From Halorussus gelatinilyticus (GTDB lineage: Archaea; Halobacteriota; Halobacteria; Halobacteriales; Haladaptataceae): DNA of 64,000 nt. A program made the position numbers and the translations under genes. This document shows, piece by piece, positions 1 to 64,000 of this stretch; positions within the stretch are counted from its first letter, which is position 1, and every line of letters starts with the position of its first letter. Below the pieces are notes generated by a model that saw only the letters and a list, made by a program, of their open reading frames with translations, did not search any database and was not told where the DNA came from. Where the stretch lies: assembly GCF_023238445.1 (NCBI RefSeq), contig NZ_CP096658.1, positions 1,798,001-1,862,000 on the forward strand, in the 5' to 3' direction.

Positions 1-328
1 CGCCGTCGAGCGACGCCGTGCCGCCCGACACGACCACCGTCGCGTCGCTGACCGGGTTCCCCTCGGGGTCCACGACCGTCACGGTGACCTTCTGCTCGCC
101 GGGGCCGATTACGTCCGGCGCAGGTGCGGCGTCGAGTTCGGTGACGGTCAGGCCGCCGAGGCCCGAGAGCATGTTCATCATCACGCCGAGGCTGGCGACG
201 CCGACCACCAAGGCGATGACGAGGCGGATGGGCAGGCCCTCGATGGCGCGCTCGTCGTCCGAGAACCGGTCGAAGCAGTCGGGGCTGGCGTCCGCGACGG
301 AGCCGTAGTAGCCGAGTAGCGCTGGCAT
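1..328 (-). CDS. Partial pilin-like/secreted beta-sandwich protein, C-terminus off the left edge
   Basis: Only the first 109 codons are present, with no stop in frame to the window edge. The ATG at 328 gives a short acidic N-terminus, then a charged-to-hydrophobic stretch (EGLPIRLVIALVVGV, about residues 30-44) continuing to about residue 53. This resembles the N-terminal helix of haloarchaeal pilin-like and DUF7382-type exported proteins. From about residue 75 an Ig-like or carboxypeptidase-regulatory strand pattern starts, with 'DPEGNPVSDATV' typical of that fold. I infer a membrane-anchored cell-surface protein. It is divergent from the ATPase gene that follows, and the two starts lie 88 bp apart, so they share a promoter region. 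The family name is from memory; the membrane helix is clear. Confidence 0.7.
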   Translation of the reverse strand, partial: MPALLGYYGSVADASPDCFDRFSDDERAIEGLPIRLVIALVVGVASLGVMMNMLSGLGGLTVTELDAAPAPDVIGPGEQKVTVTVVDPEGNPVSDATVVVSGGTASLDG

Positions 329-416
329 GGGCCGGGTTCGTCCCGCTCTCGGACTTAAACTCTCGGGTGAGTCGGGAGCCGAACGTTCAAGTGCGAGAGC
401 GCGACGAACCGACCCC

Positions 417-1487
417 GTGACCCACGTCCTCGGCCGCCGCGACTCCGGTGGAACCGCCGAAAGCGCCGCCGACCAAGACCCCGAGACGCCGGTCTCCGGC
501 CGGCTCGGAGCCTACCGCGCCCGCGACGGCAGTCACGGTGCGGCGGTCCACGTAGACCTCGACGGCCCGCACGCCGGACTCGTCGTCGGCAAGCGCGGCT
601 ACGGCAAGTCCTACACGCTCGGCGTCCTCGCCGAAGAACTCGCCCGCGCGCCGGGGGTCGCCCCGGTGGTCGCGGACCCGATGGGAATCTTCGGGTCGCT
701 CGCCGGTCTCGGAGCGGACGTCGTCGCTGACCCGCGCGTCTCCGCCGACGCGCTCGCGCCGCGAGCGTGGTGCGACCTGCTCGGTCTCGACGCGGCGTCC
801 GCGGCGGGCGCGCTGGTCTGGCAGGCCGCCGGGGCGCGCTCGTCGCTCGCCGGGATGCGCGCGTTCGTCGCCGACGCCGACACGAAGGCCGACCGCGCGA
901 CGCGCCGGGCGGCCGACAACCACCTCGCGCTCGCCGAATCGTGGGGCGTCTTCGCGCCCGAGGGACCGACCGCGAGCGACCTGCTGAACCCGCCGGAGGG
1001 AACCGTGCTGGACCTCTCGGGACTCGACGGCGCGCCCGCGAACGCGGTTCTGCGTGCGGTCGCGGGCGGTCTCTACGACCACTGCGTCGGCGCGCGCCCG
1101 GCGCGCCTGCCGTGGTTGCTGGTAGACGAGGCTCACGCCTTCTTCGACGGCATCGCGGCCCCCGCGCTCCGGACCGTCCTGACGAGGGGCCGCCAGCCCG
1201 GTCTGAGTTTCGTGGGCGCGACCCAGCGCCCGAGCGCGCTCCCGGCGGTCGCGGTCTCGCAGGCCGACCTCCTGCTGGCCCACCGGCTCACCTCGCGGGC
1301 CGACCTCGACGCGCTGGCCGCGGCCCGCCCGAGTTACCTCGGGTCGTTCGAGGAGCGCCTGCCCGACGCCCCCGGCGAGGTCCTGCTCGTGGACGACGCG
1401 ACCGAGAGCGTCCACGCCGTTCGCGTCCGCGAGCGCGAGACACCCCACGAGGGCGGGAGTCCGAGCGCGACCCGGCGGATGGAGTGA
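417..1487 (+). CDS. HerA/DUF87-like P-loop ATPase
   Basis: A 356-residue protein with Walker A GKRGYGKS at residues 58-65 and Walker B LLVDEAH with D237-E238. The middle is the Ala/Gly-rich helical region of the HerA/FtsK-like 'helicase HerA central domain' class, and the late GATQRPSALP stretch fits sensor I of that class. Members move DNA or remodel complexes, but this short form lacks the HAS-barrel of true HerA and has no NurA partner nearby, so its substrate is unknown. I chose the GTG at 417 because residues become ATPase-like from there; an upstream ATG at 327 in the same frame would add 30 atypical residues and overlap the divergent start. The ATPase class is seen directly; the role is not. 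Confidence 0.75.
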   Translation: MTHVLGRRDSGGTAESAADQDPETPVSGRLGAYRARDGSHGAAVHVDLDGPHAGLVVGKRGYGKSYTLGVLAEELARAPGVAPVVADPMGIFGSLAGLGADVVADPRVSADALAPRAWCDLLGLDAASAAGALVWQAAGARSSLAGMRAFVADADTKADRATRRAADNHLALAESWGVFAPEGPTASDLLNPPEGTVLDLSGLDGAPANAVLRAVAGGLYDHCVGARPARLPWLLVDEAHAFFDGIAAPALRTVLTRGRQPGLSFVGATQRPSALPAVAVSQADLLLAHRLTSRADLDALAAARPSYLGSFEERLPDAPGEVLLVDDATESVHAVRVRERETPHEGGSPSATRRME

Positions 1488-1598
1488 CCCGCCGGAGGGA
1501 ACGACCTCACGGGGGGAACGACTCGCCGGGAGAGCGACCCGCCAGCGCGCTCCGAAAACGGTATCCCGGTCGACGCGCTCGCCTCGGACGAACGTCGA

Positions 1599-2003
1599 AT
1601 GTCGGCAACCGAGGCCCGCTCACTCGAACGACTGAAACCCCTCCTGCTGGTCGCGGTCGGCGGGTTCGCGGGCGCAATCGCCCGCCACGCGGTCGCCGTC
1701 GCGCTCCCCGGCGGCTTCCCGTGGGGAACCCTCGCGGTGAACGTGCTGGGGAGCTTCGCGCTCGGCGTCCTCCTCTTCGAGGCGACGGTGACGGGGCGTC
1801 TCGGCCCGGAGACGCGCCTCGTCCTCGGCACGGGCTTCCTCTCGTCGTTCACGACCTACAGCACCTTCGCGCTCCAGACCGCGGCGCTGTCGCCGCGCTG
1901 GGCGGTCGCCAACGTCGCCGCGAACTACGCACTGGGCTTCCTCGCGGTGGTCGCCGGTCGGATTGCGGTCCGGTCGCTCGCCGCCCCGGAGGTAGCAGGA
2001 TGA
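1599..2003 (+). CDS. crcB: CrcB/Fluc fluoride channel, first of a tandem pair
   Basis: A 134-residue four-helix membrane protein with the CrcB signatures: an N-terminal Gly/Arg motif (GGFAGAIAR), the helix-2 GTLAVNVLGSFALG motif, and the helix-3 break GTGFLSSFTTYSTFA that supplies the Phe/Ser/Thr residues lining the fluoride pore. Fluc channels are antiparallel dimers exporting fluoride passively. Many organisms carry two adjacent genes making a heterodimer, and the second copy lies 34 bp downstream. This copy is about 15 residues longer at both ends than its partner. The start at 1599 is the only ATG before helix 1. I looked for a crcB fluoride riboswitch in the 111 bp upstream and did not recognise one. 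Confidence 0.93.
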   Translation: MSATEARSLERLKPLLLVAVGGFAGAIARHAVAVALPGGFPWGTLAVNVLGSFALGVLLFEATVTGRLGPETRLVLGTGFLSSFTTYSTFALQTAALSPRWAVANVAANYALGFLAVVAGRIAVRSLAAPEVAG

Positions 2004-2037
2004 GTGTGAGCGACGGGACGGGCCGGGAGGCAGGCCG

Positions 2038-2397
2038 ATGAACCCGGCCCTGCTCGTCGGGTTGGGCGGCGTCCTCGGCGCGCTCTCGCGGTTCGCGGTC
2101 GGGTCGCTGGTCGGGTCGCTGGTCGGCGGTCGCCGACGGGACACGCTCGCGGTGAACGTGCTGGGGAGCTTCGCGCTCGGCGCGCTGACCACTGGACTCG
2201 CGGCCGACGCGACGCTCTTGACGGTCTTCGGTACCGGGTTCTGCGGCGCGTTCACCACGTTTTCGAGCTTTGCGGTCGAGACGGTCGAACTGTACGAGAC
2301 CGGCGCGCGACGCGCGGCGGTCGTCAACGCCGCGACGAATCTGGTCGGCGCGCTCCTCGCGGTCGGACTCGGCGGCTGGCTGGCGACGGCTCTCTGA
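2038..2397 (+). CDS. crcB: CrcB/Fluc fluoride channel, second of the pair
   Basis: A 119-residue four-helix protein sharing the NVLGSFALG helix-2 motif and the GTGFCGAFTTFSSFA pore motif with the preceding gene. It begins with a clean ATG at 2038, 34 bp after the upstream stop, so the two are surely co-transcribed. The two copies are clearly diverged from each other rather than a recent duplication, consistent with an obligate heterodimeric fluoride exporter. A region of about 130 bp without genes separates it from the next cluster. Confidence 0.93.
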   Translation: MNPALLVGLGGVLGALSRFAVGSLVGSLVGGRRRDTLAVNVLGSFALGALTTGLAADATLLTVFGTGFCGAFTTFSSFAVETVELYETGARRAAVVNAATNLVGALLAVGLGGWLATAL

Positions 2398-2496
2398 CCG
2401 CGCTACGCCAGCGGGTCGGCCCCCGAGTTGCGGGGTCTCTCAGACTGACAGCGTAGTGATAATTCCGGCTTTGGAAGTATACGAACACGTCGCAAA

Positions 2497-2506
2497 CTTT
2501 AGTATG
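2497..2506 (+). promoter_or_regulatory. Possible TATA element/promoter for the plus-strand five-gene cluster
   Basis: The 2440-2520 stretch is markedly AT-richer than its surroundings (CTTTAGTATG at 2497-2506, with a second AT-rich patch GGAAGTATAC around 2473-2482) and is followed by AGGTGA at 2515-2520, eight bases before the ATG at 2529. This is the only promoter-like stretch before the five tightly packed genes that follow. Which of the two patches is the TATA box is not decidable by eye. Confidence 0.4.
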
Positions 2507-2528
2507 AAGGAATGAGGTGAGAAAACCG

Positions 2529-3647
2529 ATGCCACTGCGACCCACCGACACCGATCTTCTGGCTGACATCTGTATGTCGGTCGCACTACAGAACTACGGC
2601 TTTCTGTACATCGACCGAGTCAACGACGAGATACGGTCGCGCTACGAGAGCGGCGAGAAGAGTCGGCTCAAGGCGAGTTCGCTGTCTCAGACGGAGATCA
2701 AGAAGGCGATGGACGACGTGGTCTCCGACGAGTACTCGGACCTCCAGCGGCTCCGAACGGGGGTCTACTACTACGACCCCTTCGGGGCCGGCGACGACCA
2801 GGGAATCGCCGACGAGTTGACCGCGCTGTTCCGCCAGCAACTCGTCGTCACCAGCGAGGAGTTGCGCTCGCGGTTCGACCTCGCTATCGACGACATCGAC
2901 TTCTTCGCCGAGGAGTTGGCGGACCGCAATCTAGTCCGGCGAATCGCCACCGGCGAACGCGACTACTACACCATCGGGTCGCGGCTCAAGGAACAGGCGG
3001 GCGAGGCGGGCGTGGACGCTCGCCTGCGCGAGAAGGCCACCTACGGCAAGCTCTCGCACGACCAGCTGGAGAAGGTCATCAACGTCTCGGCGACCGCCGA
3101 CGTGATTCGGTACCTCGAAGCCGAGGAGTTCGTCATCGACTTGGACGGGGAGTATCTGGTCGAGAGCGCCATCTCCCGGTACGGCCAGTATCTCGCCGAC
3201 GAGATCGGCGACGCCGTGGCGAGCGAGTTCGAGAACTCGGGCCACGTCCTGCCCGAGACGGAGTTCTCGCAGGTCGTGGAGAACGAGGTCTCCGAGCGGT
3301 CGGACGTGCTCGCGCAGGCGCGGGGCGTCCGCGGCGACATCCTCAAAGCGACCGAGAAGGCGCTGAAAGCGGACCTCGGTCTCGAACCCGACTCGCCGGT
3401 CGTCCGCCAGACCGACGAGTTCGAGTCGTACGTGGACCGGCGCGCCGAGGAGATAAAGCGCGAAGTCACCAACAGCGGCGAGCGCCTCGCCACGGAGTCG
3501 GACTTCCACGACGTCGGCCACCCGATGGTCGAGGAGGTCCACGTCGGCACCGCACAGCAGGCGAACGAGTACGCTCGGGACGCGATACGCGACCGGTTCG
3601 ACGAGATGGTCAGCGACGAGTTCCGCGTCGAACAGTCCGACACGTGA
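2529..3647 (+). CDS. Unknown soluble protein with repeated winged-helix-like segments; first gene of the AAA+ cluster
   Basis: A 372-residue, strongly acidic protein without signal peptide or membrane segment. I do not recognise the family. By eye it contains at least three helix-helix-helix-strand units that read like winged helices: about residues 45-85 (ending in the YYYD strand), 95-150 (TSEELRSRFDLAIDDIDFF then a strand ending DYYTI) and 175-215 (SHDQLEKVI... then a strand ending GEYLV). The C-terminal third is helical. The ATG at 2529 has AGGTGA eight bases before it; an in-frame GTG at 2517 would add four residues. It sits 43 bp before the coiled-coil gene and heads a cluster leading to a Vps4-like ATPase. 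Tandem winged helices occur in ESCRT-II and in many protein-scaffold subunits, so an adaptor role is plausible but unproven. Confidence 0.8.
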   Translation: MPLRPTDTDLLADICMSVALQNYGFLYIDRVNDEIRSRYESGEKSRLKASSLSQTEIKKAMDDVVSDEYSDLQRLRTGVYYYDPFGAGDDQGIADELTALFRQQLVVTSEELRSRFDLAIDDIDFFAEELADRNLVRRIATGERDYYTIGSRLKEQAGEAGVDARLREKATYGKLSHDQLEKVINVSATADVIRYLEAEEFVIDLDGEYLVESAISRYGQYLADEIGDAVASEFENSGHVLPETEFSQVVENEVSERSDVLAQARGVRGDILKATEKALKADLGLEPDSPVVRQTDEFESYVDRRAEEIKREVTNSGERLATESDFHDVGHPMVEEVHVGTAQQANEYARDAIRDRFDEMVSDEFRVEQSDT

Positions 3648-3690
3648 CCGACCAGCAGACGACTCTCGCAGAGACATTCACTCTACGACA

Positions 3691-4743
3691 ATGACGCAAA
3701 AATATCGAAGCTTCACCGAAACCGAGATGGGCGACGGCACCTACGTCGTCGCCGAGCCAGTCAGCCAGACAGACGACGCCGTCCGCATCGAGGCCGGATG
3801 GTTCGACACCGAAGACGACATCGAGGGCGAGTGGGAGGACCCCATCGGTGCCATCATCCGCAACGACCTGACCGGCGGGATGGAACTGACCGAGGGAACC
3901 GGCACCCTCTCGCGCCGGCAGGCGGTCGAGAACCTCGCGGACGCGACCAAGGACGGCGAACCGCTCGTCTCCGGCGAGACCGAGGCCGAGGCGCTCATCG
4001 ACTACTTCGCCGCCAACGACGTCCTCGAACTCGACGAGAAGAACGACGACGTGGTGTTGCTCAAGGACCCCAACGAGGTGTCGGGCAAGATGGTCCTCAA
4101 CTGGGCCGCCGCGATGGCCGCCTGCGTGGACAAGATAGACGAGACGATGAACCGGTTCGAGCGGGCCAAGGAGAAGCTCCAGAAGCACATGGAGAACGTG
4201 GACGCCAACCCCCAGCGCACGGAGGAGCTGATGAAGGAGAAGGCCCAGGAGCTGATGGCGCTCGGCGACGGGTCGGGCTTCCCCGACCGGAGCGAACTCT
4301 CCGAGCAGGCCCAACAGAAGTACGACATCCTCCGCGAGGACTTCATCTACTACAAGAAGCTCAACGAGGCCGGACAGGAGAACGTCTCGACCGCCCAGCA
4401 GGGCGTGGACCAGATCGCCAACATCATCCAGAAGCTGGAGGGTGCCCGCGAGGTCTTGGACCAGAAGCAGGGGCAGGTCCGGACGCGAGCGCTCAAGGAG
4501 CGCGTCTTCCCCGAGAGCGAGGTCAACATCGCCATGAACATGGGCGAACTCGTCACCAGCCTCGCGGGCGTCGGGAGCATCGAGGAGGAGGCCGAGAACA
4601 TGTCCGAAGACGACGTGGAGTCCGCCGTGACCGACGTGTTGAGCGACGCCCAGAACATCGAGGGCGCGCTCGACGACACCCTCGGCGACGAGAGCGAGGC
4701 CCAAGAGGGCCAAGAGGGCCAAGCCAGCGAGTTCACCGTGTAA
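3691..4743 (+). CDS. Unknown soluble coiled-coil protein
   Basis: A 350-residue protein. Residues 1-130 are a mixed alpha/beta acidic region. From about residue 130 to 275 there are long amphipathic helices: one running from AAAMAACVDKIDETMNRF through a charged EKLQKHM stretch, and another from ALREDF-type heptads through VDQIANIIQKLEG to the Arg-rich QVRTRALKERVF. The C-terminal 50 residues are acidic with two short helices and a Gln/Glu repeat (EGQEGQ). No transmembrane segment is seen. Position immediately before the AAA+ gene suggests it is a filament or adaptor substrate of that ATPase; an ESCRT-III/PspA-like helical hairpin is conceivable but I cannot show homology. Only one base separates it from the next start. 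Confidence 0.8.
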   Translation: MTQKYRSFTETEMGDGTYVVAEPVSQTDDAVRIEAGWFDTEDDIEGEWEDPIGAIIRNDLTGGMELTEGTGTLSRRQAVENLADATKDGEPLVSGETEAEALIDYFAANDVLELDEKNDDVVLLKDPNEVSGKMVLNWAAAMAACVDKIDETMNRFERAKEKLQKHMENVDANPQRTEELMKEKAQELMALGDGSGFPDRSELSEQAQQKYDILREDFIYYKKLNEAGQENVSTAQQGVDQIANIIQKLEGAREVLDQKQGQVRTRALKERVFPESEVNIAMNMGELVTSLAGVGSIEEEAENMSEDDVESAVTDVLSDAQNIEGALDDTLGDESEAQEGQEGQASEFTV

Positions 4744-4744
4744 C

Positions 4745-5389
4745 ATGCAGGCCCAGTCGCTCCTCGGTAGCGCTCGCGCCCTCGACCGCCGGCTCGACGA
4801 CCTGCTGTCGGCGACCGTCCTCGCGGGCGACCCCGCGGCGTGGGACGACGCCGCCGTCGTCCGCACGACGCTGACCGACGTCGCCGAGCAACTGCGGGCT
4901 GGTGCCCCGTTCCCGACGGGCGGCGACCCCGCCCCGAGAGACGAGGCGTTCGTCGGCCTGCTGGCGGCGCTGGACGAGCGCGACCGACCGACGCCCGAGC
5001 GGGTCGCGGCGGCGTTGGACGGCGGCGAGCGCGCGCTCGACAGACTCCGCGAGACCGGCCGAGTCGAGGTCGCGGGGTCGCGGGTCGTCGTCCCGCTCGG
5101 GCGCGACCCCGCGGGGAGCAACTGGTGGGCGCTGCTGGAGTACCTCCGCGACTCGGTCGCGGATCTCGCCGGAAAGGCGAGCCGAGTTCGGGGCAGGGTC
5201 GTCGTGGACGGCGCGGACGCCGCGCTGGTCGCGGCGTGGGACAGCGTGGTCGAGCGACTCGACGCGCTCGAAACGGTGCTGGACGAGACGACAGCTAACG
5301 GTCGGTACGCCGAGCGGAGCGTCGCGGCGGGCGACGGTCCCGAGCAGTTCGTCGCGTGGGCGGCCGACCAGTTCCGGAGCCAACAATGA
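4745..5389 (+). CDS. Unknown small helical protein
   Basis: A 214-residue Ala/Asp-rich, apparently all-helical soluble protein with a short beta hairpin in the middle (GRVEVAGSRVVVPLG, about residues 100-114) followed by a Trp pair (SNWWALLEYL). No catalytic motif is recognisable. It begins one base after the previous stop and its own TGA overlaps the ATG of the AAA+ gene (ATGA), so translation is probably coupled to both neighbours. Strict spacing suggests a stoichiometric partner in the same complex. The function is unknown. Confidence 0.75.
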   Translation: MQAQSLLGSARALDRRLDDLLSATVLAGDPAAWDDAAVVRTTLTDVAEQLRAGAPFPTGGDPAPRDEAFVGLLAALDERDRPTPERVAAALDGGERALDRLRETGRVEVAGSRVVVPLGRDPAGSNWWALLEYLRDSVADLAGKASRVRGRVVVDGADAALVAAWDSVVERLDALETVLDETTANGRYAERSVAAGDGPEQFVAWAADQFRSQQ

Positions 5390-7092
5390 ACAAGACGAAT
5401 CTACAACCGATAACCAACGAGAGCCAACCGACTTCGCACGTCCGGGTCGGCGAGAGCCGAGTCAACTCCTCGAACGTCGTCCGACTCGAACACCGCGGCA
5501 TCGACGCGTTCTTCTACGCCAAACCGGTCGAGGACTTCGTCGGCGGCATCGGCAACAAGGTCAAGTTCCACGAGAACGTCGCCAAAATCTTCGGCGGCAT
5601 CGACTTCTCGTCGCCGTTCTACGTGGACGCGAAGGTGAGCAAGCGCGACGTGGAGGCCGCCCGGAGCGTCGAACTCCGGGTCCGCGGCGCGCCCGAGGAC
5701 CAGATAGAGCAATTCATGCGCCAGAGCGAGTACCTCGTCCACAACATGGAGGAGATAGTCTCGAACGGCGACGACCTCGTGCCGGTGCAGGTGTACTCGA
5801 TGGAGCCGTCGGGGTATCGGACCCTGCGCGTGACCGACGACACCGACATCGAGTTCGTCTCCCGGTCGGACGTACGGGACCGCAGTCCCGACGCGCCCGG
5901 CGGTTCGGGCGGTGGCGGCGGCTCGGGTGGCGGTCCGGGCGGCGCGGGCGGTCCCGGCGGCGAGAGCGAGAACGACGTGGACATCGACGTGACGCCCAAG
6001 AAGCCGACCAAGAGCTTCGAGGAGGACGTGGCCGGACTCGACACGGTCAAGCAGACCGCCCGGACGATGCTGGCGATGTTCGACCCCCAGAAGCAGGAGA
6101 AAGTCGAACGCCTCTACGGCGAGGGGTTCGCCTCGCGGGGCGGGAGCATGCTCCTGTACGGTCCGCCGGGGTGTGGGAAGACGCTCATCTCCGAGGCCAT
6201 CGCCCACGAGGCGAAGAACGAGACCGACATCGAAGACGAGTACGGCGACGTGAAGTTCCTCGAAGTCAAGGGCGGCGACGTGCTGTCGCGCTATCCCGGC
6301 GAGTCCGAGCGCCGCATCGAGGCGGTGTTCGACCAAGCCCATCAGGTCGCCCAAGACGGCTTCGCGGTCCTCTTCTTCGACGAGGTGGAGACGCTGATTC
6401 CCGACCGGAGCGACGACAGCCTCCAGCGCCACGAGCGGTCGCTGACCAACGCGTTCCTGCAGGAGATGAACGACATCGAGGACAACCTGCTGGTCGTCGG
6501 CGCGACCAACATGCCGTTCACCATCGACCCGGCCGCGACGCGGCGCTTCCCCATCCAGCAGTTCATCCCCCAACCCGACGCCGAGGTCATGTCCCAGGTC
6601 TGGGAGGTCAACCTCCGGGACCTACCCAACGCCGACGAGATAGACTTCCAGCGACTCGGCGAGGAGTCGGTCGGTTACACCCCGGCCGAAATCGCCGACC
6701 GCGTGCTGGGGAGCGACCTCCAGCGCGAGTTCGTCGAGAGCGTGGTCCACGACGACCGCGAGGCCATCACGCCCGACACCGACTACCTGCTCTCGTGGCT
6801 GAACGACACCGAACCGAAGACGGTCCGCCAGTACGTCTCCAGCGTCCGCGAGCAGTTGGACGACTTGGAGGGCTACCCCGAGATGCAACGCTACGTCGAG
6901 GAGCAGGCCGAGAAACACGGCATCTCGCTGGGCAACGGCGGCGGTGGCGGACTCGGCGACTTGCTCGCGTCGGCGGCGGGCGGCGGAGAGGGCGCCGGCA
7001 GTGACGGAGACGCCGCCGCGAGCGGAGACGCCGCCGGCGTCGGCGACGGCGGCGACGCCCCCGAACTGCCCACCGGAGGGGCCGACTCGTGA
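5386..7092 (+). CDS. AAA+ ATPase, Vps4/katanin (meiotic-clade)-like
   Basis: A 568-residue protein. Residues 1-165 form a distinct N-terminal domain, 170-192 a Gly/Pro linker, and about 205-460 an AAA module: Walker A GPPGCGKT at 259-266, a pore-loop region SRYPGESERR at 301-310, Walker B LFFDE at 329-333, sensor 1 GATN (N375) and an arginine-finger segment TRRFPIQQFIPQP from residue 385. The RRF plus 'IPxP' pattern is like Vps4, CdvC, katanin and spastin rather than the GR(F/L)D of Cdc48 or FtsH. About 50 Gly/Ala/Asp-rich residues close the protein. The ATG at 5386 overlaps the upstream stop. Such ATPases thread or disassemble polymers; here the likely client is the neighbouring coiled-coil protein or the tubulin-like proteins encoded opposite. 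That client assignment is inference. Confidence 0.9.
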   Translation: MNKTNLQPITNESQPTSHVRVGESRVNSSNVVRLEHRGIDAFFYAKPVEDFVGGIGNKVKFHENVAKIFGGIDFSSPFYVDAKVSKRDVEAARSVELRVRGAPEDQIEQFMRQSEYLVHNMEEIVSNGDDLVPVQVYSMEPSGYRTLRVTDDTDIEFVSRSDVRDRSPDAPGGSGGGGGSGGGPGGAGGPGGESENDVDIDVTPKKPTKSFEEDVAGLDTVKQTARTMLAMFDPQKQEKVERLYGEGFASRGGSMLLYGPPGCGKTLISEAIAHEAKNETDIEDEYGDVKFLEVKGGDVLSRYPGESERRIEAVFDQAHQVAQDGFAVLFFDEVETLIPDRSDDSLQRHERSLTNAFLQEMNDIEDNLLVVGATNMPFTIDPAATRRFPIQQFIPQPDAEVMSQVWEVNLRDLPNADEIDFQRLGEESVGYTPAEIADRVLGSDLQREFVESVVHDDREAITPDTDYLLSWLNDTEPKTVRQYVSSVREQLDDLEGYPEMQRYVEEQAEKHGISLGNGGGGGLGDLLASAAGGGEGAGSDGDAAASGDAAGVGDGGDAPELPTGGADS

Positions 7093-10000
7093 GCCACTCC
7101 GGCCCCGCGGGCGGCTACGCCCCGACCGAGTCCTTCGAGTCGGGGCGGGTCACCGCGGTCGCGGCCGACGCCGACCGGGTGGTGCTGGGCACCGACGACG
7201 GCGCGGTCGAAATCGTCGCGGCCGACGGCCGGACGACCGTGGCGTTCGAGGCCCCGATAGCCGACCTCGCGGTCGGCAACCGAGTGTACGCGCTGGCCGA
7301 CGGGAGCGTCGTCGCGCTCTCGACCGCCGGAACCCGCGTCTGGTCGGTCGAACTCCCGGAGGCGAGCGAACTCGCCGCGCTGCCGGAGGCCGACGTGCTG
7401 GGCGTCGTGACCGACGACGACCGACTCGTCGGGTTCGACGGCGAGACCGGCGGACAGGAGTTCGGCGTGGACCGGCCCCACGCCGACGTGACCGGCGACC
7501 CCGGCTTCTTCGGCACGGACGGCGCGTTCGTCCTCGTCGCGTGGTCGTTCCTCGCGGTCCGGAACTTGGACGGGAGCGAGCGGTTCGACGAGAACTTGGA
7601 CGGTGCCATCGAGTCGGCCGGCATCGTGGACGACACCATCGTCGTCTCGCTGAAAGACGAGCGCGTCGTCGGCGTGGACCTGACGACCGGCGAGAAGCAG
7701 TGGGAGCGGGAACTCGCGGTCGCGGACCTCCCCGACCGGGGCGACGACGCCCTGCTGTTCACCGCCGAGGGGAAACTGGTGTCGCTGGAAGCCGACGGCA
7801 CCTACACGCCCGTAGAAGACCTCCCGAGCGGCGACGTGTATCCGACCAGCGACGGCGACCTCTTCTGTGCGGTCGCGGACGGCACTATCGCGGTGTACTC
7901 CTCGACCGCCGACCCAGCCGACGCGCTCGACGTCGCGGTCGAAGACCCGCGACTCGTGCCGGGCGAGACCGACGCCGTGGACCTTCGCGTCGAGAACGTC
8001 GGCGACCGCCCGGTCGCGGCACCGCTCCGGGCCGTCGGCGACGGCGCGGCGCTCGACCGGACGGAGTGGACGGTAGACCTCGCGCCCGGCGAGTCGGCGA
8101 CGCGCTCGCTCCGCGTCGAGTCGGTGCGAGCCGACGACACCGCCGCGCTCGCGGTCGAGTCCGACGGCGACCACCTCGCGTCGCTGTCGCTGTCGGTCGA
8201 AGCGCCGCCCGGCGCGTCGCTCGCGGCCGAGGTCGAACTCGACGCCGTGACCGACGGCGCGGCCGCGCTCACCGTCGCGGTCGAGAACGAGGGCGACGCG
8301 CCCGCGACCCACGTCTCGGTGTCGCCCGGCGACGTGAAGTTGGGTCGGCTCGCGCCCGGCGAGTCGGCCGCCGCGGAGCTCGAACTCCCCTTCGAGCCGG
8401 GCACCGCGGTCCCCGTCGCGGTCCGGGGGGACGCCGCCGCCGCCGAGGTCGAGGCCGCGCTCCCCGACCGCGGGTGTAGAATCGACGTCGACGCCACCGA
8501 CGGGTTTGTGGACGTGACCGTCGAGAACCCGACCGACGCGACCGTGGCCGACGACCTCGCGGTCGCGGGTGACTGCTTCGACGCCCCGGTCGAGCGCCGG
8601 GTCGAACTCGGCGCGGGGGAGCGACTCGTCGTCGCGCTCCGGCCCGAACGGACCGTCGAGACGGCCGACGTGGATGCCGGTCTGGTCGGTCTCGGCGCGA
8701 GCGCGTCGGCCCGGTTCGACGGCCGCCGCTTCGGCAGGGCGGGCCGCGGCGGGTCGGGTCGGTCGGACGGTCGGCCGCCCGAACGCGAGCGTCCGTCGCG
8801 GCGCGACGGTCGCTCGCCCCGCGAGGACGGCCGACGCGAGGATTCTCGCCGCGCGGAAGGCGAACGGTCGCCGCGGCGCGAACGAGGGCGCGGCGGCGAG
8901 TCGCGCGAGCGAGACCGGCGACCGAGACGCGAGTCCGACCGGCGCTCGCCGCGACGGGAAGCCGACCGGCGTCCGCCCCGGCGAGAGACCGACCGCCGAC
9001 CGGCCCCGCGCGACCGAGACGGGCGGTCGCCCCGACGAGAGTCCGGTCCCGAGCCCCGACGCGAGGAGTCGCCGAGACCCGCGCCCGAGACCGAGAGCGA
9101 CGCCCGGCAGGGTGACGCTCCGCGGCGCGACGACCCGGGAGACTCCACCGGGTCCGACGAGTCCCGGCGGCGCGACGCTTCCGCGTCGGCGTCCGCGATG
9201 GCCGGCGGTGACGCCGCGGAAGACGCGGCGACGGTCGGCGACGCCGCCGGCGCGACCGGCCCGGTGCTGGCGGCCGACCGGCGACTGGAGACGACCGACC
9301 CCGCACGGACCCACGGCGTCCGCGAGCGAATCGCGGTCCGTAACGAGGGCGACGACGACGCAACCGGGGTCGAACTCTCGCTGGCCGACGAGACCGTCTC
9401 GGTCGGCGACCTCGCGCCCGACGACCGGGCGACCGTCGAGCGCTCTCACGCCTTCTTCGACGCCGAGGCGACCGACCTCCCGGCCGGACGGGTCGCGGGC
9501 GACGACGCCGACTGCGCGGTCGAGAGCGAACGCGTCTCGGTCGAACCCGCCGACCTCGCCGCCGAAGTCGTCTTCGCTCTCGAGGAAGACGGCTACCTCG
9601 TCCGGGCGAAACTCGAAAACGGCCGGGACGTGGACTGTGCGGTCGAGCGAATCGGCACCCGCGAACTCGGCATCTGGGACGCCGACTGCCGGGTGCCCGC
9701 CGGTGAGACGGTCGAGTGGACCCGGCGAGTAGACGGGTCGGGGCTGGACGGAGCGGTCGAGACGGTCGTCGAGTACGCCTTCGCGGACGGCGAGACCGAG
9801 CGATTCGGTACGCTCGGTCGGGTCGGCGAAGCGTCCGCGACCGACTCGGCGGGCATCGAGACCGTCGCGGTCAACGTCGGCGACGAGACCCGCGTCTCCG
9901 GCGGATACGGAAGCGTCGTCGTCGTGGTCGAAAACCGCGGCGACTCGCCGGTCGAGGACCTCTCGGTCGAAGCGACCGGGGAGGCGGTCAGCGACCTGAT

Positions 10001-10265
10001 GTACGCCGGCGGCGAGGACGTCGAGCGACTCGAACCCGGCGACGAGTTCACCCACTTCGTGGACGTGGAGACCGACGGCCCGGAGGCGAGCGTCTCGGTC
10101 TCGCTGTCGGCCGACGGCGACGAGAGCGAGGTGACCGTGTGCGGCCCGGCCCCCGCCGAGGAGGACGACTGGTCCGACGAGACGCTGGCCGACTGGTCGG
10201 TCGAGCGCGGCGACGCCGACGACGGGCGTCCGAGCCACCTCCGGTCGACGTTCGAGGACGCCTGA
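7089..10265 (+). CDS. Large beta-propeller/Ig-repeat protein with Arg-rich insert
   Basis: A 1058-residue protein starting at GTG 7089 that overlaps the AAA+ stop (GTGA). Residues about 15-275 are short blades with PQQ/WD-like pattern (repeats such as TTGEKQWEREL and GTRVWSVEL), a beta-propeller. Residues 280-540 and 715-1030 are CARDB-like Ig repeats with the recurring 'xVxNxGD/LAPGE' pattern. Between them, residues about 542-697 are a low-complexity Arg/Ser/Asp/Glu/Pro tract resembling RS-domains. No signal peptide or membrane helix is seen, so the Ig repeats may be cytoplasmic. It closes the plus-strand set and is likely a scaffold or effector. The Arg-rich tract is very unusual for a halophile and could bind nucleic acid or an acidic polymer. 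Confidence 0.85.
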   Translation: MSHSGPAGGYAPTESFESGRVTAVAADADRVVLGTDDGAVEIVAADGRTTVAFEAPIADLAVGNRVYALADGSVVALSTAGTRVWSVELPEASELAALPEADVLGVVTDDDRLVGFDGETGGQEFGVDRPHADVTGDPGFFGTDGAFVLVAWSFLAVRNLDGSERFDENLDGAIESAGIVDDTIVVSLKDERVVGVDLTTGEKQWERELAVADLPDRGDDALLFTAEGKLVSLEADGTYTPVEDLPSGDVYPTSDGDLFCAVADGTIAVYSSTADPADALDVAVEDPRLVPGETDAVDLRVENVGDRPVAAPLRAVGDGAALDRTEWTVDLAPGESATRSLRVESVRADDTAALAVESDGDHLASLSLSVEAPPGASLAAEVELDAVTDGAAALTVAVENEGDAPATHVSVSPGDVKLGRLAPGESAAAELELPFEPGTAVPVAVRGDAAAAEVEAALPDRGCRIDVDATDGFVDVTVENPTDATVADDLAVAGDCFDAPVERRVELGAGERLVVALRPERTVETADVDAGLVGLGASASARFDGRRFGRAGRGGSGRSDGRPPERERPSRRDGRSPREDGRREDSRRAEGERSPRRERGRGGESRERDRRPRRESDRRSPRREADRRPPRRETDRRPAPRDRDGRSPRRESGPEPRREESPRPAPETESDARQGDAPRRDDPGDSTGSDESRRRDASASASAMAGGDAAEDAATVGDAAGATGPVLAADRRLETTDPARTHGVRERIAVRNEGDDDATGVELSLADETVSVGDLAPDDRATVERSHAFFDAEATDLPAGRVAGDDADCAVESERVSVEPADLAAEVVFALEEDGYLVRAKLENGRDVDCAVERIGTRELGIWDADCRVPAGETVEWTRRVDGSGLDGAVETVVEYAFADGETERFGTLGRVGEASATDSAGIETVAVNVGDETRVSGGYGSVVVVVENRGDSPVEDLSVEATGEAVSDLMYAGGEDVERLEPGDEFTHFVDVETDGPEASVSVSLSADGDESEVTVCGPAPAEEDDWSDETLADWSVERGDADDGRPSHLRSTFEDA

Positions 10266-10278
10266 CGCGCCCCCTCTC

Positions 10279-10360
10279 CGGTTTTCCGGATTTTGGATTT
10301 CTCCGGTTTTCGGCTCTCTTCGACTTTTCAGTTCGCCCGTTTTCCGGTTCTCTCGGTACC
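10279..10360 (+). terminator. U-rich transcription terminator region after the plus-strand cluster
   Basis: Between the two convergent clusters there are at least five TTTT runs within 80 bp (repeated CCGGTTTT units, ATTTTGG, GACTTTTC, CCGTTTTCC). Oligo-U stretches of this kind are the normal archaeal termination signal. On the opposite side, a small hairpin CTATCG/CGATAG with a 7-nt loop lies at 10405-10423, and the minus strand is T-rich just after the 10479 stop. Confidence 0.55.
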
Positions 10361-10478
10361 CCACACGAACTCTTTCCTCGCACGAACCCCCGCCCATCGC
10401 TGTTCTATCGAACGAAACGATAGAGAATCCGCTGCGGCTTCTGTACAAACCGAAACGAACGAAAGGGTTGCTCGCGCG

Positions 10479-13178
10479 CTACGACGCCACGAGGAAGTCG
10501 CCGCTGACGGCCTCGCGGGCGTCCCGGACGTAGGCGTAGGTCGAGCGAACGAGGTAGACGACCAGTCCCACGAACCCGAGGACGTAGGCCGCGGTCGAAC
10601 CGTACAGCGAGTAGCGCGCTATCCGATAGCGGTTCGCCATCCGCTGGCGCTCGTCCGCGACGCTCTGGGCCTCCTCGGTCGCGCCCGCCTTCCGGAAGGC
10701 GGTCGCGGCCTCGCCGTAGGCCGCCTGCACCGCCGAGGTCTTCCGTCCGAAGGCGTCCCACTTCGCCGGGTTGAGCATGAGCGGTTGGCCGGCGACGACC
10801 GTCAGCATCTCGTCGCGCATCTCGTCGTGGAGCTGACGGGCCGACTGGCGCTTCTCGTTGCCCTTCTTGACCGTCTCGGTGTAGGCGTCGAACGCCGCGG
10901 CCGACTCGGTGCGGAGGCGTTCGGCGCGCTGGTCGTTGCCCTGCAGCGAGGCGAGTTGCGCGAGTTGGCGCTTGATGTGGGCGCGCTCTATCATCGAGAC
11001 GTTGCCCGAGTCGAGCTGTGACCGGTAGTAGTCGGTCTGCTGGGAGACGAGCTTTTGCACCGTCTCGTCGGCGGCGGCCCGCGACTTGTCCGCCGAGTTG
11101 CGCAGCTGCGAGTCGTCGAGTTTCGAGACGTAGTTGTCCAGCAGGTTGTACGTCGCGGCGGCCCGGACCACCTCGTCTTGGGCGGCCTCGTTGCCGTCGC
11201 TAGCTCTGGTCTCGCGGGCGTTCTGGACCGACTCGATGAACAGCAGGGTCGCTCGCCCGGCCGCGATGGAAGTCGAGAGGTCCGTCCGGGACACCTCGCC
11301 GCCGTTCCGGAGTTCGCTTTCGAGCGTGTCGAGGGTCGTCACCATCCCCGAGGCCGTCTCGCTCTGCCAGTCGCCCGACCCGGTGTACTGATTCAGCGGG
11401 TCGCGTATCTGGTCGAACGAGTAGGGCTTGGGCGTCGCGGTGACGGTGACCGTTTGGTTCTGGACGTTATCGCCCTCGACGCGGTAGGTCCACGTGTACT
11501 TGCGGTACAGCTCCGCCGACGTGTCGAACCGGAGCGCCACGACGAACGGCGCGGCGTCGCCCGCGGTCAGCGTCGCTGGCGGGCGCTCGACCACGGTCAG
11601 CCACTTGTCCGGCCCGGAGACCTTCGTCACCGACAGGCCGCTCACGTCGCGGTACTCCAACGCCTCGGCCACGTCGGTGCTCTTCGTGAGGTTCTTCGTG
11701 ACGATGACGTCGCCGTAGGTCAGCGAGGTCTTCTCGACCGATAGCTCGACGCCGTGACTAACCGAAATCTGGCGGCTTATCTGCTTGCTCCCGGCCTCCT
11801 CGGCGTTCACGCTGACGCTGAGTCCGTAGTCGCCTTGGGGTGTCGAGGGGTCGGCTTCGACACGGACTGCCACCTTGCCGTTCGACTGGCCGGCGATGGT
11901 GTCGGGCGCGTCCACGACGCTCGCGGTGACGCGACTGCTGTCGGTCCCCGCGCTCGCACCTTGGATGTTCATTTTCTTGTCACCCGTGTTGGGCACCATC
12001 ACCTCGATGGTCTTGGTGTGGGAATCGACCTCGGATCTGGGCTGGTCGAACACCATCGAGGTGTTGCTGGTCGAGAGGCTCCCGAACCGGGCCGGATAGA
12101 TGACTCGCCCGGTGAACTCTATCTTCTTGCCGACGCTGTTCTCGCCGTCCGGCTTGAGGAACGCGGTCCACCGGAGGTCGCTGTGTTGGGGCGCGTTGTC
12201 CTGCACCGACACTGACACCTCCGCGGTGGCCGACCCGTCGGGCGAGGTGTCGAGGTAGCGCAGGCCGCTGAATCCGATGGAGCCGTACTGGTCGGAGTTC
12301 GTGACTTTCGAAGTGACGCCGCTGATGCCGGTGTAACCGCCCTCCTCGGAGACGGTGAACTCGACGGTCTTGTCGCTCCCGACGAGGACGTCGCCGACAT
12401 CGACCGTGCCGTCGTCTCCGGCGTCGAGGACCGCGGGCTTCGCCACCGTGACCGACACGTCGAAGCTCTGGCTGTTCCCGAGGTTGTCGGTCACCGTCGC
12501 CCGGAACTGGTAGTTGCCCTTCGAGACCGACTCGTCGGCCTCGATTTGGAGCTTCATCGACTTGGTGCCGCCGGCGTCGATTCTGTCCGGCAGGTTCTGG
12601 GCGTTCACCGTGAACCCGTCGGGCACGTTGCTGAAGGTGACCTCCGAGGGCCGCATCTGGCCTTCGCCGGTGTTCGGGATGTCCACCTTCTTAGTCGCGC
12701 TCCCGGTGTTCTTCGATTCGAACACCACGGTCGCGTCCTGGTCGTCGATAAATCCGAACTGCGGTTCGGTCACCCTGACCGTGAGTCGTTTTCGTTCCGC
12801 GCCGCCGTCGGCGGTGTACGCCGTGTGGTAGCCGGCGTTGGCGCTCGCGGGGACGGTCGCCTCGTAGCGCAGTTCGTACTCGTGGCCCGCCCGGACCTGC
12901 CACGACGTCCCGCTCCCGCTCGCGGTGCCGTCGAGGTCGGTCCACTCTTGGAAGGCGAACTCGACGTTCCCGTCGGCCATCTGGCCGTTCACCGTGACCG
13001 TCCGGTTCGAGGTCGCCTCGAAGGTCGTCGTCAGCGTCCGGGTTATCTGGTCGCCGGAACTCGCCGCGGCCGACGCCCGACTCACCGTCACGCTCGACTG
13101 GGCCGTCGCCGCCCCGGCGAAGCCGTGGAGCGCGACAAACAGCGCGAGACAGACCGTCACCGCACTGCGTCTATCCAT
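10479..13178 (-). CDS. Exported membrane-anchored Ig-repeat protein with helical juxtamembrane domain
   Basis: 899 residues from the ATG at 13178. Residues 1-27 are a Sec-type signal peptide (RRSAVTVCLALFVALHGF... ATAQ). The next about 560 residues are a series of beta-sandwich repeats with the 'GDVxVGSxKTVEFTV' and 'xVPNTGxxxM' patterns of ASH/HYDIN/CARDB-like Ig domains. Residues about 590-850 are helical, including charged heptads, and a single membrane helix (STAAYVLGFVGLVVYLV) lies near the C-terminus, leaving a short cytoplasmic tail. It is the last gene of the minus cluster; its start overlaps the upstream stop by 8 bp. Topology implies a large extracellular adhesin or scaffold linked through the membrane to the cytoplasmic tubulin-like proteins. 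The function is unknown. Confidence 0.85.
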   Translation of the reverse strand: MDRRSAVTVCLALFVALHGFAGAATAQSSVTVSRASAAASSGDQITRTLTTTFEATSNRTVTVNGQMADGNVEFAFQEWTDLDGTASGSGTSWQVRAGHEYELRYEATVPASANAGYHTAYTADGGAERKRLTVRVTEPQFGFIDDQDATVVFESKNTGSATKKVDIPNTGEGQMRPSEVTFSNVPDGFTVNAQNLPDRIDAGGTKSMKLQIEADESVSKGNYQFRATVTDNLGNSQSFDVSVTVAKPAVLDAGDDGTVDVGDVLVGSDKTVEFTVSEEGGYTGISGVTSKVTNSDQYGSIGFSGLRYLDTSPDGSATAEVSVSVQDNAPQHSDLRWTAFLKPDGENSVGKKIEFTGRVIYPARFGSLSTSNTSMVFDQPRSEVDSHTKTIEVMVPNTGDKKMNIQGASAGTDSSRVTASVVDAPDTIAGQSNGKVAVRVEADPSTPQGDYGLSVSVNAEEAGSKQISRQISVSHGVELSVEKTSLTYGDVIVTKNLTKSTDVAEALEYRDVSGLSVTKVSGPDKWLTVVERPPATLTAGDAAPFVVALRFDTSAELYRKYTWTYRVEGDNVQNQTVTVTATPKPYSFDQIRDPLNQYTGSGDWQSETASGMVTTLDTLESELRNGGEVSRTDLSTSIAAGRATLLFIESVQNARETRASDGNEAAQDEVVRAAATYNLLDNYVSKLDDSQLRNSADKSRAAADETVQKLVSQQTDYYRSQLDSGNVSMIERAHIKRQLAQLASLQGNDQRAERLRTESAAAFDAYTETVKKGNEKRQSARQLHDEMRDEMLTVVAGQPLMLNPAKWDAFGRKTSAVQAAYGEAATAFRKAGATEEAQSVADERQRMANRYRIARYSLYGSTAAYVLGFVGLVVYLVRSTYAYVRDAREAVSGDFLVAS

Positions 13179-14178
13179 GACGAACCCCCTCGGTCGCCAC
13201 GATGTCACCGATTTGGGCGTCGTCCACGTCGCGCGCCCACGCCGTGAGGCGGTGGGCGAATAGACCCGCGACCAGCGCCACCGCGGCCGCGAATCCGAGC
13301 GCGAGCATCGCGCTGGCGAGCGCCAGCGACGCGACAGCCGACTGGGTGCGCTCGCGCATCTCGGAGATTCGCTCGGCGCGGTCGGACAGTCCGTGTTCGG
13401 CCGTCACGTCCGCGGCGGTCACGAGTCGGTCGCTGGCCGCCCGCGCGGACGCGTACCGGTCGAACACCGACAGCGTGTGGGTCGTGAGCGCGCCGACGGC
13501 CGAGTCGCACGACTCGCGACAGGAGTCGAGGAACTCGCCCGCGGCCGCCACCGACTCGTTGAGCGTCTCCACGTCGGTCTGGTAGGTCGCCTGGAGTCGC
13601 TCGCGCTGGACGACCAGATTCGAGTACTGCTGGACCGCGCCGCCGCGCTTGTACGCGGTGGCCGCGCTCTTCATCAGGTCGAGTCTGCTCCGCGTGTCGT
13701 TGGTCGCCAGCGCCGCCTGGTGGAGCGCTTCGCCCTGATTCTGGTAGAACCGGTCGAGTGCGAGGGTGGTCAGCGCCGCGTACTGGCTCCCGCCGGCCGC
13801 CCGGAGGTCGGCCACGAGCGCCTCGGTCCGATTGGCGCGTTCGAGGCTCTCTATCCGGGACCCGCTCTGACTCAGGTTGTAGGCCTCGTCGAACGTCACC
13901 AACACCTCGTACACCAACCGCATCCGCTCGGCCTTCGCGTCGGTGAACGTCCCGACCTGCACGGTCGAGACGGCCTGTGCCCTGACTACTTCGAACTCGC
14001 TGTACTCCTGAAACGCCGGGTGCCCTTCGAGTCCGCGGAACGCGTCGAGGAACTCGTCGGCCGTCTCCGGCGACGACTCCTCCGTCTGGGTCTGGGTCGC
14101 GGCCGCGGGAGCGACCAGCGACCAGCAGATAACCGCGATGGCGAACGCGCATCGGGCGCGTTTGTGTGTCTCCGTCAC
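13171..14178 (-). CDS. Exported helical membrane-anchored protein
   Basis: 335 residues from the GTG at 14178, two bases after the upstream stop. An N-terminal signal peptide (residues about 8-29, ending APAAATQ) is followed by a helical ectodomain of about 250 residues with amphipathic heptads and a Cys pair (CRESC) near residue 220. A single membrane helix near residues 285-315 and a 20-residue cytoplasmic tail complete it. The architecture (signal peptide, helical ectodomain, C-terminal anchor) matches the last domain of the next gene, to which it is translationally coupled by an 8-bp overlap. I do not recognise a family. A longer in-frame reading extends upstream inside the preceding gene but has shadow-like composition. 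Confidence 0.8.
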   Translation of the reverse strand: MTETHKRARCAFAIAVICWSLVAPAAATQTQTEESSPETADEFLDAFRGLEGHPAFQEYSEFEVVRAQAVSTVQVGTFTDAKAERMRLVYEVLVTFDEAYNLSQSGSRIESLERANRTEALVADLRAAGGSQYAALTTLALDRFYQNQGEALHQAALATNDTRSRLDLMKSAATAYKRGGAVQQYSNLVVQRERLQATYQTDVETLNESVAAAGEFLDSCRESCDSAVGALTTHTLSVFDRYASARAASDRLVTAADVTAEHGLSDRAERISEMRERTQSAVASLALASAMLALGFAAAVALVAGLFAHRLTAWARDVDDAQIGDIVATEGVRHG

Positions 14179-14180
14179 GT

Positions 14181-16988
<2,808 letters not shown>

Positions 16989-16989
16989 G

Positions 16990-18198
16990 CTACCCCTCGT
17001 TGATTTCCATGTACTCCGTCAGGTTGTCCTCGATGCGCCGGAGGTCGTCGGCCGAGAGCCGAGCGTTCCCGAGCGACCGGCCCGACTGGAGGCTCTGCTT
17101 GTACTCCTCGAACTCGTCCCACGAGTGGTCGAGGAGGGGGTCCAAGTCGAACCCGCCGAGCAACAGCAACACGTCCACCTCGTTGCTCCGGTCCTGCTTC
17201 GGCGTGAGGCTGGTCATGCCTGAGGCCCCGAGCAACCCGTGCTTGCGCTTCCACTCGTTGAAGGCGTTCTGCACGTCGGGTTCCGTGATGTCGCCGTTCT
17301 CTATCATGTGTTCGGGCGCTCGCACCACGGCGTAGGTGACGCGCGAGGTGCCCACGTCCATCGGGACGAAGGCGTTTTCGGCGGCCTTGTCGAACATGTA
17401 CTCCATCTCGAAGAGGTCGCCGTTCAGTTCGGTCGCCACCGCCGGGGTGAAGTGGTACGCCCCGATTTGGGAGGGGACCGTCACGTAGTCCTGAATGTCG
17501 ATGACGCCCCGCGTCTCCCGGCCCGCGCCGATCATAAGGTCGATGGCCGAGATGATCTGGTCGTTGACCTGACCGTAGTCGGTGCCGGTGGTCTCGTCGT
17601 CGCTCAGATGGGAGTTGGCGACCAGCAACACCATGTCGGCGTTCTGGCTCCCGTCGGACGACCGCAGGAGCCGCGAGAGACCGCAGACCGCGTTGAACTG
17701 GCGTTGGGGGGCCTCGTAGTAGTAGGGCCAGACCGCCAGCGCGGCGTGGATGGTGCTGTCCATCCACTGCTTGTGCTGGCTGGTGTCGAGACCGCTCCTG
17801 AACTGGTCGATGACGTACGGTATCGACCCGTTGCCGGTCCCGCCGCCCAGCGTCGCGGCGTGGAGGAACGCGTCGGTGTGGCCGCTCAGGTCGCTGATGC
17901 TGGCGACGATGCGGTCCAAGTCCTCGCGCGCGGCCTCCTTGCCGGTCACGAAGAAGTTGCCCGCGCCCTGCTGGGACCCGAACTCCAGCGCGTGGCGCGC
18001 CCACGGGTCGTCGTCGATTCTGTCCTCGATTCGGGTGATGGTGTTGCGGATGTCCGCCCGGTTCGTGTTCATCACGAGGATGCGGTCGTCGATGCCGGGG
18101 TTGTCCGACCGGGTGAAAAACTGCGAAGCGATACGCCCACCACCCTCGCCGGAAGCGATGACCATCCACTGCGTGTACGTGTTCTGCTTGCTTGACAT
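16990..18198 (-). CDS. Tubulin/FtsZ-superfamily GTPase-like protein A
   Basis: 402 residues with the Rossmann-type N-terminal domain of tubulin/FtsZ: T1-like SGEGGGR (16-22), the T4 signature GGGTGNG (118-124), a T6-like VANSHL (193-198), and a T7-like segment VIDIQDYV with D234 and D237 in the places of the two catalytic acids of FtsZ's NxDFAD. The T7 asparagine is missing. Length matches the superfamily core, with no FtsZ-type C-terminal peptide. It is too divergent for FtsZ1/FtsZ2 or CetZ by its motifs and resembles more the 'Tubulin_2/FtsZl' type outgroups. I infer GTP-dependent polymerisation near the membrane. It is one base from the following membrane-protein gene and one base from the preceding gene's stop. 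An ATG at codon 12 is an alternative start. Confidence 0.85.
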   Translation of the reverse strand: MSSKQNTYTQWMVIASGEGGGRIASQFFTRSDNPGIDDRILVMNTNRADIRNTITRIEDRIDDDPWARHALEFGSQQGAGNFFVTGKEAAREDLDRIVASISDLSGHTDAFLHAATLGGGTGNGSIPYVIDQFRSGLDTSQHKQWMDSTIHAALAVWPYYYEAPQRQFNAVCGLSRLLRSSDGSQNADMVLLVANSHLSDDETTGTDYGQVNDQIISAIDLMIGAGRETRGVIDIQDYVTVPSQIGAYHFTPAVATELNGDLFEMEYMFDKAAENAFVPMDVGTSRVTYAVVRAPEHMIENGDITEPDVQNAFNEWKRKHGLLGASGMTSLTPKQDRSNEVDVLLLLGGFDLDPLLDHSWDEFEEYKQSLQSGRSLGNARLSADDLRRIEDNLTEYMEINEG

Positions 18199-18199
18199 G

Positions 18200-20305
18200 T
18201 TAGGCTCGTTTGGTTACTCCGTCTGCGGTGAGTTCGACCGATTCGCCGAACTCGGCGTCTGCGATGGCCCCACGAATCACGTCGTCGGGAAGCGGTGCCG
18301 ACAGGAACCGGGTCCTGAAGTCGTCGAACGTCATCGTCTCGTTCTCGCCGAGGTTGTGCTGGACGACCATCTCGACCTCCTGGTCGAGTTGCTCGCCGTC
18401 GTAGGCGACCACGCCGTCGGCGTCGGTCCGCGTCACCGAGAGGTCGGCCTCTTCGGCCCAGAGCGCCAGCAGACACGGCACGTAGTCGTCGGTGATGGGG
18501 TAGTCCATCGACGCCGCCAGATACCCCTCGTCGTCGTACTGGTCGGTCAGGTCGTCTTCGAGGTCGGGCAGGTACTCGCGGATGTCGGCCTCGACGCCCT
18601 CGCAGACCTGCTCGCGAAGGCCGACCTCGTTCATCGTGAGTTCGACCCGCGCGTCGTCCTCGACCGTGACCGTCTCCTCGGGGGTCCGGTAGTCGTCGGG
18701 GTCCGGGACCGCCCGGACCTCGTACTCGCCGAAGGGGACCTCCTCGAAGGTGACCTCCTCGGCGAGGTGGGTCCGGCGGTGTTCGCTGTCGTCGTGGGCC
18801 GTCCCCTCGATTTCGATGGCGACGCCGCGCTTGGGTCCGCCCTCCTCGAACTGGGCGAACACCGTCACGTCGTGGGTCTCGCCGTCGCCCGCCGCGACCA
18901 GCGCCGGTCCCGAGGGGTCGTAGCTCACTTCGGCGTGCTTGCGGGCGTAGAGCTCCATGAACGCGCCCGCGTCCTTGACCGGGAGGTCGTCGGCCGCGAC
19001 CTCGGCGCTGGCCCGAATCTCCTGTTCGATGACCGACTCGATGTCGTCGTACGACCGCGCGACCGACGCCTTCTCCGAGAGGTCGTCGAGCGCGTTCGAG
19101 AGGTCGCCGACCGCGCCTGTCCACGTCAGTCGGAACTGGTCGAGGTCGTCGGTCCGTCGGAGTTGGGCCTCGTACTCCTCGTCGCCGGCCGAGGGCCACT
19201 CGTAGTAGTCCGCGGGCACGTCGGCCCGCCCGAGCGCCGACAGGTCGTCTTCGAGGTCGCCCTCCATCTCAGCGACCATCTCGACGCTGACCTCCCGGAG
19301 GTCGTCGCGGTGCTCCCGGAGGTCGCTCACGTCGAGCGCCGAGTCGAGCGACGCCATCGCGGCGTCTATCTCCTCGACTCGCTCGACGTGGCGCGCGCTG
19401 ACGTACTCCTCGACCACCGACGATTGGACGGCCTCCAGCAGGTTCTCGACCGACTCGCGGTCGGCCTCGAACCGCCCGGAGAGGTCGCCCTCCAGCGCGG
19501 CTTGGGCGTCCAGCACCGTGTCCACCGCGCCGTCGTGGTCGTCGGCCTCCGCCCGCGACCGGGCGTCTTCGAGGAGGTCACGAACGCGGGCGTCGTCCAC
19601 CCTTCCGTCAACGTCCGCGAGCAGGGTCTCGACTTCCTCGCTCGCTCGCTCCACGACGTCGGTCGCGTCGGCGCGGTGGTCGGCCAGCACGTCTTCGAGT
19701 TCGTCCACTTCGTGGCCGGCGTCGTCAACTGCCTGCTGGCCGCGCCACGACCGAACGTCCGCGAGGTCGGCGGTTTCCAGTCGGCCGAGCGTGTCGCGGA
19801 GTCGCCGGAGTTCGCTCCGGACGAACTCCTCGAAGGAGTCGGTCAGGGTCGAATCGAGGTCGCGCACGTCCGACTGGATTCGCTCCAAGTCCTGGATGTC
19901 GGCCGACCCGAACCGCTTGGTCGAGTAGGTTCCCGCCGCGGTGTCGAAGCTGACGCCTTGTTCTTCGAGGTCGTCGGCGACGCGCTCCACGTCGGTCTCC
20001 ACGTCGTCGGCGTTCCAGTCGGGGTACTCGCCGTGGAGCGCCTCGAACTCCGCGTGGAAGTCCCGGAGGTCGGTCGCCGTCTCGGTCGCCTGCTGTTTGG
20101 TGTAGTTCGACTCGCTGGTGCCCTGTCGGGAGACGACGCTCCGGACGTAGACGCCGACGCCGACGACCAGCAGCGTCGGAATTCCGATGGCGATGAAGCC
20201 GACGCCGAGTTGGGAACTGGTGAACAGGAACAGTCCGAGTCCGACCGCCGCCGCGACGATGACGATGCCGCCGATGCCGAGTGCCGATTTGGTTTCTCGT
20301 TTCAT
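18200..20305 (-). CDS. Membrane-anchored coiled-coil protein with Ig-like and winged-helix-like C-terminal domains
   Basis: A 701-residue protein. Two membrane helices lie at about residues 8-29 and 33-54. They are followed by an acidic coiled-coil region of about 350 residues (rich in DLxDLxxxLxRLE heptads), a beta-sandwich at about 465-550 (HDVTVFAQFEEGGPKRGV then VPFGEYEVRAVPDPDDY, the same carboxypeptidase-regulatory style seen in the downstream membrane protein), and a C-terminal helical/winged-helix-like domain. No export signal precedes the coiled coil, so the bulk is likely cytoplasmic. The ATG overlaps the upstream stop (ATGA). The architecture suggests a tether holding a cytoplasmic polymer at the membrane; that is inference. 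Confidence 0.8.
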   Translation of the reverse strand: MKRETKSALGIGGIVIVAAAVGLGLFLFTSSQLGVGFIAIGIPTLLVVGVGVYVRSVVSRQGTSESNYTKQQATETATDLRDFHAEFEALHGEYPDWNADDVETDVERVADDLEEQGVSFDTAAGTYSTKRFGSADIQDLERIQSDVRDLDSTLTDSFEEFVRSELRRLRDTLGRLETADLADVRSWRGQQAVDDAGHEVDELEDVLADHRADATDVVERASEEVETLLADVDGRVDDARVRDLLEDARSRAEADDHDGAVDTVLDAQAALEGDLSGRFEADRESVENLLEAVQSSVVEEYVSARHVERVEEIDAAMASLDSALDVSDLREHRDDLREVSVEMVAEMEGDLEDDLSALGRADVPADYYEWPSAGDEEYEAQLRRTDDLDQFRLTWTGAVGDLSNALDDLSEKASVARSYDDIESVIEQEIRASAEVAADDLPVKDAGAFMELYARKHAEVSYDPSGPALVAAGDGETHDVTVFAQFEEGGPKRGVAIEIEGTAHDDSEHRRTHLAEEVTFEEVPFGEYEVRAVPDPDDYRTPEETVTVEDDARVELTMNEVGLREQVCEGVEADIREYLPDLEDDLTDQYDDEGYLAASMDYPITDDYVPCLLALWAEEADLSVTRTDADGVVAYDGEQLDQEVEMVVQHNLGENETMTFDDFRTRFLSAPLPDDVIRGAIADAEFGESVELTADGVTKRA

Positions 20306-21372
20306 AGGAGTCCTCCGAGTGTCGAGAGGCCGCCGAGTGCGACCAGTCCGCCGACCGTCAGCGCGAGCGTGAGGACGGCGAGTCCGACCGCCCGCACCAA
20401 CACGCCCAGGCCGTAGCTCACGTCAGAGTTGACCTGTCGGTCGTACCGGATGTCTTCGAGTCTGCTCGCGGTCAGCTTCCAACCGGGGAGCGCGCCCGCG
20501 ACGAGACCGAGCAGAGCCGCCCCGCCGAGGTTGAGCAGCACCGTCGTCTTCGCGTCGCTCGCGGCGGTTTCGAGCGCCGAGTGGTATCGCGTCATCGCTC
20601 GCTCCGCCTCGGCGTCGGTGCGGCGTTCGCGGCGCTGTGCGGCGTCGAGCGCCGACAGCGCGGCCGTCCGCCCGTCGCTCCGCCACGCCGTCTCGTAGAG
20701 GCGCGTTTCGAGGGCCTCGCCTCGCGTCGCCACGGCGCTCCGACTCTCGTTGACCGCGGTGACGACCGTCTCGTTGAGCGCCGCGGAGTCTCCGCCGCCG
20801 GATTCGAGCGCGGTGGCCGACTCGTTCAGTCGCGCCGTCGCGTTTTCGAGGTTCGAGAGCGACGCGAGATAGCGCTGTTCGGCCTTCCGATACGCGTCGG
20901 CGGCCGACGCGTTCTCGAAGGTTATCGACCCGTTCGCCAACTTCGACTCGACGGTCGGGGACTGCTGGACCACGACCGAGACGCCCGCCAAGTTCTGCTT
21001 GCCGGAGACGAGTCCCGGCAGGTCGACCCGCGACTTCTCGCCGGTCACGCGCACGGTCACGGTCGCGTCGGTCCGATTCAGGACCTCCAGTCCCTCGGGG
21101 TTCTCGAGCTTCCACTCCGGTCCGCGGGTGGGCTTCACCTCGCCTCCCTTGCAGAGGGCGACCTGAAACGTCGTTCCGGGGTAGAGCGACGTCTCGCCCG
21201 TGAGAACCTGCTGGGACGTCGGGTTCGACGCGCCCGGTAGGACGCCGATCAGCACCTCGCCGCCGGAGGTCTGAGCGCACGCCGTGCCCGCGTCGGGGTA
21301 GGTCGCCGCGCTCGCGGGGACCGCTCCGACGACCAGCGAAACCACGAACAGTCCGACCAGAAGCCGCCTCAT
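20302..21372 (-). CDS. Exported protein with helical ectodomain and two C-terminal membrane helices
   Basis: A 356-residue protein with signal peptide 1-22 (LLVGLFVVSLVVGAVPASAA), a beta-rich N-terminal domain containing two Cys (CAQTSGG and LCKGG) that could form a disulphide outside the cell, a helical stalk with many N-x-S/T sequons (residues about 165-260), and two membrane helices (about 270-292 and 325-350) separated by a short conserved-looking cytoplasmic loop (TASRLEDIRYDRQ). It overlaps both neighbours by 4 bp (ATGA at each end). No family is recognised. Confidence 0.8.
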   Translation of the reverse strand: MRRLLVGLFVVSLVVGAVPASAATYPDAGTACAQTSGGEVLIGVLPGASNPTSQQVLTGETSLYPGTTFQVALCKGGEVKPTRGPEWKLENPEGLEVLNRTDATVTVRVTGEKSRVDLPGLVSGKQNLAGVSVVVQQSPTVESKLANGSITFENASAADAYRKAEQRYLASLSNLENATARLNESATALESGGGDSAALNETVVTAVNESRSAVATRGEALETRLYETAWRSDGRTAALSALDAAQRRERRTDAEAERAMTRYHSALETAASDAKTTVLLNLGGAALLGLVAGALPGWKLTASRLEDIRYDRQVNSDVSYGLGVLVRAVGLAVLTLALTVGGLVALGGLSTLGGLL

Positions 21373-21635
21373 CCGCCGTCACCTCGGTTCAGATACGCGC
21401 CGACGCCGCCGCCGACCAGTCCGACCGCGAGTCCCAGTCCGAGCCCCGCGATTCGGGGGACCCACGGGTCGTCGGCGGCCGCCAGCGCGGCCGTCGTGTC
21501 GTCGGTCTGGGCGTCTATCTGGTCGGCCAGCGTGGACGCCGCTACCGGGTCGGCGACGCTCGCGGCGGTTCCGGCCGACGCCGCGACCACCGCCGAAACG
21601 GCCATAAAGATTATGATTATTACACTTCGCCTCAT
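21369..21635 (-). CDS. Small exported/membrane protein
   Basis: An 88-residue protein. It has an N-terminal signal-like helix (residues 4-24, SVIIIIFMAVSAVVAASAG), a 30-residue Ala/Asp-rich loop and a C-terminal helix (62-82, IAGLGLGLAVGLVGGGVGAYL) ending in NRGDGG. Both ends overlap neighbours by the ATGA pattern, supporting this start and its reality despite the size. It is probably a small subunit of the same membrane complex. Confidence 0.75.
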   Translation of the reverse strand: MRRSVIIIIFMAVSAVVAASAGTAASVADPVAASTLADQIDAQTDDTTAALAAADDPWVPRIAGLGLGLAVGLVGGGVGAYLNRGDGG

Positions 21636-22837
21636 GCTACTTGCCGCGCCTCGTTCTGCCGCTCGTACTCGTCGGCCCGTTCCTCTATCTCCACGATTCG
21701 GTCCACGTTCTCGCGCCGGTAGGTGTACAGCGAGGTGAACGACGCCAGATTCCGCCGCGTGAGCGCGACGCCCATGTTCACCTCGGGACACTTCGATTCG
21801 AGGAACCGACGCATCGTCGAGGTCTCGATGCCCTTGCTCCCGCCCGAGACGTACTCGACGGGGGCGCGGACGAGACCGATGGCCTTCTCGGCGTCGTCGG
21901 GCGACGCCTCGGCGAGGGTCCGCTTGCCCGCCGCGAGTCGGGGGAGCGCGCTGCTGTCCACCGACTGACTGCCGACGAACGGCAGCAGGTAACCTAGCAG
22001 GGATTTGGTCAGCGTGACCGACCGACCGAGGGTCGCGTACCCCGGCCGGGCGTTCGTCCCTCGCGTGTCGAACGACAGCGAGGTCACCACGTCCTGTAGG
22101 TCCACGACCGGCGGGTCCACGTCGTCGTACTCGCCGGGGTCGATTCGCTCCAAGGTCGAACCCGAGATGAGGTCGACGAGCCCCGACGCCACGTACTCGT
22201 TGTACTCCGAGAAGCGCCCCTCGGCGGCGTCCTCGTAGGCGAGTCGCTGGTTGTCCACGAGGATGATGCCGTCCACAGTCTCTTCGAGGCGGTCGAGACC
22301 GTAGACGGTGTTCCACGCCTGTCGGCCCGCGCTGATCTGTTCGTCGTCCTCTGCGACCGGTCCCTTCGTGTTGGGCAACACCGCGACGCCGATGACCTGC
22401 GCCACGCCGTCGGTGTACTCCTTGATGGCCTCCGCGACGTGCGGGGCGATACCACAGCCGGTACCGCCGCCGAGCCCCAGGCAGACGAACGCGAACGGGA
22501 TGTCTCCCGGCGTCCCGTCGGGTTCGTCGAAGTGCGCCGATAGCTTGTCTATCAACTCTTCGCGGTGGCTCTCCATCACTTGGTCGGCCTGCACGGGGTT
22601 CCGACCGAAGCCACCGGTCACTTGCTCTTCGAAACCCGGCGTGCCTCGCTCGACGAGCCCGTGCCGCTCGGCGATGCCGTACTGGTGTGCCTCGCTCACG
22701 TTCGAAAGGTTCCGAAGGTCCCGGATGGTCGAATTGAACACCAAGGGAGCCGCGGGAGTGGAAACGCGTCTGTGCCCGAACACGTCGTCCACGATGGCGC
22801 TACCCGCTTGCCCGGTGCCAGCAAATATATATACCAT
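21632..22837 (-). CDS. Tubulin/FtsZ-superfamily GTPase-like protein B
   Basis: A 401-residue protein. The sequence opens at once with strand S1 and a T1 loop (FAGTGQAGSAI, residues 5-15). It continues with the T4 signature LGLGGGTGCG (120-129), a T6-like VDNQRL (194-199, compare tubulin IDNEAL) and a T7-like VVDLQDVV with D246 and D249 replacing the FtsZ catalytic pair. It is the most canonical of the three tubulin-like proteins. I chose the ATG at 22837 because residues begin with the nucleotide-binding strand and an AT-rich promoter lies 35-45 bp upstream; a longer reading from 22873 would run through that promoter. It is the first gene of an eight-gene unit. GTP binding is well supported by motifs; polymerisation is inferred. 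Confidence 0.88.
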   Translation of the reverse strand: MVYIFAGTGQAGSAIVDDVFGHRRVSTPAAPLVFNSTIRDLRNLSNVSEAHQYGIAERHGLVERGTPGFEEQVTGGFGRNPVQADQVMESHREELIDKLSAHFDEPDGTPGDIPFAFVCLGLGGGTGCGIAPHVAEAIKEYTDGVAQVIGVAVLPNTKGPVAEDDEQISAGRQAWNTVYGLDRLEETVDGIILVDNQRLAYEDAAEGRFSEYNEYVASGLVDLISGSTLERIDPGEYDDVDPPVVDLQDVVTSLSFDTRGTNARPGYATLGRSVTLTKSLLGYLLPFVGSQSVDSSALPRLAAGKRTLAEASPDDAEKAIGLVRAPVEYVSGGSKGIETSTMRRFLESKCPEVNMGVALTRRNLASFTSLYTYRRENVDRIVEIEERADEYERQNEARQVA

Positions 22838-22872
22838 GTCGGTACGTCGGTCACTTATCCACAAAGAGAACA

Positions 22873-22880
22873 CATATACC
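22873..22880 (-). promoter_or_regulatory. Promoter of the eight-gene tubulin-like/membrane operon
   Basis: The 183-bp gap before protein B holds the only AT-rich stretch in this part of the cluster. On the minus strand GGTATATG (22873-22880) lies about 40 bases before the ATG at 22837, the right distance for a TATA box with a short-leader transcript. All genes downstream to 10479 are separated by -8 to +2 bp, so this is likely the promoter for the whole unit. Confidence 0.55.
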
Positions 22881-23020
22881 TAACGGAAATAGAAATTCAA
22901 GGATACGCGAATTCGGACCTGATTGGTAACTTTTGCACGATTACGTTTCCGTTCTCGAAGCCCGACGCCGAGCGCGACCCAAGGTCCCTCGACCGCGAAG
23001 TCGCTGCGGGCGGCCGAGCG

Positions 23021-24481
23021 TCACCCTCGAAGTCGCCGGAGCATCACGCTGTACTCGTTTCGCTCGTAGAGCTTCTCCACGTAGTCGAGCGTCTCGTCGG
23101 CCGCCGCGGCCAGTCCGGTCGCTCGGGCGTCGTCGCCGACGGCCGTCGCCTCCTCGGCGTCTTCGCGGAGCGCGTCAACCAGCGAGAGGAAGTGCAGCGG
23201 GATGCTGTGGTTGTGGTCCCTGCGACCGTCCACGTAGCGGTCCTCGAACTCCTCGCGCCGGTCGGCCACCGCCGCGATGCGGTCGTCGGGACTCGTCCCC
23301 GACTCGCCCGCGCTCGCTCCGCCGCTGGCGTCGCCGAACGCCTCGTCGCCGAACATCTCGCTCGCGCCCGCGTCGCTCCCCTCGTCGAGTCGGGCGAGGA
23401 GCGTCCGGTCGTAGAACCGGAGTTCGTTGCGGACCGCGTAGGGGATGACCGCGTTCGAGTCGTCGGCCCGGTCCACCATCCCGCGGAGTTCGCCGACGCG
23501 CTCGCCGAGCGCGTCGGCGACCGGTCCCGACCGGCCGTCGAGTCGGTCCGCCACGCTATCGGCCAACTCGGCGACCGACTCGCGGTCCAACTCCGCCACG
23601 ATGCTCTGGGTCGTGGAGGCGGCGTCCAACTGCTCGACCGCGGTGTCGAGCGAGGCCCGGAGGTCGCCGATGCCCGGCGACGCGAGTCGGTCGAGCAGGC
23701 GCTTTGCGACCGCGCTCTCGGGGCGCTGTTCGCGGCGCACGTCGGCCGCGACCGACTGCACGCCGTCGTCGGCGTCGCCGGCGTCGCTACCGGCGTCGGC
23801 GCTCTCGCCCCTCTCCTCGGACTCCGCGACCGTCTCGACCAATCGCTGGACGCCCGCGGTGAGTTCGCCGTCCGTCCGGTCGAGGTGGTTCCCGGCCCGG
23901 CGGGCGTCGCCCGGCGCGACCGGTCCGTCGTCGGGTAGTTCGCCGACGGCGCGTTCGAGCGCTCGCTGGCGGTCGAGTGCGGTCACCGCGCGTTCCAGCG
24001 CGGCGTCGAGTTCGTCGGGGTCCGCGCGGTCGGGCGCGGCCGCGGCGTCGAGCAGTTTGCGGGCCGCGGGCGAGGAGGGCGTCCGGTCGCGCCGGAGTCG
24101 GGCCGCCGCGTCGGCGACCGCGCCGTCCGCGCCCGCGTCGGCGTCGCCGGTTCGCGGCGGGCGAATCGAGAGACGGTCACCTTCGACCGCCCGAGAGAGC
24201 GCTTCGGCCTTCTCGACGCCGGTGGCGTCCGCGGCGGGCGCGTCCCGGAGGTGGCGGTCGAGGTCGGCGTCGCCCGCGAGGTCGTCGATGGCGTCTTCGA
24301 GGTCGTCGAGTCGCCGCGCTATCGCGTCGGGGTCCTCGCGTGCGTCGAGGCGGCGGGCGACCTCCGCGAGGTCGTCCTCGTCGTCGGAACCGCGGCCGAA
24401 GAATCCGGCTACCCCGACCGCGGCCAGCGAACAGACGAGTCCGGCCGCCGCGAGGCCGCCGAGGGGAACGACCGTCTGCAT
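23021..24481 (-). CDS. Membrane-anchored helical protein
   Basis: 486 residues from the ATG at 24481, one base after the stop of tubulin-like protein C. A single N-terminal membrane helix (residues 3-27) is followed by a highly acidic Ala/Asp/Arg-rich helical domain with several DAAxxLxR-type repeats, and a distinct C-terminal helical bundle (about 360-486) that includes YAVRNELRFYDRTLL and a DHNHSIPLHFL motif. The C-terminal part ends DYVEKLYERNEYSVMLRRL, reminiscent of TPR-like helices. The bulk is predicted cytoplasmic. It is the last gene of the 28140-23021 unit. No family is recognised. Confidence 0.8.
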   Translation of the reverse strand: MQTVVPLGGLAAAGLVCSLAAVGVAGFFGRGSDDEDDLAEVARRLDAREDPDAIARRLDDLEDAIDDLAGDADLDRHLRDAPAADATGVEKAEALSRAVEGDRLSIRPPRTGDADAGADGAVADAAARLRRDRTPSSPAARKLLDAAAAPDRADPDELDAALERAVTALDRQRALERAVGELPDDGPVAPGDARRAGNHLDRTDGELTAGVQRLVETVAESEERGESADAGSDAGDADDGVQSVAADVRREQRPESAVAKRLLDRLASPGIGDLRASLDTAVEQLDAASTTQSIVAELDRESVAELADSVADRLDGRSGPVADALGERVGELRGMVDRADDSNAVIPYAVRNELRFYDRTLLARLDEGSDAGASEMFGDEAFGDASGGASAGESGTSPDDRIAAVADRREEFEDRYVDGRRDHNHSIPLHFLSLVDALREDAEEATAVGDDARATGLAAAADETLDYVEKLYERNEYSVMLRRLRG

Positions 24482-24482
24482 G

Positions 24483-26096
24483 TCAGGCCATGTTCTCCCG
24501 GCCGAGACACGAGAACAGCGGGTCCACGAGGTGCCAGATGTCCCGCAGACTCTCGGCCTGTCGGCTGTTGCCCTCTTCTTTGAGTTGCTTGGCGTGGTCG
24601 TACATCGCTTCGAGCGACGGCATCCGGGGGTTCCAGAGCGCGCCCCAGAGGTAGACGTCGTCCAGATACGGGATGACCATCTGGCTGACGTGGATGTCGA
24701 TGGACTCGGCACCGCTCACGTCGTCCACGTTCAGGAACTCCTCGCCGCCGATAATCTCCCGGAGCGTGTTGTCGTTGACGTACGGCGAGACGTGTTCCAT
24801 CTTCTCCTCGGGCCCGTAGACGAGGAACGTGCCGCCCCACGCGGTCGTCGGGTCGAAGTCCGAGAGTTTGTTGTGGAACAGCGCGTTGCGGACCAGAATC
24901 TCCAGCCCCGACTTGTCGAGTCTAGCGTCGCGCGACCGCCCGAGGACCGGCGCGAGGACGACCGCCGGGTTGTACTCGCGGTCGATGTCCAGCGGATACT
25001 TGTCCTCGACCGGCCGGAAGCTGTCGGAGACGTCGAACACCTCGCCCTGAATCGACATCGTGGCGTCCTGATCCACGATTTGGGGCGTCGAGGACATGGT
25101 GAACGCCTCCAGGTACGCGACCAGCGGCTTGTTGAGTTCGGTGTACTGGGGCGGGTTGTACTTCTCGATGCCGTCGATGCGGGGCTTCACGTCGCCCTGC
25201 ACGTCCTGCAGTCGCTCGTTGTTGAACGGGATGACGGCGTCGGCGGTCTGGGAGATGCGCGCCAGTCCGACCGCGCCGTTGGTCCGCGCCCGCCCGCCGA
25301 ACTTGTCCTCGGCGGAGGGGATGACCACCGAACTCAGCAGGGCCTTGTCGATGACGTAATCGTCCGAGAGGACCTCCTCGCGGACTCGCTCGGCCAGCGC
25401 CGGGGTCGAACCGCACCCGGTCCCCTTGGTGACGCTGTGGACGAACATGAGCGCCTGCGCGTCCCGAATGTCTTGGGGGTCCATGTCCCACCTGTCGCGG
25501 AAGGGGTTGCCGTCCTCGAAGTCGGCCTGAACGACCTTTTCGCCGAGGTCCCAGCGCCGACCCATCCCGGAGTAGTCCTGAACGCCGAATCCGATGATGG
25601 CGTTGGGCAACAGGTCGTTACGGCTGTACTGTTTGAGTTCCTGAGCGTAGTAGGTCTGCTCCAACTCGGCGATGTTGGTGTTGAGCATCCCGTACCCCGC
25701 GAGGCCGCCGCGCCACACCATCGCCCGGTCCTCGTTGTTCTTCTCCAAGGTGTGCTTCCGGAGCAGGATGGCGTCCATGATGTTGTTGCCCGCGCCGCCG
25801 ACGCCGATCATGTACCACTTCTTCCCGTAGGCCGAGTCGAGCAGGTCGTCGTCCACCGCGGGACCGTCGTCCATCGAGGTCCCGATCTGATCGACCTGCC
25901 CGGAGTCGTCCGGTTCGGAGTCGTCCTCGTCGCCGAGGTCCGTCGGTTCGCCGTCCTCGAACAGTCGGTCGTATCGGTCGCTGTACACCGCCCGGACCGA
26001 CGTCTCGTCCGCGGCGTGGGACCCGAGGAGGTGTTCGTCGAGGTTGTCTTCGTCCCATTCCGTCTCCGTCTGAAAGCAGATTCTGCACTTTGTCAT
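24483..26096 (-). CDS. Zinc-finger/tubulin-FtsZ-superfamily fusion, GTPase-like protein C
   Basis: A 537-residue protein. An N-terminal CCHH zinc-finger-like module (C4, C7, H22, H27) and an acidic linker (40-90) precede a tubulin-like core. T1 GVGGAGNN at 98-105 is nearly identical to FtsZ. The T4 loop is the variant TKGTGCGS (223-230), T6-like is FNNERL (291-296), and a candidate T7 is VFDVSDSF with D355 and D358. A long insert between T1 and T4 (residues 115-205) is unlike FtsZ. The C-terminal 150 residues are extra. The finger suggests a protein- or nucleic-acid-binding adaptor at the end of a filament-forming GTPase. The gene lies 127 bp after a four-helix membrane protein and one base before another membrane-anchored protein. 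Confidence 0.85.
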   Translation of the reverse strand: MTKCRICFQTETEWDEDNLDEHLLGSHAADETSVRAVYSDRYDRLFEDGEPTDLGDEDDSEPDDSGQVDQIGTSMDDGPAVDDDLLDSAYGKKWYMIGVGGAGNNIMDAILLRKHTLEKNNEDRAMVWRGGLAGYGMLNTNIAELEQTYYAQELKQYSRNDLLPNAIIGFGVQDYSGMGRRWDLGEKVVQADFEDGNPFRDRWDMDPQDIRDAQALMFVHSVTKGTGCGSTPALAERVREEVLSDDYVIDKALLSSVVIPSAEDKFGGRARTNGAVGLARISQTADAVIPFNNERLQDVQGDVKPRIDGIEKYNPPQYTELNKPLVAYLEAFTMSSTPQIVDQDATMSIQGEVFDVSDSFRPVEDKYPLDIDREYNPAVVLAPVLGRSRDARLDKSGLEILVRNALFHNKLSDFDPTTAWGGTFLVYGPEEKMEHVSPYVNDNTLREIIGGEEFLNVDDVSGAESIDIHVSQMVIPYLDDVYLWGALWNPRMPSLEAMYDHAKQLKEEGNSRQAESLRDIWHLVDPLFSCLGRENMA

Positions 26097-26223
26097 TGTT
26101 GTCGCTCGCGTCTGTCTCCCGCTCGCTGTCGTTCTCGTCCCGGCTGTCGTCTTCCCGCCGCCGGTCGCTTTCCTACCGTCGCTCGTCCGCCCGCTATCGG
26201 TCGTTCGCTCGCCGTCGTGGCGC

Positions 26224-28140
26224 TCACGCGTACTGCTCCTGATACCGCTCGTGAAGCGCGTCTATCGCGCGGTCGGTCGAGGTCCCGTCCTCCGGAACCA
26301 GCTCCACGAACCCCGGCGGTGCGCCCTCCTGTACGTCGAACTCCGCCACGACGTCCGTCTGGCGCGTGCCGAACTGCTCCAACTGGCTCAACACCGCGGG
26401 CGTGGCGACGCTCTCGGGGAGGTCGTCGGTCTGGAGTTCCGCCCGGTCGCCGTCGGTCTCGCGCCCGGCGTTCTTCAGCTCTCGGAGGACGAACAGCACC
26501 GAGTCGATTATCTCCTCGGGACGCGCTCGCTCGCCTCGCCGGTCGCGGGCGTCGCGGCCACTCGCTTCTCGGCCGTCCGCTTCCCCGTCGCTCCGGCTCT
26601 CGGTCACTCCGACCGACCGGGAACCGACCGCGGCGGGGGCGGCGTCGCTCTCGGCGGTCGCCGGTCCGTCGGGATAGGCGAGTCGGACCGCGCCGCCTTC
26701 GACCCGGACGTCCACGTCGTAGTCGCGCTCGAACGCCGGTCGGAGTTCGGCCAGCAGCGTCTCGTCCACGCCGCTCGGGAGCGAGACGCGCTCGCCGCCG
26801 TGGTCGATGGTCCCGACAACGCTCCAGACGAACTCCACGAGCGTCACGAGGTCGCTCGCGTCGGCCGCGGCCGACTCGGCCCGGCGCTCGGCGTCGTCGA
26901 ACCGACAGTCGTGGAGGTCGTCCTTCCCGGCGTCGAGTTCCGACCGGACCGTCCGAACGCTCGGAAGGTCGTCGTGACGCCCCTCGATTGCCAGCTCCGC
27001 GAGTCGGTCGGCGACGCGTCCGTCGAACCGCTCTATCTTGGCCTCGACGGTTTCGAGGTCCGACTCGACCGGCTCGGCGGCCTCGGCGAACGCGGCCTCG
27101 CGTTCGCCGACGTGGGCCTCGATTCGCTCGACGTGGTCGTCTACTTGCTCGACGGCCGCCCCGACGGTCTGGAGGTCGTCGCCGGCCTCCACGCGGTCGA
27201 GAAGCACGTCGCTCACGCGGTCGATGTGGACCGAGGCGTCGAAGGCCGGCACGTCAATCTCGCGGAAACGACCGGGCAGGTTCACGAGTTCGTAGGCTCG
27301 GTCGTACCGCGACCAGCACTGGACGGTGCCGTACGTGGTCTTCACGCCCGACGCGACCCGGTCGCGGAGGTCGTCGCCGATTCGCTCGATTTCGGCCTCC
27401 GGGTCGAGCGAATCGACCCGACTCCGGAGCGAGGCCGCCTCGACTCGGAGCTCCTCGGCCGACTGCCGCTCGGCGGCGTCGAGGTCTGCCGCGATGTCGT
27501 CGCACTCGCGTCGGAACTCCCGGCGATCCTCCTCCGCGCGCTCGACGCCGGTCGGGGCCACCTCCGAGAGCGCGTCGAGGTCGCCGATTCGCCGCCGATA
27601 GGTCTCCTCGAACGTCTCGCGCTTCTCGTCCAACTCCGAGGCCACTTCGGCGAGTTCGGCCGACTTCTCCTCGACGACTTTCTCGTCCCAATCGTGACGG
27701 AGCGCGGCCGCGATGGCCGCGCCGGCGGCCAGCACCGGCACCGCGAAGAAGCCGACGACCTGCACCGTCGGCACGTCCATCCCGAACATCGGCGCGTAGA
27801 CGCCGAAGAAGAGCGCGAAGAAGAGGACCGACACGAGTCCCGCGGCCGCGAACGTCACGTCGCGGTTGCGCCGCCCGAACTGGGCCACGCCCTGCGCGAC
27901 CCACGCGCCCGCGATGAGGATGAACAGTCCGAACACGAGCGTCGGACTCTTCCACATCAAGACGGCGGCGGCGTCGAACACCGCAATCGACCGAATCGCG
28001 CCTTGAATGCCGCCGAGTCCCGCCGACCCGAGCGTCGTCTCCAACATCGCCAACGTCGTCTGAACGAACGTCGCAAGTATCGGTACCCCTGCGAGCCCCC
28101 ACGCCGCGAGCGTCGTTTTCGTTTCACGACCTGTAGCCAT
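26224..28140 (-). CDS. Four-helix membrane protein with long cytoplasmic coiled coil
   Basis: 638 residues from the ATG at 28140 (a GTG one codon earlier is possible). Four membrane helices occupy residues about 11-33, 65-88, 94-119 and 125-146. A long coiled-coil/helical region (about 150-430, ELAEVASELDEKRETFEE at its start) follows, then a small mixed domain (SLPSGVDETLLAELRPAFERDYDVDVRV), an Arg/Asp/Glu low-complexity linker and a C-terminal helical domain. It heads the minus-strand block; 127 bp without genes or AT-rich signals separate it from tubulin-like protein C, so the two are probably one transcript. It is a likely membrane anchor of the system. The family is unknown. Confidence 0.8.
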   Translation of the reverse strand: MATGRETKTTLAAWGLAGVPILATFVQTTLAMLETTLGSAGLGGIQGAIRSIAVFDAAAVLMWKSPTLVFGLFILIAGAWVAQGVAQFGRRNRDVTFAAAGLVSVLFFALFFGVYAPMFGMDVPTVQVVGFFAVPVLAAGAAIAAALRHDWDEKVVEEKSAELAEVASELDEKRETFEETYRRRIGDLDALSEVAPTGVERAEEDRREFRRECDDIAADLDAAERQSAEELRVEAASLRSRVDSLDPEAEIERIGDDLRDRVASGVKTTYGTVQCWSRYDRAYELVNLPGRFREIDVPAFDASVHIDRVSDVLLDRVEAGDDLQTVGAAVEQVDDHVERIEAHVGEREAAFAEAAEPVESDLETVEAKIERFDGRVADRLAELAIEGRHDDLPSVRTVRSELDAGKDDLHDCRFDDAERRAESAAADASDLVTLVEFVWSVVGTIDHGGERVSLPSGVDETLLAELRPAFERDYDVDVRVEGGAVRLAYPDGPATAESDAAPAAVGSRSVGVTESRSDGEADGREASGRDARDRRGERARPEEIIDSVLFVLRELKNAGRETDGDRAELQTDDLPESVATPAVLSQLEQFGTRQTDVVAEFDVQEGAPPGFVELVPEDGTSTDRAIDALHERYQEQYA

Positions 28141-28340
28141 CACCTACATATCTCACAGGGGGGTTTCAAAACGTTTACCCTTGCTTCGACCGCCGGAAAT
28201 AACCGCAGACGGCGGAATTCGTCAGCTCCGAAACTCGTTCGAAGTGTCGAGTTTCGGGACGAGTGTGAAAACCGAAACGTGTCTCGCAGTTCGATTCGTG
28301 ACGAAGCGAGCAGACGAACTACTCGACGGTTAGTTCGTCG

Positions 28341-28369
28341 GAGAAAGCGTCCGAGGCGGGATTTGAACC
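28341..28369 (-). repeat. Decayed partial copy of the tRNA-Asp 3' end
   Basis: These bases match the 3' end and trailer of the two intact tRNA-Asp genes (28504-28532 and 29129-29157) with only scattered mismatches: the GAAAGCG trailer, acceptor strand and T-arm core (the complement of GGTTCAAATCCCGCC) are all recognisable. The D-arm, anticodon arm and 5' acceptor are absent. This looks like an attachment-site scar rather than a functional tRNA. Confidence 0.65.
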
Positions 28370-28437
28370 GGAGTCAGACGGTCCGGGCGTGCGGCCTGCG
28401 GCCGTTCCGGGCGTGCGACTGACGGGGTTCAAATCCC
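28358..28437. repeat. Imperfect inverted repeat with T-arm-like ends
   Basis: The left arm 28358-28377 (GGGATTTGAACCGGAGTCAG) is nearly complementary to the right arm 28419-28437 (CTGACGGGGTTCAAATCCC); both look like tRNA T-arms in opposite orientation. Between them are two direct 12-bp copies of TCCGGGCGTGCG (28382-28393 and 28406-28417) flanking a GGCCTGCGGCC centre. The structure could fold into a long hairpin. Confidence 0.6.
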
Positions 28438-28499
28438 TCTGGCCGAGTGGTCGCGGCTCACGGCGAAGCGAGCGGAGACCCTGCTCGAAGTTTGATTTA

Positions 28500-28594
28500 T
28501 CGCAGAAAGCGCCCGAGGCGGGATTTGAACCCGCGTCACAACCGTGACAGGGTTGTATGATGGGCCACTACACCACCCGGGCTTCCGAGTGCAT
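28500..28594. repeat. 95-bp direct repeat, copy 1, containing tRNA-Asp
   Basis: This copy is identical base for base to 29125-29219 and includes the whole tRNA-Asp(GTC) gene plus 10-12 bp on each side. Sequence outside the repeat diverges at once, so the duplication boundaries are sharp. Confidence 0.85.
28510..28582 (-). tRNA. tRNA-Asp(GTC), copy 1
   Basis: A 73-nt cloverleaf on the minus strand. The acceptor GCCCGGG pairs with CTCGGGC (one G-U), the anticodon stem CAACC/GGTTG encloses the loop CTGTCAC with anticodon GTC, and the T-arm GCGGGTTCAAATCCCGC is intact. The discriminator is G, as expected for archaeal tRNA-Asp, and CCA is not encoded. A TTAA-containing TATA-like element (GCCTTAATAC on the minus strand) lies about 35 bp upstream, so this copy has its own promoter. 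Confidence 0.97.
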
Positions 28595-28716
28595 CCTATT
28601 CTTTTGGACCACTGTATTAAGGCGTACCGATTCTCTCCGGTATTGTATTCTGTTATCACGCATCGGAATTGTTCCGTCATTCTGTACCGAGATTCGACGC
28701 ATCGTAAATCGAGTGA

Positions 28717-28962
28717 CTACGGGAGGACTCTATCTAATTCGTACTCTTTAGCCCAGTTAATCGATGGATGGTCTATTTCCGAATCGAACCGGAGTTCCAT
28801 CTTCTGTTCGTTCGCTTCGTCTATCTCTACCCGATAGAGTGTCTCGCTCGCCGGATACCGTACGACGAACGCGTCTACTTCGCCGTAATAGGTGCGCTCG
28901 CGGTACTCTCCGTTGATGACTCTCGCTTCCGTCTCGTCACCTCGGTCCTTCGTATTGCCCAT
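28717..28962 (-). pseudogene. Internally deleted PD-(D/E)XK-like endonuclease remnant
   Basis: An 81-residue reading frame. Its first 15 residues (KDRGDETEARVI) look like the N-terminal helix, and its last 50 (VDAFVVRYPASETLYRVEI, then MELRF and INWAKEYELD) look like the C-terminal part, of the small group-I-intron-type PD-(D/E)XK endonuclease family common in haloarchaeal elements. The central hairpin carrying the catalytic Asp and E-x-K residues is absent, consistent with an in-frame internal deletion. It lies between the duplicated tRNA-Asp genes in AT-richer DNA. It could still make a small protein, but not an active nuclease of that family. The family match is from memory of its conserved ends. 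Confidence 0.55.
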
Positions 28963-29124
28963 ACGCGAACATATCGTAAACAGTAGTAAATATTGACTAT
29001 ATCGACTCGACAGTGGCGGTTAGGGTCTCAAATACAATCGTAACAGTCCGGCTCATTTCTTGCGCAGAAGTACACATCTCTTCGCACGAGAACGTAACAG
29101 AACAACTAGTCGCGATGTTTCGCG

Positions 29125-29219
29125 TCGCAGAAAGCGCCCGAGGCGGGATTTGAACCCGCGTCACAACCGTGACAGGGTTGTATGATGGGCCACTACACCA
29201 CCCGGGCTTCCGAGTGCAT
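29125..29219. repeat. 95-bp direct repeat, copy 2, containing tRNA-Asp
   Basis: The second identical copy of 28500-28594. The 530 bp between the copies are AT-richer than the surroundings and carry only the decayed endonuclease-like frame. Confidence 0.85.
29135..29207 (-). tRNA. tRNA-Asp(GTC), copy 2
   Basis: Identical in all 73 nt to the first copy. A minus-strand CCTTAAGTC element at roughly 29242-29250 lies about 35-43 bp upstream, so this copy also has an archaeal TATA-like promoter of its own. The divergent rpoH promoter region lies beyond it. Confidence 0.97.
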
Positions 29220-29521
29220 TCCTTCGTTGTCCCCGGTTAGACTTAAGGCTTCTCAAACGACTCCGGTACGGGACTCCCTCTCGGTGTCGCCGGCGCTCTC
29301 GCGGCACCGACCGGTCGGAACGCACACGTCGCCGCAAACGATTTATATCTCCATAGAGTGGGTGACACTCGTAGGCACTCCCCTCGGTTGGGGACGGTGG
29401 GGGTCGAACAGCTAGCAGTGCGGGAACTACTTAGCAAGTCTTAAATGAATCCGCTGTGTAAAGCCCTGTAGTATCTCGTGATAGCCATTTCTCCCTCTGC
29501 GCAGACAACCCATCGCCACAC
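29208..29521 (+). promoter_or_regulatory. Promoter region of the RNA polymerase operon
   Basis: There is no gene in this 314-bp gap. Two TATA-like elements face the rpo genes: CGATTTATATC (TTTATAT at 29342-29348, preceded by a purine-rich BRE-like CGCAAA) and TTAAATG at 29441-29447. The first would give a leader of about 150 nt and the second about 50 nt. The tRNA-Asp promoter lies at the left end on the other strand. Confidence 0.6.
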
Positions 29522-29749
29522 ATGGTAGACGTAAGCCAACACGACATGGTTCCGGACCACAGCATCGTCGCCGACGAGGAGTTAGACGGCGTGTTAGAGG
29601 AGTACGACATCAAATCGACCGACTTACCGAAGATAAAACGCACCGACCCCGCGCTCCCCGACGACGCGGAGGTCGGTGACGTGATCAAGATCGTGCGCGA
29701 TTCCCGAACGACAGACACCGCGACAATATACCGACTCGTCGTAGAATAA
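29522..29749 (+). CDS. rpoH: DNA-directed RNA polymerase subunit H (Rpb5 C-terminal homologue)
   Basis: 75 residues, full length for archaeal RpoH. It shows the conserved [10 protein letters not shown] opening (residues 6-15), the [20 protein letters not shown] core and the closing [16 protein letters not shown] of the Rpb5 'assembly' domain. It binds the jaw side of the polymerase. It is first in the rpoH-B''-B'-A'-A'' order typical of archaea, and is followed after 2 bp by rpoB''. Confidence 0.98.
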
Positions 29750-29751
29750 TA

Positions 29752-31317
29752 ATGAACAGAGAAGACCGACGCGAGATTTCCCGAGAGTACTTCTCGAAGG
29801 AACGGCTCGCAGAACACCACTACCGCTCGTTCAACAGCTTCCTGAATCGCGGGATGCAACAGGTCGTCGATGAGAAAGGCACCATCGACACCGACATCGG
29901 CGACAAGGAAGACGAGGAACCGGTCCACGTCGAACTGGGTGACGTTCGCATCGTCACTCCGCGCGTGCGTGAGGCGGACGGGAGCGAGGAGTTGCTGTAC
30001 CCCCAAGAGGCCCGCCTCCGGAACATCACCTACGCCGCGCCCGTCTTCATGGAGATGTCCATCGTCAAAGGCGAGGGCGAGGACGAGCGCGTCGTAGACG
30101 CCACCGAGACCAAGGTGGGCCGGATGCCCATCATGGTCGGCTCCGAGAAGTGTAACATCGCGGGCTTCTCGGACGACGAACTCATCGAAATCGGTGAGGA
30201 CCCCGCCGACCCCGGCGGCTACTTCATCGTCAACGGCAGCGAGCGCGTCCTGATGACCAGCGAGGACCTCGCGCCGAACAAGATTCTCGCGGAGTACGAC
30301 ACCAAGTACGGCGACGAGATTCAGGTCGCCAAAACGTTCAGCCAGCGACGGGGCTACCGCGCACTCGTACTGGTCGAGCGGACCCGCGACGGCCTGCTGG
30401 AAGTGTCGTTCCCCTCGGTCTCGGGGAGCGTCAACTTCGTGACGCTGGTCCGAGCGCTCGGCCTCGAATCCGACGAGGAGATCGTCCACCGGGTCTCCGA
30501 CGACCCCGAGGTGGTGAAGTTCATGCTGGAGAACCTCGAAGAGGCGGAGGTCCAGACCGAGGAGGAGGCAATCGAGTCACTCGGGAAGCGCGTCGCCTCC
30601 GGGCAGGGCAAGAACTACCAGCTCAAGCGCGCCAACTACGTCATCGACCGCTACCTCCTGCCGCACCTCCACGAGGAGGGCGTCGAGGAGGAAGACGTGC
30701 GCATCAACAAGGCGTACTACCTCTGTCGGATGGCCGAGGCCTGCTTCGAGCTCGCGCTCGACCGGCGCGAACCCGACGACAAGGACCACTACGCCAACAA
30801 GCGCCTGAAGGTCTCGGGCGACCTGATGAAAGACCTGTTCCGAACGGCGCTGAACAAGCTGGCGCGGGACGTGAAATACCAGTTGGAGCGGGCCAACATG
30901 CGCAACCGCCAACTGTCGGTCAACACCGTGGTTCGGTCGGACGTGCTGACCGAGCGCCTCGAACACCCGATTGCGACGGGCAACTGGGTGGGCGGCCGCT
31001 CGGGCGTCTCCCAACTGGTGGACCGCACCGACTTCATGGGGGTCCTCTCGCACCTCCGGCGACTTCGCTCGCCGCTGTCGCGGAGCCAGCCCCACTTCGA
31101 GGCGCGTGACCTGCACGCGACCCAGTGGGGCCGCATCTGTCCCTCCGAGACGCCGGAGGGACCGAACTGTGGACTGGTGAAGAACTTCGCGCAGGCGATG
31201 GAGCTCTCCCAGAACATCGAGAACGAACAGGGACTGAAACGAGAACTGGCGTCGATGGGTGTCGAAGGCATCCCCGGAATCGAAGGCGTCGAACCAACTG
31301 CAAGCGCAGACGACTAA
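29752..31317 (+). CDS. rpoB2: DNA-directed RNA polymerase subunit B''
   Basis: 521 residues, the N-terminal half of the split beta-type subunit (protrusion, lobe and fork). Visible landmarks are [22 protein letters not shown] (about 159-180) and the fork region [20 protein letters not shown] followed by [16 protein letters not shown] (about 441-476). The split into B'' and B' between fork and hybrid-binding domain is normal for halophiles and methanogens. It ends one base before the rpoB' ATG. Confidence 0.98.
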
Positions 31318-31318
31318 C

Positions 31319-33145
31319 ATGAGTCAGGGACGAGAAGCGAAAGTATACGTGAACGGTAGTCTGGTCGGAACGCACCCCGACCCCGAACAGCTCGCAGAAC
31401 AGGTCCGACACGCGCGTCGCCGCGGCGACGTGAGCGAGATGGTCAACGTCTCGGTCAAGGAGCGGACCCGCGAGGTCATCATCAACGCCGACGCCGGACG
31501 CGCCCGGCGACCCCTGCTGGTCATCGAGGACGGCGAACCCCTCGTCACCGAGGAGGAGATCGCCGCGGTCGAGAACGGCGACTTGGACTTCGACGACCTC
31601 GTGGAACGGGGCAAGGTCGAGTTCATCGACGCCGAAGAGGAGGAAGACATCTACGTCGCAGTGGACGAAGACGACCTCAACGAGGACCACACCCACCTCG
31701 AAGTGGACCCGCAGCTCATCTTCGGTATCGGTGCGGGCATGGTCCCCTATCCCGAACACAACGCCTCGCCCCGGATTACGATGGGGTCGGGGATGATCAA
31801 GCAGTCGCTCGGGCTCCCCGCGGCCAACTACCGCATCCGGCCCGACACGCGCCAGCACCTGCTTCACTACCCGCAGCTCTCGATGGTCAAGACCCAGACC
31901 ACCGAGCAGATCGGGTACGACGACCGCCCGGCGGCCCAGAACTTCACGGTCGCCGTCATGTCCTACGAGGGCTTCAACATCGAGGACGCGCTCGTCCTCA
32001 ACGGCGGCTCCGTGGATCGGGCGCTGGCCCGCTCGCACTTCTTCCGGACGTACGAGGGCGAGGAACGGCGGTACCCCGGCGGACAGGAGGACCGCTTCGA
32101 GATTCCGAGCGACGACGTGCGCGGCGCACGCGGTGAAGACGCCTACACCCACCTGGACGACGACGGTCTGGTCAACCCCGAGACGCGCGTGGACGAGAAC
32201 AGCGTCCTGCTCGGCAAGACCAGTCCGCCCCGGTTCCTCGAAGAACCCGACGACATGGGCGGTCTCTCCCCCCAGAAGCGCCGGGAGACCTCCGTCACCA
32301 TGCGCTCGGGCGAGTCCGGCGTCGTGGACACCGTGACCCTGATGGAGGGCGAGGACGGCTCGAAGCTCTCGAAGGTCTCGGTGCGCGACGAGCGGATTCC
32401 GGAACTCGGCGACAAGTTCGCGTCCCGGCACGGCCAGAAGGGTGTCGTCGGCCACATCGCGCCCCAAGAGGACATGCCCTTCACCGAGCAGGGCGTCGTT
32501 CCCGACCTCATCATCAACCCCCACGCCCTGCCGTCCCGGATGACGGTCGGCCACGTGCTGGAGATGATCGGCGGGAAGGTCGGTGCCCTCGAAGGGCGGC
32601 GCGTGGACGGCACGCCGTTCACGGGCGAGGACGAGGAGGAACTCCGCGGCGGTCTCGAAGAGCAGGGCTTCAAGTCCTCCGGCAAGGAGATCATGTACTC
32701 CGGCATCACCGGGGAGAAGATCGAGGCGGAGATATTCATTGGCACCATTTTCTACCAGAAGCTCTACCACATGGTGTCGAACAAGCTCCACGCCCGCTCG
32801 CGCGGCCCGGTGCAGGTGCTGACGCGCCAACCCACCGAGGGTCGCGCCCGCGAGGGTGGTCTCCGCGTCGGGGAGATGGAGCGGGACGTGCTCATCGGGC
32901 ACGGTGCCGCTCTCACCCTGAAGGAACGACTGCTGGACGAGTCGGACCGCGAGTGGATCTACGTCTGTGCCAACTGTGGCATGAGCGCGGTCGAGAACGT
33001 CGAGCAGAACCGCGTCTACTGTCCGAACTGCGACGAGGAGACCGACATCCACGAGATAGAGATGTCCTACGCGTTCAAGTTGCTGCTGGACGAGATGAAG
33101 GCGCTCGGCATCGCCCCGCGACTGGAACTGGAGGACGCAGTCTAA
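31319..33145 (+). CDS. rpoB1: DNA-directed RNA polymerase subunit B'
   Basis: 608 residues, the C-terminal half of the beta-type subunit. It includes the external and hybrid-binding domains ([30 protein letters not shown] region), [13 protein letters not shown] around residue 365, the conserved [15 protein letters not shown], and the C-terminal clamp with the CANC...CPNC zinc site. The ATG at 31319 follows the upstream stop by one base; upstream in-frame sequence belongs to the end of rpoB''. Confidence 0.98.
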
Positions 33146-33146
33146 C

Positions 33147-36071
33147 ATGTCAACAGGACAAACACCCAAGGAGATCGGCGAGATCAGCTTCGGGCTGATG
33201 GACCCCGAGGAGTACCGCGAGATGTCGGCGACGAAGATCATCACCGCCGACACCTACGACGACGACGGCTTCCCCATCGACATGGGGCTGATGGACCCGC
33301 GACTGGGCGTCATCGACCCCGGTCTGGAGTGCAAGACCTGCGGCAAGCACTCGGGGTCGTGTAACGGCCACTTCGGCCACATCGAACTCGCCGCGCCCGT
33401 CATCCACGTCGGGTTCACGAAGCTCATCCGGCGGCTCCTGCGCGGGACCTGTCGGAACTGCTCGCGGCTCCTGCTCACCGACGAGGAGAAGGAGAAGTAC
33501 GAGAGCAAACTCACCCGGACCCGCGAGTTGGGCAACGACCTGACGGACGTCACGAAAGCCGCCATCCGGGAAGCCCGCAAGAAGGACCGGTGTCCCTACT
33601 GCGGCGAAGTCCAGTACGACATCAACCACGAGAAGCCCACGACCTACTACGAGGTCCAGCAGGTGCTCACCTCGGAGTACTCCGAGCAGATCGCCGCCGC
33701 GATGCAGGGCAAGAGCGAGGACGACGAGGAGGAGCGCGAACCGGTGGCTCCCCAGGAACTCGCCGAGCAGACCGGCATCGACCTCGACCGCATCAACGAC
33801 ATCATGTCCGGGGAGTTCCGGCCCCGCGAGGACGACCGGAAGGCCATCGAGAAGGCGCTGGACCTCGATCTGACCGAGGAGGACATGAACAAGCTGATGC
33901 CCAGCGACATCCGCGACTGGTTCGAGGACATCCCGGATCAGGACGTGGAGGTACTCGGCATCAACTCCGAGCGCTCCCGGCCGGAGTGGATGATTCTGAC
34001 GGTCCTGCCGGTGCCGCCGGTGACGGCCCGACCCTCCATCACGCTGGACAACGGCCAGCGCTCCGAGGACGACCTGACCCACAAGCTGGTGGACATCATC
34101 CGCATCAACCAGCGGTTCATGGAGAACCGCGAGGCGGGCGCGCCCCAACTCATCATCGAGGACCTCTGGGAACTGCTCCAGTACCACGTCACCACCTTCA
34201 TGGACAACGAGATTTCGGGCACGCCGCCCGCCCGTCACCGCTCGGGCCGACCGCTCAAGACCCTCAGCCAGCGCTTGAAGGGCAAGGAAGGTCGCTTCCG
34301 CGGGTCGCTGTCCGGCAAGCGCGTGAACTTCTCGGCTCGTACCGTCATCTCGCCGGACCCGACGCTCTCGCTGAACGAGGTCGGCGTCCCCGAACGCGTC
34401 GCCCGCGAGATGACCCAGACGATGAACGTCACCGAACGCAACAGGGACGAGGCCCGGCGCTACGTCGCCAACGGTCCGGAGGGCCACCCCGGCGCGAACT
34501 ACGTCAAGCGACCCGACGGCCGCCGCCTCAAAGTGACCGAGAAGAACTGCGAGGAACTGGCGACGAAGGTCGAAGCCGGGTGGGAGGTCAACCGCCACAT
34601 GGTGGACGGCGACATCGTCATCTTCAACCGCCAGCCGTCGCTCCACCGAATGTCCATCATGGCCCACGAAGTGGTCGTGATGCCCTACAAGACGTTCCGG
34701 CTCAACACCGTCGTCTGTCCGCCGTACAACGCCGACTTCGACGGCGACGAGATGAACATGCACGCGTTGCAGAACGAGGAGGCCCGCGCGGAGGCCCGCG
34801 TCCTCATGCGCGTGCAGGAACAGATTCTATCGCCGCGCTTCGGCGAGAACATCATCGGGGCGATTCAGGACCACATCTCCGGGATGTACCTGCTCACCAA
34901 CGAGAACCCCCACTTCAACGAGACCCAAGCGTTGGATCTCCTGCGGGCGACTCGAATCGACGAACTCCCCGAGCCGTCGGGCACCGACGACGACGGGACG
35001 CCTTACTGGACCGGCCGAGACATCTTCTCGGAACTCCTGCCGACCGACCTCAACCTCGAATTCACCGGCACCGTCGGCGACGACGTGGTCATCGAGGACG
35101 GCCAGTTAATCGAGGGCACTATCGCCGAGGACGAGGTGGGCGAGTTCGGTGGCAAAATCGTTGACACGATCACGAAGGTCTACGGCAACACCCGTTCGCG
35201 GGTCTTCATCAACGAAGTCGCGGCGCTGGCGATGCGCTCCATCATGCACTTCGGTTTCTCCATCGGTATCGACGACGAGTCGGTCCCCGAGGAGGCACAG
35301 AACCGCATCGACGAGGCCATCGACAACGCCTACGACCGGGTCGAGGAACTCATCGAGACGTACCAGAACGGGGACCTCGAATCCCTGCCCGGCCGGACCG
35401 TGGACGAGACGCTGGAGATGAAGATCATGCAGACGCTCGGCAAGGCCCGCGACTCTGCGGGTGACATCGCCGAGGAGCACTTCGCCGACGACAACCCCGC
35501 CGTGGTCATGGCCGACTCCGGTGCGCGTGGGTCGATGCTCAACCTGACCCAGATGGCCGGCTGTGTTGGTCAGCAGGCAGTTCGCGGCGAGCGAATCAAC
35601 CGCGGGTACGAGGACCGCACGCTGAGCCACTACAAGCCCGACGACCTCTCCGCGGAGGCCCACGGCTTCGTGGAACACTCCTACACGGGCGGTCTCGACC
35701 CCCGCGAGTTCTTCTTCCACGCGATGGGCGGCCGCGAGGGGCTGGTGGACACCGCAGTCCGTACCTCCAAGTCCGGCTACCTCCAGCGGCGTCTCATCAA
35801 CGCGCTGTCGGAACTCGAAACCCAGTACGACGGTACGGTTCGGGACACCTCCGACACCATCGTTCAGTTCGAGTTCGGCGAGGACGGCACCAGTCCGGTG
35901 AAGGTCTCCTCGAACGCCGATGGCGAAATCGACGTGGACCAGATCGCCGACCGCATCCTCGAAGAGGAGTTCGGCAGCGACGACCGCAAACGGGAGTTCC
36001 TCGGCGACAAGAAACCGCCGACGAACCTCTCGGAACACGTCGATGCCCGGCAGGCCCAGAGCGACGACTGA
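33147..36071 (+). CDS. rpoA1: DNA-directed RNA polymerase subunit A'
   Basis: 974 residues, the larger part of the beta'-type subunit. It has the N-terminal clamp zinc sites (CKTCGKHSGSCNGHFGHIEL and CRNCSRLLL, then CPYCGE), the SGKRVNFSARTVISPDP rudder region, the metal-binding active site NADFDGDEMNMH (about 530-541), and the bridge-helix region GGREGLVDTAVRTSKSGYLQRR near 865. It is separated from rpoA'' by 60 bp. Confidence 0.98.
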   Translation: MSTGQTPKEIGEISFGLMDPEEYREMSATKIITADTYDDDGFPIDMGLMDPRLGVIDPGLECKTCGKHSGSCNGHFGHIELAAPVIHVGFTKLIRRLLRGTCRNCSRLLLTDEEKEKYESKLTRTRELGNDLTDVTKAAIREARKKDRCPYCGEVQYDINHEKPTTYYEVQQVLTSEYSEQIAAAMQGKSEDDEEEREPVAPQELAEQTGIDLDRINDIMSGEFRPREDDRKAIEKALDLDLTEEDMNKLMPSDIRDWFEDIPDQDVEVLGINSERSRPEWMILTVLPVPPVTARPSITLDNGQRSEDDLTHKLVDIIRINQRFMENREAGAPQLIIEDLWELLQYHVTTFMDNEISGTPPARHRSGRPLKTLSQRLKGKEGRFRGSLSGKRVNFSARTVISPDPTLSLNEVGVPERVAREMTQTMNVTERNRDEARRYVANGPEGHPGANYVKRPDGRRLKVTEKNCEELATKVEAGWEVNRHMVDGDIVIFNRQPSLHRMSIMAHEVVVMPYKTFRLNTVVCPPYNADFDGDEMNMHALQNEEARAEARVLMRVQEQILSPRFGENIIGAIQDHISGMYLLTNENPHFNETQALDLLRATRIDELPEPSGTDDDGTPYWTGRDIFSELLPTDLNLEFTGTVGDDVVIEDGQLIEGTIAEDEVGEFGGKIVDTITKVYGNTRSRVFINEVAALAMRSIMHFGFSIGIDDESVPEEAQNRIDEAIDNAYDRVEELIETYQNGDLESLPGRTVDETLEMKIMQTLGKARDSAGDIAEEHFADDNPAVVMADSGARGSMLNLTQMAGCVGQQAVRGERINRGYEDRTLSHYKPDDLSAEAHGFVEHSYTGGLDPREFFFHAMGGREGLVDTAVRTSKSGYLQRRLINALSELETQYDGTVRDTSDTIVQFEFGEDGTSPVKVSSNADGEIDVDQIADRILEEEFGSDDRKREFLGDKKPPTNLSEHVDARQAQSDD

Positions 36072-36131
36072 CGCCGCCACCGCTGTCGAACCGACACGAC
36101 CCACCACCAACGAATTCGCCCCACGCCACAC

Positions 36132-37319
36132 ATGACAGAATACGACGTATCCGAGGACGTAGAGGCCGTCGTCGAGGACACCGACCTCCCGCGACGGCTG
36201 AAAGACGAGGTGTACAGCACCGTCGAGGACCGCGACGCGACCGCCGAGCAGGCCGACCAGATAGCCCGCGCCGTCGAGAACCGCTATCTCGACACGCGCG
36301 TCGATCCGCTTGACCCGGTGGGGACGGTCTCGGCCCAGAGTATCGGGGAGCCGGGAACCCAGATGACGATGAACACGTTCCACTACGCGGGCGTCGCGGA
36401 GATCGACGTGACGCAGGGTCTCCCCCGGCTCATCGAGCTGGTGGACGCCCGGAAGACCCCCGACACGCCGATGATGACGGTCCACCTCGACGACGAGTAC
36501 GCGACCGACCGCGAGAAGGCCCACGAGGTCGTCTGGCAGATAGAGGCGACTCGGATTCTGGCGCTCGGCGACATCTCGACCAACGTCGCCGACATGATCG
36601 TCTCCATCGACCTCAACGAGGACACGCTCGAAGAACGGATGATCACGCCCGACGAGATTTCGGGAATCATCGAGGACGAACTCGGCGTCCAGACCAACCA
36701 GCAGGGGACCGTCATCGAATTCGGTCCGGAACAGCCCAGTTACCGCGAACTCCTCCAGTTGGTCGAGCAGTTGCGCGAAATCGTCTTCAAGGGCATCGAG
36801 GACATCACGCGCGTCGTCATCCGGAAAGAGCAACTCGACGAGGGCGAGGAGTTCGTCCTCTACACCGAGGGGTCGGCGTTCGGCGACGTGATCGAAATCG
36901 AGGGCGTGGACGCGAGCCGGACTACCTCGAACAACATCCACGAGATTCGCAAGAACCTCGGCATCGAGGCGGCCCGCGAGGCCATCATCGAGGAGACGAT
37001 GGACACCCTCGAAGAGCAGGGCCTCGGCGACGTGAACGTCCGTCACCTGATGCTGGTCGCGGACATCATGACCAACCGCGGCGAAATCGAGTCCATCGGT
37101 CGCCACGGCATCTCCGGGAGCAAGGAGTCGGTCCTCGCGCGTGCAGCGTTCGAGGTCACGGTCAACCACCTGCTCGACGCCGCCATCCACGGCGAAGTGG
37201 ACGACCTCAACGGCGTCACCGAGAACGTCATCGTCGGCAAGCCCATCAAACTCGGGACGGGCGACGTGGACCTCCGGATGGGGTCCACCTCGCGTAGCGA
37301 ACCCGAAGCCTCGGACTGA
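36132..37319 (+). CDS. rpoA2: DNA-directed RNA polymerase subunit A''
   Basis: 395 residues, the C-terminal part of the beta'-type subunit with trigger loop ([24 protein letters not shown], about 76-99), jaw, and the C-terminal [20 protein letters not shown]-like clamp segment. No intein or extra domain is present. It ends just before the nusA ATG (3 bp), keeping the classic order. Confidence 0.98.
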
Positions 37320-37322
37320 GCC

Positions 37323-37757
37323 ATGGTCGTCACGCTCTCGGACACGGCCCGGCAGTTCATCGCCCTCTTCGAGGACGAAACGGGTGCGACCGCCCGCGAC
37401 TGCGTGATCTTCGAGGAGGACGACGGCGAGGAGCGCGTCGTCTTCCTCGTCAAGCCCGGCGACATGGGCAAGGCCATCGGGTCGGGCGGTGAGACGGTCC
37501 GGTCGGTCGAGTCCCAACTCGACCGCGAAGTCGTGTTGGTCGAGGACGCCGACACCCCCGAGGCGTTCGTCGCCAACGCCTTGGCTCCCGCGGCGGTGTA
37601 CAACGTCACCGTCAGCGAGGACGACGAGACGGTCGCCTACGCCGAGGTGGACTCGGAGGACACCGGCGTCGCCATCGGCGAGGACGGCCGGAACATCGCC
37701 GCGGCCGAGACGTTGGCCAAGCGCCACTACGACATCGACGACATCCAGTTGACGTAG
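37323..37757 (+). CDS. nusA: NusA-like KH-domain transcription factor
   Basis: 144 residues consisting only of two KH domains, as in all archaeal NusA. KH1 has GDMGKAIGSGGETVRSVE and KH2 has TGVAIGEDGRNIAAAE. The bacterial N-terminal and S1 domains are absent, as expected. It is the last gene of the rpo operon; 163 bp then separate it from the Tat/PQQ cassette, whereas rps12 is the usual next gene in halophiles. Confidence 0.96.
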   Translation: MVVTLSDTARQFIALFEDETGATARDCVIFEEDDGEERVVFLVKPGDMGKAIGSGGETVRSVESQLDREVVLVEDADTPEAFVANALAPAAVYNVTVSEDDETVAYAEVDSEDTGVAIGEDGRNIAAAETLAKRHYDIDDIQLT

Positions 37758-37845
37758 ACTCGTAGCCCTTTTCGCACTCGCTATCGCGCCGGTGGTCGGC
37801 ACGACCGCCGGCGCAGTCGCGTCCTCTCGTTGAAAGCTCTCTCCC

Positions 37846-37855
37846 GAAATTTTAG
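37846..37855 (+). promoter_or_regulatory. TATA/BRE element before the Tat-PQQ cassette
   Basis: GAAATTTTAG (37846-37855) after a GC-rich stretch matches a haloarchaeal BRE plus TATA arrangement about 65-75 bp before the ATG at 37921. It implies that the cassette is transcribed independently of the rpo operon. Confidence 0.5.
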
Positions 37856-37920
37856 CCACAGCGACCCCGTTCCCGAGGCGAAGTTCTTCCCGACTCCCCG
37901 TGGTGACTCCGTACGTCATC

Positions 37921-38844
37921 ATGGGTGACAATGGCATATTCGCGGACGACGTACCGGACGTAGACGAGCGCGACCGGCGAAACTTCCTGAAGGTCCTCGG
38001 CGTGACGGGGAGCGTCGGCGCGGCCTCGGAACTCTCGCTGTCCGACCTACGCGGCGCGGTCGGCGGGGAGTCGGCCGAGCAGTTGGCGACCTACGGCGAG
38101 GCGATTCGGGCCGACCTCGCGGGCGGTCTCGACGGCGGCCGACTCGCGGGCGCGCTCTCGGGTATCGAGGCGGGAATCGCGCAACTGCCCGAACTCCGCG
38201 CCGCGGGGTTCCCCGACGAACCGGGGACCGCGTATCAGGAGGTCGCCGAACCCGCGTGGGAGGCCTACGACCACCTCGCGGAGGTGGGCTTCTTCGCGGC
38301 GGCCGAGCGCCACCTGCCGGAATTCACGCCCGACCACGTTCGGGCGACTGCCGCGGAACTGATTCGGGCCGAACCGCTGACTGCGGCGCTCGCCGACGCG
38401 GGCCTCACCGAGCGCGAGCGGACGGCGGTGGTCGTCGACGCGGTGAACAACAACGACCGGCTCTCCCACTGGGTCTCGACCGCGGCGCTGCCAGCCGACC
38501 CGGAGGACTTCGACCCGGCGAACGTCGCGCCGCTCCACCAGCGGGCGCTCGGCGGGGCGCTGCTCTGGATAGACGAACTCGACCAGCAACTCTGGCAGCG
38601 CGAGGTGCTGCTGACCGAGTCGATGCTCGACGACGGCATCTGGGACGTGAAGCAGATGCTGGGCGGAGTTCACATGTTCGTCTCGGCCGCTCGCGACGTC
38701 GCCGGCCCCGAGGAACTGTCCGACAGCCAGCTCGCCGCCGCGCTCGCGGGCGGCTCCGCGGTGGCGATCCGCGGACAGGAGCGGATAGAGGCCGACCTGT
38801 TCCGGATCACCGACGCCGACCGAGCGCCGATGGAGGGCATCTAA
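37921..38844 (+). CDS. Tat-exported helical protein, partner of the PQQ dehydrogenase
   Basis: 307 residues from the ATG at 37921. Residues 19-24 are the twin-arginine motif RRNFLK followed by a moderately hydrophobic h-region. The mature part is Ala-rich and all-helical, with a four-helix-bundle pattern (HLPEFTPDHVRATAAELI, LWIDELDQQLWQREVLL); it resembles ferritin-like bundles in layout but I see no clear di-iron ligand set. The stop is one base before the PQQ dehydrogenase start. Since that enzyme has no signal peptide, this protein may carry it across the membrane as a folded complex. That is inference from gene order. Confidence 0.8.
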   Translation: MGDNGIFADDVPDVDERDRRNFLKVLGVTGSVGAASELSLSDLRGAVGGESAEQLATYGEAIRADLAGGLDGGRLAGALSGIEAGIAQLPELRAAGFPDEPGTAYQEVAEPAWEAYDHLAEVGFFAAAERHLPEFTPDHVRATAAELIRAEPLTAALADAGLTERERTAVVVDAVNNNDRLSHWVSTAALPADPEDFDPANVAPLHQRALGGALLWIDELDQQLWQREVLLTESMLDDGIWDVKQMLGGVHMFVSAARDVAGPEELSDSQLAAALAGGSAVAIRGQERIEADLFRITDADRAPMEGI

Positions 38845-38845
38845 C

Positions 38846-40546
38846 ATGTCGACCGACACGCCACACGCACGAGTAATCGACAGCGACGAGGGCAAGAGAA
38901 TCGAGTACCTCGCCGACGGCCCGACGACCACGCAGTTCGACCTCCAGCAGATTCCGAAACTCAACGTCACGCAGGAGATGTTGCGCAACTCCGGCGACGA
39001 CCCCGAGACGTGGCTGATGTACGGCGGCGGCTACCGCCAACAGCGGTTCACGACCGCGGAGGTCATCTCGCCGGAGAACGTCAGCGACCTCTCGCTGGAG
39101 TACCTCATCGAGGTCCCGAAGGAGCAACGGGGGAAACTCGAAGGGACGCCCATCGTCGTCCCCTCGGATCCGCCGATAATGTACCAGACGAACGCCCCCG
39201 ACGTAGTTCGGGCCGTCAACGCCCGGTCGGGCGAAATCATCTGGGAGTACCAGTTCGCGCCCAAGGAGCAGGAGAAAGCGCCGCTCCTCTGTTGCGGGTC
39301 GAACAATCGAGGTGCGGCCGTACTGGGCGGCACCCTCTACATGACCACGCTGACTGCCGACGTCGTAGCCATCAATCGCTACACCGGCGAGCAGAAGTGG
39401 GTGTACAACTCCGCACCTACCGGACAGGGCTACTCGGCGACGTGGGCACCGGTCGTCTACGAGGGGAGCATCCTCAACGGGAGCGCTGGCGGCGAGTACG
39501 GCGTGCAGGGCTTCATCGAGTCGATCGACGCCGAGACCGGCGAGCGCGAGTGGCGGACCTCGATGCTCCCGCCGGAGCAGTGGATCGGCGACGCGTGGAA
39601 GAACGGGGCGGCGACCAACTGGATGACCGTCACGGTCGACCCGGACACCGACACTCTTTACGCCAACGTCGGTAACCCCGGCCCGGACGTGAACGGCATC
39701 GTCCGACCCGGACCGAACGTCTACTCCAACGCTGTCGTCGCGCTCGACGTGACCAACGGCGACGTGAATTGGTACTTCCAGGAGTCCCAACACGGCTGGT
39801 GGGACTGGGACGCCTCCGCACCACCGGTGGTGTTCGAGACCGAAGTCGACGGCGAGCAGCGAAAGGTGGTCAGTCACCCAGGCAAGACCGGATGGAACTA
39901 CCTCCTCGACGCCCAGAACGGGAAGCTCTACGAGCGGAGTCGGGAGTTCTGCGAACACCTCAACATGTGGCACCTGCCGCAGGACAACTTGGAGGACACG
40001 CCGTGGATTATGCCGTCGGCCGACGGCGGGTCGGAGTGGAACCCGGTGTCCTACAGCAGGGCGACCGGCAACGTCCACGTCAAGGCGATGAACTACCCGA
40101 GCAAGTTCCAGTGGGACCCCGTCGACGAGTGGGAGTACCCCTCGACGTACCTCGGCGGGAACTTCACCGTCTATCCGGCGATGGAGGACCCCGGTCCGCC
40201 GCCCGAGCAGTGGAGTCAGAACCTCGCCATCTTCTCGGCGGTGAACCCCGAGACCGGCGAAGTCGTCTGGCAGGACGAGTGGGAGCAGTTCGCCCTCGGC
40301 GGGTCGATGAGCACGGCGACCGGTCTCACCTTCGTGGGTAACGGTGCTGGCGAGTTCATCGCCTACGACTCCGAGACCGGCGAGCGCCTCTGGCAGTACC
40401 AGTTCGACGCCTCGATCAACGCCTCGCCGATGTCCTGGTACGACCCCGCCGTCGGCAAGCAGTACGTCGCGGTGCAGGCTGGCGGCGGCGGCCTTCGGTC
40501 GGTCAAGGACGGGAACGAGATAGGCGTGTTCTCGCTGGAACAGTAG
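38846..40546 (+). CDS. PQQ-dependent alcohol dehydrogenase-like eight-bladed propeller protein
   Basis: 566 residues with the quinoprotein methanol/ethanol dehydrogenase layout. It has Trp-docking blades (GEIIWEYQF, GEQKWVYN, GEREWRTS, GERLWQYQF), the vicinal Cys pair C149-C150 (LLCCGSNNRG, compare CCDxVNRG), the metal-ligand Asn motif GNPGP, and the catalytic region HGWWDWD with D320 as the base and D322 two residues later. The D-x-D form is that of lanthanide-dependent XoxF/PedH enzymes; calcium enzymes have Ala or Ser at the second position. The reaction would be oxidation of a primary alcohol using bound PQQ. No signal peptide, cytochrome c or PQQ biosynthesis gene is present in the window. 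The substrate is unknown. Confidence 0.88.
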   Translation: MSTDTPHARVIDSDEGKRIEYLADGPTTTQFDLQQIPKLNVTQEMLRNSGDDPETWLMYGGGYRQQRFTTAEVISPENVSDLSLEYLIEVPKEQRGKLEGTPIVVPSDPPIMYQTNAPDVVRAVNARSGEIIWEYQFAPKEQEKAPLLCCGSNNRGAAVLGGTLYMTTLTADVVAINRYTGEQKWVYNSAPTGQGYSATWAPVVYEGSILNGSAGGEYGVQGFIESIDAETGEREWRTSMLPPEQWIGDAWKNGAATNWMTVTVDPDTDTLYANVGNPGPDVNGIVRPGPNVYSNAVVALDVTNGDVNWYFQESQHGWWDWDASAPPVVFETEVDGEQRKVVSHPGKTGWNYLLDAQNGKLYERSREFCEHLNMWHLPQDNLEDTPWIMPSADGGSEWNPVSYSRATGNVHVKAMNYPSKFQWDPVDEWEYPSTYLGGNFTVYPAMEDPGPPPEQWSQNLAIFSAVNPETGEVVWQDEWEQFALGGSMSTATGLTFVGNGAGEFIAYDSETGERLWQYQFDASINASPMSWYDPAVGKQYVAVQAGGGGLRSVKDGNEIGVFSLEQ

Positions 40547-40702
40547 GTCCACTCAAACCTCCTTTCTCTGCGCCGCGAACGACTCTGCTGACAGAACCGA
40601 ACCTAAGCGGCGCGCAAATCGTTTCGATGAGACGCTCTCAGATTCCGTAATCGCCCCCGTTACAGCGATGTGCGACGGTTTCGTCCGCTCTAAAGAGGGA
40701 GG

Positions 40703-40710
40703 CTTAAGTA
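40703..40710 (+). promoter_or_regulatory. TATA element of the rps12-rps7 operon
   Basis: CTTAAGTA lies 25-32 bases before the rps12 ATG at 40735, preceded by purine-rich AGAGGGAGG. The spacing implies a leaderless or nearly leaderless mRNA, common for haloarchaeal ribosomal genes. Confidence 0.6.
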
Positions 40711-40734
40711 CCTCGGACGGATAGCACACGCCAT

Positions 40735-41163
40735 ATGGCGAACGGCAAGTACGCAGCTCGCAAGCTGAGAAAGGACCGCCAGAACCACCGGTGGTCCGAC
40801 TCCGATTACGCTCGACGCGAGCGCGGCCTCGGGGAGAAGTCCGACCCCCTCGAAGGCGCGCCGCAGGGCCGAGGTATCGTTCTCGAAAAAGTGGGCATCG
40901 AAGCCAAACAGCCCAACTCCGCCATCCGGAAGTGCGTCCGGGTCCAGCTCATCAAGAACGGCAAGCAGGTCACCGCCTTCTGTCCCGGCGACGGTGCCAT
41001 CTCGTTCATCGACGAACACGACGAGGTCACCATCGCGGGCATCGGCGGTGCGAAGGGTCGCGCGATGGGCGACCTCTCGGGCGTCAACTACAAGGTAGAG
41101 AAGGTCAACGGCGTGAGCCTCGAGGAACTGGTTCGCGGAAACGCCGAGAAACCGGTGCGCTAA
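40735..41163 (+). CDS. rps12: 30S ribosomal protein uS12
   Basis: 142 residues, full archaeal length. It contains the decoding-centre loop [20 protein letters not shown] (residues about 58-77) and the [21 protein letters not shown] stretch. It starts the uS12-uS7 pair of the str cluster. The archaeal N-terminal extension ([18 protein letters not shown]) is present. Confidence 0.98.
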
Positions 41164-41165
41164 TC

Positions 41166-41783
41166 ATGGCAGCAGAAGACCAACCCGAACCCGACAAACC
41201 CGCGGGCACGGACGAAGAGGGAACCGCCGTCGCACAGCTGTTCGGCGAGTGGGACGTCACCAGCATCGAGTACGACGACCCCTCGACCGAGCGGTACATC
41301 ACGGTCACGCCGGTCGCGCACACGATGGGCCGCCACGCCTCCAAGCAGTTCCAGAAGAGCGAGGTGTCCATCGTCGAGCGACTCATCAACCGGCTGATGC
41401 AGACCGAGGAGAACACCGGCAAGAAGCAGAAGACGATGCAGATCACCCGCGAGGCGTTCCAGAAGATCCACGACCGCACCGAGGAGAACCCGGTGCAGGT
41501 TCTGGTCACCGCCGTCGAGAACGCCGCCCCGCGCGAGGAGACCGTCCGTCTGAAGTACGGTGGCATCTCGGTCCCGAAGGCCGTGGACGTGGCACCCCAG
41601 CGTCGCGTCGATCAGGCCCTGAAGTACATCGCCGAGGGCGTCTACAGTTCGTCGTTCAAGACCTCGACCGACGCTTCCGAGGCGCTGGCCGACCAGTTGG
41701 TCGGCGCGGCCAACTACGACGTCCAGACCTACGCTATCAACCAGAAAGAGGAGAAAGAGCGCGTCGCGGCCGCGGCCCGCTAA
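41166..41783 (+). CDS. rps7: 30S ribosomal protein uS7
   Basis: 205 residues from the ATG at 41166, 2 bp after the rps12 stop. An acidic halophile N-terminal extension (about 30 residues) precedes the conserved uS7 core: HASKQFQKSEVSIVERLINR, NPVQVLVTAVENAAPREETV, and the terminal YAINQKEEKERVAAAAR. It nucleates assembly of the 30S head. In many archaea EF-2 follows directly; here 4 kb on the opposite strand intervene. Confidence 0.98.
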   Translation: MAAEDQPEPDKPAGTDEEGTAVAQLFGEWDVTSIEYDDPSTERYITVTPVAHTMGRHASKQFQKSEVSIVERLINRLMQTEENTGKKQKTMQITREAFQKIHDRTEENPVQVLVTAVENAAPREETVRLKYGGISVPKAVDVAPQRRVDQALKYIAEGVYSSSFKTSTDASEALADQLVGAANYDVQTYAINQKEEKERVAAAAR

Positions 41784-41785
41784 CT

Positions 41786-41812
41786 CGGTTTTCTCTCCGT
41801 TTTCGCTTCTCG
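41786..41812 (+). terminator. U-rich terminator after rps7
   Basis: CGGTTTTCTCTCCGTTTTCGCTTCT directly after the stop carries two TTTT runs with pyrimidine-rich spacing, a typical archaeal terminator, and separates rps7 from the convergent permease genes. Confidence 0.5.
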
Positions 41813-41875
41813 ACAGTCTCGGCGCTCGACAGCCACGTCTCGAAGCGACGGGACGAGCGGGAAGAATAGTCGGCG

Positions 41876-43069
41876 CTACTCCGCCCGCGGGTCGGTCACG
41901 TCCCGGAGCGCGTCGCCGAGCGTCTGGAACGCGACCACGACGACGCCGAGCGCGAGCGTCGGGAACAGCGCACCCCACCAGTAGAACGTCGGGAAGAAGC
42001 CGTTTCGCACGCTGGTCGTTAGCACGTACCCCCACGAGGGATGGGTGGCCGACCCGATGCCGATGAACGACAGCGAGGCTTCGAGCAGCAGCAACCAGCC
42101 GATTTGCACCGTCAGCGCGGTGAACACCGCGTTGAGCGTGTTCGGCACGACGTGGGACCGGACCACGTCGAAGGTACTCGCGCCCGCGCTCCGGGCGGCC
42201 TGCACGTACACCTGCTCCTGCAACTGGAGCGCCTCCGAGCGGACGATGCGAGCGACGCCGCCCCAGTTCATCAGTCCGAACACGAGGACGATGAGGAGCA
42301 GGCTCCCGCCGAAACTCTCGTTGATGAACCCGAGCGCCTGCTGGGCGAGGATGATGACGAAGAACGCGGGAATCGACTGCTGGAGGTCCACGTACCGCAT
42401 CAGCACCTCGTCGATTCGCCCGCCGTAGGTCGCGGCAACGGTACCGACCGCGGTCGCCAGCGGAACGACCAACGCGACGCAGACCGCCGAAATCTGGAGT
42501 GCGACCCGCGCCCCGGCGACGACCATCCCGAACACGTCCTTGCCGCCGGGCGTCGTCCCGAACGGATGCGCCCACGTCCCGTGACAGTAGCCGTCTATCT
42601 TCGGTCCGCGGCAGTAGCCGCTCCGGAACACGTCGAACCCGACCGGCGGCTGGCCGATGGGCACGCCGTACCCCCCGGTCTGGCCGAAGACGGCTTGGTC
42701 GGGACGGAAGAACAGGGGACCGACGAGTCCGACCACCGCGAACGCGACGAGGACGCCGAGGCTCGCGGTCGCCAGTCGGTTCTCGCGGACGCTCCGGAGG
42801 TAACCGACTGTCCGCTCGCGGTCGGCCGCCAGCGGGAGACAGAAGTAAAAGCCCAACACGTCGGCGGCGTACAGCGAGAGCCAGTCGAGCCCCGTCAGGT
42901 CCGCGTCGAAGACGAATCGGTCGGTCTGGTAGACGCCGCGCCAGTCCGCGAGGAAGGCGACGACGAGGACCGCGAGAACCGCCAGAAACGCCCAGTCGCG
43001 TCGGGCGAGACGTGACCGTCCGCCGTCGGCGTCGGCGAGTTCCGCTTCGGTCACGGTCGGTCGGCTCAT
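41876..43069 (-). CDS. Peptide/nickel-type ABC transporter permease (DppC/OppC family)
   Basis: A 397-residue inner permease. An N-terminal helix (AFLAVLAVLVVAFL, about residues 28-41), a long external loop with Cys pairs (YCRGPKIDGYCHGTW), then the BPD_transp_1 domain with five helices and the coupling motif EALQLQEQVYVQAARSAGAS (the EAA loop). It probably pairs with the upstream permease to form the channel. It starts 3 bp after that gene's stop. No ATPase or substrate-binding gene lies next to it, so those subunits must be encoded elsewhere. Confidence 0.93.
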   Translation of the reverse strand: MSRPTVTEAELADADGGRSRLARRDWAFLAVLAVLVVAFLADWRGVYQTDRFVFDADLTGLDWLSLYAADVLGFYFCLPLAADRERTVGYLRSVRENRLATASLGVLVAFAVVGLVGPLFFRPDQAVFGQTGGYGVPIGQPPVGFDVFRSGYCRGPKIDGYCHGTWAHPFGTTPGGKDVFGMVVAGARVALQISAVCVALVVPLATAVGTVAATYGGRIDEVLMRYVDLQQSIPAFFVIILAQQALGFINESFGGSLLLIVLVFGLMNWGGVARIVRSEALQLQEQVYVQAARSAGASTFDVVRSHVVPNTLNAVFTALTVQIGWLLLLEASLSFIGIGSATHPSWGYVLTTSVRNGFFPTFYWWGALFPTLALGVVVVAFQTLGDALRDVTDPRAE

Positions 43070-43072
43070 CGG

Positions 43073-44011
43073 TCACTCCACCTCCACGCGCGGGTCGATG
43101 TAGACGTAGGCAACGTCCTGCAGGAGGTTGCCGAACATCACGAGCAGGATGGGGAAGATGGTGGTCGAGAGGATGAGCGCGGCGTCGCGGTTCTGAATCG
43201 CCTCGAACAGGAGCGAGCCGACGCCGGGGACGCCGAAGATGACCTCCACGACCACGACCACGACGAACATGACGCCGACGAGTTCCGAGAAGAACAGCGA
43301 CAGCAGCGACGACGCCGCGTTCTTCAGGACGTGGCGGGCGAAGTCGGTCGTGTCGGCCCCGGTCGCCCGGAGCGTCCGCACGAAGTCCTCCTGTAGAATC
43401 TCGACGGACTCGGACTGCGCGTAGCGCAACTGGACCGCCAGCAGGTTGACCGTGAGGACCAGTCCGGGCAACACCAGCGCCGCGAGATTCCGCCCCGTGA
43501 ACAGCGCCATCTTCGGCTCGTAGCTGAAGTTGTACCACTGCAGCCAGTGTTCGGCGACGAGGAAGAGCGCCTCCGCCGCGACGAACGTCGGCACCGCGAA
43601 GCCGAGATACGACGCGCCCCGGACCGCCCGCAACAGTCGGCTCTCGGGGTTCATCGCCACGTAGGTCCCGACGCCGACGCCGACCACGACCGCGAAGACG
43701 ACCGCCGGGACGAGATAGAGGCCCGTCACCAGACTCGCGTCACCGAGGACGCCGGTGATGGGTTCCCCCCTGACGGTCGTGCCGAGGTCGAGCCTCAGCA
43801 GACTCTCCATCCACGAGAAGTACCGCTCGTGAATCGGCACGTCGTAGTTGCGCGCCTCGCGGTACAACTCCCGGCACCCGCTCCCGAGGCAGTACTGGTT
43901 CGGGTCGGGCGTGAGCGCGAACGCCAGAAAGATGGTCGTGAGCGCGCCCCACGCGCCGACGACCGTCCACGTCAGTCGGTAGAGGATGTACCGCCGCCTA
44001 TTCACGAGCAT
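43073..44011 (-). CDS. Peptide/nickel-type ABC transporter permease (DppB/OppB family)
   Basis: 312 residues. The N-terminal helix and long external loop (containing MESLLRLDLGTTVRG, a DppB hallmark) are followed by the permease domain with EAA motif EDFVRTLRATGADTTDF and the final PILLVMFGNLLQDVAYVYIDPR characteristic of this family. A GTG one codon upstream (44014) is equally possible. It is first of a two-gene unit with the DppC-like gene. The substrate cannot be told from permeases alone; oligopeptides, glycosides or nickel are all possible. Confidence 0.93.
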   Translation of the reverse strand: MLVNRRRYILYRLTWTVVGAWGALTTIFLAFALTPDPNQYCLGSGCRELYREARNYDVPIHERYFSWMESLLRLDLGTTVRGEPITGVLGDASLVTGLYLVPAVVFAVVVGVGVGTYVAMNPESRLLRAVRGASYLGFAVPTFVAAEALFLVAEHWLQWYNFSYEPKMALFTGRNLAALVLPGLVLTVNLLAVQLRYAQSESVEILQEDFVRTLRATGADTTDFARHVLKNAASSLLSLFFSELVGVMFVVVVVVEVIFGVPGVGSLLFEAIQNRDAALILSTTIFPILLVMFGNLLQDVAYVYIDPRVEVE

Positions 44012-44213
44012 CACCAGCGGGAGGGCCGGTCGGGGTGGGACTCTCTCCCGACCGCCATTCGTTACTCACTCGCACGATATCGCGAAATCTACACGCAACC
44101 GACATAAAATTTCCCAGTCGCGGTCCGGGCCGGCGAGCGTCGGCCGAGAATCAGGTATCCCGCTCTAGCCTTCTCCCAACTCAGAAGCAACGCGTCGCTC
44201 GCTCTCGACGAGC

Positions 44214-44543
44214 CTACTCCTCGCCCGACGCGCCGACCAGCACGAACTTGCTCTCGGTGTCGCCGTTGTGAATCTGGCGGGTCGCCTCGGCGGGAATCCG
44301 GAGGGCTTCCCCGGACTCCAGTTGCACGTCCTCGCCCTCGACGGTGACGGTGGCCGACCCGTCGAGCAGGACGTAGACCTCCTCTTGGCCGTCCTCGCCG
44401 TGGTCGTGTTCCTTGCCGGTCCAACCGGGGTCGGCGTCGAGTATCGTCACGCCCAGCTTCTCGCAGCCCAGCGGGTCCCGGAGGAAGCGCAGTCCGTCGC
44501 CTATCGGCTCCACGTCGCGGGAATCGACCTTGTTGTAGGACAT
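44214..44543 (-). CDS. Small cupin-domain protein
   Basis: A 109-residue single conserved beta-barrel. It has cupin motif 1 (KEHDHGEDGQEEVYVLLDGSA, with the His-x-His and Glu metal ligands) and motif 2 (IPAEATRQIHNGD, with the His). An AT-poor region precedes the ATG at 44543. Haloarchaea have many such stand-alone cupins of unknown substrate. It is probably a metal-binding cytoplasmic protein; a specific role cannot be given. Confidence 0.88.
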   Translation of the reverse strand: MSYNKVDSRDVEPIGDGLRFLRDPLGCEKLGVTILDADPGWTGKEHDHGEDGQEEVYVLLDGSATVTVEGEDVQLESGEALRIPAEATRQIHNGDTESKFVLVGASGEE

Positions 44544-44709
44544 CGACGGTGGTACGACGCGAGACGTGTTTAGTGTTGGTGATGAAGCGGGGTTTTCCGG
44601 GAGCCTCCGAGAAATTGGCGTCCCTTCACGGAGTGCCCGGCCGTTTCCACGCTCGAGACGACCGTTTTCACCACGTCCTTGAAGTGGTTGGCGTTCGCAG
44701 GCCCGATGC

Positions 44710-44934
44710 ATGGACGAAGTACTCGAAGTCGTGGACCTCGTCGCGGACTCCGGACTCGAAGGCGTCGTGACGTGGCTGCTCCGACTGGTCGGACTGTTCG
44801 CCCTGCTGGGCGGCCTCGGTCTCTGGCTGGTCGGAGGGATGGAGTTACTCGTCCTTCCGGCGGCCCTGCTGGTCGTCGGGGTCGTCCTGTTGGTCGCGCC
44901 GAGCGTCCTGCTCGCGCTGGCCGAGTTGGCGTAG
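44710..44934 (+). CDS. Small two-helix membrane protein
   Basis: A 74-residue protein with an acidic N-terminus (MDEVLEVVDLVADSG) and two closely spaced hydrophobic helices (about 22-42 and 46-70). It stands alone between a cupin gene and a convergent metalloprotease-like gene. Composition and halophile codon use support a real gene. The function is unknown. Confidence 0.65.
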   Translation: MDEVLEVVDLVADSGLEGVVTWLLRLVGLFALLGGLGLWLVGGMELLVLPAALLVVGVVLLVAPSVLLALAELA

Positions 44935-44945
44935 CGAATCGTCGC

Positions 44946-45716
44946 TCAGTCGGCGGCTTTCTCCCCGCCGCCGACCGCGTACTCGCGGGTCGCCTCGACC
45001 AGCGAGCGGCGGTACTCGCTCTCGTCCGGGTCCGGACCGAGCGACTTGAACCGGTGTTTGAACGCCGAGAGACTGACTTCGGGTGCGTCGTTCGCGGCCG
45101 CGTGCGCGAGGTCGTAGAGTCGGTGGTCCGAGTCCACGAGGTCGTGGCGCTCGACCAGCGCGAGGGCGAACGCGGCGTTGACCGCCGTGATTTCGGGGTC
45201 GGCCGTGCTGGTGATGCGGAGTCCGTCCCGTCCGCCGGTCTGGCCGTCCCGCGAGCGTCCGGGACGGTCGGCGACCGCCGCGGCGAGTTCGGACTCCAGA
45301 AACGAGACCAGTTTGTCGGTCGGGCCGACCCGCAAGGTGATGTCGTCGGCGTAGATGTCCTTCATGTGGTTAGCTATCTGGTAGCAGTGAGCGACCCGCC
45401 TGCGCTCGACCGACTTCCCGGAGAGCGCGAGAAACAGGACCTCCTCGGTCGATTGCGTGTGAGAGGGGTGGGCCTGCTCGTGGCGGGCCATGTGGGCGAA
45501 CTCGTGGAGCGCGAGTTCCGGAGCCATCGCGCTCGTGGCGGCCTGCCGGGAGATGTTCAGCACGTGGTCGTCGGGGTGGGCAGTCCACGTCCGCTCGTCG
45601 GGGTTCTCCCGGACGTGGACGTGGACTGGCGAGTCGAGGTCGTGTTCGGTCTCGAAGATGTCTCGGGCGCGAAGGAAGGGCGCGGCCGGACCGGGACCGT
45701 GGACGTGAACCTCCAT
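44946..45716 (-). CDS. HExxH-containing haloarchaeal protein (DUF5781-like)
   Basis: 256 residues from the ATG at 45716. It opens MEVHVHGPGPAAPFLRARD and carries the motif LHEFAHMARHE near residues 73-83: HEFAH is a gluzincin-type zinc-protease signature, with further His (HPSHTQSTEE) following. The rest is helical. I recall this as a haloarchaea-specific uncharacterised family (DUF5781). A metallopeptidase role is suggested by the motif but the third zinc ligand is not obvious. It is divergent from the EF-2 gene, with about 200 bp between starts. Confidence 0.8.
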   Translation of the reverse strand: MEVHVHGPGPAAPFLRARDIFETEHDLDSPVHVHVRENPDERTWTAHPDDHVLNISRQAATSAMAPELALHEFAHMARHEQAHPSHTQSTEEVLFLALSGKSVERRRVAHCYQIANHMKDIYADDITLRVGPTDKLVSFLESELAAAVADRPGRSRDGQTGGRDGLRITSTADPEITAVNAAFALALVERHDLVDSDHRLYDLAHAAANDAPEVSLSAFKHRFKSLGPDPDESEYRRSLVEATREYAVGGGEKAAD

Positions 45717-45820
45717 GCGTATCAGTGACAAGGCTTCGACCGGTATGACTCTTGCGTTGGTTGGGCCGAGTTGCCGGTGCTTGTTACCGACGGAGTAGTT
45801 TTCAGGCACCGTCAACGACT

Positions 45821-45830
45821 GGTTTAATTC
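45821..45830 (+). promoter_or_regulatory. TATA element of the EF-2 gene
   Basis: GGTTTAATTC within a locally AT-rich stretch, 87-96 bp upstream of the EF-2 ATG; a leader of about 60 nt would follow. The divergent HExxH gene starts about 105 bp to the left. Confidence 0.5.
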
Positions 45831-45916
45831 AGCCTATCCAGCCACGCCAATGGCTCACACGCTCGCTCGCGGCGAAACACTACGCTTTTCAACTTCCTTC
45901 GGGTAGAAGACCCATA

Positions 45917-48103
45917 ATGGGAAGACGAAAGAAGATCGTCGAACAGTGCGAGCGACTGATGGACGAGCCGGAGAACATCCGGAACATCGCTATCGCCGCA
46001 CACGTCGACCACGGTAAGACGACGCTGACCGACAACCTTCTCGCTGGCGCGGGCATGATCGCCGACCAAGGCGAGGCGACGCAGTTGATGATGGACACCG
46101 AGGAAGACGAGCAGGAACGCGGTATCACCATCGACGCCGCGAACGTGTCCATGACTCACGAGTACGAGGACACCAACCACCTCATCAACCTCATCGACAC
46201 GCCGGGCCACGTGGACTTCGGTGGCGACGTGACCCGAGCGATGCGCGCCGTCGACGGCGCGCTCGTGGTCGTGGACGCCGTCGAGGGCGCGATGCCCCAG
46301 ACCGAGACCGTCCTGCGACAGGCGCTCCGCGAGGGCGTCAAGCCGACTCTCTTCATCAACAAGGTCGACCGCCTCATCTCCGAGCTTCAGGAAGGTCCCG
46401 AGGAGATGCAGCGCCGCCTGCTCAACGTCATCGACGACGTGAACGAGCTGATTCGCGGCATGACCGAGGAGATGGACGACGTCGAAGACTGGACGGTCTC
46501 CGTCGAGGAGGGCACCGTCGGCTTCGGGTCGGCCCTCTACAAGTGGGGCGTCTCGATGCCCTCGATGCAGCGCACCGGCATGGACTTCGGCGACATCATG
46601 GAGCTCGAACGCGCCGACAAGCGCCAGGAGCTTCACGAGCGGACGCCGCTCTCGGACGTCGTGCTCGACATGGTCTGTGAGCACTTCCCGAACCCCATCG
46701 CCGCTCAGCCCCGTCGTATCCCGCGCATCTGGCGCGGCGACGACGAGTCCGACCTCGCCGAGGGCATGCGTCTGGTCGACGAGGACGGCGAAGTCGTCCT
46801 GATGGTGACCGACATCGGTATCGACCCCCACGCCGGCGAAATCGCCGCGGGGCGCGTCTTCTCCGGCACGCTGGAGAAGGGCCAAGAGCTGTACGTCTCC
46901 GGCACCGCCGGGAAGAACCGCGTCCAGAGCGTCGGCATCTACATGGGCGGCGAGCGCGAGGAAGTCGAGCGCGTCCCCGCCGGGAACATCGCCGCGGTCA
47001 CCGGACTGAAGGACGCCATCGCGGGGTCCACCGTCTCCAGCGTCGAGATGACGCCGTTCGAGTCCATCGAGCACATCTCGGAGCCGGTCATCACGAAGTC
47101 CGTCGAGGCGAAGAACATGGACGACCTGCCGAAGCTCATCGAGACGCTCCGTCAGGTCTCCAAGGAGGACCCGACGATTCAGATCGAGATCAACGAGGAC
47201 ACCGGCGAACACCTAATCTCCGGACAGGGTGAGCTTCACCTCGAAGTCATCACCCAGCGCATCGAGCGCAATCAGGGCATCCCGGTCAACACCGGCGAAC
47301 CCATCGTCGTCTTCCGCGAAGCCATCCGGGAGCCGACGCAGGTCATCGAGGGCATTTCGCCGAACCGCCACAACCGGTTCTACCTCGAAGCCCGACCGCT
47401 CTCCGAGGACATCACCGAGAAGATCAAGCTCGGCGACGTCTCGATGGACATGCCCGAGCAGGAGCGCCGTGAGGCCCTCCAGGAGGCGGGCATGGAGAAG
47501 GACCTCTCGCAGAACGTCGAGCACATCCACGGGACCAACATCCTCATCGACGACACGAAGGGTATCCAGCACCTGAACGAGACGATGGAACTCGTCATCG
47601 AGGGTCTCGAAGAGGCACTCGACGACGGTCCGCTCGCCGGCGAACCCGTTCAGGGGACGCTCCTCCGACTCGAAGACGCCAAGCTCCACGAGGACACCAT
47701 CCACCGCGGTCCCGCGCAGGTCATCCCCGCGGTCCGCAACGCGGTCCACAACGCCCTCGTGCAGGGTAAGGTCGCGCTGATGGAGCCGATGCAGGACGTG
47801 CGTATCGACGTGCCCAACGAGTACATGGGTGCGGCCTCCGGCGAGATTCAGGGTCGCCGCGGCCGCGTGGACGACATGTACCAAGAGGGCGACCTCATGG
47901 TCGTCGAAGGTATCGCGCCGGTCGACGAGATGATCGGCTTCTCGTCGGACATCCGGAGCGCCACCGAGGGCCGCGCGTCGTGGAACACCGAGAACGCCGG
48001 CTTCGAGGTCATGGCCGACAATCTCCAGACCGAGACCATCATGGAGATCCGCGAGCGCAAGGGCATGAAGCTCGAACTGCCCGAGGCCATCGACTACTTC
48101 TAA
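45917..48103 (+). CDS. fusA: Translation elongation factor EF-2
   Basis: 728 residues, normal for aEF-2. The G domain has [15 protein letters not shown] (G1, about 28-42), [10 protein letters not shown] (switch I end), [12 protein letters not shown] (G3) and NKVD (G4). Domains II-V follow to the C-terminal [10 protein letters not shown]. The diphthamide histidine loop is present as SGAxxPNEYMG-like '[20 protein letters not shown]' preceded by the [16 protein letters not shown] region, where the modified His is expected. The ATG at 45917 follows AT-rich DNA. It is monocistronic. Confidence 0.97.
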
Positions 48104-48208
48104 TCTCCCTCTCGCCGCGCTCTCCGTTCTGCAATCTTCTTCGATTTTCGACGGCTCACGCCGACTTCGAGACGCTTCTGGCAGTGCCTGAATTCGGTTT
48201 AGGTGGCG

Positions 48209-48216
48209 TATAATAA
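48209..48216 (+). promoter_or_regulatory. TATA element before the 45-residue membrane protein
   Basis: TATAATAA in an otherwise GC-rich region, 36-43 bp upstream of the ATG at 48252, at normal TATA distance for a short leader. Confidence 0.5.
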
Positions 48217-48251
48217 AGTCACTCGTTATCACACCTCCATCCGTCAACGTC

Positions 48252-48389
48252 ATGCTCTCGCTCGTCACCCTCCTGTGGGTCGTCGCCGTCGCGCTCCTGT
48301 GGGTCGGTCTCGTCGCGGGCGTCTGGGCGCTCGTGTCTGCGAGTGCCGACCGTCCACCGGAAGTCTCGAAAGCTCCGTCGAAGGAGTAG
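48252..48389 (+). CDS. Small single-helix membrane protein (45 residues)
   Basis: A 45-residue protein: a hydrophobic helix with Trp residues (residues 4-28, LVTLLWVVAVALLWVGLVAG) followed by a short polar tail ending PPEVSKAPSKE. It has its own TATA box. Function unknown; it is too short for automatic callers but the codon usage and promoter make it credible. Confidence 0.6.
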   Translation: MLSLVTLLWVVAVALLWVGLVAGVWALVSASADRPPEVSKAPSKE

Positions 48390-48511
48390 TCCCGCGTTCG
48401 CCCCGCCGATAGCGACGCCTCGTTCGTTTTGGTCTCTTCTCCCTCCGCTCTCCCCGTCCCTCTCGTCGCGTTTTTCCCGTGTCGGTCCGCTCTGGAGGTC
48501 GTCCGCACCGG

Positions 48512-48655
48512 CTACCGCTGGCCGCGGAGGACGACCTCGGCGTCGCAGACCGGACAGGTGGTGCGCTCGCTCGCGTCGAACGTCGAGCTACAGAACGCGC
48601 AGACGTGCCGGTCGGGGTCGGTCCGCTCGTCGTCGGTCGGGAGCGTGGTGGTCAT
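48512..48655 (-). CDS. Small CxxC-CxxC zinc-ribbon protein (47 residues)
   Basis: A 47-residue protein with two CxxC knuckles, C19/C22 (HVCAFCSSTF) and C34/C37 (TTCPVCDAE), spaced as in a rubredoxin-like zinc ribbon. Small zinc-finger proteins of 40-60 residues are common and often regulatory in haloarchaea. A clear TATA (minus-strand TTTATAA, 48691-48697) lies about 40 bp upstream of the ATG at 48655, supporting independent expression. Confidence 0.78.
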   Translation of the reverse strand: MTTTLPTDDERTDPDRHVCAFCSSTFDASERTTCPVCDAEVVLRGQR

Positions 48656-48867
48656 CGGTTCGTCACCCACGACGCTTCGAATGAGCATTGTTATAAAGTG
48701 ACTAGTCAGATGTTAGCATGTCTTTTCGACGGGGGCCGACCGTCTCCTCGGTCGCTCGCGTCGCGCCCGTCACTATTTGCTCCGGCGTTCGGTCGCCGAA
48801 GCGTGGCCGCACTATTTGGGAACGACTGAAGCCTTATGCTCGCCCGCGAGTGAGTCAACGAGTAACG

Positions 48868-49410
48868 ATGAGTGACGACACGAGCGCCACCGACCCGCGG
48901 GCCTACACGGTCCGACTCGAACTCGTAGACGAACCCGGCGAACTGTTGGGCGCGCTCGAACCCATCGCGGCCAACGGCGGCAACCTGCTCTCGGTGTTCC
49001 ACGAGCGCGGGTCGCTCACCCCTCGGGGCCACATCCCCGTCGAGGTCGATCTAGAGTGTCCACCCGACCGCTTCGACGCCATCGTCTCCGGACTCCGGGA
49101 GGCGGGCGTGAACGTAATTCAGGCAGGTGCGGAGCGCTACGGTGAGCAGGTGACGGTTCTGCTCGTCGGCGACGTCATCGAGAGCGACCTCTCGGACACG
49201 CTCTCGTCCATCGAGTCGAAGGCGGACGCCTCCGTCTCGGACGTGTCGCTGTCGGCACCCGGCGGCACCAGCGAGGTGGCCAGCGCCCGACTCCGACTCG
49301 CGGCCGAGACCGGCGCGACCGGCGAGGTCGTCGGTGCGGTCCGGGAGGTCGCCGACAGGAAGGAGTTGCGCGTGGTCGAACCCCTGACGGAACTGGAGGG
49401 GTCGGCGTGA
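48868..49410 (+). CDS. ACT-domain regulatory protein for threonine/methionine branch
   Basis: 180 residues from the ATG at 48868. An N-terminal ACT domain (YTVRLELVDEPGELLGALEP, with the typical 'Gly-x-Leu' ligand turn, and GGNLLSVFHERG) is followed by a second ACT-like half (VTVLLVGDVIESDLSDTLSSIES). There is no catalytic domain. Its stop overlaps the hom start (GTGA), so it is almost certainly the separately encoded amino-acid-sensing subunit of homoserine dehydrogenase; bacterial Hom carries ACT at its own C-terminus. Confidence 0.9.
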   Translation: MSDDTSATDPRAYTVRLELVDEPGELLGALEPIAANGGNLLSVFHERGSLTPRGHIPVEVDLECPPDRFDAIVSGLREAGVNVIQAGAERYGEQVTVLLVGDVIESDLSDTLSSIESKADASVSDVSLSAPGGTSEVASARLRLAAETGATGEVVGAVREVADRKELRVVEPLTELEGSA

Positions 49411-50351
49411 AGCTAGCCGTACTGGGTGCCGGCGCGGTCGGTCGCTCGGTCGCGGACCTCGCGGGCGAGTACGGCCACGAGGTGACGGCGCTGGCCGACT
49501 CGACCAGCGCCGCGGTGGACTCGGAGGGAATCGACGTGGCGGCCGCGCTCGCCGAGAAGGACGAGGCGGGTCGCGTCGGGTCGGCCGCGCCCGAAGACGC
49601 GCTCGATACCGAGTACGACGCGCTGGTCGAAGCGACGCCGACGACGCTCGGCGACGCCGAACCCGGATTCGGACACGTGCGCGCGGCGCTCGAAGCCGAC
49701 CACCACGTCGTGCTGGCGAACAAGGGACCGGTCGCCGAGCGATACGCCGACCTCCGGGAACTGGAGCGGGACAGCGAGGGCCGCGTCCGGTTCGAGGCGA
49801 CCGTCGGCGGCGCGATTCCGGTCCTCTCGACCGTCGAGAGCTACGGCCCGGACACCATCTCGGCCGCGCGGGGCGTCCTCAACGGGACCGCGAACTTCGT
49901 CCTCTCGCGGATGGCCGCCGAGGGGTTGGGCTACGAACACGTCCTCGCGGAGGCCCAAGACCTCGGCGTCGCGGAGGCCGACCCCTCCTTCGACGTGAAC
50001 GGCACCGACGCGGCGCTCAAGTGCGTCATTCTGGCGAACGTCCTCGGCGACCGCGAGTACTCCCTCGACGACGCCGAGGTCGAGGGCATCGCCGAACTGC
50101 CGGGCAACGCGCTCGAACTCGCGGGCGAGGACGGCCGGACCGTCCGACTCATCGGCGAGGCGACGCCCGAAGGCGTCCGGGTCGGCCCGCGACTCGTCCC
50201 CGAAAACGGGACGCTGGCGGTCTCGGGCACGCGAAACATCGTCCAACTGGAGACCGACCACGCGGGGCGACTCAACCTGAGCGGTCGCGGTGCGGGCGGC
50301 CCCGAAACCGCGACCGCGGTCCTCGCGGACGTGAACCGACTCGGCGACTGA
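49407..50351 (+). CDS. hom: Homoserine dehydrogenase
   Basis: 314 residues starting at GTG 49407. It has the Rossmann NAD(P)-binding GAGAVGRSV (7-15), the ANKGPVAERY motif and the catalytic-domain signature LNGTANFVLSRM...EDP-like AQDLGVAEADPSFDVNGTDAALK. It converts L-aspartate 4-semialdehyde to homoserine for threonine and methionine. The ACT domain is missing from this polypeptide but is supplied by the overlapping upstream gene. The protein ends right after the catalytic domain. Confidence 0.95.
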   Translation: MKLAVLGAGAVGRSVADLAGEYGHEVTALADSTSAAVDSEGIDVAAALAEKDEAGRVGSAAPEDALDTEYDALVEATPTTLGDAEPGFGHVRAALEADHHVVLANKGPVAERYADLRELERDSEGRVRFEATVGGAIPVLSTVESYGPDTISAARGVLNGTANFVLSRMAAEGLGYEHVLAEAQDLGVAEADPSFDVNGTDAALKCVILANVLGDREYSLDDAEVEGIAELPGNALELAGEDGRTVRLIGEATPEGVRVGPRLVPENGTLAVSGTRNIVQLETDHAGRLNLSGRGAGGPETATAVLADVNRLGD

Positions 50352-50488
50352 CCGGAGACCTACGACGGTTGACTGGTCCGGCTCGGCGACTCGTCGTGGC
50401 TCCGTTCGAGCGTCGGTCGCTCGGCCGGAATCGTGAGACAGTCTAGCAATAAACGCGGGACGGCGCCGGGGTCGGGAGCATAGCGTAT

Positions 50489-50503
50489 CGAAATGGTTTT
50501 AAC
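50489..50503 (+). promoter_or_regulatory. BRE/TATA of the EF-1A gene
   Basis: CGAAATGGTTTTAAC: a purine-rich BRE (50489-50494) and TATA box (50495-50503) about 50-60 bp before the ATG at 50553. This is one of the clearest promoters in the window. Confidence 0.65.
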
Positions 50504-50552
50504 TGCTTCTGCCAAAAGATACCGACAGAGCGCGTCTGCGCGTGAGATACAA

Positions 50553-51820
50553 ATGAGCGAAGACAAACCGCACCAGAACTTGGCCATCATCGGCCACGTT
50601 GACCACGGGAAGAGTACGCTGGTCGGGCGACTCCTCTACGAGACGGGGAGCGTACCCGAGCACGTCATCGAACAGCACAAAGAAGAGGCCGAGGAGAAGG
50701 GCAAGGGCGGCTTCGAGTTCGCCTACGTCATGGACAACCTCGCCGAAGAGCGCGAGCGCGGTGTCACCATCGACATCGCCCACCAGGAGTTCGACACCGA
50801 CGATTACTACTTCACTATCGTCGACTGTCCGGGCCACCGCGACTTCGTGAAGAACATGATCACGGGCGCGTCCCAGGCCGACAACGCGGTCCTCGTCGTC
50901 GCCGCCGACGACGGTGTCGCGCCGCAGACCCAGGAGCACGTCTTCCTGGCCCGCACCCTCGGTATCAACGAACTCATCATCGGCGTCAACAAGATGGACA
51001 TCGTCGACTACGAGGAGTCCAAGTACAAGGAGGTCGTCTCCGAGGTCGAGGACCTGCTGAACCAGGTCCAGTTCGGCACCGAGGACGCGAGCTTCATCCC
51101 GATCTCCGCCTTCGAGGGCGACAACATCGCCGAAGAGTCGGAGAACACGGACTGGTACGACGGCGAAATCCTCCTCGAGGCCCTCAACGGTCTCGAAGAG
51201 CCCGAGCCGCCGACGGAGGCCGACCTGCGCCTCCCGATTCAGGACGTCTACACCATCTCCGGCATCGGTACCGTCCCCGTCGGACGTATCGAGACGGGTA
51301 CCCTGAACACCGGCGACAACGTCAGCTTCCAGCCCAGCGACGTGGGCGGCGAAGTCAAGACCATCGAGATGCACCACGAGAGGTGCCCAAGGCCGAGCCC
51401 GGTGACAACGTCGGATTCAACGTCCGCGGCATCGGTAAGGACGACATCCGCCGTGGCGACGTCTGTGGCCCCGCCGACGACCCGCCGTCGGTCGCCGAGA
51501 CGTTCCAGGCCCAGATCGTCGTGATGCAGCACCCGAGCGTCATCACGGACGGTTACACGCCGGTCTTCCACGCCCACACGGCACAGGTCGCGTGTACCAT
51601 CGAATCCATCGACAAGAAGATGGACCCCTCGTCGGGCGAGGTCGCCGAGGAGAACCCCGACTTCATCCAGTCCGGCGACGCCGCGGTCGTTACGGTCCGA
51701 CCGCAAAAGCCGCTCAGCATCGAGCCGTCGTCCGAGATTCCGGAACTCGGCAGCTTCGCCATCCGCGACATGGGTCAGACCATCGCGGCTGGCAAGGTCC
51801 TCAGCGTCAACGAGCCATAA
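50553..51820 (+). CDS. tuf: Translation elongation factor EF-1A, with an apparent 1-nt deletion
   Basis: With the frame corrected it is 422 residues, full length. The G domain shows [27 protein letters not shown] and NKMD. Domains 2 and 3 end [17 protein letters not shown]. In the sequence as given, the frame breaks after residue E276 (51378-51380): the bases read CACGAGAGGTGCCC where EF-1A families have the equivalent of CACGAGGAGGTGCCC ([13 protein letters not shown]). One G is missing from a GG. The downstream frame runs open from about 51380 to 51820. EF-1A is essential and this is the only copy seen, so a sequencing or assembly error is the most likely cause. rps10 follows after 3 bp. 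Confidence 0.93.
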
Positions 51821-51823
51821 CGC

Positions 51824-52132
51824 ATGCAGCAAGCACGCGTCCGACTGGCGGGAACCAGTCCCGAAGACCTTGACGACATCTGCGACGATGTCCGCGAAAT
51901 CGCCAACAAGACCGGCGTTTCGCTCTCGGGACCTATCCCGCTTCCGACCAAGACGCTGGAAGTGCCCACCCGCAAGTCCCCCGACGGTGAGGGGACCGCG
52001 ACGTGGGAACACTGGGAGATGCGCGTTCACAAGCGTCTCATCGACATCGACGCCGACGAACGCGCGCTCCGACAGCTCATGCGGATTCAGGTTCCGAACG
52101 ACGTGAGCATCGAGATCGTCCTCGAGGACTGA
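51824..52132 (+). CDS. rps10: 30S ribosomal protein uS10
   Basis: 102 residues, full length. It shows the uS10 pattern [22 protein letters not shown], the [18 protein letters not shown] loop (about 36-53) and [20 protein letters not shown]. It is positioned right after EF-1A as in nearly all archaea. Confidence 0.98.
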
Positions 52133-52277
52133 GGGCCGGACCACCCGGTCCTGTCAGTTCGAGGGTTCGCACTCGACCCCGCCACTCGACCGGCGGAAAC
52201 TTCTCCATTTCTTCGCTTTCGATAGCCGCGCACGCGCGACGCTCCCCGGTCTTTTTGACCGCGCCGGACGTACGGAC

Positions 52278-52985
52278 GTGCGTGCGACGGCCGAGACGAG
52301 CAGTTCGGAACGACGCGGTACCGACCAGCGACTGGTCTTGCGGACGCGGAGGAGTCTCGTGAGCTACCGGTACGGCGACCCCGAGGCGGCCGACCACGAG
52401 TCGTCGGGGTGGCTCTTCGGGAGTCCAACGGTCCAGACGCTGGCGGTGTTCCTGCTCGTGTTCGCCGTCCAGTCGGTCGTCGGAGTGGTCTCTCGCGGTC
52501 TCGCTATCGGTCTCTTCGCGCTCGGACCCTCGGTTTCGGCCAAACCGTGGACGCTACTGGTGAGCGTCTACGCCCACGCGGGGGTCGGCCACCTCGTCTC
52601 GAACGCGGTGGTCCTCGTGTTGGTCGGGCTCGCCGTCGAGCGCGTGACGACGACGCTGCGATTCCACCTGTTCTTCGCGTCGGTCGGCATGCTCGCCGGC
52701 CTCGCGCAGGTGGCGTTCTCGGGCGTCTTCGGCTCCGGTAGCGTCGTCCTCGGTGCGAGCGGTGCCGTGTTCGGTTTGCTCGGGTATCTGCTCGCCGGGA
52801 ACCCGGTCACGGACGCGGTTCTCGGTCGGCTCCCGTTGAGCGGTCGGGCGCGCGTCGCCCTACTCCTCGTGTTGGCCGGAGCCGTGACGCTGTTCACCGC
52901 GTCGCCCGGCGTCGCGCTGGTCGCTCACTTCACGGGGTTCGCGCTCGGCGCAGTGGCCGGCCGTACGCGACTTCTCCGGGTCTGA
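52278..52985 (+). CDS. Rhomboid-family intramembrane serine protease
   Basis: 235 residues if the GTG at 52278 is used; a GTG at 52359 would give 208 and removes an unstructured Arg/Ser-rich leader. Six membrane helices: the L1/helix-2 region has YAHAGVGHLVSNAVVL (HxxxH...N oxyanion-type motif), helix 4 has GASGAVFGLLGY with catalytic S161 and the final helix VAHFTGFALG with H217. Both catalytic residues are present, so it is likely active. Function in haloarchaea is not well defined; it stands alone. Confidence 0.92.
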   Translation: MRATAETSSSERRGTDQRLVLRTRRSLVSYRYGDPEAADHESSGWLFGSPTVQTLAVFLLVFAVQSVVGVVSRGLAIGLFALGPSVSAKPWTLLVSVYAHAGVGHLVSNAVVLVLVGLAVERVTTTLRFHLFFASVGMLAGLAQVAFSGVFGSGSVVLGASGAVFGLLGYLLAGNPVTDAVLGRLPLSGRARVALLLVLAGAVTLFTASPGVALVAHFTGFALGAVAGRTRLLRV

Positions 52986-53083
52986 GGCGTCGGAGCGCAG
53001 AACTGTGGGGAACACTCTCCCCCACGCCCGCATCGAAACATAAGCTTCTAATAAGTGGGCGCGCTACGAACTATTGCGTTCGC

Positions 53084-53155
53084 GGGCTCGTAGATCAGCG
53101 GTAGATCGCTTCCTTCGCAAGGAAGAGGCCCTGGGTTCAAATCCCAGCGAGTCCA
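53084..53155 (+). tRNA. tRNA-Ala(CGC)
   Basis: A 72-nt tRNA. The acceptor GGGCTCG pairs with CGAGTCC, the anticodon arm CTTCC/GGAAG encloses TTCGCAA with anticodon CGC (decodes GCG), the T-arm is CTGGGTTCAAATCCCAG and the discriminator is A, the alanine identity form. CCA is not encoded. Its 3' end is the attachment site of the adjacent element. Confidence 0.97.
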
Positions 53156-53156
53156 T
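53132..53156 (+). repeat. attL core within tRNA-Ala
   Basis: TGGGTTCAAATCCCAGCGAG plus TCCAT: the 3' half of the T-arm to the discriminator and one base beyond. It is identical to the repeat at 57574-57598, and the preceding GAGGCCC is also shared with an extra base in the right copy. Confidence 0.9.
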
Positions 53157-53646
53157 GCGGCTGACGCCGCAACCGCAATTACCACACGGCGTCGGCATCC
53201 ACGCTTTTGTTTAAGTCCTACACGGTGCAAATCAGGAACGAACCGGCAAGCCTTGCCGTTCCCAATTGCACCCGTCATGGTAGCGGCACCGTCACCGTCC
53301 GTTGGTGGCTACAATTACTGTCGGAATACCGTGACTTAGATGTTCCGGCGATAGTGGTGCATGACCACGTGCGGAGAACATCGGGAAGGCCCGCCGGTGC
53401 CGGTTAGAACATCAATCGATTCGCTATCTTACCCACAACCGTTACTTCGCCAGAGAATTTTTGACGAAATTCGTCTATACTTAGATGACAAATAACAAAC
53501 AAAAATTTTAACCGTTTCAACTGTGTTTACTCTTGTGACTAAGTTCTCCGGTGGCTTGTCCCTCTGAGCGGTGCGTGTAGGCTCGGTTCTTGAACAGGAG
53601 GCTTCAGCCGAGATGTCGTCCACTTGGAGAACTTTAGAATCTAACA
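53157..53646. other. Gene-free left end of the element
   Basis: There is no plausible protein here on either strand. It contains the 49-bp palindrome and, near 53500-53512, an AAAAATTTTAACC TATA-like stretch likely to drive the 199-residue gene at 53647. Confidence 0.5.
53224..53272. repeat. 49-bp interrupted palindrome just inside attL
   Basis: The outer arms GGTGCAA (53224-53230) and TTGCACC (53266-53272) and the inner arms CGGCAAG/CTTGCCG around a single C (53244-53258), with GGAA/TTCC between them, form one extended inverted repeat. It could be a recombinase or regulator site, or a folded RNA. The surrounding 490 bp to the first gene hold no convincing coding sequence. Confidence 0.7.
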
Positions 53647-54246
53647 ATGAGTACAACAGCAAGCAATAGCGGCGGCTCTCGCGTGGAATCGGCTCCCTTT
53701 GTTGAATGGTCGAAATACAACGAGAACCGCTGGCGATATGAGGGTGACCCAAAGTCAGCATCAGAATCAGACATATATAATCCTGATGCACAGAATGCAA
53801 CCACGATTCGGTATGACATCAACTATCGGGATGACCCTGAAAAGCGAAGAAAGTACAAACGACTCTCAGAATACAATAGTGGTCTGAAGAACGGGCCAAA
53901 ATGGACCAACGATGAATACAACACGTATCTCGTGAATCAGCATTTGATTCGGGCACTTGCTTCACAAGTAGGATTGAATCCACGCTACAAGCGGGAAGCC
54001 GAGAGGCTATTCCTTAGATTTGACCTCCAGAAATTCGGAACAGATGCGGCTACCGTGGCATTCTGTACGTGCGTCGCTGTAGTTAAGAACTCAGAGGAAA
54101 ACGATAGGAAATGCCATCCCTGTGTCCCAGACAAAAAGATGGACCCTGAGTTCAGGCGAGTCGCAAGTGCTGAAGATTACCGGAAGGGAGAACTCATTAG
54201 CCTGTACAACAAGGTCACTCAAGCCAAGGACAAGTACTGGGGGTGA
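53647..54246 (+). CDS. Hypothetical element-encoded protein
   Basis: A 199-residue protein with low-GC codon usage. The N-terminal half is hydrophilic with many Tyr/Asn/Arg (WSKYNENRWRYEG). The C-terminal half is helical with two Cys pairs (FCTCVAVV and KCHPCV). The segment from LVNQHLIRALASQVGLN to KFGTDAATVAFCTCVAV reads like a cyclin-box-style helical repeat, but this is a loose impression. The stop codon TGA sits in the loop of a GGGGG-TGA-CCCCC hairpin (54239-54251), perhaps a terminator. No known family is recognised. Confidence 0.75.
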   Translation: MSTTASNSGGSRVESAPFVEWSKYNENRWRYEGDPKSASESDIYNPDAQNATTIRYDINYRDDPEKRRKYKRLSEYNSGLKNGPKWTNDEYNTYLVNQHLIRALASQVGLNPRYKREAERLFLRFDLQKFGTDAATVAFCTCVAVVKNSEENDRKCHPCVPDKKMDPEFRRVASAEDYRKGELISLYNKVTQAKDKYWG

Positions 54247-54653
54247 CCCCCCTATATAAACCCTCTACCATTCTACTCCAACGGAGGGGCGGCGGAGGAG
54301 GAGAACGTTCACTTTTTTACTGCGGTTTACAATGCGGTTACCCACAGGAACGGCGGCCACCAGCCGAGCCGCAGGCGAGGGGTTGGCCGGATACGAGTTC
54401 GGTGACCTCAACCCCGACAGCCCGCTCCGGTCGCTTCGCTCCCTCCGCGCCGGGCTTCCCGATGTTCCCCGCTAAACGGTTTCCGTCAGTGGTCACACTG
54501 TATTGGTAAACCGAAACCGAGAGCATGGAAGATATCCCAAATGCACGGATTTCCAGATTCCCGCTCAACAGACAGTGACATAGAATCTTTTTCCATAGTG
54601 ATTGAGAAATCATACATCAGTTTATTAAAAACTGACGTTGTTCACACAACTGG
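54247..54653. other. Gene-poor stretch inside the element
   Basis: This part is GC-richer than the rest of the element at 54340-54480 and has no convincing gene. A TTTATTAAAAAC promoter-like element at about 54619-54630 lies about 30 bp before the ATG at 54654, right for a leaderless transcript. Confidence 0.45.
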
Positions 54654-55103
54654 ATGTCATCGAACAACAAAACCCATCCGTTGTACGCGGCGATGATAAG
54701 CCTGTTTTTCACAGGGCTTTGGACCGACTTTGGATTCAACCCCGTCATCCGGGTCTCCGAACTTACCATCCGGACAGTCGCAGAAACGACCGCCTATGGT
54801 CAGAACAACGCTTTCGCTGGACCGTTTCCCGGGCCGGGTGAACTGATTGGTATACTCCATACTGCCGCCTTATTGATAACAATTGGAGCAGTCGTTGGTT
54901 GTCTCGTCCATGGTCGAATACTGGGATTGGTTGGTGGAGGGGCTACCTATCTCGCAGGAGTTGTTATTCTTGATGCCCATCAACCGGGTACCTTCCTGCT
55001 CATCGCAGGCTTCTTCCTTGGGACAATAGGCTTGCTACTGAACGACTCAAATCAAGGGAGCGGTCGTAGTGGCCCTTCAGTAACGCATCAAGGATTGAGA
55101 TGA
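54654..55103 (+). CDS. Small four-helix membrane protein
   Basis: A 149-residue protein. It has hydrophobic helices at about residues 9-28, 62-84, 88-106 and 110-130, a polar first loop and a hydrophilic tail with SGRSGPSVTHQG. No signature motif of transporters or holins is recognised. Codon usage is that of the element. It stands alone on the plus strand and could be a cargo or immunity protein. Confidence 0.72.
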   Translation: MSSNNKTHPLYAAMISLFFTGLWTDFGFNPVIRVSELTIRTVAETTAYGQNNAFAGPFPGPGELIGILHTAALLITIGAVVGCLVHGRILGLVGGGATYLAGVVILDAHQPGTFLLIAGFFLGTIGLLLNDSNQGSGRSGPSVTHQGLR

Positions 55104-55272
55104 ACAAGGGTGATATCCACCTACTGAAAATAGGTTACCGCCTCAATTCACCATGGGTTTAGACGTCGGCTTCGCAGATGTCTTGCTCCCTGTCGTGGCG
55201 ACCTCCTTCCTGATGTCGCCGAAATGTGGGCCAGTGAATCCTTTCAACAAGAAGGACTGCATGAAGGTTCCA

Positions 55273-55605
55273 TCATTCGGTATCGGTGGTCACTTTAGAA
55301 GTCTCGACCTCGGAGAGGTTGTCAATGCGCTGGAGTACATGAGTGAACTTCTCATGCACTGTTGCCTCCCGGTCTTCCCAAGTAAGAACAACATTTGCTA
55401 AAACCTCGTCTGGAATCTCGCTGTCATTGTCCATGGGAGTAACTACTGTGCCATTCTTCCTCTTGACTGTGAGTTCTTTTGCGTCCTGCAACAACCTCTG
55501 GATGGCATCAGATTTCCCATCATAGCCGGAGTTATATTCACCGTCACTAACTTCTACATGTCCTTTTTTACCAGTTGAATCGTGGAAATGGAGTTTCAGG
55601 CCCAT
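55273..55605 (-). CDS. Hypothetical small acidic protein
   Basis: A 110-residue protein. It opens with a beta hairpin (LKLHFHDSTGKKGHVEV), has a Lys/Arg-rich strand (LTVKRKNGTVVTPM) and ends in a helix (HEKFTHVLQRIDNLSEVE). It lies 26 bp after the HNH gene in the same direction and so is probably in one operon with it; a toxin-antitoxin or nuclease-immunity pair is possible but there is no direct evidence. Confidence 0.65.
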   Translation of the reverse strand: MGLKLHFHDSTGKKGHVEVSDGEYNSGYDGKSDAIQRLLQDAKELTVKRKNGTVVTPMDNDSEIPDEVLANVVLTWEDREATVHEKFTHVLQRIDNLSEVETSKVTTDTE

Positions 55606-55631
55606 AGTTTCTGAAATTATTATGGTTGGAT

Positions 55632-56393
55632 TTATTCATCTATAGTCGGAAGTTCTTCTCTTATCATTCTCTTTTTCGCATATATTCTCCCGGTACTCTG
55701 TATGACAATTATTGAAGTGATTGCCGCGAGAAACAGTTTAATTGACCCGGTAAATACACCTCCGATAATCAATAGAATACCGACAACTACCCCGAGAAGA
55801 TTTACCTTTTTATGATTTTGTGCCCACCTGTCGGAATCAGTTTGGAGTTCCTCCAAGTCTATCTCCTCAAGTGAGTCCTCTTTGCTTAGAAGTTTCCAGT
55901 TCTCTGGTAAAAGTGTCAACCCATTCTCCTCCGGTGAAAAAGAATCGACCGTTCTGTGATGACCACGAGGCCCAACCCGTAACTCAAGACGGTTCGATTT
56001 CGCCTTTGTTAGTGTTGACCAGCAGTCGGTGCATTGCAAAGTCTCATCTGCGGAAGGGTGGTGAGAAATCTCATTACTATCACAGATGGGACATTCTTCA
56101 AAAGGATTAGAGATTTTCTTCTGTTGAGACTCAGAAGATTTTCCAGAATGTCGCTTTTCCGATGTAGGAGCCTGAACGTCATTGTGTACTGCATTATGAC
56201 ATTCTTCACAGAGGGTTTGCAGATTAGCCAGTTTATCTTCTCCACCCTTTGACTTAGGCACAATGTGATGAGCATGGAGAGTAGCATTTCCACGGGGACC
56301 ACCTTCTAAACCGCAATTCTGACATGTGTAATCATCCCTGCGATACACCCTTTTCCGACGAGAATCCCAATCAACGGGATAGTTCTGGGACAT
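55632..56393 (-). CDS. HNH endonuclease with zinc ribbon and C-terminal membrane helices
   Basis: A 253-residue protein. An HNH domain occupies residues 10-75: C24-x2-C27, the H42-H43 pair, N57, then C62-x2-C65 and H66. A second zinc ribbon (CPICDSN ... LQCTDC, about 97-121) follows, then an acidic linker and two closely spaced membrane helices (about 194-213 and 216-234) with a cytoplasmic basic tail (AKKRMIREE). Membrane anchoring of an HNH nuclease is unusual. It may degrade incoming DNA at the membrane as superinfection exclusion, or serve in element transfer; this is inference. Confidence 0.88.
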   Translation of the reverse strand: MSQNYPVDWDSRRKRVYRRDDYTCQNCGLEGGPRGNATLHAHHIVPKSKGGEDKLANLQTLCEECHNAVHNDVQAPTSEKRHSGKSSESQQKKISNPFEECPICDSNEISHHPSADETLQCTDCWSTLTKAKSNRLELRVGPRGHHRTVDSFSPEENGLTLLPENWKLLSKEDSLEEIDLEELQTDSDRWAQNHKKVNLLGVVVGILLIIGGVFTGSIKLFLAAITSIIVIQSTGRIYAKKRMIREELPTIDE

Positions 56394-56462
56394 ACCACCT
56401 TGTTGGAAGTAACATAGTAAAAATGATAGTGGTCAGACTTGGTAAACGCCCAATGGAGGCAC

Positions 56463-57470
56463 TTAGAGTCCTTCGAGGTATTTTCGGCGAGTATCCATCT
56501 GTTCGTCTTTTGACTGCTTGTTATAGTGCTTATCAAGCACCTCCCTGCTCACGTCCATACGGTCGCTGATTACGTCCTTCGGCGTCTCCTCGTTGAGCGA
56601 GTAGGTGATTGCCCCTTTCCGAAGGGGATGCGGTGAGAGCGACGAGGGGCACTTACAGGCGAGGTTGTAGGAGTTGGCTTCGCAGGTGTCCGGCTCTCGG
56701 TCATGCGGGCACTCCTTTCCGATGTGACACGGACGGGTCGCCGTGTAGATTACTCGCTGGACGGTGGTCCGAGAGACGCGCGTGTTCCTCGTTGCGAACA
56801 GCGGACGGCGTCCGTGTTCGTCCAACACGTCGGCGCGGTTCTCGCTGATGAAGTCCTCGATAACCGTCACCAGTTCGTCTTTGATGAACACGTTGCGCTC
56901 GCCCTTCTCCTTGTTCTTGAGTGCGGTTCCCGTGGTCGGTCGGTGACGGATGCACAGTTTGTTCTCCTCGGGGTGGAAGTCCTTGAGGTCGAGTGCGAGA
57001 AGCGAACTGCTCCGTACTCCGGTGTGCCACAGTGTGTAGAACACGGTGTGCCGGAGTGAAGCGTACTCGAACCGCTCAAGGTAATCGAGGATGTTCTCAG
57101 CGTCATCTGCCCGGATGAACGAGTCGTTTACTTCGTCGGCGTCGGTCGTCTCGGGGATGACCACCTTCTCGCTGGTCCCCTCGGCTACAGCGTCCACCTG
57201 CTCACAGAAGCGGATGAACTTCTTAACGGTCCAGAGGTTGTGCTTGAGGGTGATTAGCTTCACCTGCTCGCTCCGCCACGTTCGGAAGTCAGCTAACGCC
57301 CGTCCGGTTGCGTCGTTCATGTTGGTAACGTCGCGCTCGTCACACCACTGCTTGAACACCTTGAGGTCAGACTTGATGTTCTGCAGTGACTTCTTCGTCA
57401 CTTCATCTTCGCGGCTGGTCAGATACATCTCAACTGCCTTCTCCGGTCGGAGTGGTTCGAGGTTCGTCAT
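56463..57470 (-). CDS. Tyrosine recombinase (integrase) of the element
   Basis: A 335-residue protein with an N-terminal SAM-like core-binding domain (about 8-95) and a catalytic domain carrying R153 (HTGVRSSSLL), the HPLRKG box with H281 and R284, and nucleophile Y316 (LDKHYNKQ). A Cys-rich insertion (C248, C254, C263, C272, C274) between the strand region and HxxR looks like a zinc knuckle, typical of haloarchaeal element integrases. The gene starts about 100 bp from attR. It should recombine the tRNA-Ala 3' end. Confidence 0.95.
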   Translation of the reverse strand: MTNLEPLRPEKAVEMYLTSREDEVTKKSLQNIKSDLKVFKQWCDERDVTNMNDATGRALADFRTWRSEQVKLITLKHNLWTVKKFIRFCEQVDAVAEGTSEKVVIPETTDADEVNDSFIRADDAENILDYLERFEYASLRHTVFYTLWHTGVRSSSLLALDLKDFHPEENKLCIRHRPTTGTALKNKEKGERNVFIKDELVTVIEDFISENRADVLDEHGRRPLFATRNTRVSRTTVQRVIYTATRPCHIGKECPHDREPDTCEANSYNLACKCPSSLSPHPLRKGAITYSLNEETPKDVISDRMDVSREVLDKHYNKQSKDEQMDTRRKYLEGL

Positions 57471-57573
57471 GGTTGGCTGTCTTGGTGACCACCAACCAGA
57501 CGGAACGCATACCGCGCGTGGCTCCGGGCAGTGGTATCGCCCGGCCTTCAGCTTGCGGTGCGGTGAGGCCCGT

Positions 57574-57598
57574 TGGGTTCAAATCCCAGCGAGTCCAT
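57574..57598 (+). repeat. attR core
   Basis: Identical 25 bp to the tRNA-Ala 3' end, here without the rest of the tRNA. The 20 bp before it are only partly like the tRNA variable-loop region, consistent with the element-borne half of the site. Confidence 0.9.
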
Positions 57599-57710
57599 CC
57601 GAAATTTTCCCGCTGAAGAAGGTCTACAGAGCGATATCGTCGGCGACTCGATACCGGACGGCTGTCGCGTATCAACAACGTTCTTGTACAATTGAACGAT
57701 AGAGCCACTC

Positions 57711-58661
57711 GTGACCGACTGGTACCACGAGGCGCTACTCCCTTCCGTTGTGGCTAAAATCCGGGAGGCCGAAGCCAGAATGGGCGTGGTTTTCTACGGA
57801 TTTCTCCTCGCCGACGGGCTGCTCCTCGGCTCGTACGTCTTCGACTTCGTCTCGACGCTCGTCGCCGTCGCGTCCGGAGGAAACGCTTCCCCGTCGGGTC
57901 CGTTCGCCGGCTTCGGTTTCCTCCGGTCTATCGTGTTCGCCGTCGGTACCGCGCTACTACTCGTCACCGTCTTCCGCCTCGGACTCCGCCTGTTGTTGCT
58001 GGCGAAGCGTCACTGGTCCGCAGTTCTCCCGCCCCAGCCCGCCAGAACCGTCCGCGTCCGGGACTCTGGCACCGGTTCCGTCTACCGAATCGACGCGCGA
58101 GCCCTCGTCCCGACGCTCGTCGTCCTGTCTAGCGTTTCCCTCGCCGTCGTGGTCGCGCTGTCTTCCGAATACCTGCCGTCGATGAAGTGCGAGGCAGTCG
58201 AAGTCTTCGACACGTTCTTCTGGATGGTCGGCATCTGGGAACTCGGTCGGGCGGTTGCCGTCTTCTCGACGGTCGATTTCTCGCTCTTCTCGGAGGTCGG
58301 GTTTCTGGCCACGTATCGGAAGCTCTCCGTCCTGCTGTATTTCGTCTTTTTCGGCCTCGTGGCGATAAATCTAGAGAACGTCTGCAAGCAGGTCTACGCC
58401 GCGAACGTTCTCGGAGACGACTCCGATTCGTGGCCGGGGATACTCTCTCAGGCGAGGGGCCTACGCGTCGCGGCGAGAGAGATTTACGCCCACGAGCGAG
58501 TCAACTCCCGGAAAATCGCGTTCTACGTGTTCGCCACGGTGGCTCTCGTCGTCCTGTTCTTGTACGTCGATTATCGAATTGCAGCGAATCTCCCGGCCGG
58601 TTGGGAAGAAGCGACGTACGGTACCAACTTACGCTACTGCGACGGTTCGTTCTTTAGCTGA
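57711..58661 (+). CDS. Multi-pass membrane protein of unknown function
   Basis: 316 residues from the GTG at 57711. About six membrane helices fall in three pairs (about 24-46 with 60-82, 117-136 with 150-172, and 198-220 with 265-287) with a central cytoplasmic loop of about 45 residues. The final 30 residues are external with two Cys-adjacent Tyr residues. GC content and codon usage are those of the host, so this is the first gene after the element. No transporter signature is recognised. Confidence 0.75.
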   Translation: MTDWYHEALLPSVVAKIREAEARMGVVFYGFLLADGLLLGSYVFDFVSTLVAVASGGNASPSGPFAGFGFLRSIVFAVGTALLLVTVFRLGLRLLLLAKRHWSAVLPPQPARTVRVRDSGTGSVYRIDARALVPTLVVLSSVSLAVVVALSSEYLPSMKCEAVEVFDTFFWMVGIWELGRAVAVFSTVDFSLFSEVGFLATYRKLSVLLYFVFFGLVAINLENVCKQVYAANVLGDDSDSWPGILSQARGLRVAAREIYAHERVNSRKIAFYVFATVALVVLFLYVDYRIAANLPAGWEEATYGTNLRYCDGSFFS

Positions 58662-58770
58662 CTGCCTCCCGAGCGCTCGCCTCCATCGAGCGACCGGCGA
58701 CGATTCCGTCTGACGCCCGTCATACGCCGAAACACAGGGTTTACCACGGATGAACGTAAGGAACTCCACA

Positions 58771-59853
58771 ATGAGTCTCAGGTGTTCGCTCCTCGGCCAC
58801 AGCTACGGGGAGGCAGAGATAGAACGGGAACGCGAGGAGCAGGGAAGCGAAGTCGTGGTCACGGTCCGGGAGTTCGAGGAGTGCGAGCGGTGCGGCGATC
58901 GCAAGACTATCACCGAGAACAAGGAAGTCACCGCGATTCAGTCGCCCGCACCTGACCTCGAAACCGCGGAGTCGGACTCCGGGATGGCGTCCCGGTCCGG
59001 CGCGACGAGCGAGTCCGGCGAGACCGGGGCCACCGCCGGGTCCGCCGCGGGCCAAGCCGGGGGAACCGAAGCGACCGGGGGTGCGTCGGGCGACTCGACT
59101 GCCGGGACCGGAACGCCCACGGCCACCGACGCGGAGGTCACCGCGGCCGCGGGCGGGGACGACGCCGAGATAATCGGCGGTTCGACCGACTCCGGGGAGT
59201 CGGCCGCGGAGTCGAGCGGGTCGTCGGGGTCGGATGCGTCGGCGTCCGAGAGCGCGGCGAACGCCGAGACGGACGCCGCGGAAACCGCACCGGACTCCGC
59301 GGGTCCCGGCGGGAGCGACTTCGAGGAGGAACCGTCCGCGGCGGACGACGACGGCGTCATCTTGGACGACGAGGGCGACGCCGACGAGTCCGACGACCGC
59401 ACGCCCGGCGAGTGGCCCGACGCCGAGACGACCCACCCGGCGGAGACCGACGACGGTCCCGGCGAGTGGCCCGCTGTCGGGCGGGAGGACTCCGACGAGG
59501 GGTACGACGCCGAACCCGGTGACGCCGGCGACGCGGACGTGCAGTTCGGCGGCGGACTCACCCCCGAGTCAGCGCCCGAAGTCGACGACGACGAGACCGA
59601 CGAGGTGGAGTTCGTCAACGCCGAGGGCGACGCGCTCCAGTCGAAGGACGCCGCCAGCAGCACGACGGAACTCTCGTCCGGCATCTCGGCCGGCGCGGAG
59701 GCACCTTCGATGTCTGGACCGGCCGACGACCCCGACGTGGACGCCCAGTTCGTCTGTCCCGAGTGCGACTACCGCCAAGACGTGGCGGGGTCGTCGCTCC
59801 GGGCGGGCGACATCTGTCCCGAGTGTGCGCGGGGTTACCTCGCACAGGAGTAG
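58771..59853 (+). CDS. Zinc-ribbon protein with long acidic low-complexity middle (DUF7093-like)
   Basis: 360 residues from the ATG at 58771 (seven residues could be added from 58750). The N-terminus LRCSLLGHSYGEAEIERE through ECERCGDRK is the haloarchaeal DUF7093-type ribbon as I recall it. A 220-residue Ser/Gly/Asp/Glu/Thr-rich disordered region follows, and a second ribbon (FVCPECDYRQ ... DICPECARGYLA) closes the protein. It is likely a cytoplasmic adaptor. Highly acidic low-complexity linkers are common in this family. Confidence 0.8.
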   Translation: MSLRCSLLGHSYGEAEIEREREEQGSEVVVTVREFEECERCGDRKTITENKEVTAIQSPAPDLETAESDSGMASRSGATSESGETGATAGSAAGQAGGTEATGGASGDSTAGTGTPTATDAEVTAAAGGDDAEIIGGSTDSGESAAESSGSSGSDASASESAANAETDAAETAPDSAGPGGSDFEEEPSAADDDGVILDDEGDADESDDRTPGEWPDAETTHPAETDDGPGEWPAVGREDSDEGYDAEPGDAGDADVQFGGGLTPESAPEVDDDETDEVEFVNAEGDALQSKDAASSTTELSSGISAGAEAPSMSGPADDPDVDAQFVCPECDYRQDVAGSSLRAGDICPECARGYLAQE

Positions 59854-59942
59854 ATGGCATAGTAAACCGAGTGAAGCGTCGGATTCAAGAGGAAGAACGA
59901 CGCGAAAAGGGTTTACCACACCCTGTCCAAAGGGAGATTACC

Positions 59943-60338
59943 ATGAAGGAATACAAGATGCGACGCGGCGAACATCTGGAGGACCGCATCCCGGACATGG
60001 AGGCGAAAATCGAGGACTACTTCGGCGAAATCACGGGTACCGAAGAACACAACGGCCACGAACTCTACGTGGTCGAGGACCCCGACAACCCCGTCTTCGA
60101 CCGCATCCTCGCCGGAGCGGCCGAGTACAGCGGCAAAAAGGACAAACTCGCCGTCCACTTCGAGGAGCGCGACGCCGAGGACGTCATCGCCGAGGGCAAC
60201 GCCGACGCCGCGGCCGACGCGGTGGACAAGAAGAACGACTTCCTGCTCGAAGCGACGGGCCGCGACGCCAAGGCCCGCCGCGACTCGATGAAGCGACAGG
60301 TCGAGGACGACGCGGACAAGCCAGACAGCGTCTCGTAG
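59943..60338 (+). CDS. Haloarchaeal protein of the DUF5611 type
   Basis: 131 residues from the ATG at 59943. The opening MKEYKMRRGEHLEDRIPDM and the central VVEDPDNPVFDRILAGAAEY are what I recall of DUF5611. The sequence alternates short strands and helices and is very acidic. It has no signal peptide or catalytic motif. The function is unknown. It is transcribed with its own short intergenic region. Confidence 0.8.
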   Translation: MKEYKMRRGEHLEDRIPDMEAKIEDYFGEITGTEEHNGHELYVVEDPDNPVFDRILAGAAEYSGKKDKLAVHFEERDAEDVIAEGNADAAADAVDKKNDFLLEATGRDAKARRDSMKRQVEDDADKPDSVS

Positions 60339-60462
60339 CCCGACCGCTCCGCGTTCCATTTTTCCCCTTCTCACAACTGGTCGAACAGCGCCGCGGATAC
60401 CGGTGTCGGGACTGTCGAGAGTCACCGAGAACTGCCGAGAACGCGTCTGGCCGACGACCGTC

Positions 60463-60822
60463 TCAGAAGTGGTCGCTGTTGGGCGACCCCTCGCCGCGAC
60501 CCCCGCGGCCGCCCTCGTTGCGGTCGATGCCCATCACGCTCTCGGGTTGGTCGACGTCCCACCCGCTCGTGCCGTCCTCGGCGACGCGGACGGTCACGTC
60601 CTCGACGTCCTCGAAGTCCTTGGCGAGGTCGAGTTTGATGTTCTGTGCGGTCCGCGGACTGATAGCACATCCCGAGCAGGCACCGCCCAACTCGACGACG
60701 ACTTCGCCGCTGTCGGGGTCGGCCTTCTGGACGGCGCTCTCGCCGCCGTGCATGCTGATGATGGGCATCTGGCCCGTCAACCACCGCTCGACGCGGTCCT
60801 TCAGCGAATCGTCGTCGGTCAT
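60463..60822 (-). CDS. NifU-like Fe-S cluster scaffold protein
   Basis: 119 residues from the ATG at 60822. It is the NifU C-terminal domain, with the scaffold motif LGGACSGCAISPRTAQNIK carrying the CxxC that binds an iron-sulphur cluster, and the preceding helical HGGESAV segment. The tail is Gly/Arg-rich. A longer reading upstream would overlap the LVIVD gene and is less convincing. It probably transfers clusters to apo-proteins. It is separated by 41 bp from the upstream gene on the same strand. Confidence 0.9.
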   Translation of the reverse strand: MTDDDSLKDRVERWLTGQMPIISMHGGESAVQKADPDSGEVVVELGGACSGCAISPRTAQNIKLDLAKDFEDVEDVTVRVAEDGTSGWDVDQPESVMGIDRNEGGRGGRGEGSPNSDHF

Positions 60823-60863
60823 GATGTAAGCGTAGGGTCCGGAGGGGTCGTAGGACTTTGGGT

Positions 60864-62348
60864 TTATTTCCTCCAGCGTCGCCACGCGCCCGCCCCGAGG
60901 AGCGCCGCGGCTCCGGCCGTGACGCCGAAACCGGGCACCTCGCCCGAGCCTCCGCCGTCGGACTCGCTGGTCGTTGCGTCGTCGAGTGCGGCATCTCCCG
61001 TGGTCTCGGTCGTCGTCTCGGTCGTGGTTTCGGTTTCGGTCGCAGTCGCGGTAGGAGTACCGTCCCCGCCGGTCGTCGTCAGCGACGGTGGGTCCTTTTG
61101 GGGGCTGTTGGTGGCGTCCTCTATCGGGAAGGTGTAGAGACCGCCCTTCCCGTTCGAGCGCCGACCCATGCTGCTGGCGACGAAGAACCCGTCGGTCGCG
61201 CGCTTGGCGGTCCAGAACGAGGTCTCGTCGGGCATGCGCCACCACGCCAACTGCTCGGGGTTCGCGGGGTCGGAGATATCGTGAATCTTCACGCCGCCCT
61301 GATACCACGACGTGAACAGGCGGTCGCCCACGATGTCGAAGTTGTGCGAGGTAGTCCACGTCCCGCCGATGGAGGGGTCCGGCGACGCGGGGGCGTCGAT
61401 GGTGGCGAGTTTGGTCGGACTCGTCGCGTCCGAGATATCCCAGAGTTCCAGACCGCCGGGTCCGCCCCGCTCGCTGGCCTGCCACGCCTCCTTGTTGACG
61501 CCGAGGAGACTCCCGTCGTCGCTGGCCATCGCGTAGTGGGCGTTACCCGGCAGTCGGAGGACCTCGGTCCGGACGCTGTCGCTCGGAATCGACTGGAGTT
61601 CGGCGAGCGGTCTGCCGCCGATTCGCGCGACGAAACTCGGACTCGCGGGGTCGCTCACGTCCACGAGGTACGTTCCGGCGTCCCAGTGAGAGAGGTACGC
61701 CCGGCCCTTCTGGACCCACACGTCGTGAATCGTCCAGACGCTCGTCGGCACCTCGTTCCACCCCGACCGCCGGTCGGCGGGCGACCACCGACCGACCTCC
61801 TCGGGACTGTCCCCGCTCACGTCCACCATCACGAGCGCGTTCGTCTCGCCCTGATTCCCGGTCAGGTAGACGATTCCGTCCCGAACGAAGCAGTTGTGAA
61901 TCGGGAACTGCGTCTCGTGGAACGCGACCTGCGTCGGGTTCGCCGGGTCGCTCACGTCGAAGAGCGCGAACCCCTGCAACACGTCGCCCCGCATCGGGTT
62001 CGCGGGCCCCGCGGCGACCAGACGGTCGCCCTCGACCTTCACGTCCTGAATCATGCGGAGCGGCCCGGTCTCGCGGTCGGCCAACAGGCCCGCGCGTTCG
62101 GCGACCACCGTGGGGTCGCTCGGAATCTGCACGTCCACGACCGCGAACCCGTCCATCGTGGCGACGTAGGCGAACTTTCCGCTCCGGTCGGGAACCGCCT
62201 CCGTCGCGTTCGCTATCGAGACGCTCCCCAGCGGCCGGTACGGTCCCGGATGCGCCGTCGCCGTCTCGGCCGCCATCCCCGCTCCGACTCCGACGGAAGC
62301 GAGTGCGACCGACCCCGAAACCTCCCGCAGAAACTCGCGGCGATGCAT
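60864..62348 (-). CDS. Tat-exported LVIVD-repeat beta-propeller surface protein with PGF-CTERM anchor
   Basis: 494 residues. Twin-arginine motif RREFLR (3-8) with a short h-region and AXA-type site (ETATAHP). The mature part consists of seven or so LVIVD repeats ('xxxFDVSDPANPxxVA', 'LVDVSDPASPSFVAR', 'IHDISDPANPEQLAW'), a propeller-like fold. A Thr/Glu/Ser stalk and GEVPGFGVTAGAAALLGAG followed by WRRWRK form a PGF-CTERM, the archaeosortase A signal, so the protein is probably lipid-anchored. Ligand unknown. Confidence 0.92.
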   Translation of the reverse strand: MHRREFLREVSGSVALASVGVGAGMAAETATAHPGPYRPLGSVSIANATEAVPDRSGKFAYVATMDGFAVVDVQIPSDPTVVAERAGLLADRETGPLRMIQDVKVEGDRLVAAGPANPMRGDVLQGFALFDVSDPANPTQVAFHETQFPIHNCFVRDGIVYLTGNQGETNALVMVDVSGDSPEEVGRWSPADRRSGWNEVPTSVWTIHDVWVQKGRAYLSHWDAGTYLVDVSDPASPSFVARIGGRPLAELQSIPSDSVRTEVLRLPGNAHYAMASDDGSLLGVNKEAWQASERGGPGGLELWDISDATSPTKLATIDAPASPDPSIGGTWTTSHNFDIVGDRLFTSWYQGGVKIHDISDPANPEQLAWWRMPDETSFWTAKRATDGFFVASSMGRRSNGKGGLYTFPIEDATNSPQKDPPSLTTTGGDGTPTATATETETTTETTTETTGDAALDDATTSESDGGGSGEVPGFGVTAGAAALLGAGAWRRWRK

Positions 62349-62396
62349 GGACGGACGAAAGGTCTACAGAAGGATAAATGGGTGGGCGAACGTGGA

Positions 62397-63374
62397 CTAC
62401 GCGACCGTTCGCGACCGGTCGCCCGTCCCGCCCGTCATCGCGCTGGCGATGGCTCCCTTCAACACCACGTCGTCGCCGAGGTTCGTCAACTGCACGTCGG
62501 GGACGTTGTTGAACACGAGGTCGTCCACGCGCTCGCGGATGGGGTCCACGACCAGCGACTCGTTCTGCAGCGCCACCGCGCCGCCGACGTAGATGACCAG
62601 CGGCGCGTAGGCCTGCGCGATGTTGGTCACGCCGAGCGCGTTCCAGTGAGCGACCTGCTCGACGACGTGGTCGGCGAACTCGTCGTCGCCCGCCGCCTCG
62701 AACACGTCCACCGCCGAGAAGTCCGGGTCGGCGAGCGGCAGGTCGGTGTCGAGGCTGCCGGCGTCCTCCGCGAGCAGTTTGGCGTACTTCGGGATGTTGT
62801 TGCCCGAGCAGTACGCCTCCCAGTGCCCCTCGCGGCCACAGCCACAGGTGCGTCGGCCTTGCGGGTCCACGACCATGTGGCCGACCTCGCCCGCGTTGCC
62901 GTCCCACCCAGAGAGCACCTGTCCGTCCACGCAGACCCCCGCGCCGATGCCCGACGAGATGGTCAGGTACGCCATGTCGTCGGGGTTACGGTCGCTGTAG
63001 AATCGCTCGCCGATGACGCCCGCGACGGTGTCGTTGTGGAGGTAGACGCTCTCGCTTTCGATGAGTTGTCCCACGGGACCGGTCAGCGGGATGCGGTCGA
63101 TGGTGTCCGGGAGGTTCGCCGGGTTCTCGACCGCGCCCTCCGCGAGGTCCAGCGGTCCGATGGAGCCGATGCCCGCGGCCCGGACGTCCGACGGGGCGAT
63201 GTCGGCGGCCGCGCTGGCCTCTCGAAGACACTCCAAGACGGCCTCCGTGACCGCGATGCCCGTGGGACCGTTGGGGGTGTCCGCGCGGTGGACGCTCACC
63301 ACGTCCCCCTCGTCGTCGGCGACTGCCGCCCTGACGTTCGTCGCGCCGAGGTCAACGCCCGCGTAGTACGCCAT
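62397..63374 (-). CDS. ROK-family glucokinase
   Basis: 325 residues. The phosphate loop DLGATNVRAAV (residues 8-18), the sugar-binding and catalytic SSGIGAGVCVDGQVLSGWDG region (with the NxE/GxxH motif NAGEVGHMVVDP), and the ROK zinc motif CGCGREGHWEAYCSG, in which the usual third Cys is His. It likely phosphorylates glucose; a related hexose (N-acetylmannosamine or fructose) cannot be excluded. Divergent from the acidic gene at 63536. Confidence 0.92.
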   Translation of the reverse strand: MAYYAGVDLGATNVRAAVADDEGDVVSVHRADTPNGPTGIAVTEAVLECLREASAAADIAPSDVRAAGIGSIGPLDLAEGAVENPANLPDTIDRIPLTGPVGQLIESESVYLHNDTVAGVIGERFYSDRNPDDMAYLTISSGIGAGVCVDGQVLSGWDGNAGEVGHMVVDPQGRRTCGCGREGHWEAYCSGNNIPKYAKLLAEDAGSLDTDLPLADPDFSAVDVFEAAGDDEFADHVVEQVAHWNALGVTNIAQAYAPLVIYVGGAVALQNESLVVDPIRERVDDLVFNNVPDVQLTNLGDDVVLKGAIASAMTGGTGDRSRTVA

Positions 63375-63535
63375 TCACCCCGGTAGGACGGTCCGGTCGC
63401 ACTTAACTACAAGCATTTACTCGGCGACGAGTACGACACTCTCTGACGTGCCCGACCGCGCAGGTGGCGAACCGCGGTCGCTCTCCGACGCGAACCTGCG
63501 ACAGTGATAACTCTCGTCAGATGGTATCACACACC

Positions 63536-63997
63536 ATGAATCCCGACCCCGACGACCGGCCGGACGCGAACGACCGGAGCTCGGACGACCCCGACTCGGA
63601 CCCGGACCCGGACCTCGCCGGCGCGGACCTCACCGACGCGGAGGTCGCGGCGCTCCACGAGGTCGAATTGGGCGTCGAGTGGTTGCACCGCGCGCACGGC
63701 CACCTCGTCCAGTTCCACCACGCGACCGGGCACGCGATGGACCACCTCGCCGAGGCCGAAGCCGGCCTGCGCGAGGCGGGCTACGACGGTCTCGCAGACC
63801 GCCTGCGCGACGACCTGCTCCCCCGCGGCGTGGTCGGAGACAAATGGTCCTACGGCGTGCTGGAGGCGTTTCAGGCCGGTCCGATGGCGGACGCCGACTC
63901 GTTCGGCACCGACGCCTGCGAGGAAGTCGCCGACGGCGAGCGCCACGTCGCCGAGCGCCGTCAGGAGCGCGAGTGGAAGGGTCGCTCCCGGACGTAG
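63536..63997 (+). CDS. Acidic His-rich helical protein of unknown function
   Basis: 153 residues from the ATG at 63536 (an upstream in-frame start would add 24 residues of unlike composition). A disordered Asp/Pro N-terminus (about 35 residues) precedes a helical part containing clustered His (RAHGHLVQFHHATGHAMDH, about 63-81) that could bind metal. The C-terminus is charged (VAERRQEREWKGRSR). It looks haloarchaea-specific. The gene ends 3 bp before the window edge and appears complete. Confidence 0.7.
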   Translation: MNPDPDDRPDANDRSSDDPDSDPDPDLAGADLTDAEVAALHEVELGVEWLHRAHGHLVQFHHATGHAMDHLAEAEAGLREAGYDGLADRLRDDLLPRGVVGDKWSYGVLEAFQAGPMADADSFGTDACEEVADGERHVAERRQEREWKGRSRT

Positions 63998-64000
63998 GAC

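What the first reader, a model, noticed from the sequence alone, without database searches (positions are those of the whole stretch)
10479..28140. A minus-strand block encoding three tubulin-like GTPases and eight membrane or exported proteins
Seen directly: three non-identical proteins (16990-18198, 21632-22837, 24483-26096) each have tubulin/FtsZ T1 and T4 glycine motifs, and they alternate with eight genes encoding membrane-anchored or exported proteins. Neighbouring starts and stops overlap or lie within 1-2 bp, except for a 127-bp and a 183-bp gap. Known: a divergent Tubulin_2/FtsZl-1 family tied to membrane-remodelling gene sets has been proposed in bacteria and some archaea, and haloarchaea also have FtsZ1, FtsZ2 and CetZ. 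Inference: this is a multi-tubulin, membrane-spanning machine (division, shape, surface assembly or secretion), probably undescribed at least in this three-paralogue form with these anchors.
Basis: partly seen in the sequence, partly recalled or inferred. Interest (0 to 1): 0.93.

Follow-up and report, generated by a model that had tools for sequence, protein, structure and literature searches.

The report
Three-tubulin, ESCRT-linked membrane machine in haloarchaea
A salt-loving archaeon carries a 26-kb cassette encoding three different tubulin relatives, eight proteins that anchor in or cross the cell membrane, and, just outside the region first flagged, a five-gene module already predicted to be related to the membrane-cutting ESCRT machinery; it is inherited as a unit in about 10% of haloarchaeal species, so it looks like a real machine that combines tubulin-like filaments with membrane remodelling.

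Summary
Window 10479-28140 (-) encodes three divergent tubulin-superfamily GTPases among eight membrane or exported proteins, in one tight gene string. A convergent five-gene set at 2529-10265 (+) (two conserved cytosolic proteins, a small protein, a Vps4/Cdc48-clade AAA+ ATPase and a beta-propeller/Ig protein) belongs to the same cassette: six Halorussus species without it have a clean empty site spanning ~2399-28481. Of 391 class-level haloarchaeal genomes, 40 have tub1; 38 of these, and no others, also have both full-length tub3 and the convergent gene R1. All 16 genes occur in Haloquadratum walsbyi C23 and on Halobacterium salinarum R1 plasmid PHS2. The H. walsbyi locus is the published representative of the predicted 'Halo_adaptin' ESCRT-like system, in which one CetZ-like protein was noted. 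tub2, tub3, A, C, E, F and G are therefore an unrecognised extension, and a tub2-G-J-K core exists without the ESCRT-like half in Halobellus, Methanoperedens and ANME-1, in ANME-1 beside an FtsZl1-type tubulin. Best reading: an envelope-spanning membrane-remodelling machine in which three tubulins and an ESCRT-like module act together. Function is untested.

The parts
2529..3647 (+). R1: 372-aa cytosolic protein, first gene of the convergent operon; by position and orthology with the H. walsbyi locus, the published winged-helix protein arCOG11740 (inferred)
   Evidence: Start at 2529; orthologues in 38/391 class genomes = tub1 set minus two; no significant Pfam match.
3691..4743 (+). R2: 350-aa coiled-coil protein (published counterpart arCOG11741, winged helix + coiled coil; inferred)
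   Evidence: Conserved next to K in nearly all blocks; coiled-coil-type matches only.
4745..5389 (+). R3: 214-aa protein directly upstream of the ATPase (published counterpart PspA/ESCRT-III-like; not confirmed here)
   Evidence: no family match.
5386..7092 (+). R4: 568-aa single-domain AAA+ ATPase of the Cdc48/Vps4/CdvC clade with a ~205-aa N-terminal domain
   Evidence: PF00004 1.4e-30; CDC48 1.9e-35, CdvC 4e-31; Walker A/B invariant; N-domain weakly co-linear with Cdc48-N, E 0.0013.
7089..10265 (+). R5: 1058-aa beta-propeller plus CARDB/Ig-like protein, no signal peptide evident ('adaptin-like' in the published system)
   Evidence: PQQ_2 2.1e-9, CARDB 8e-6; present also in blocks that lack R1-R4.
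10479..13178 (-). K: 899-aa exported Ig-like repeat protein, C-terminal TM
   Evidence: Signal peptide, C-terminal TM; orthologues in nearly every block examined, including ANME-1.
13171..14178 (-). J: 335-aa exported protein, one TM near the C-terminus
   Evidence: sequons 4 vs 1.0 expected in the exported part.
14181..16988 (-). I: 935-aa; exported N-half, TM at ~415, cytosolic Ig-like (CarboxypepD_reg) and helical C-half homologous to G
   Evidence: PF13620 4e-10; I~G 283 columns E 5e-7; sequons 10 vs 4.1 expected outside, 0 inside.
16990..18198 (-). tub1: 402-aa CetZ-like GTPase
   Evidence: PF00091 4.7e-9; T7 Asp234/Asp237 invariant; 40/391 class genomes.
18200..20305 (-). G: 701-aa, two N-terminal TMs, long cytosolic helical arm, Ig-like domain, alpha/beta C-terminus; close to tub2 or tub1 in all lineages with the core
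   Evidence: AF2 model pLDDT 86.9; Ig part resembles carboxypeptidase-regulatory/Cna-B folds.
20302..21372 (-). F: 356-aa, signal peptide, exported domain with weak YbbR match, two C-terminal TMs
   Evidence: sequons 7 vs 2.1 expected.
21369..21635 (-). E: 88-aa small membrane protein, two hydrophobic segments
21632..22837 (-). tub2: 401-aa CetZ-like GTPase; the most widespread of the three (also Methanoperedens, ANME-1)
   Evidence: PF00091 1.5e-11; T7 Asp246/Asp249 invariant.
23021..24481 (-). C: 486-aa, N-terminal TM and cytosolic helical arm
24483..26096 (-). tub3: 537-aa CetZ-like GTPase with N-terminal CxxC...H...H zinc-finger-like domain; T4 loop reads TKGTGCG
   Evidence: PF00091 2.6e-12; T7 Asp355/Asp358 invariant; Cys4, Cys7, His22, His27 invariant.
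26224..28140 (-). A: 638-aa, about three N-terminal TMs and a cytosolic helical arm; first gene of the operon
2399..28481 (.). The whole cassette: absent as one piece in six other Halorussus species (empty site between crcB genes and tRNA-Asp/rpo locus)

Best explanation
A 16-gene cassette encodes one envelope-spanning membrane-remodelling machine. Shown: three CetZ-like GTPases with conserved catalytic motifs, eight membrane or exported partners, and a five-gene module with a Vps4/Cdc48-clade AAA+ ATPase are gained, lost and moved together. Inferred: tub1, tub2 and tub3 polymerise on the cytosolic face of the membrane, possibly as mixed or stacked filaments; the cytosolic arms of A, C, G and I bind them; the exported parts of F, I, J and K transmit the assembly to the S-layer side; the AAA+ ATPase with R1-R3 takes the filaments or the membrane neck apart, and the propeller/Ig protein R5 selects cargo. 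The most likely output is controlled budding or tubulation of the membrane with cargo sorting (vesicles or surface protrusions).
For: Unit: empty site; 38/391 co-occurrence of tub1, full-length tub3 and R1, held even where R1 lies ~260 kb from the block (G044); same 16 genes in H. walsbyi C23 and H. salinarum R1 PHS2. GTPases: PF00091, invariant T7 DxxD, full-length homology to CetZ incl. C-domain, strong purifying selection. Trans-envelope layout: signal peptides/TMs, sequon excess in exported parts of I, F and J, G model with membrane hairpin and long cytosolic arm. ESCRT-like half: and the published Halo_adaptin prediction. A tub2-G-J-K core next to FtsZl1-type tubulins in ANME-1 ties it to predicted FtsZl1 membrane-remodelling sets.
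Against: No experiment on any of the genes was found. Haloarchaeal vesicle formation is reported to depend on a small GTPase (title and abstract of PMC10927574), so vesicles need not depend on this cassette. The ESCRT-III and winged-helix assignments of R1-R3 rest on the paper and could not be confirmed here. The tub3 structure model is poor (pLDDT 45.6). In ANME-1 the tub2 relative has lost its T4 and T7 motifs, so GTPase activity is not always needed. That A, C, G and I bind the tubulins is inferred from position and domain layout only.
Confidence: 0.45

Rival explanations
1. A cell-shape or surface-scaffold machine: the three tubulins form a static or slowly turning submembrane cytoskeleton that positions or assembles S-layer-linked proteins, without budding or scission. 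The AAA+ ATPase only remodels the filaments.
For: The tubulins are closest to CetZ over their full length, and CetZ1 controls shape; CetZs are proposed to help assemble surface complexes (PMC9856176). The cassette is present in Haloquadratum walsbyi, known for flat square cells (general knowledge). Blocks without R1-R4 exist (Halobellus, G068), so the core works without the ESCRT-like half.
Against: Patchy presence within one genus (6 of 18 Halorussus genomes) suggests an accessory trait rather than basic shape. It does not explain the ESCRT-like module co-inherited in 38 of 40 genomes.
Confidence: 0.27
2. A trans-envelope transport device (protein secretion, or exchange of DNA or protein between cells) energised by the AAA+ ATPase, with tubulins as gate or positioning elements.
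For: Exported and cytosolic parts are linked through the membrane; some copies lie on large plasmids.
Against: No channel-like multi-TM component, no known secretion or relaxase gene in the cassette; all plasmid records with tub1 are typed non-mobilizable.
Confidence: 0.12
3. An anti-virus or stress-response island.
For: Patchy accessory distribution; PADLOC IetA/TRIP13 models match R4.
Against: Those matches are generic to the AAA domain; none of the nine other proteins scanned has a convincing PADLOC match (best other: weak JetC, E 0.0085, on coiled-coil R2). 11-16 genes with exported domains are unlike known defence systems.
Confidence: 0.06
4. A plasmid segregation or maintenance system of the TubZ kind.
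For: Found on several haloarchaeal plasmids.
Against: Chromosomal in the window genome and in H. walsbyi; eight envelope proteins make no sense for segregation. No centromere-like repeat was looked for.
Confidence: 0.04

Closest known systems
Halo_adaptin ESCRT-like system (Makarova et al. 2024, PMC11188069/PMC10936438; predicted in silico, representative Haloquadratum walsbyi)
   Same: Same locus in H. walsbyi C23. R1-R5 match its described order: two winged-helix proteins, PspA-like protein, Vps4/Cdc48-like ATPase without MIT, propeller+Ig adaptin-like protein; [quoted passage not shown]
   Different: The main text mentions one CetZ-like protein. Here there are three distinct tubulins plus A, C, E, F and G, and a tubulin core that exists without the ESCRT-like half. 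Its figures and supplements were not available.
Halo.Tub / CetZ-like paralogues (Santana-Molina et al. 2023, PMC9871819)
   Same: [quoted passage not shown] probably one or more of tub1-3.
   Different: Reported as one scarce group from 5-kb flanks; no anchors, no AAA+, no unit recognised. Identity with tub1-3 could not be checked.
FtsZl1 (Tubulin_2) membrane-remodelling gene sets (Makarova and Koonin 2010, PMC2875224)
   Same: A tubulin-family GTPase with membrane-protein partners and a proposed membrane-remodelling role; true Tubulin_2 proteins sit beside relatives of this system in ANME-1, G068 and G107.
   Different: The three window proteins are short, lack the long coiled coil, keep T6/T7, and have no vWA partner.
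CetZ (Duggin et al. 2015)
   Same: Full-length homology, including the C-terminal domain.
   Different: Fall outside the FtsZ+CetZ clade; T7 DxxD instead of DxxE; embedded in an operon of envelope proteins.

Membership tests
Tubulin/FtsZ superfamily | PF00091 GTPase domain above gathering score | tested here: met
   37.2, 45.4 and 47.9 bits against 33.
Tubulin/FtsZ superfamily | T1, T4 and T6 nucleotide motifs and T7 catalytic acids | tested here: met
   T7 DxxD invariant in all three families among the haloarchaeal orthologues aligned; tub3 T4 is TKGTGCG instead of GGGTGxG.
Tubulin/FtsZ superfamily | Tubulin fold | tested here: inconclusive
   tub3 model weak (pLDDT 45.6), although the 50 best PDB matches are all FtsZ/CetZ/tubulin/TubZ, top hit CetZ1, with low TM-scores. 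tub1 and tub2 were not modelled.
FtsZl1 (Tubulin_2) | PF13809 above cut-off and long coiled-coil C-terminal extension | tested here: not met
   tub2 20.5 bits < 27, tub1 and tub3 no match; lengths 402/401/537 aa.
FtsZl1 (Tubulin_2) | vWA-domain protein in the operon | tested here: not met
   None of the 15 cassette proteins scanned (all but the short E) has a vWA-domain match in Pfam.
CetZ | Membership of the CetZ clade | tested here: not met
   FtsZ+CetZ group 98/94 apart from tub1, tub2 and tub3, each monophyletic; deep joins are uncertain because branches are long.
FtsZ | TIGR00065 equivalog cut-off | tested here: not met
   27.6-38.1 bits against 295.2.
Halo_adaptin ESCRT-like system | Same locus as the H. 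walsbyi representative | tested here: met
   G041 = H. walsbyi C23 by plasmid identity; 16 orthologues in the same order.
Halo_adaptin ESCRT-like system | Single-AAA Vps4/Cdc48-clade ATPase | tested here: met
Halo_adaptin ESCRT-like system | VAT/Cdc48-like N-domain in the ATPase | tested here: inconclusive
   Co-linear 142 columns, E 0.0013 but probability 19%; controls weaker (0.06-0.97).
Halo_adaptin ESCRT-like system | PspA/ESCRT-III-like protein and winged-helix proteins upstream of the ATPase | tested here: inconclusive
   Position and orthology fit, but no family match for R1-R3.
Halo_adaptin ESCRT-like system | Propeller + Ig adaptin-like protein | tested here: met
   PQQ_2 and CARDB in R5.
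Halo.Tub (Santana-Molina 2023) | Same sequences | not testable with these tools
   Figures and supplements not held; text fits.
Known anti-phage defence system | Specific PADLOC match | tested here: not met
   Only generic AAA matches on R4 and one weak coiled-coil match on R2, in ten of the sixteen proteins.

The most novel reading that the evidence does not exclude
An archaeal machine in which three different tubulin-family GTPases and an ESCRT/Vps4-type module work together on the same membrane. It would be built from an older tubulin-envelope core (tub2-G-J-K), still present in methane-oxidising archaea beside an FtsZl1 tubulin, onto which the A-tub3-C plus R1-R4 module was added in haloarchaea.
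Probability: 0.4. Interest if true: 0.9.

Novelty: new variant of a known kind. Interest (0 to 1): 0.8.

Why it matters
Tubulin-type and ESCRT-type machineries are usually treated as alternative ways of shaping and cutting membranes in archaea. Here they are encoded together in one transferable cassette, with three tubulins instead of one and a full set of membrane anchors. It turns the in-silico Halo_adaptin proposal into a concrete 16-gene system, shows that its tubulin core has an independent history reaching into ANME-1 and Methanoperedens, and points to a cultured laboratory strain, Halobacterium salinarum R1, where all 16 genes sit on plasmid PHS2, and to the square archaeon Haloquadratum walsbyi.

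Tried and rejected
FtsZl1/Tubulin_2 membership: rejected. Viral origin: no relative of tub2 in IMG/VR. Defence system: PADLOC gives only generic AAA matches and one weak coiled-coil match. Recent triplication: rejected, since tub1, tub2 and tub3 are separate deep clades. Integration by a tRNA-directed element: no repeat of 10 bp or more shared by the cassette ends and no integrase seen among the called genes. AF2 of tub3 with a 15-row alignment gave a poor model; G worked well, but its fold matches only return generic Ig domains. Profile search of PDB with tub3 gives only BtubA-type tubulin at E 0.41. PDB matches of R1 to glucose-6-phosphate dehydrogenase (1e-4, partial) were judged spurious. 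The long plus-strand ORFs facing the operon (e.g. 23445-27917) were judged shadow frames of GC-rich DNA.
Full report
OBSERVATION. The finding is correct at the stated coordinates. Between 10479 and 28140 on the minus strand there are eleven genes in the order (5' to 3' on that strand) A, tub3, C, tub2, E, F, G, tub1, I, J, K, with 4-8 bp overlaps or 1-2 bp gaps except the two gaps of 127 and 183 bp. tub1, tub2 and tub3 pass the Pfam tubulin cut-off. The genome is a single 3.67-Mb contig of a Halorussus species (genus) and has six other tubulin-superfamily genes, nine in all; the tree places these six with FtsZ or CetZ. The eight other genes encode signal peptides and/or transmembrane helices. 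In the exported parts of I, F and J the N-glycosylation sequons exceed the number expected from composition, while most of the cytosolic parts fall below it; K shows no excess. This fits the predicted topology.

THE UNIT IS LARGER. Downstream of K and convergent with it lies a plus-strand operon: R1 (2529-3647), R2 (3691-4743), R3 (4745-5389), R4 (5386-7092) and R5 (7089-10265). R4 is a single-domain AAA+ ATPase of the Cdc48/Vps4/CdvC clade with intact Walker motifs; R5 is a beta-propeller plus CARDB/Ig protein. These genes follow K in nearly all related loci. In six Halorussus species without the block, the sequence matching window 1 to ~2398 is followed within about 0.3-1 kb by the sequence matching 28482 onward (tRNA-Asp, then the RNA polymerase genes). 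The whole ~26-kb stretch is therefore one presence/absence cassette that holds these sixteen genes and no other convincing gene. No shared repeat of 10 bp or more marks its ends.

DISTRIBUTION. Six of 18 Halorussus genomes have the block and none of ten genomes of the two other genera in the family. In 391 class-level genomes tub1 occurs in 40 species from 17 of 86 genera, with a clean gap in E-values. R1 occurs in 38, exactly the tub1 set without G068 and G074. Full-length tub3 occurs in the same 38, plus divergent copies in G057 and G107. In one genus (G044, G087, G124) the R genes are not beside the block, about 260 kb away in G044, yet are still present, so linkage alone does not explain the co-occurrence; relatedness of the genomes is not corrected for. 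The 11-gene order is conserved at different chromosomal sites. Named carriers include Halorubrum, Halobaculum, Halopenitus, Natronomonas, Halobiforma, Natrinema, Haloarchaeobius, Halovenus and Halobellus. Plasmids carry it too: all sixteen genes are on Halobacterium salinarum R1 PHS2 and on a Natrinema plasmid, and tub1 is found on three Halobaculum plasmids.

MODULES. G068 and Halobellus (G074, L136, L138) have the tub2-to-K part of the operon (tub2, F, G, tub1, I, J, K; E too short to score reliably in some), and G068 and G074 also R5, but no A, tub3 or C; no R1 is found in G068 or G074. So A-tub3-C and R1-R4 appear to be gained or lost together, and R5 goes with the core. A Candidatus Methanoperedens contig (39% GC, next to an ftsZ-like gene and other housekeeping genes) has tub2, G, tub1, I, J and K. 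ANME-1 genomes (family f16; McrA with the CCx4Cx5C signature that I recall as diagnostic for ANME-1, in all seven full-length f16 copies) have a short tub2 and a short G, with J and K in most, and in many next to a ~900-aa Tubulin_2 (FtsZl1) protein. In the four ANME-1 sequences of this short form aligned, the T4 glycine motif and the T7 acids are lost, so there it may be structural. In haloarchaea FtsZl1-type proteins also sit beside parts of the system in G068 and G107. This physically joins two kinds of tubulin-based gene set described separately.

WHAT THE TUBULINS ARE. Profile comparison relates all three to each other and, over full length including the C-terminal domain, to CetZ (tub1 3.5e-15, tub2 7e-19, tub3 6e-11), more weakly to FtsZ and hardly to ANME-1 Tubulin_2. 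In a tree each is monophyletic with near-full support and lies outside the FtsZ+CetZ group; deep joins are unsure because branches are long. T7 is DxxD as in FtsZ, not DxxE as in the CetZs compared. tub3 carries an invariant CxxC...H...H N-terminal motif and a changed T4 loop. Between two close species dN/dS is 0.058 (tub1), 0.061 (tub2) and 0.14 (tub3), against 0.31-0.50 for the exported proteins F, I, J and K. The AF2 model of tub3 is poor, though all of its 50 best PDB matches are tubulin-superfamily proteins. The AF2 model of G is good outside its membrane hairpin: a long helical arm, an Ig-like domain and an alpha/beta C-terminus. I and G share the Ig-plus-helical cytosolic module and flank tub1, which makes them candidate tethers (inference).

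COMPARISON WITH WHAT IS KNOWN. Makarova and co-workers predicted a Halo_adaptin ESCRT-like system, with H. walsbyi as representative. It has a Vps4-like ATPase with a VAT-like N-domain instead of MIT, a PspA-like protein, two winged-helix proteins, propeller-Ig adaptin-like proteins, two further Ig proteins, a membrane protein and one CetZ-like protein; vesicle formation and protein sorting were proposed. Genome G041 is H. walsbyi C23: one contig is 100% identical over the 3 kb compared to its 6129-bp plasmid and another equals the listed length of its 6056-bp plasmid. Its locus is the same sixteen genes in the same order. So R1-R5, K, J, I and tub1 correspond to the published system, and tub2, tub3, A, C, E, F and G extend it. 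The N-domain of R4 aligns weakly but co-linearly with Cdc48-N; the ESCRT-III and winged-helix nature of R1-R3 was not confirmed here. [quoted passage not shown] The three proteins are not FtsZl1 members. No experimental work on any of these genes was found in the papers searched.

MECHANISM. Shown: one conserved, transferable gene unit; catalytic tubulin motifs in haloarchaea; predicted membrane anchors; an AAA+ ATPase of the ESCRT-disassembly clade. Inferred: tubulin assembly under the membrane, tethering through A, C, G and I, mechanical coupling outward through F, I, J and K, and disassembly or scission by R4 with R1-R3. I put 0.45 on membrane budding or tubulation with cargo sorting, 0.27 on a shape or surface scaffold, 0.12 on transport, and the rest on other roles.

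Noticed in passing
L099-L102 (Halobaculum halobium plasmid, two copies in one record): Two copies of the whole cluster on one 464-kb plasmid; in one copy tub3 is split into two frames and tub2 is called only as a 144-aa piece, as if decaying.
   Followed up: no
L139:15161-16021: In Methanoperedens an RRXRR-domain protein (PF14239, 3e-39) is inserted between G and tub1.
   Followed up: no
L186-L187 (G057): Variant island with divergent tub3, A, R5 and an I-like protein carrying a protein kinase domain, but no tub1 or tub2.
   Followed up: partly
L184 (G107): Divergent tub3, A, C and R5 beside a 1144-aa Tubulin_2 protein and an Mrr-type endonuclease-domain membrane protein.
   Followed up: partly
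L160-L173: In many ANME-1 loci examined, a 350-aa exported protein, a ~900-aa Tubulin_2 protein and a 148-aa three-TM protein form a conserved set next to the short G and the degenerate tub2.
   Followed up: partly
window 28509-28582, 28717-28962, 29134-29207: Two tRNA-Asp genes with a PD-(D/E)XK nuclease fragment between them; the tRNA doublet also appears in the genomes without the cassette.
   Followed up: partly
window 1599-2397: Two adjacent CrcB (fluoride channel) genes border the cassette.
   Followed up: no
window 52000-58000: Low-GC stretch (down to 0.49) beginning near a tRNA-Ala gene (53084-53155), possibly an integrated element.
   Followed up: no

Follow-up and report, generated by a model that had tools for sequence, protein, structure and literature searches.

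The window analysed here is a 64,000-nucleotide stretch of the Halorussus gelatinilyticus genome (contig NZ_CP096658.1, positions 1,798,001 to 1,862,000 of the forward strand), and coordinates are counted from its first letter (L, G and f numbers are our own handles for loci, genomes and families). It carries a gene for a PQQ-type dehydrogenase (DH) and, directly upstream, a gene for a smaller partner protein. In Halorussus, this two-gene cassette sits between a NusA-like gene and the gene for ribosomal protein S12 (window 37323–41163). The features are as follows:

37323–37757, forward strand: presumed NusA-like KH protein, directly upstream of the cassette
37843–37857, forward strand: putative BRE/TATA-like box, 63 bases before the ATG at 37921
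37921–38844, forward strand: partner gene, ~307–314 aa (likely start ATG 37921; the open reading frame opens at GTG 37900)
37975–37992, forward strand: Tat-like motif RRNFLK of the partner (TIGR01409, 14.4 bits; cut-off 16.7)
38846–40546, forward strand: PQQ-type dehydrogenase (DH), 566 aa, no signal peptide (open reading frame, Pfam, NCBIfam, phmmer and alignment)
39290–39295, forward strand: vicinal C149-C150 (alignment; 34/37 rows)
39494–39496, forward strand: metal ligand position E217 (alignment; 35/37 rows)
39674–39676, forward strand: metal ligand position N277 (alignment; 37/37 rows)
39803–39805, forward strand: catalytic Asp, D320 (phmmer and alignments)
39809–39811, forward strand: extra Asp, D322, at the lanthanide-type position (phmmer and alignments)
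39884–39886, forward strand: K347, where XoxF, PedH and MxaF have the active-site Arg (alignment; Lys in 37/37)
40735–41163, forward strand: ribosomal protein S12 gene (rps12), directly downstream of the cassette

The putative BRE/TATA-like box at 37843–37857 suggests that the cassette may have a promoter of its own. Among 12 genomes with the NusA-like locus, four have the partner there, seven have rps12 as the next gene and no cassette (L079, L083, L084 and L087–L090; one of the seven, G009, has DH elsewhere), and one (G018) has neither. Where the NusA-like gene flanks DH, rps12 follows DH in 11 of 12 loci (L009–L019 and L029, with L019 the exception). We also observed tungsten aldehyde oxidoreductase (AOR) genes near DH in L041 (4280–6208), L043 and L048, molybdopterin oxidoreductase genes in L041 (924–3107), L042, L044 and L049, and, close to L044 and L045, binding proteins of the NMT1 type.

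The DH open reading frame begins with ATG. The sequence-only reading had described its product as a haloarchaeal protein with the PQQ dehydrogenase fold, and both parts of this description held: Pfam PF01011 matched at 5.9e-63, the protein aligned to XoxF and quinoprotein ethanol dehydrogenase, and the genome is that of a Halorussus, with Halorussus aquaticus XZYJ18 the nearest named record (80% identity). The TIGR03075 model (PQQ-dependent methanol/ethanol dehydrogenases) matched over nearly the full length with 357.2 bits, below its curated cut-off of 480, and TIGR04528 ("acido-empty-quinoprotein") matched with 280.4 bits, below its cut-off of 650. The closest PDB sequences by phmmer were the quinohaemoprotein alcohol dehydrogenase 1kv9, XoxF 6dam and the ethanol dehydrogenases 6zcv/6zcw. 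The host genome, a single 3.67-Mb contig, contains a second clear DH copy (C1:2768321, 39% identical) and one short weak match. Within Halorussus, purifying selection acts on both DH and its upstream neighbour gene (NG86 dN/dS 0.22–0.32 in six pairs and 0.19–0.31 in five pairs, respectively). In one Halorussus genome (G026), the DH gene lies in two overlapping frames (L053 8623–10335 and 9477–10325), through either a frameshift or an assembly error.

The motifs read in DH are C149-C150, G276-N277-P278 and W318-W319-D320-W321-D322, and E217 and K347 complete the site; the ligand roles are those that we presume from the XoxF and MxaF literature. The metal triad, the extra Asp and the vicinal Cys pair all lie where the sequence-only reading had placed them and align as in XoxF and PedH. 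By phmmer, D320 and D322 fall on both Asp residues of XoxF 6dam (HDEWDYDG) and on both of 6zcv/6zcw (HDGWDYDG), with no gap close by in either case. We place the metal site by sequence alignment, since AlphaFold2 on two-row alignments gave models with pLDDT values of 30.5 and 37.0.

The D-x-D motif occurs without exception in 56 distinct haloarchaeal homologues, namely the 37 of the main alignment and 19 more picked from paralogue places (56 read of 83 DH places, omitting both fragments of the split gene in G026 and the duplicate L108, which is the same place as L047). Because it is kept throughout this set, the motif is not a chance occurrence. The other PQQ and metal positions are also retained in the main alignment (E99 in 35 of 37 rows; R155, W259, N277, D320 and K347 in all 37). 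The vicinal Cys pair is present in 34 of the 37 rows and in none of the 19 additional homologues; the raw count of 36 was two too many, as two of the additional homologues have CC only in a leader before the start. Position 484 is Trp in 22 of 37 rows and Leu in the window DH. In one subfamily of haloarchaeal DH that lacks the Cys pair (L101–L103, L105, L106 and L110), a long, acidic insert rich in Glu and Asp lies in the later part of the sequence.

DH was found in 53 of 293 Halobacteriales genomes at E ≤ 1e-60 and, at E ≤ 1e-30, in 10 of the 392 genomes of a phylum sample, seven belonging to the order and three to family f20. These f20 relatives, which lie outside the order, are weak (31–32%) and have frames of 771–804 aa (G375 C3:77761–79161, G505 and G587). 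In a quick tree of 52 rows (SH-aLRT only, with a program warning of long branches and with few bacterial rows, all but one plasmid-borne), the 37 haloarchaeal rows formed one clade (SH-aLRT 99), apart from XoxF/MxaF, PedE/H, the "WDLD" group and GDH. The possibility that DH is simply XoxF was ruled out by the separate clade, the Lys in place of Arg, the lack of a signal peptide and the lack of a cytochrome neighbour.

The partner tracks the dehydrogenase closely, and its homologues stand beside DH in the loci compared. A partner profile (A1) built from 16 homologues matched 54 of the 293 genomes, that is, all 53 DH genomes and one of the 240 others, where the match is a 56-residue fragment (G251). 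At 81 of 83 DH places, a count in which the split G026 gene figures twice, the partner lies less than 2 kb upstream on the same strand, and both misses are in G145. Seven of the 392 genomes of the phylum sample have the partner, all within the order, and the profile had no match outside the order in that sample. Against 72,556 plasmids, it matched eight records, all haloarchaeal and labelled "hypothetical protein" where annotated, and no bacterial plasmid. Pfam and NCBIfam assigned the partner to no named family, with just a sub-threshold Tat match, and the profile had no relative in the PDB (best E 0.41). The AlphaFold2 model looks helical and is too poor to use; the partner is probably a small, helical protein. 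The partner thus represents a new protein family without a name, found only in haloarchaea and obligately linked to DH.

Could this partner carry the dehydrogenase out of the cell? None of the 37 haloarchaeal DH N-termini is hydrophobic (best 15-residue Kyte-Doolittle mean ≤ 0.52; five rows are over-long open frames, in which the stretch preceding the aligned start was checked visually), and an export signal of the XoxF/PedH type was absent from the haloarchaeal DH. The same measure gave 1.2–3.1 in 14 of 15 bacterial rows and 0.84 in the Streptomyces row; that plasmid-borne PQQ-DH (L072 1902–3602) has CC and DYD and an only weakly hydrophobic N-terminus. In Halorussus, in G198 and G009 and in the second paralogues, the partner begins with RRxFLKxLG or a near variant. 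The window partner scores below the Tat cut-off in both libraries (13.3 bits in Pfam and 14.4 bits with TIGR01409). In one scan of ten partners, three exceeded the TIGR01409 cut-off of 16.7 (L052, 20.0; L004, 16.9; L049, 17.2 bits), four fell below it (L017, 16.5; L044, 15.8; L048, 13.5; L051, 11.2 bits), and those of L041, L043 and L047 gave no match. Furthermore, the Tat-like motif is gone in the partners of families f8, f15 and others, several of which adjoin a Tat-type copper protein. It is therefore plausible that DH is co-exported on its partner in Halorussus, and the case does not extend to all clades.

PqqC (TIGR02111) exceeded its cut-off in none of the 53 DH genomes (strongest stray match 17.6 bits; cut-off 240) and matched in none of the 293 Halobacteriales genomes at E ≤ 1e-5, and the same model recovered PqqC of Azospirillum (1.8e-108) and Sinorhizobium (3.1e-129) as positive controls. 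A search for PQQ synthesis genes, which the sequence-only reading had suggested, therefore came back empty, and the stronger PqqE-like protein of the window genome turned out to be TIGR04053. The PqqE-like matches are other radical SAM proteins, none of them over the cut-off, and their presence in Halorussus does not track that of DH; a role as PQQ maker was rejected on this ground and on the TIGR04053 score (NCBIfam, 480 bits; cut-off 395). This radical SAM/SPASM protein (L039 9646–11067) also matches the PqqE model, and in haloarchaea it could be mistaken for a gene of PQQ synthesis. The PqqB matches, found in 53 of 53 genomes, were likewise set aside as superfamily-level only, as none was over the cut-off and 10 of 14 controls matched too. 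In the absence of PqqC, PQQ, if used, would be scavenged or made by another route, and scavenging is the most likely. The lack of PqqC is compatible with PQQ use because scavenging is possible; E. coli scavenges PQQ, according to one report (PMC12124388). For Haloferax mediterranei, another gives the STRING label "biosynthesis of the PQQ coenzyme (cmo_1)" (PMC11218638).

Blue-copper genes (PF00127) stand beside or are fused to DH in at least 31 of the 56 distinct loci by hand tally (19 neighbouring genes, 8 fusions and 4 further neighbours), a lower bound since flank lengths differ between loci. No cupredoxin gene adjoins the window's own DH copy. The eight fusions are the second paralogue of the window genome and seven copies (L094–L100) from six further genomes, all Halorussus and relatives. 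The fused domain is N-terminal and has GAPH and YxCxxHPxxM, with the type-1 ligands H, C, H and M kept in all eight. A profile of five stand-alone copper proteins, which is not independent because it was built from loci of the same DH family, picked out of 241 sequences the eight fusions, five neighbouring frames and no other DH. Pfam at 1e-3 missed the fused domain when given the full-length L004 protein, and phmmer with the L004 N-terminus gave only weak PDB matches, the top three being copper proteins (E 0.065–0.12). The case for fusion is thus built on BLAST to neighbouring copper proteins, the five-protein profile and the ligand residues. Cupredoxins are normally extracytoplasmic.

The explanation that we favour, and to which we give about an even chance, is that DH and its partner are co-exported, that scavenged PQQ and a calcium or lanthanide ion are loaded outside, and that electrons pass to a cupredoxin. 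The two genes would form a module in which the folded, signal-less DH leaves the cell bound to the Tat-like partner as a hitchhiker, on the model proposed for the gamma and alpha subunits of FAD glucose dehydrogenase. Outside the cytoplasmic membrane, the apo-enzyme would take up environmental PQQ, the cell having no PqqC, and a metal ion would be held by E217, N277, D320, D322 and PQQ, a site that either a trivalent lanthanide or Ca could fit. With D320 as the general base, an alcohol or sugar substrate would be oxidised, and the electrons would move from DH to the blue-copper protein.

Which metal would occupy this site? The sequence-only reading had taken the extra Asp as a lanthanide-type signature, which found no support in that form, because the motif is not confined to enzymes that use lanthanides. 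It is present in E. coli Gcd (WDMD), and among the 15 bacterial rows, it is absent only from a Paracoccus row (Ala; an unannotated record that we infer to be MxaF-like) and a Stutzerimonas quinohaemoprotein-ADH-like row (Thr). According to one study, m-GDH, which also has D-x-D, can complex and is active with Ca, Mg, Zn or Sr, and the motif is read there as a sign that lanthanide binding is at least facultative (PMC11996626). Since D-x-D is so widespread, its presence alone cannot name the metal, whose identity is beyond what sequence can settle; lanthanide use by DH is possible on this pattern of residues. A strictly lanthanide-dependent alcohol dehydrogenase of the XoxF/PedH kind overlaps with our favoured explanation and differs in the metal claim. 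D322 is invariant and falls in the alignment on the lanthanide Asp of both 6dam and 6zcv, and the window DH has Asp where the MxaF-like row has Ala. Set against this are the presence of D-x-D in Gcd and in most of the other bacterial groups in the comparison, the metals accepted by m-GDH, the Lys in place of Arg and the separate clade. Furthermore, the lanmodulin-like protein that the sequence-only reading had proposed to look for was not found: no EF-hand_7 match, and hence no candidate by that model, occurs in the genome. We consider strict lanthanide dependence a doubtful though not negligible prospect.

A cytoplasmic quinoprotein, for its part, would keep DH and partner inside, with the partner structural or PQQ-loading, PQQ imported and aldehydes handed to cytosolic enzymes such as tungsten aldehyde oxidoreductase. 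The missing signal peptide of DH fits this arrangement, as do the partners without a Tat motif in loci of families f8, f15, f4 and f6, the AOR-cluster and molybdopterin-oxidoreductase-cluster genes in 3 and 4, respectively, of 17 long-flank DH loci (one member of each cluster scanned) and the NMT1-type proteins near several loci. We nevertheless regard it as rather unlikely: cupredoxins are fused to DH or follow it with a Tat signal of their own, the bacterial relatives have signal peptides, and we know of no PQQ importer in archaea. Least probable, and quite improbable in our estimate, is a propeller in which fold and site persist with another cofactor or none and PQQ is not bound. The absence of PqqC across the 293 genomes of the order sample and the sub-cut-off "empty quinoprotein" match (TIGR04528) would suit it, but 35–37 of 37 rows retain each of the PQQ and metal positions that were mapped, dN/dS is low, and the cupredoxin fusions point to redox work.

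Stronger than the lanthanide reading is the finding that haloarchaea have a quinoprotein module of two genes, with a partner from a new family, coupling to cupredoxins and no PqqC. The broader proposal that Halobacteriales have an extracellular quinoprotein system of their own, in which a lanthanide (or Ca) PQQ-DH uses scavenged PQQ, is carried by the haloarchaea-only partner and passes electrons to a cupredoxin (fused in some paralogues), is put forward tentatively, as something that may well prove wrong. If true, it would mean that a halophilic archaeon has an enzyme able to use rare earths, and one that is a quino-cupredoxin dehydrogenase; we found neither kind described in the open-access literature. 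To our knowledge, lanthanide use has so far been tied almost wholly to bacteria, and within the same literature (subscription papers lay outside its scope), we found no haloarchaeal PQQ-DH with this site. A conserved, selected archaeal D-x-D enzyme without PqqC makes it testable which metal and whose PQQ are used and how a signal-less DH meets an extracytoplasmic copper protein, and the unnamed partner family is linked near-perfectly to PQQ-DH enzymes. The D-x-D comparison is also a warning against taking the motif as proof of lanthanide dependence.

Among known systems, the partner resembles the gamma subunit of FAD glucose dehydrogenase, described in one report as a small, helical, Tat-bearing "hitchhiker" subunit that the catalytic subunit needs for secretion (PMC6719666). 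Both are small and lie beside a catalytic subunit, but the gamma subunit pairs with a flavoprotein, and the haloarchaeal partner belongs to no Pfam family apart from its weak Tat signal. The PQQ-DHs of heterotrophic marine thaumarchaea are likewise archaeal, and some have DYD/DXD, with blue copper proposed as a possible acceptor; however, the Cys pair is missing from 21 of 21, signal peptides are present in 15, and a PQQ synthase is reported (PMC7300363). XoxF (6dam, 4mae, the S. meliloti pSymB copy and Sagittula XoxF5) has the propeller fold, the vicinal Cys pair and the E-N-D-D site in common with DH, whereas the haloarchaeal enzyme has Lys for the PQQ-side Arg, no signal peptide and no cytochrome/XoxJ neighbour, falls in a separate clade and stays below the TIGR03075 cut-off (357 against 480 bits). 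The PedH/ExaF-type ethanol dehydrogenases (6zcv, 6zcw) have D-x-D, the vicinal Cys pair and the E and N ligands in common with DH, which again differs by the Lys for Arg, the missing signal peptide, the missing cytochrome neighbour and the separate clade. The bacterial rows closest by identity (33–35%) are those of the WDLD group, Burkholderiales and Rhodobacterales PQQ-DHs from Ideonella, Paraburkholderia, Caballeronia and Alloyangia plasmids. Like the haloarchaeal DH, they combine D-x-D, the vicinal Cys pair and Lys; unlike it, they have signal peptides of their own, and a c-type cytochrome adjoins the Ideonella and Alloyangia copies.
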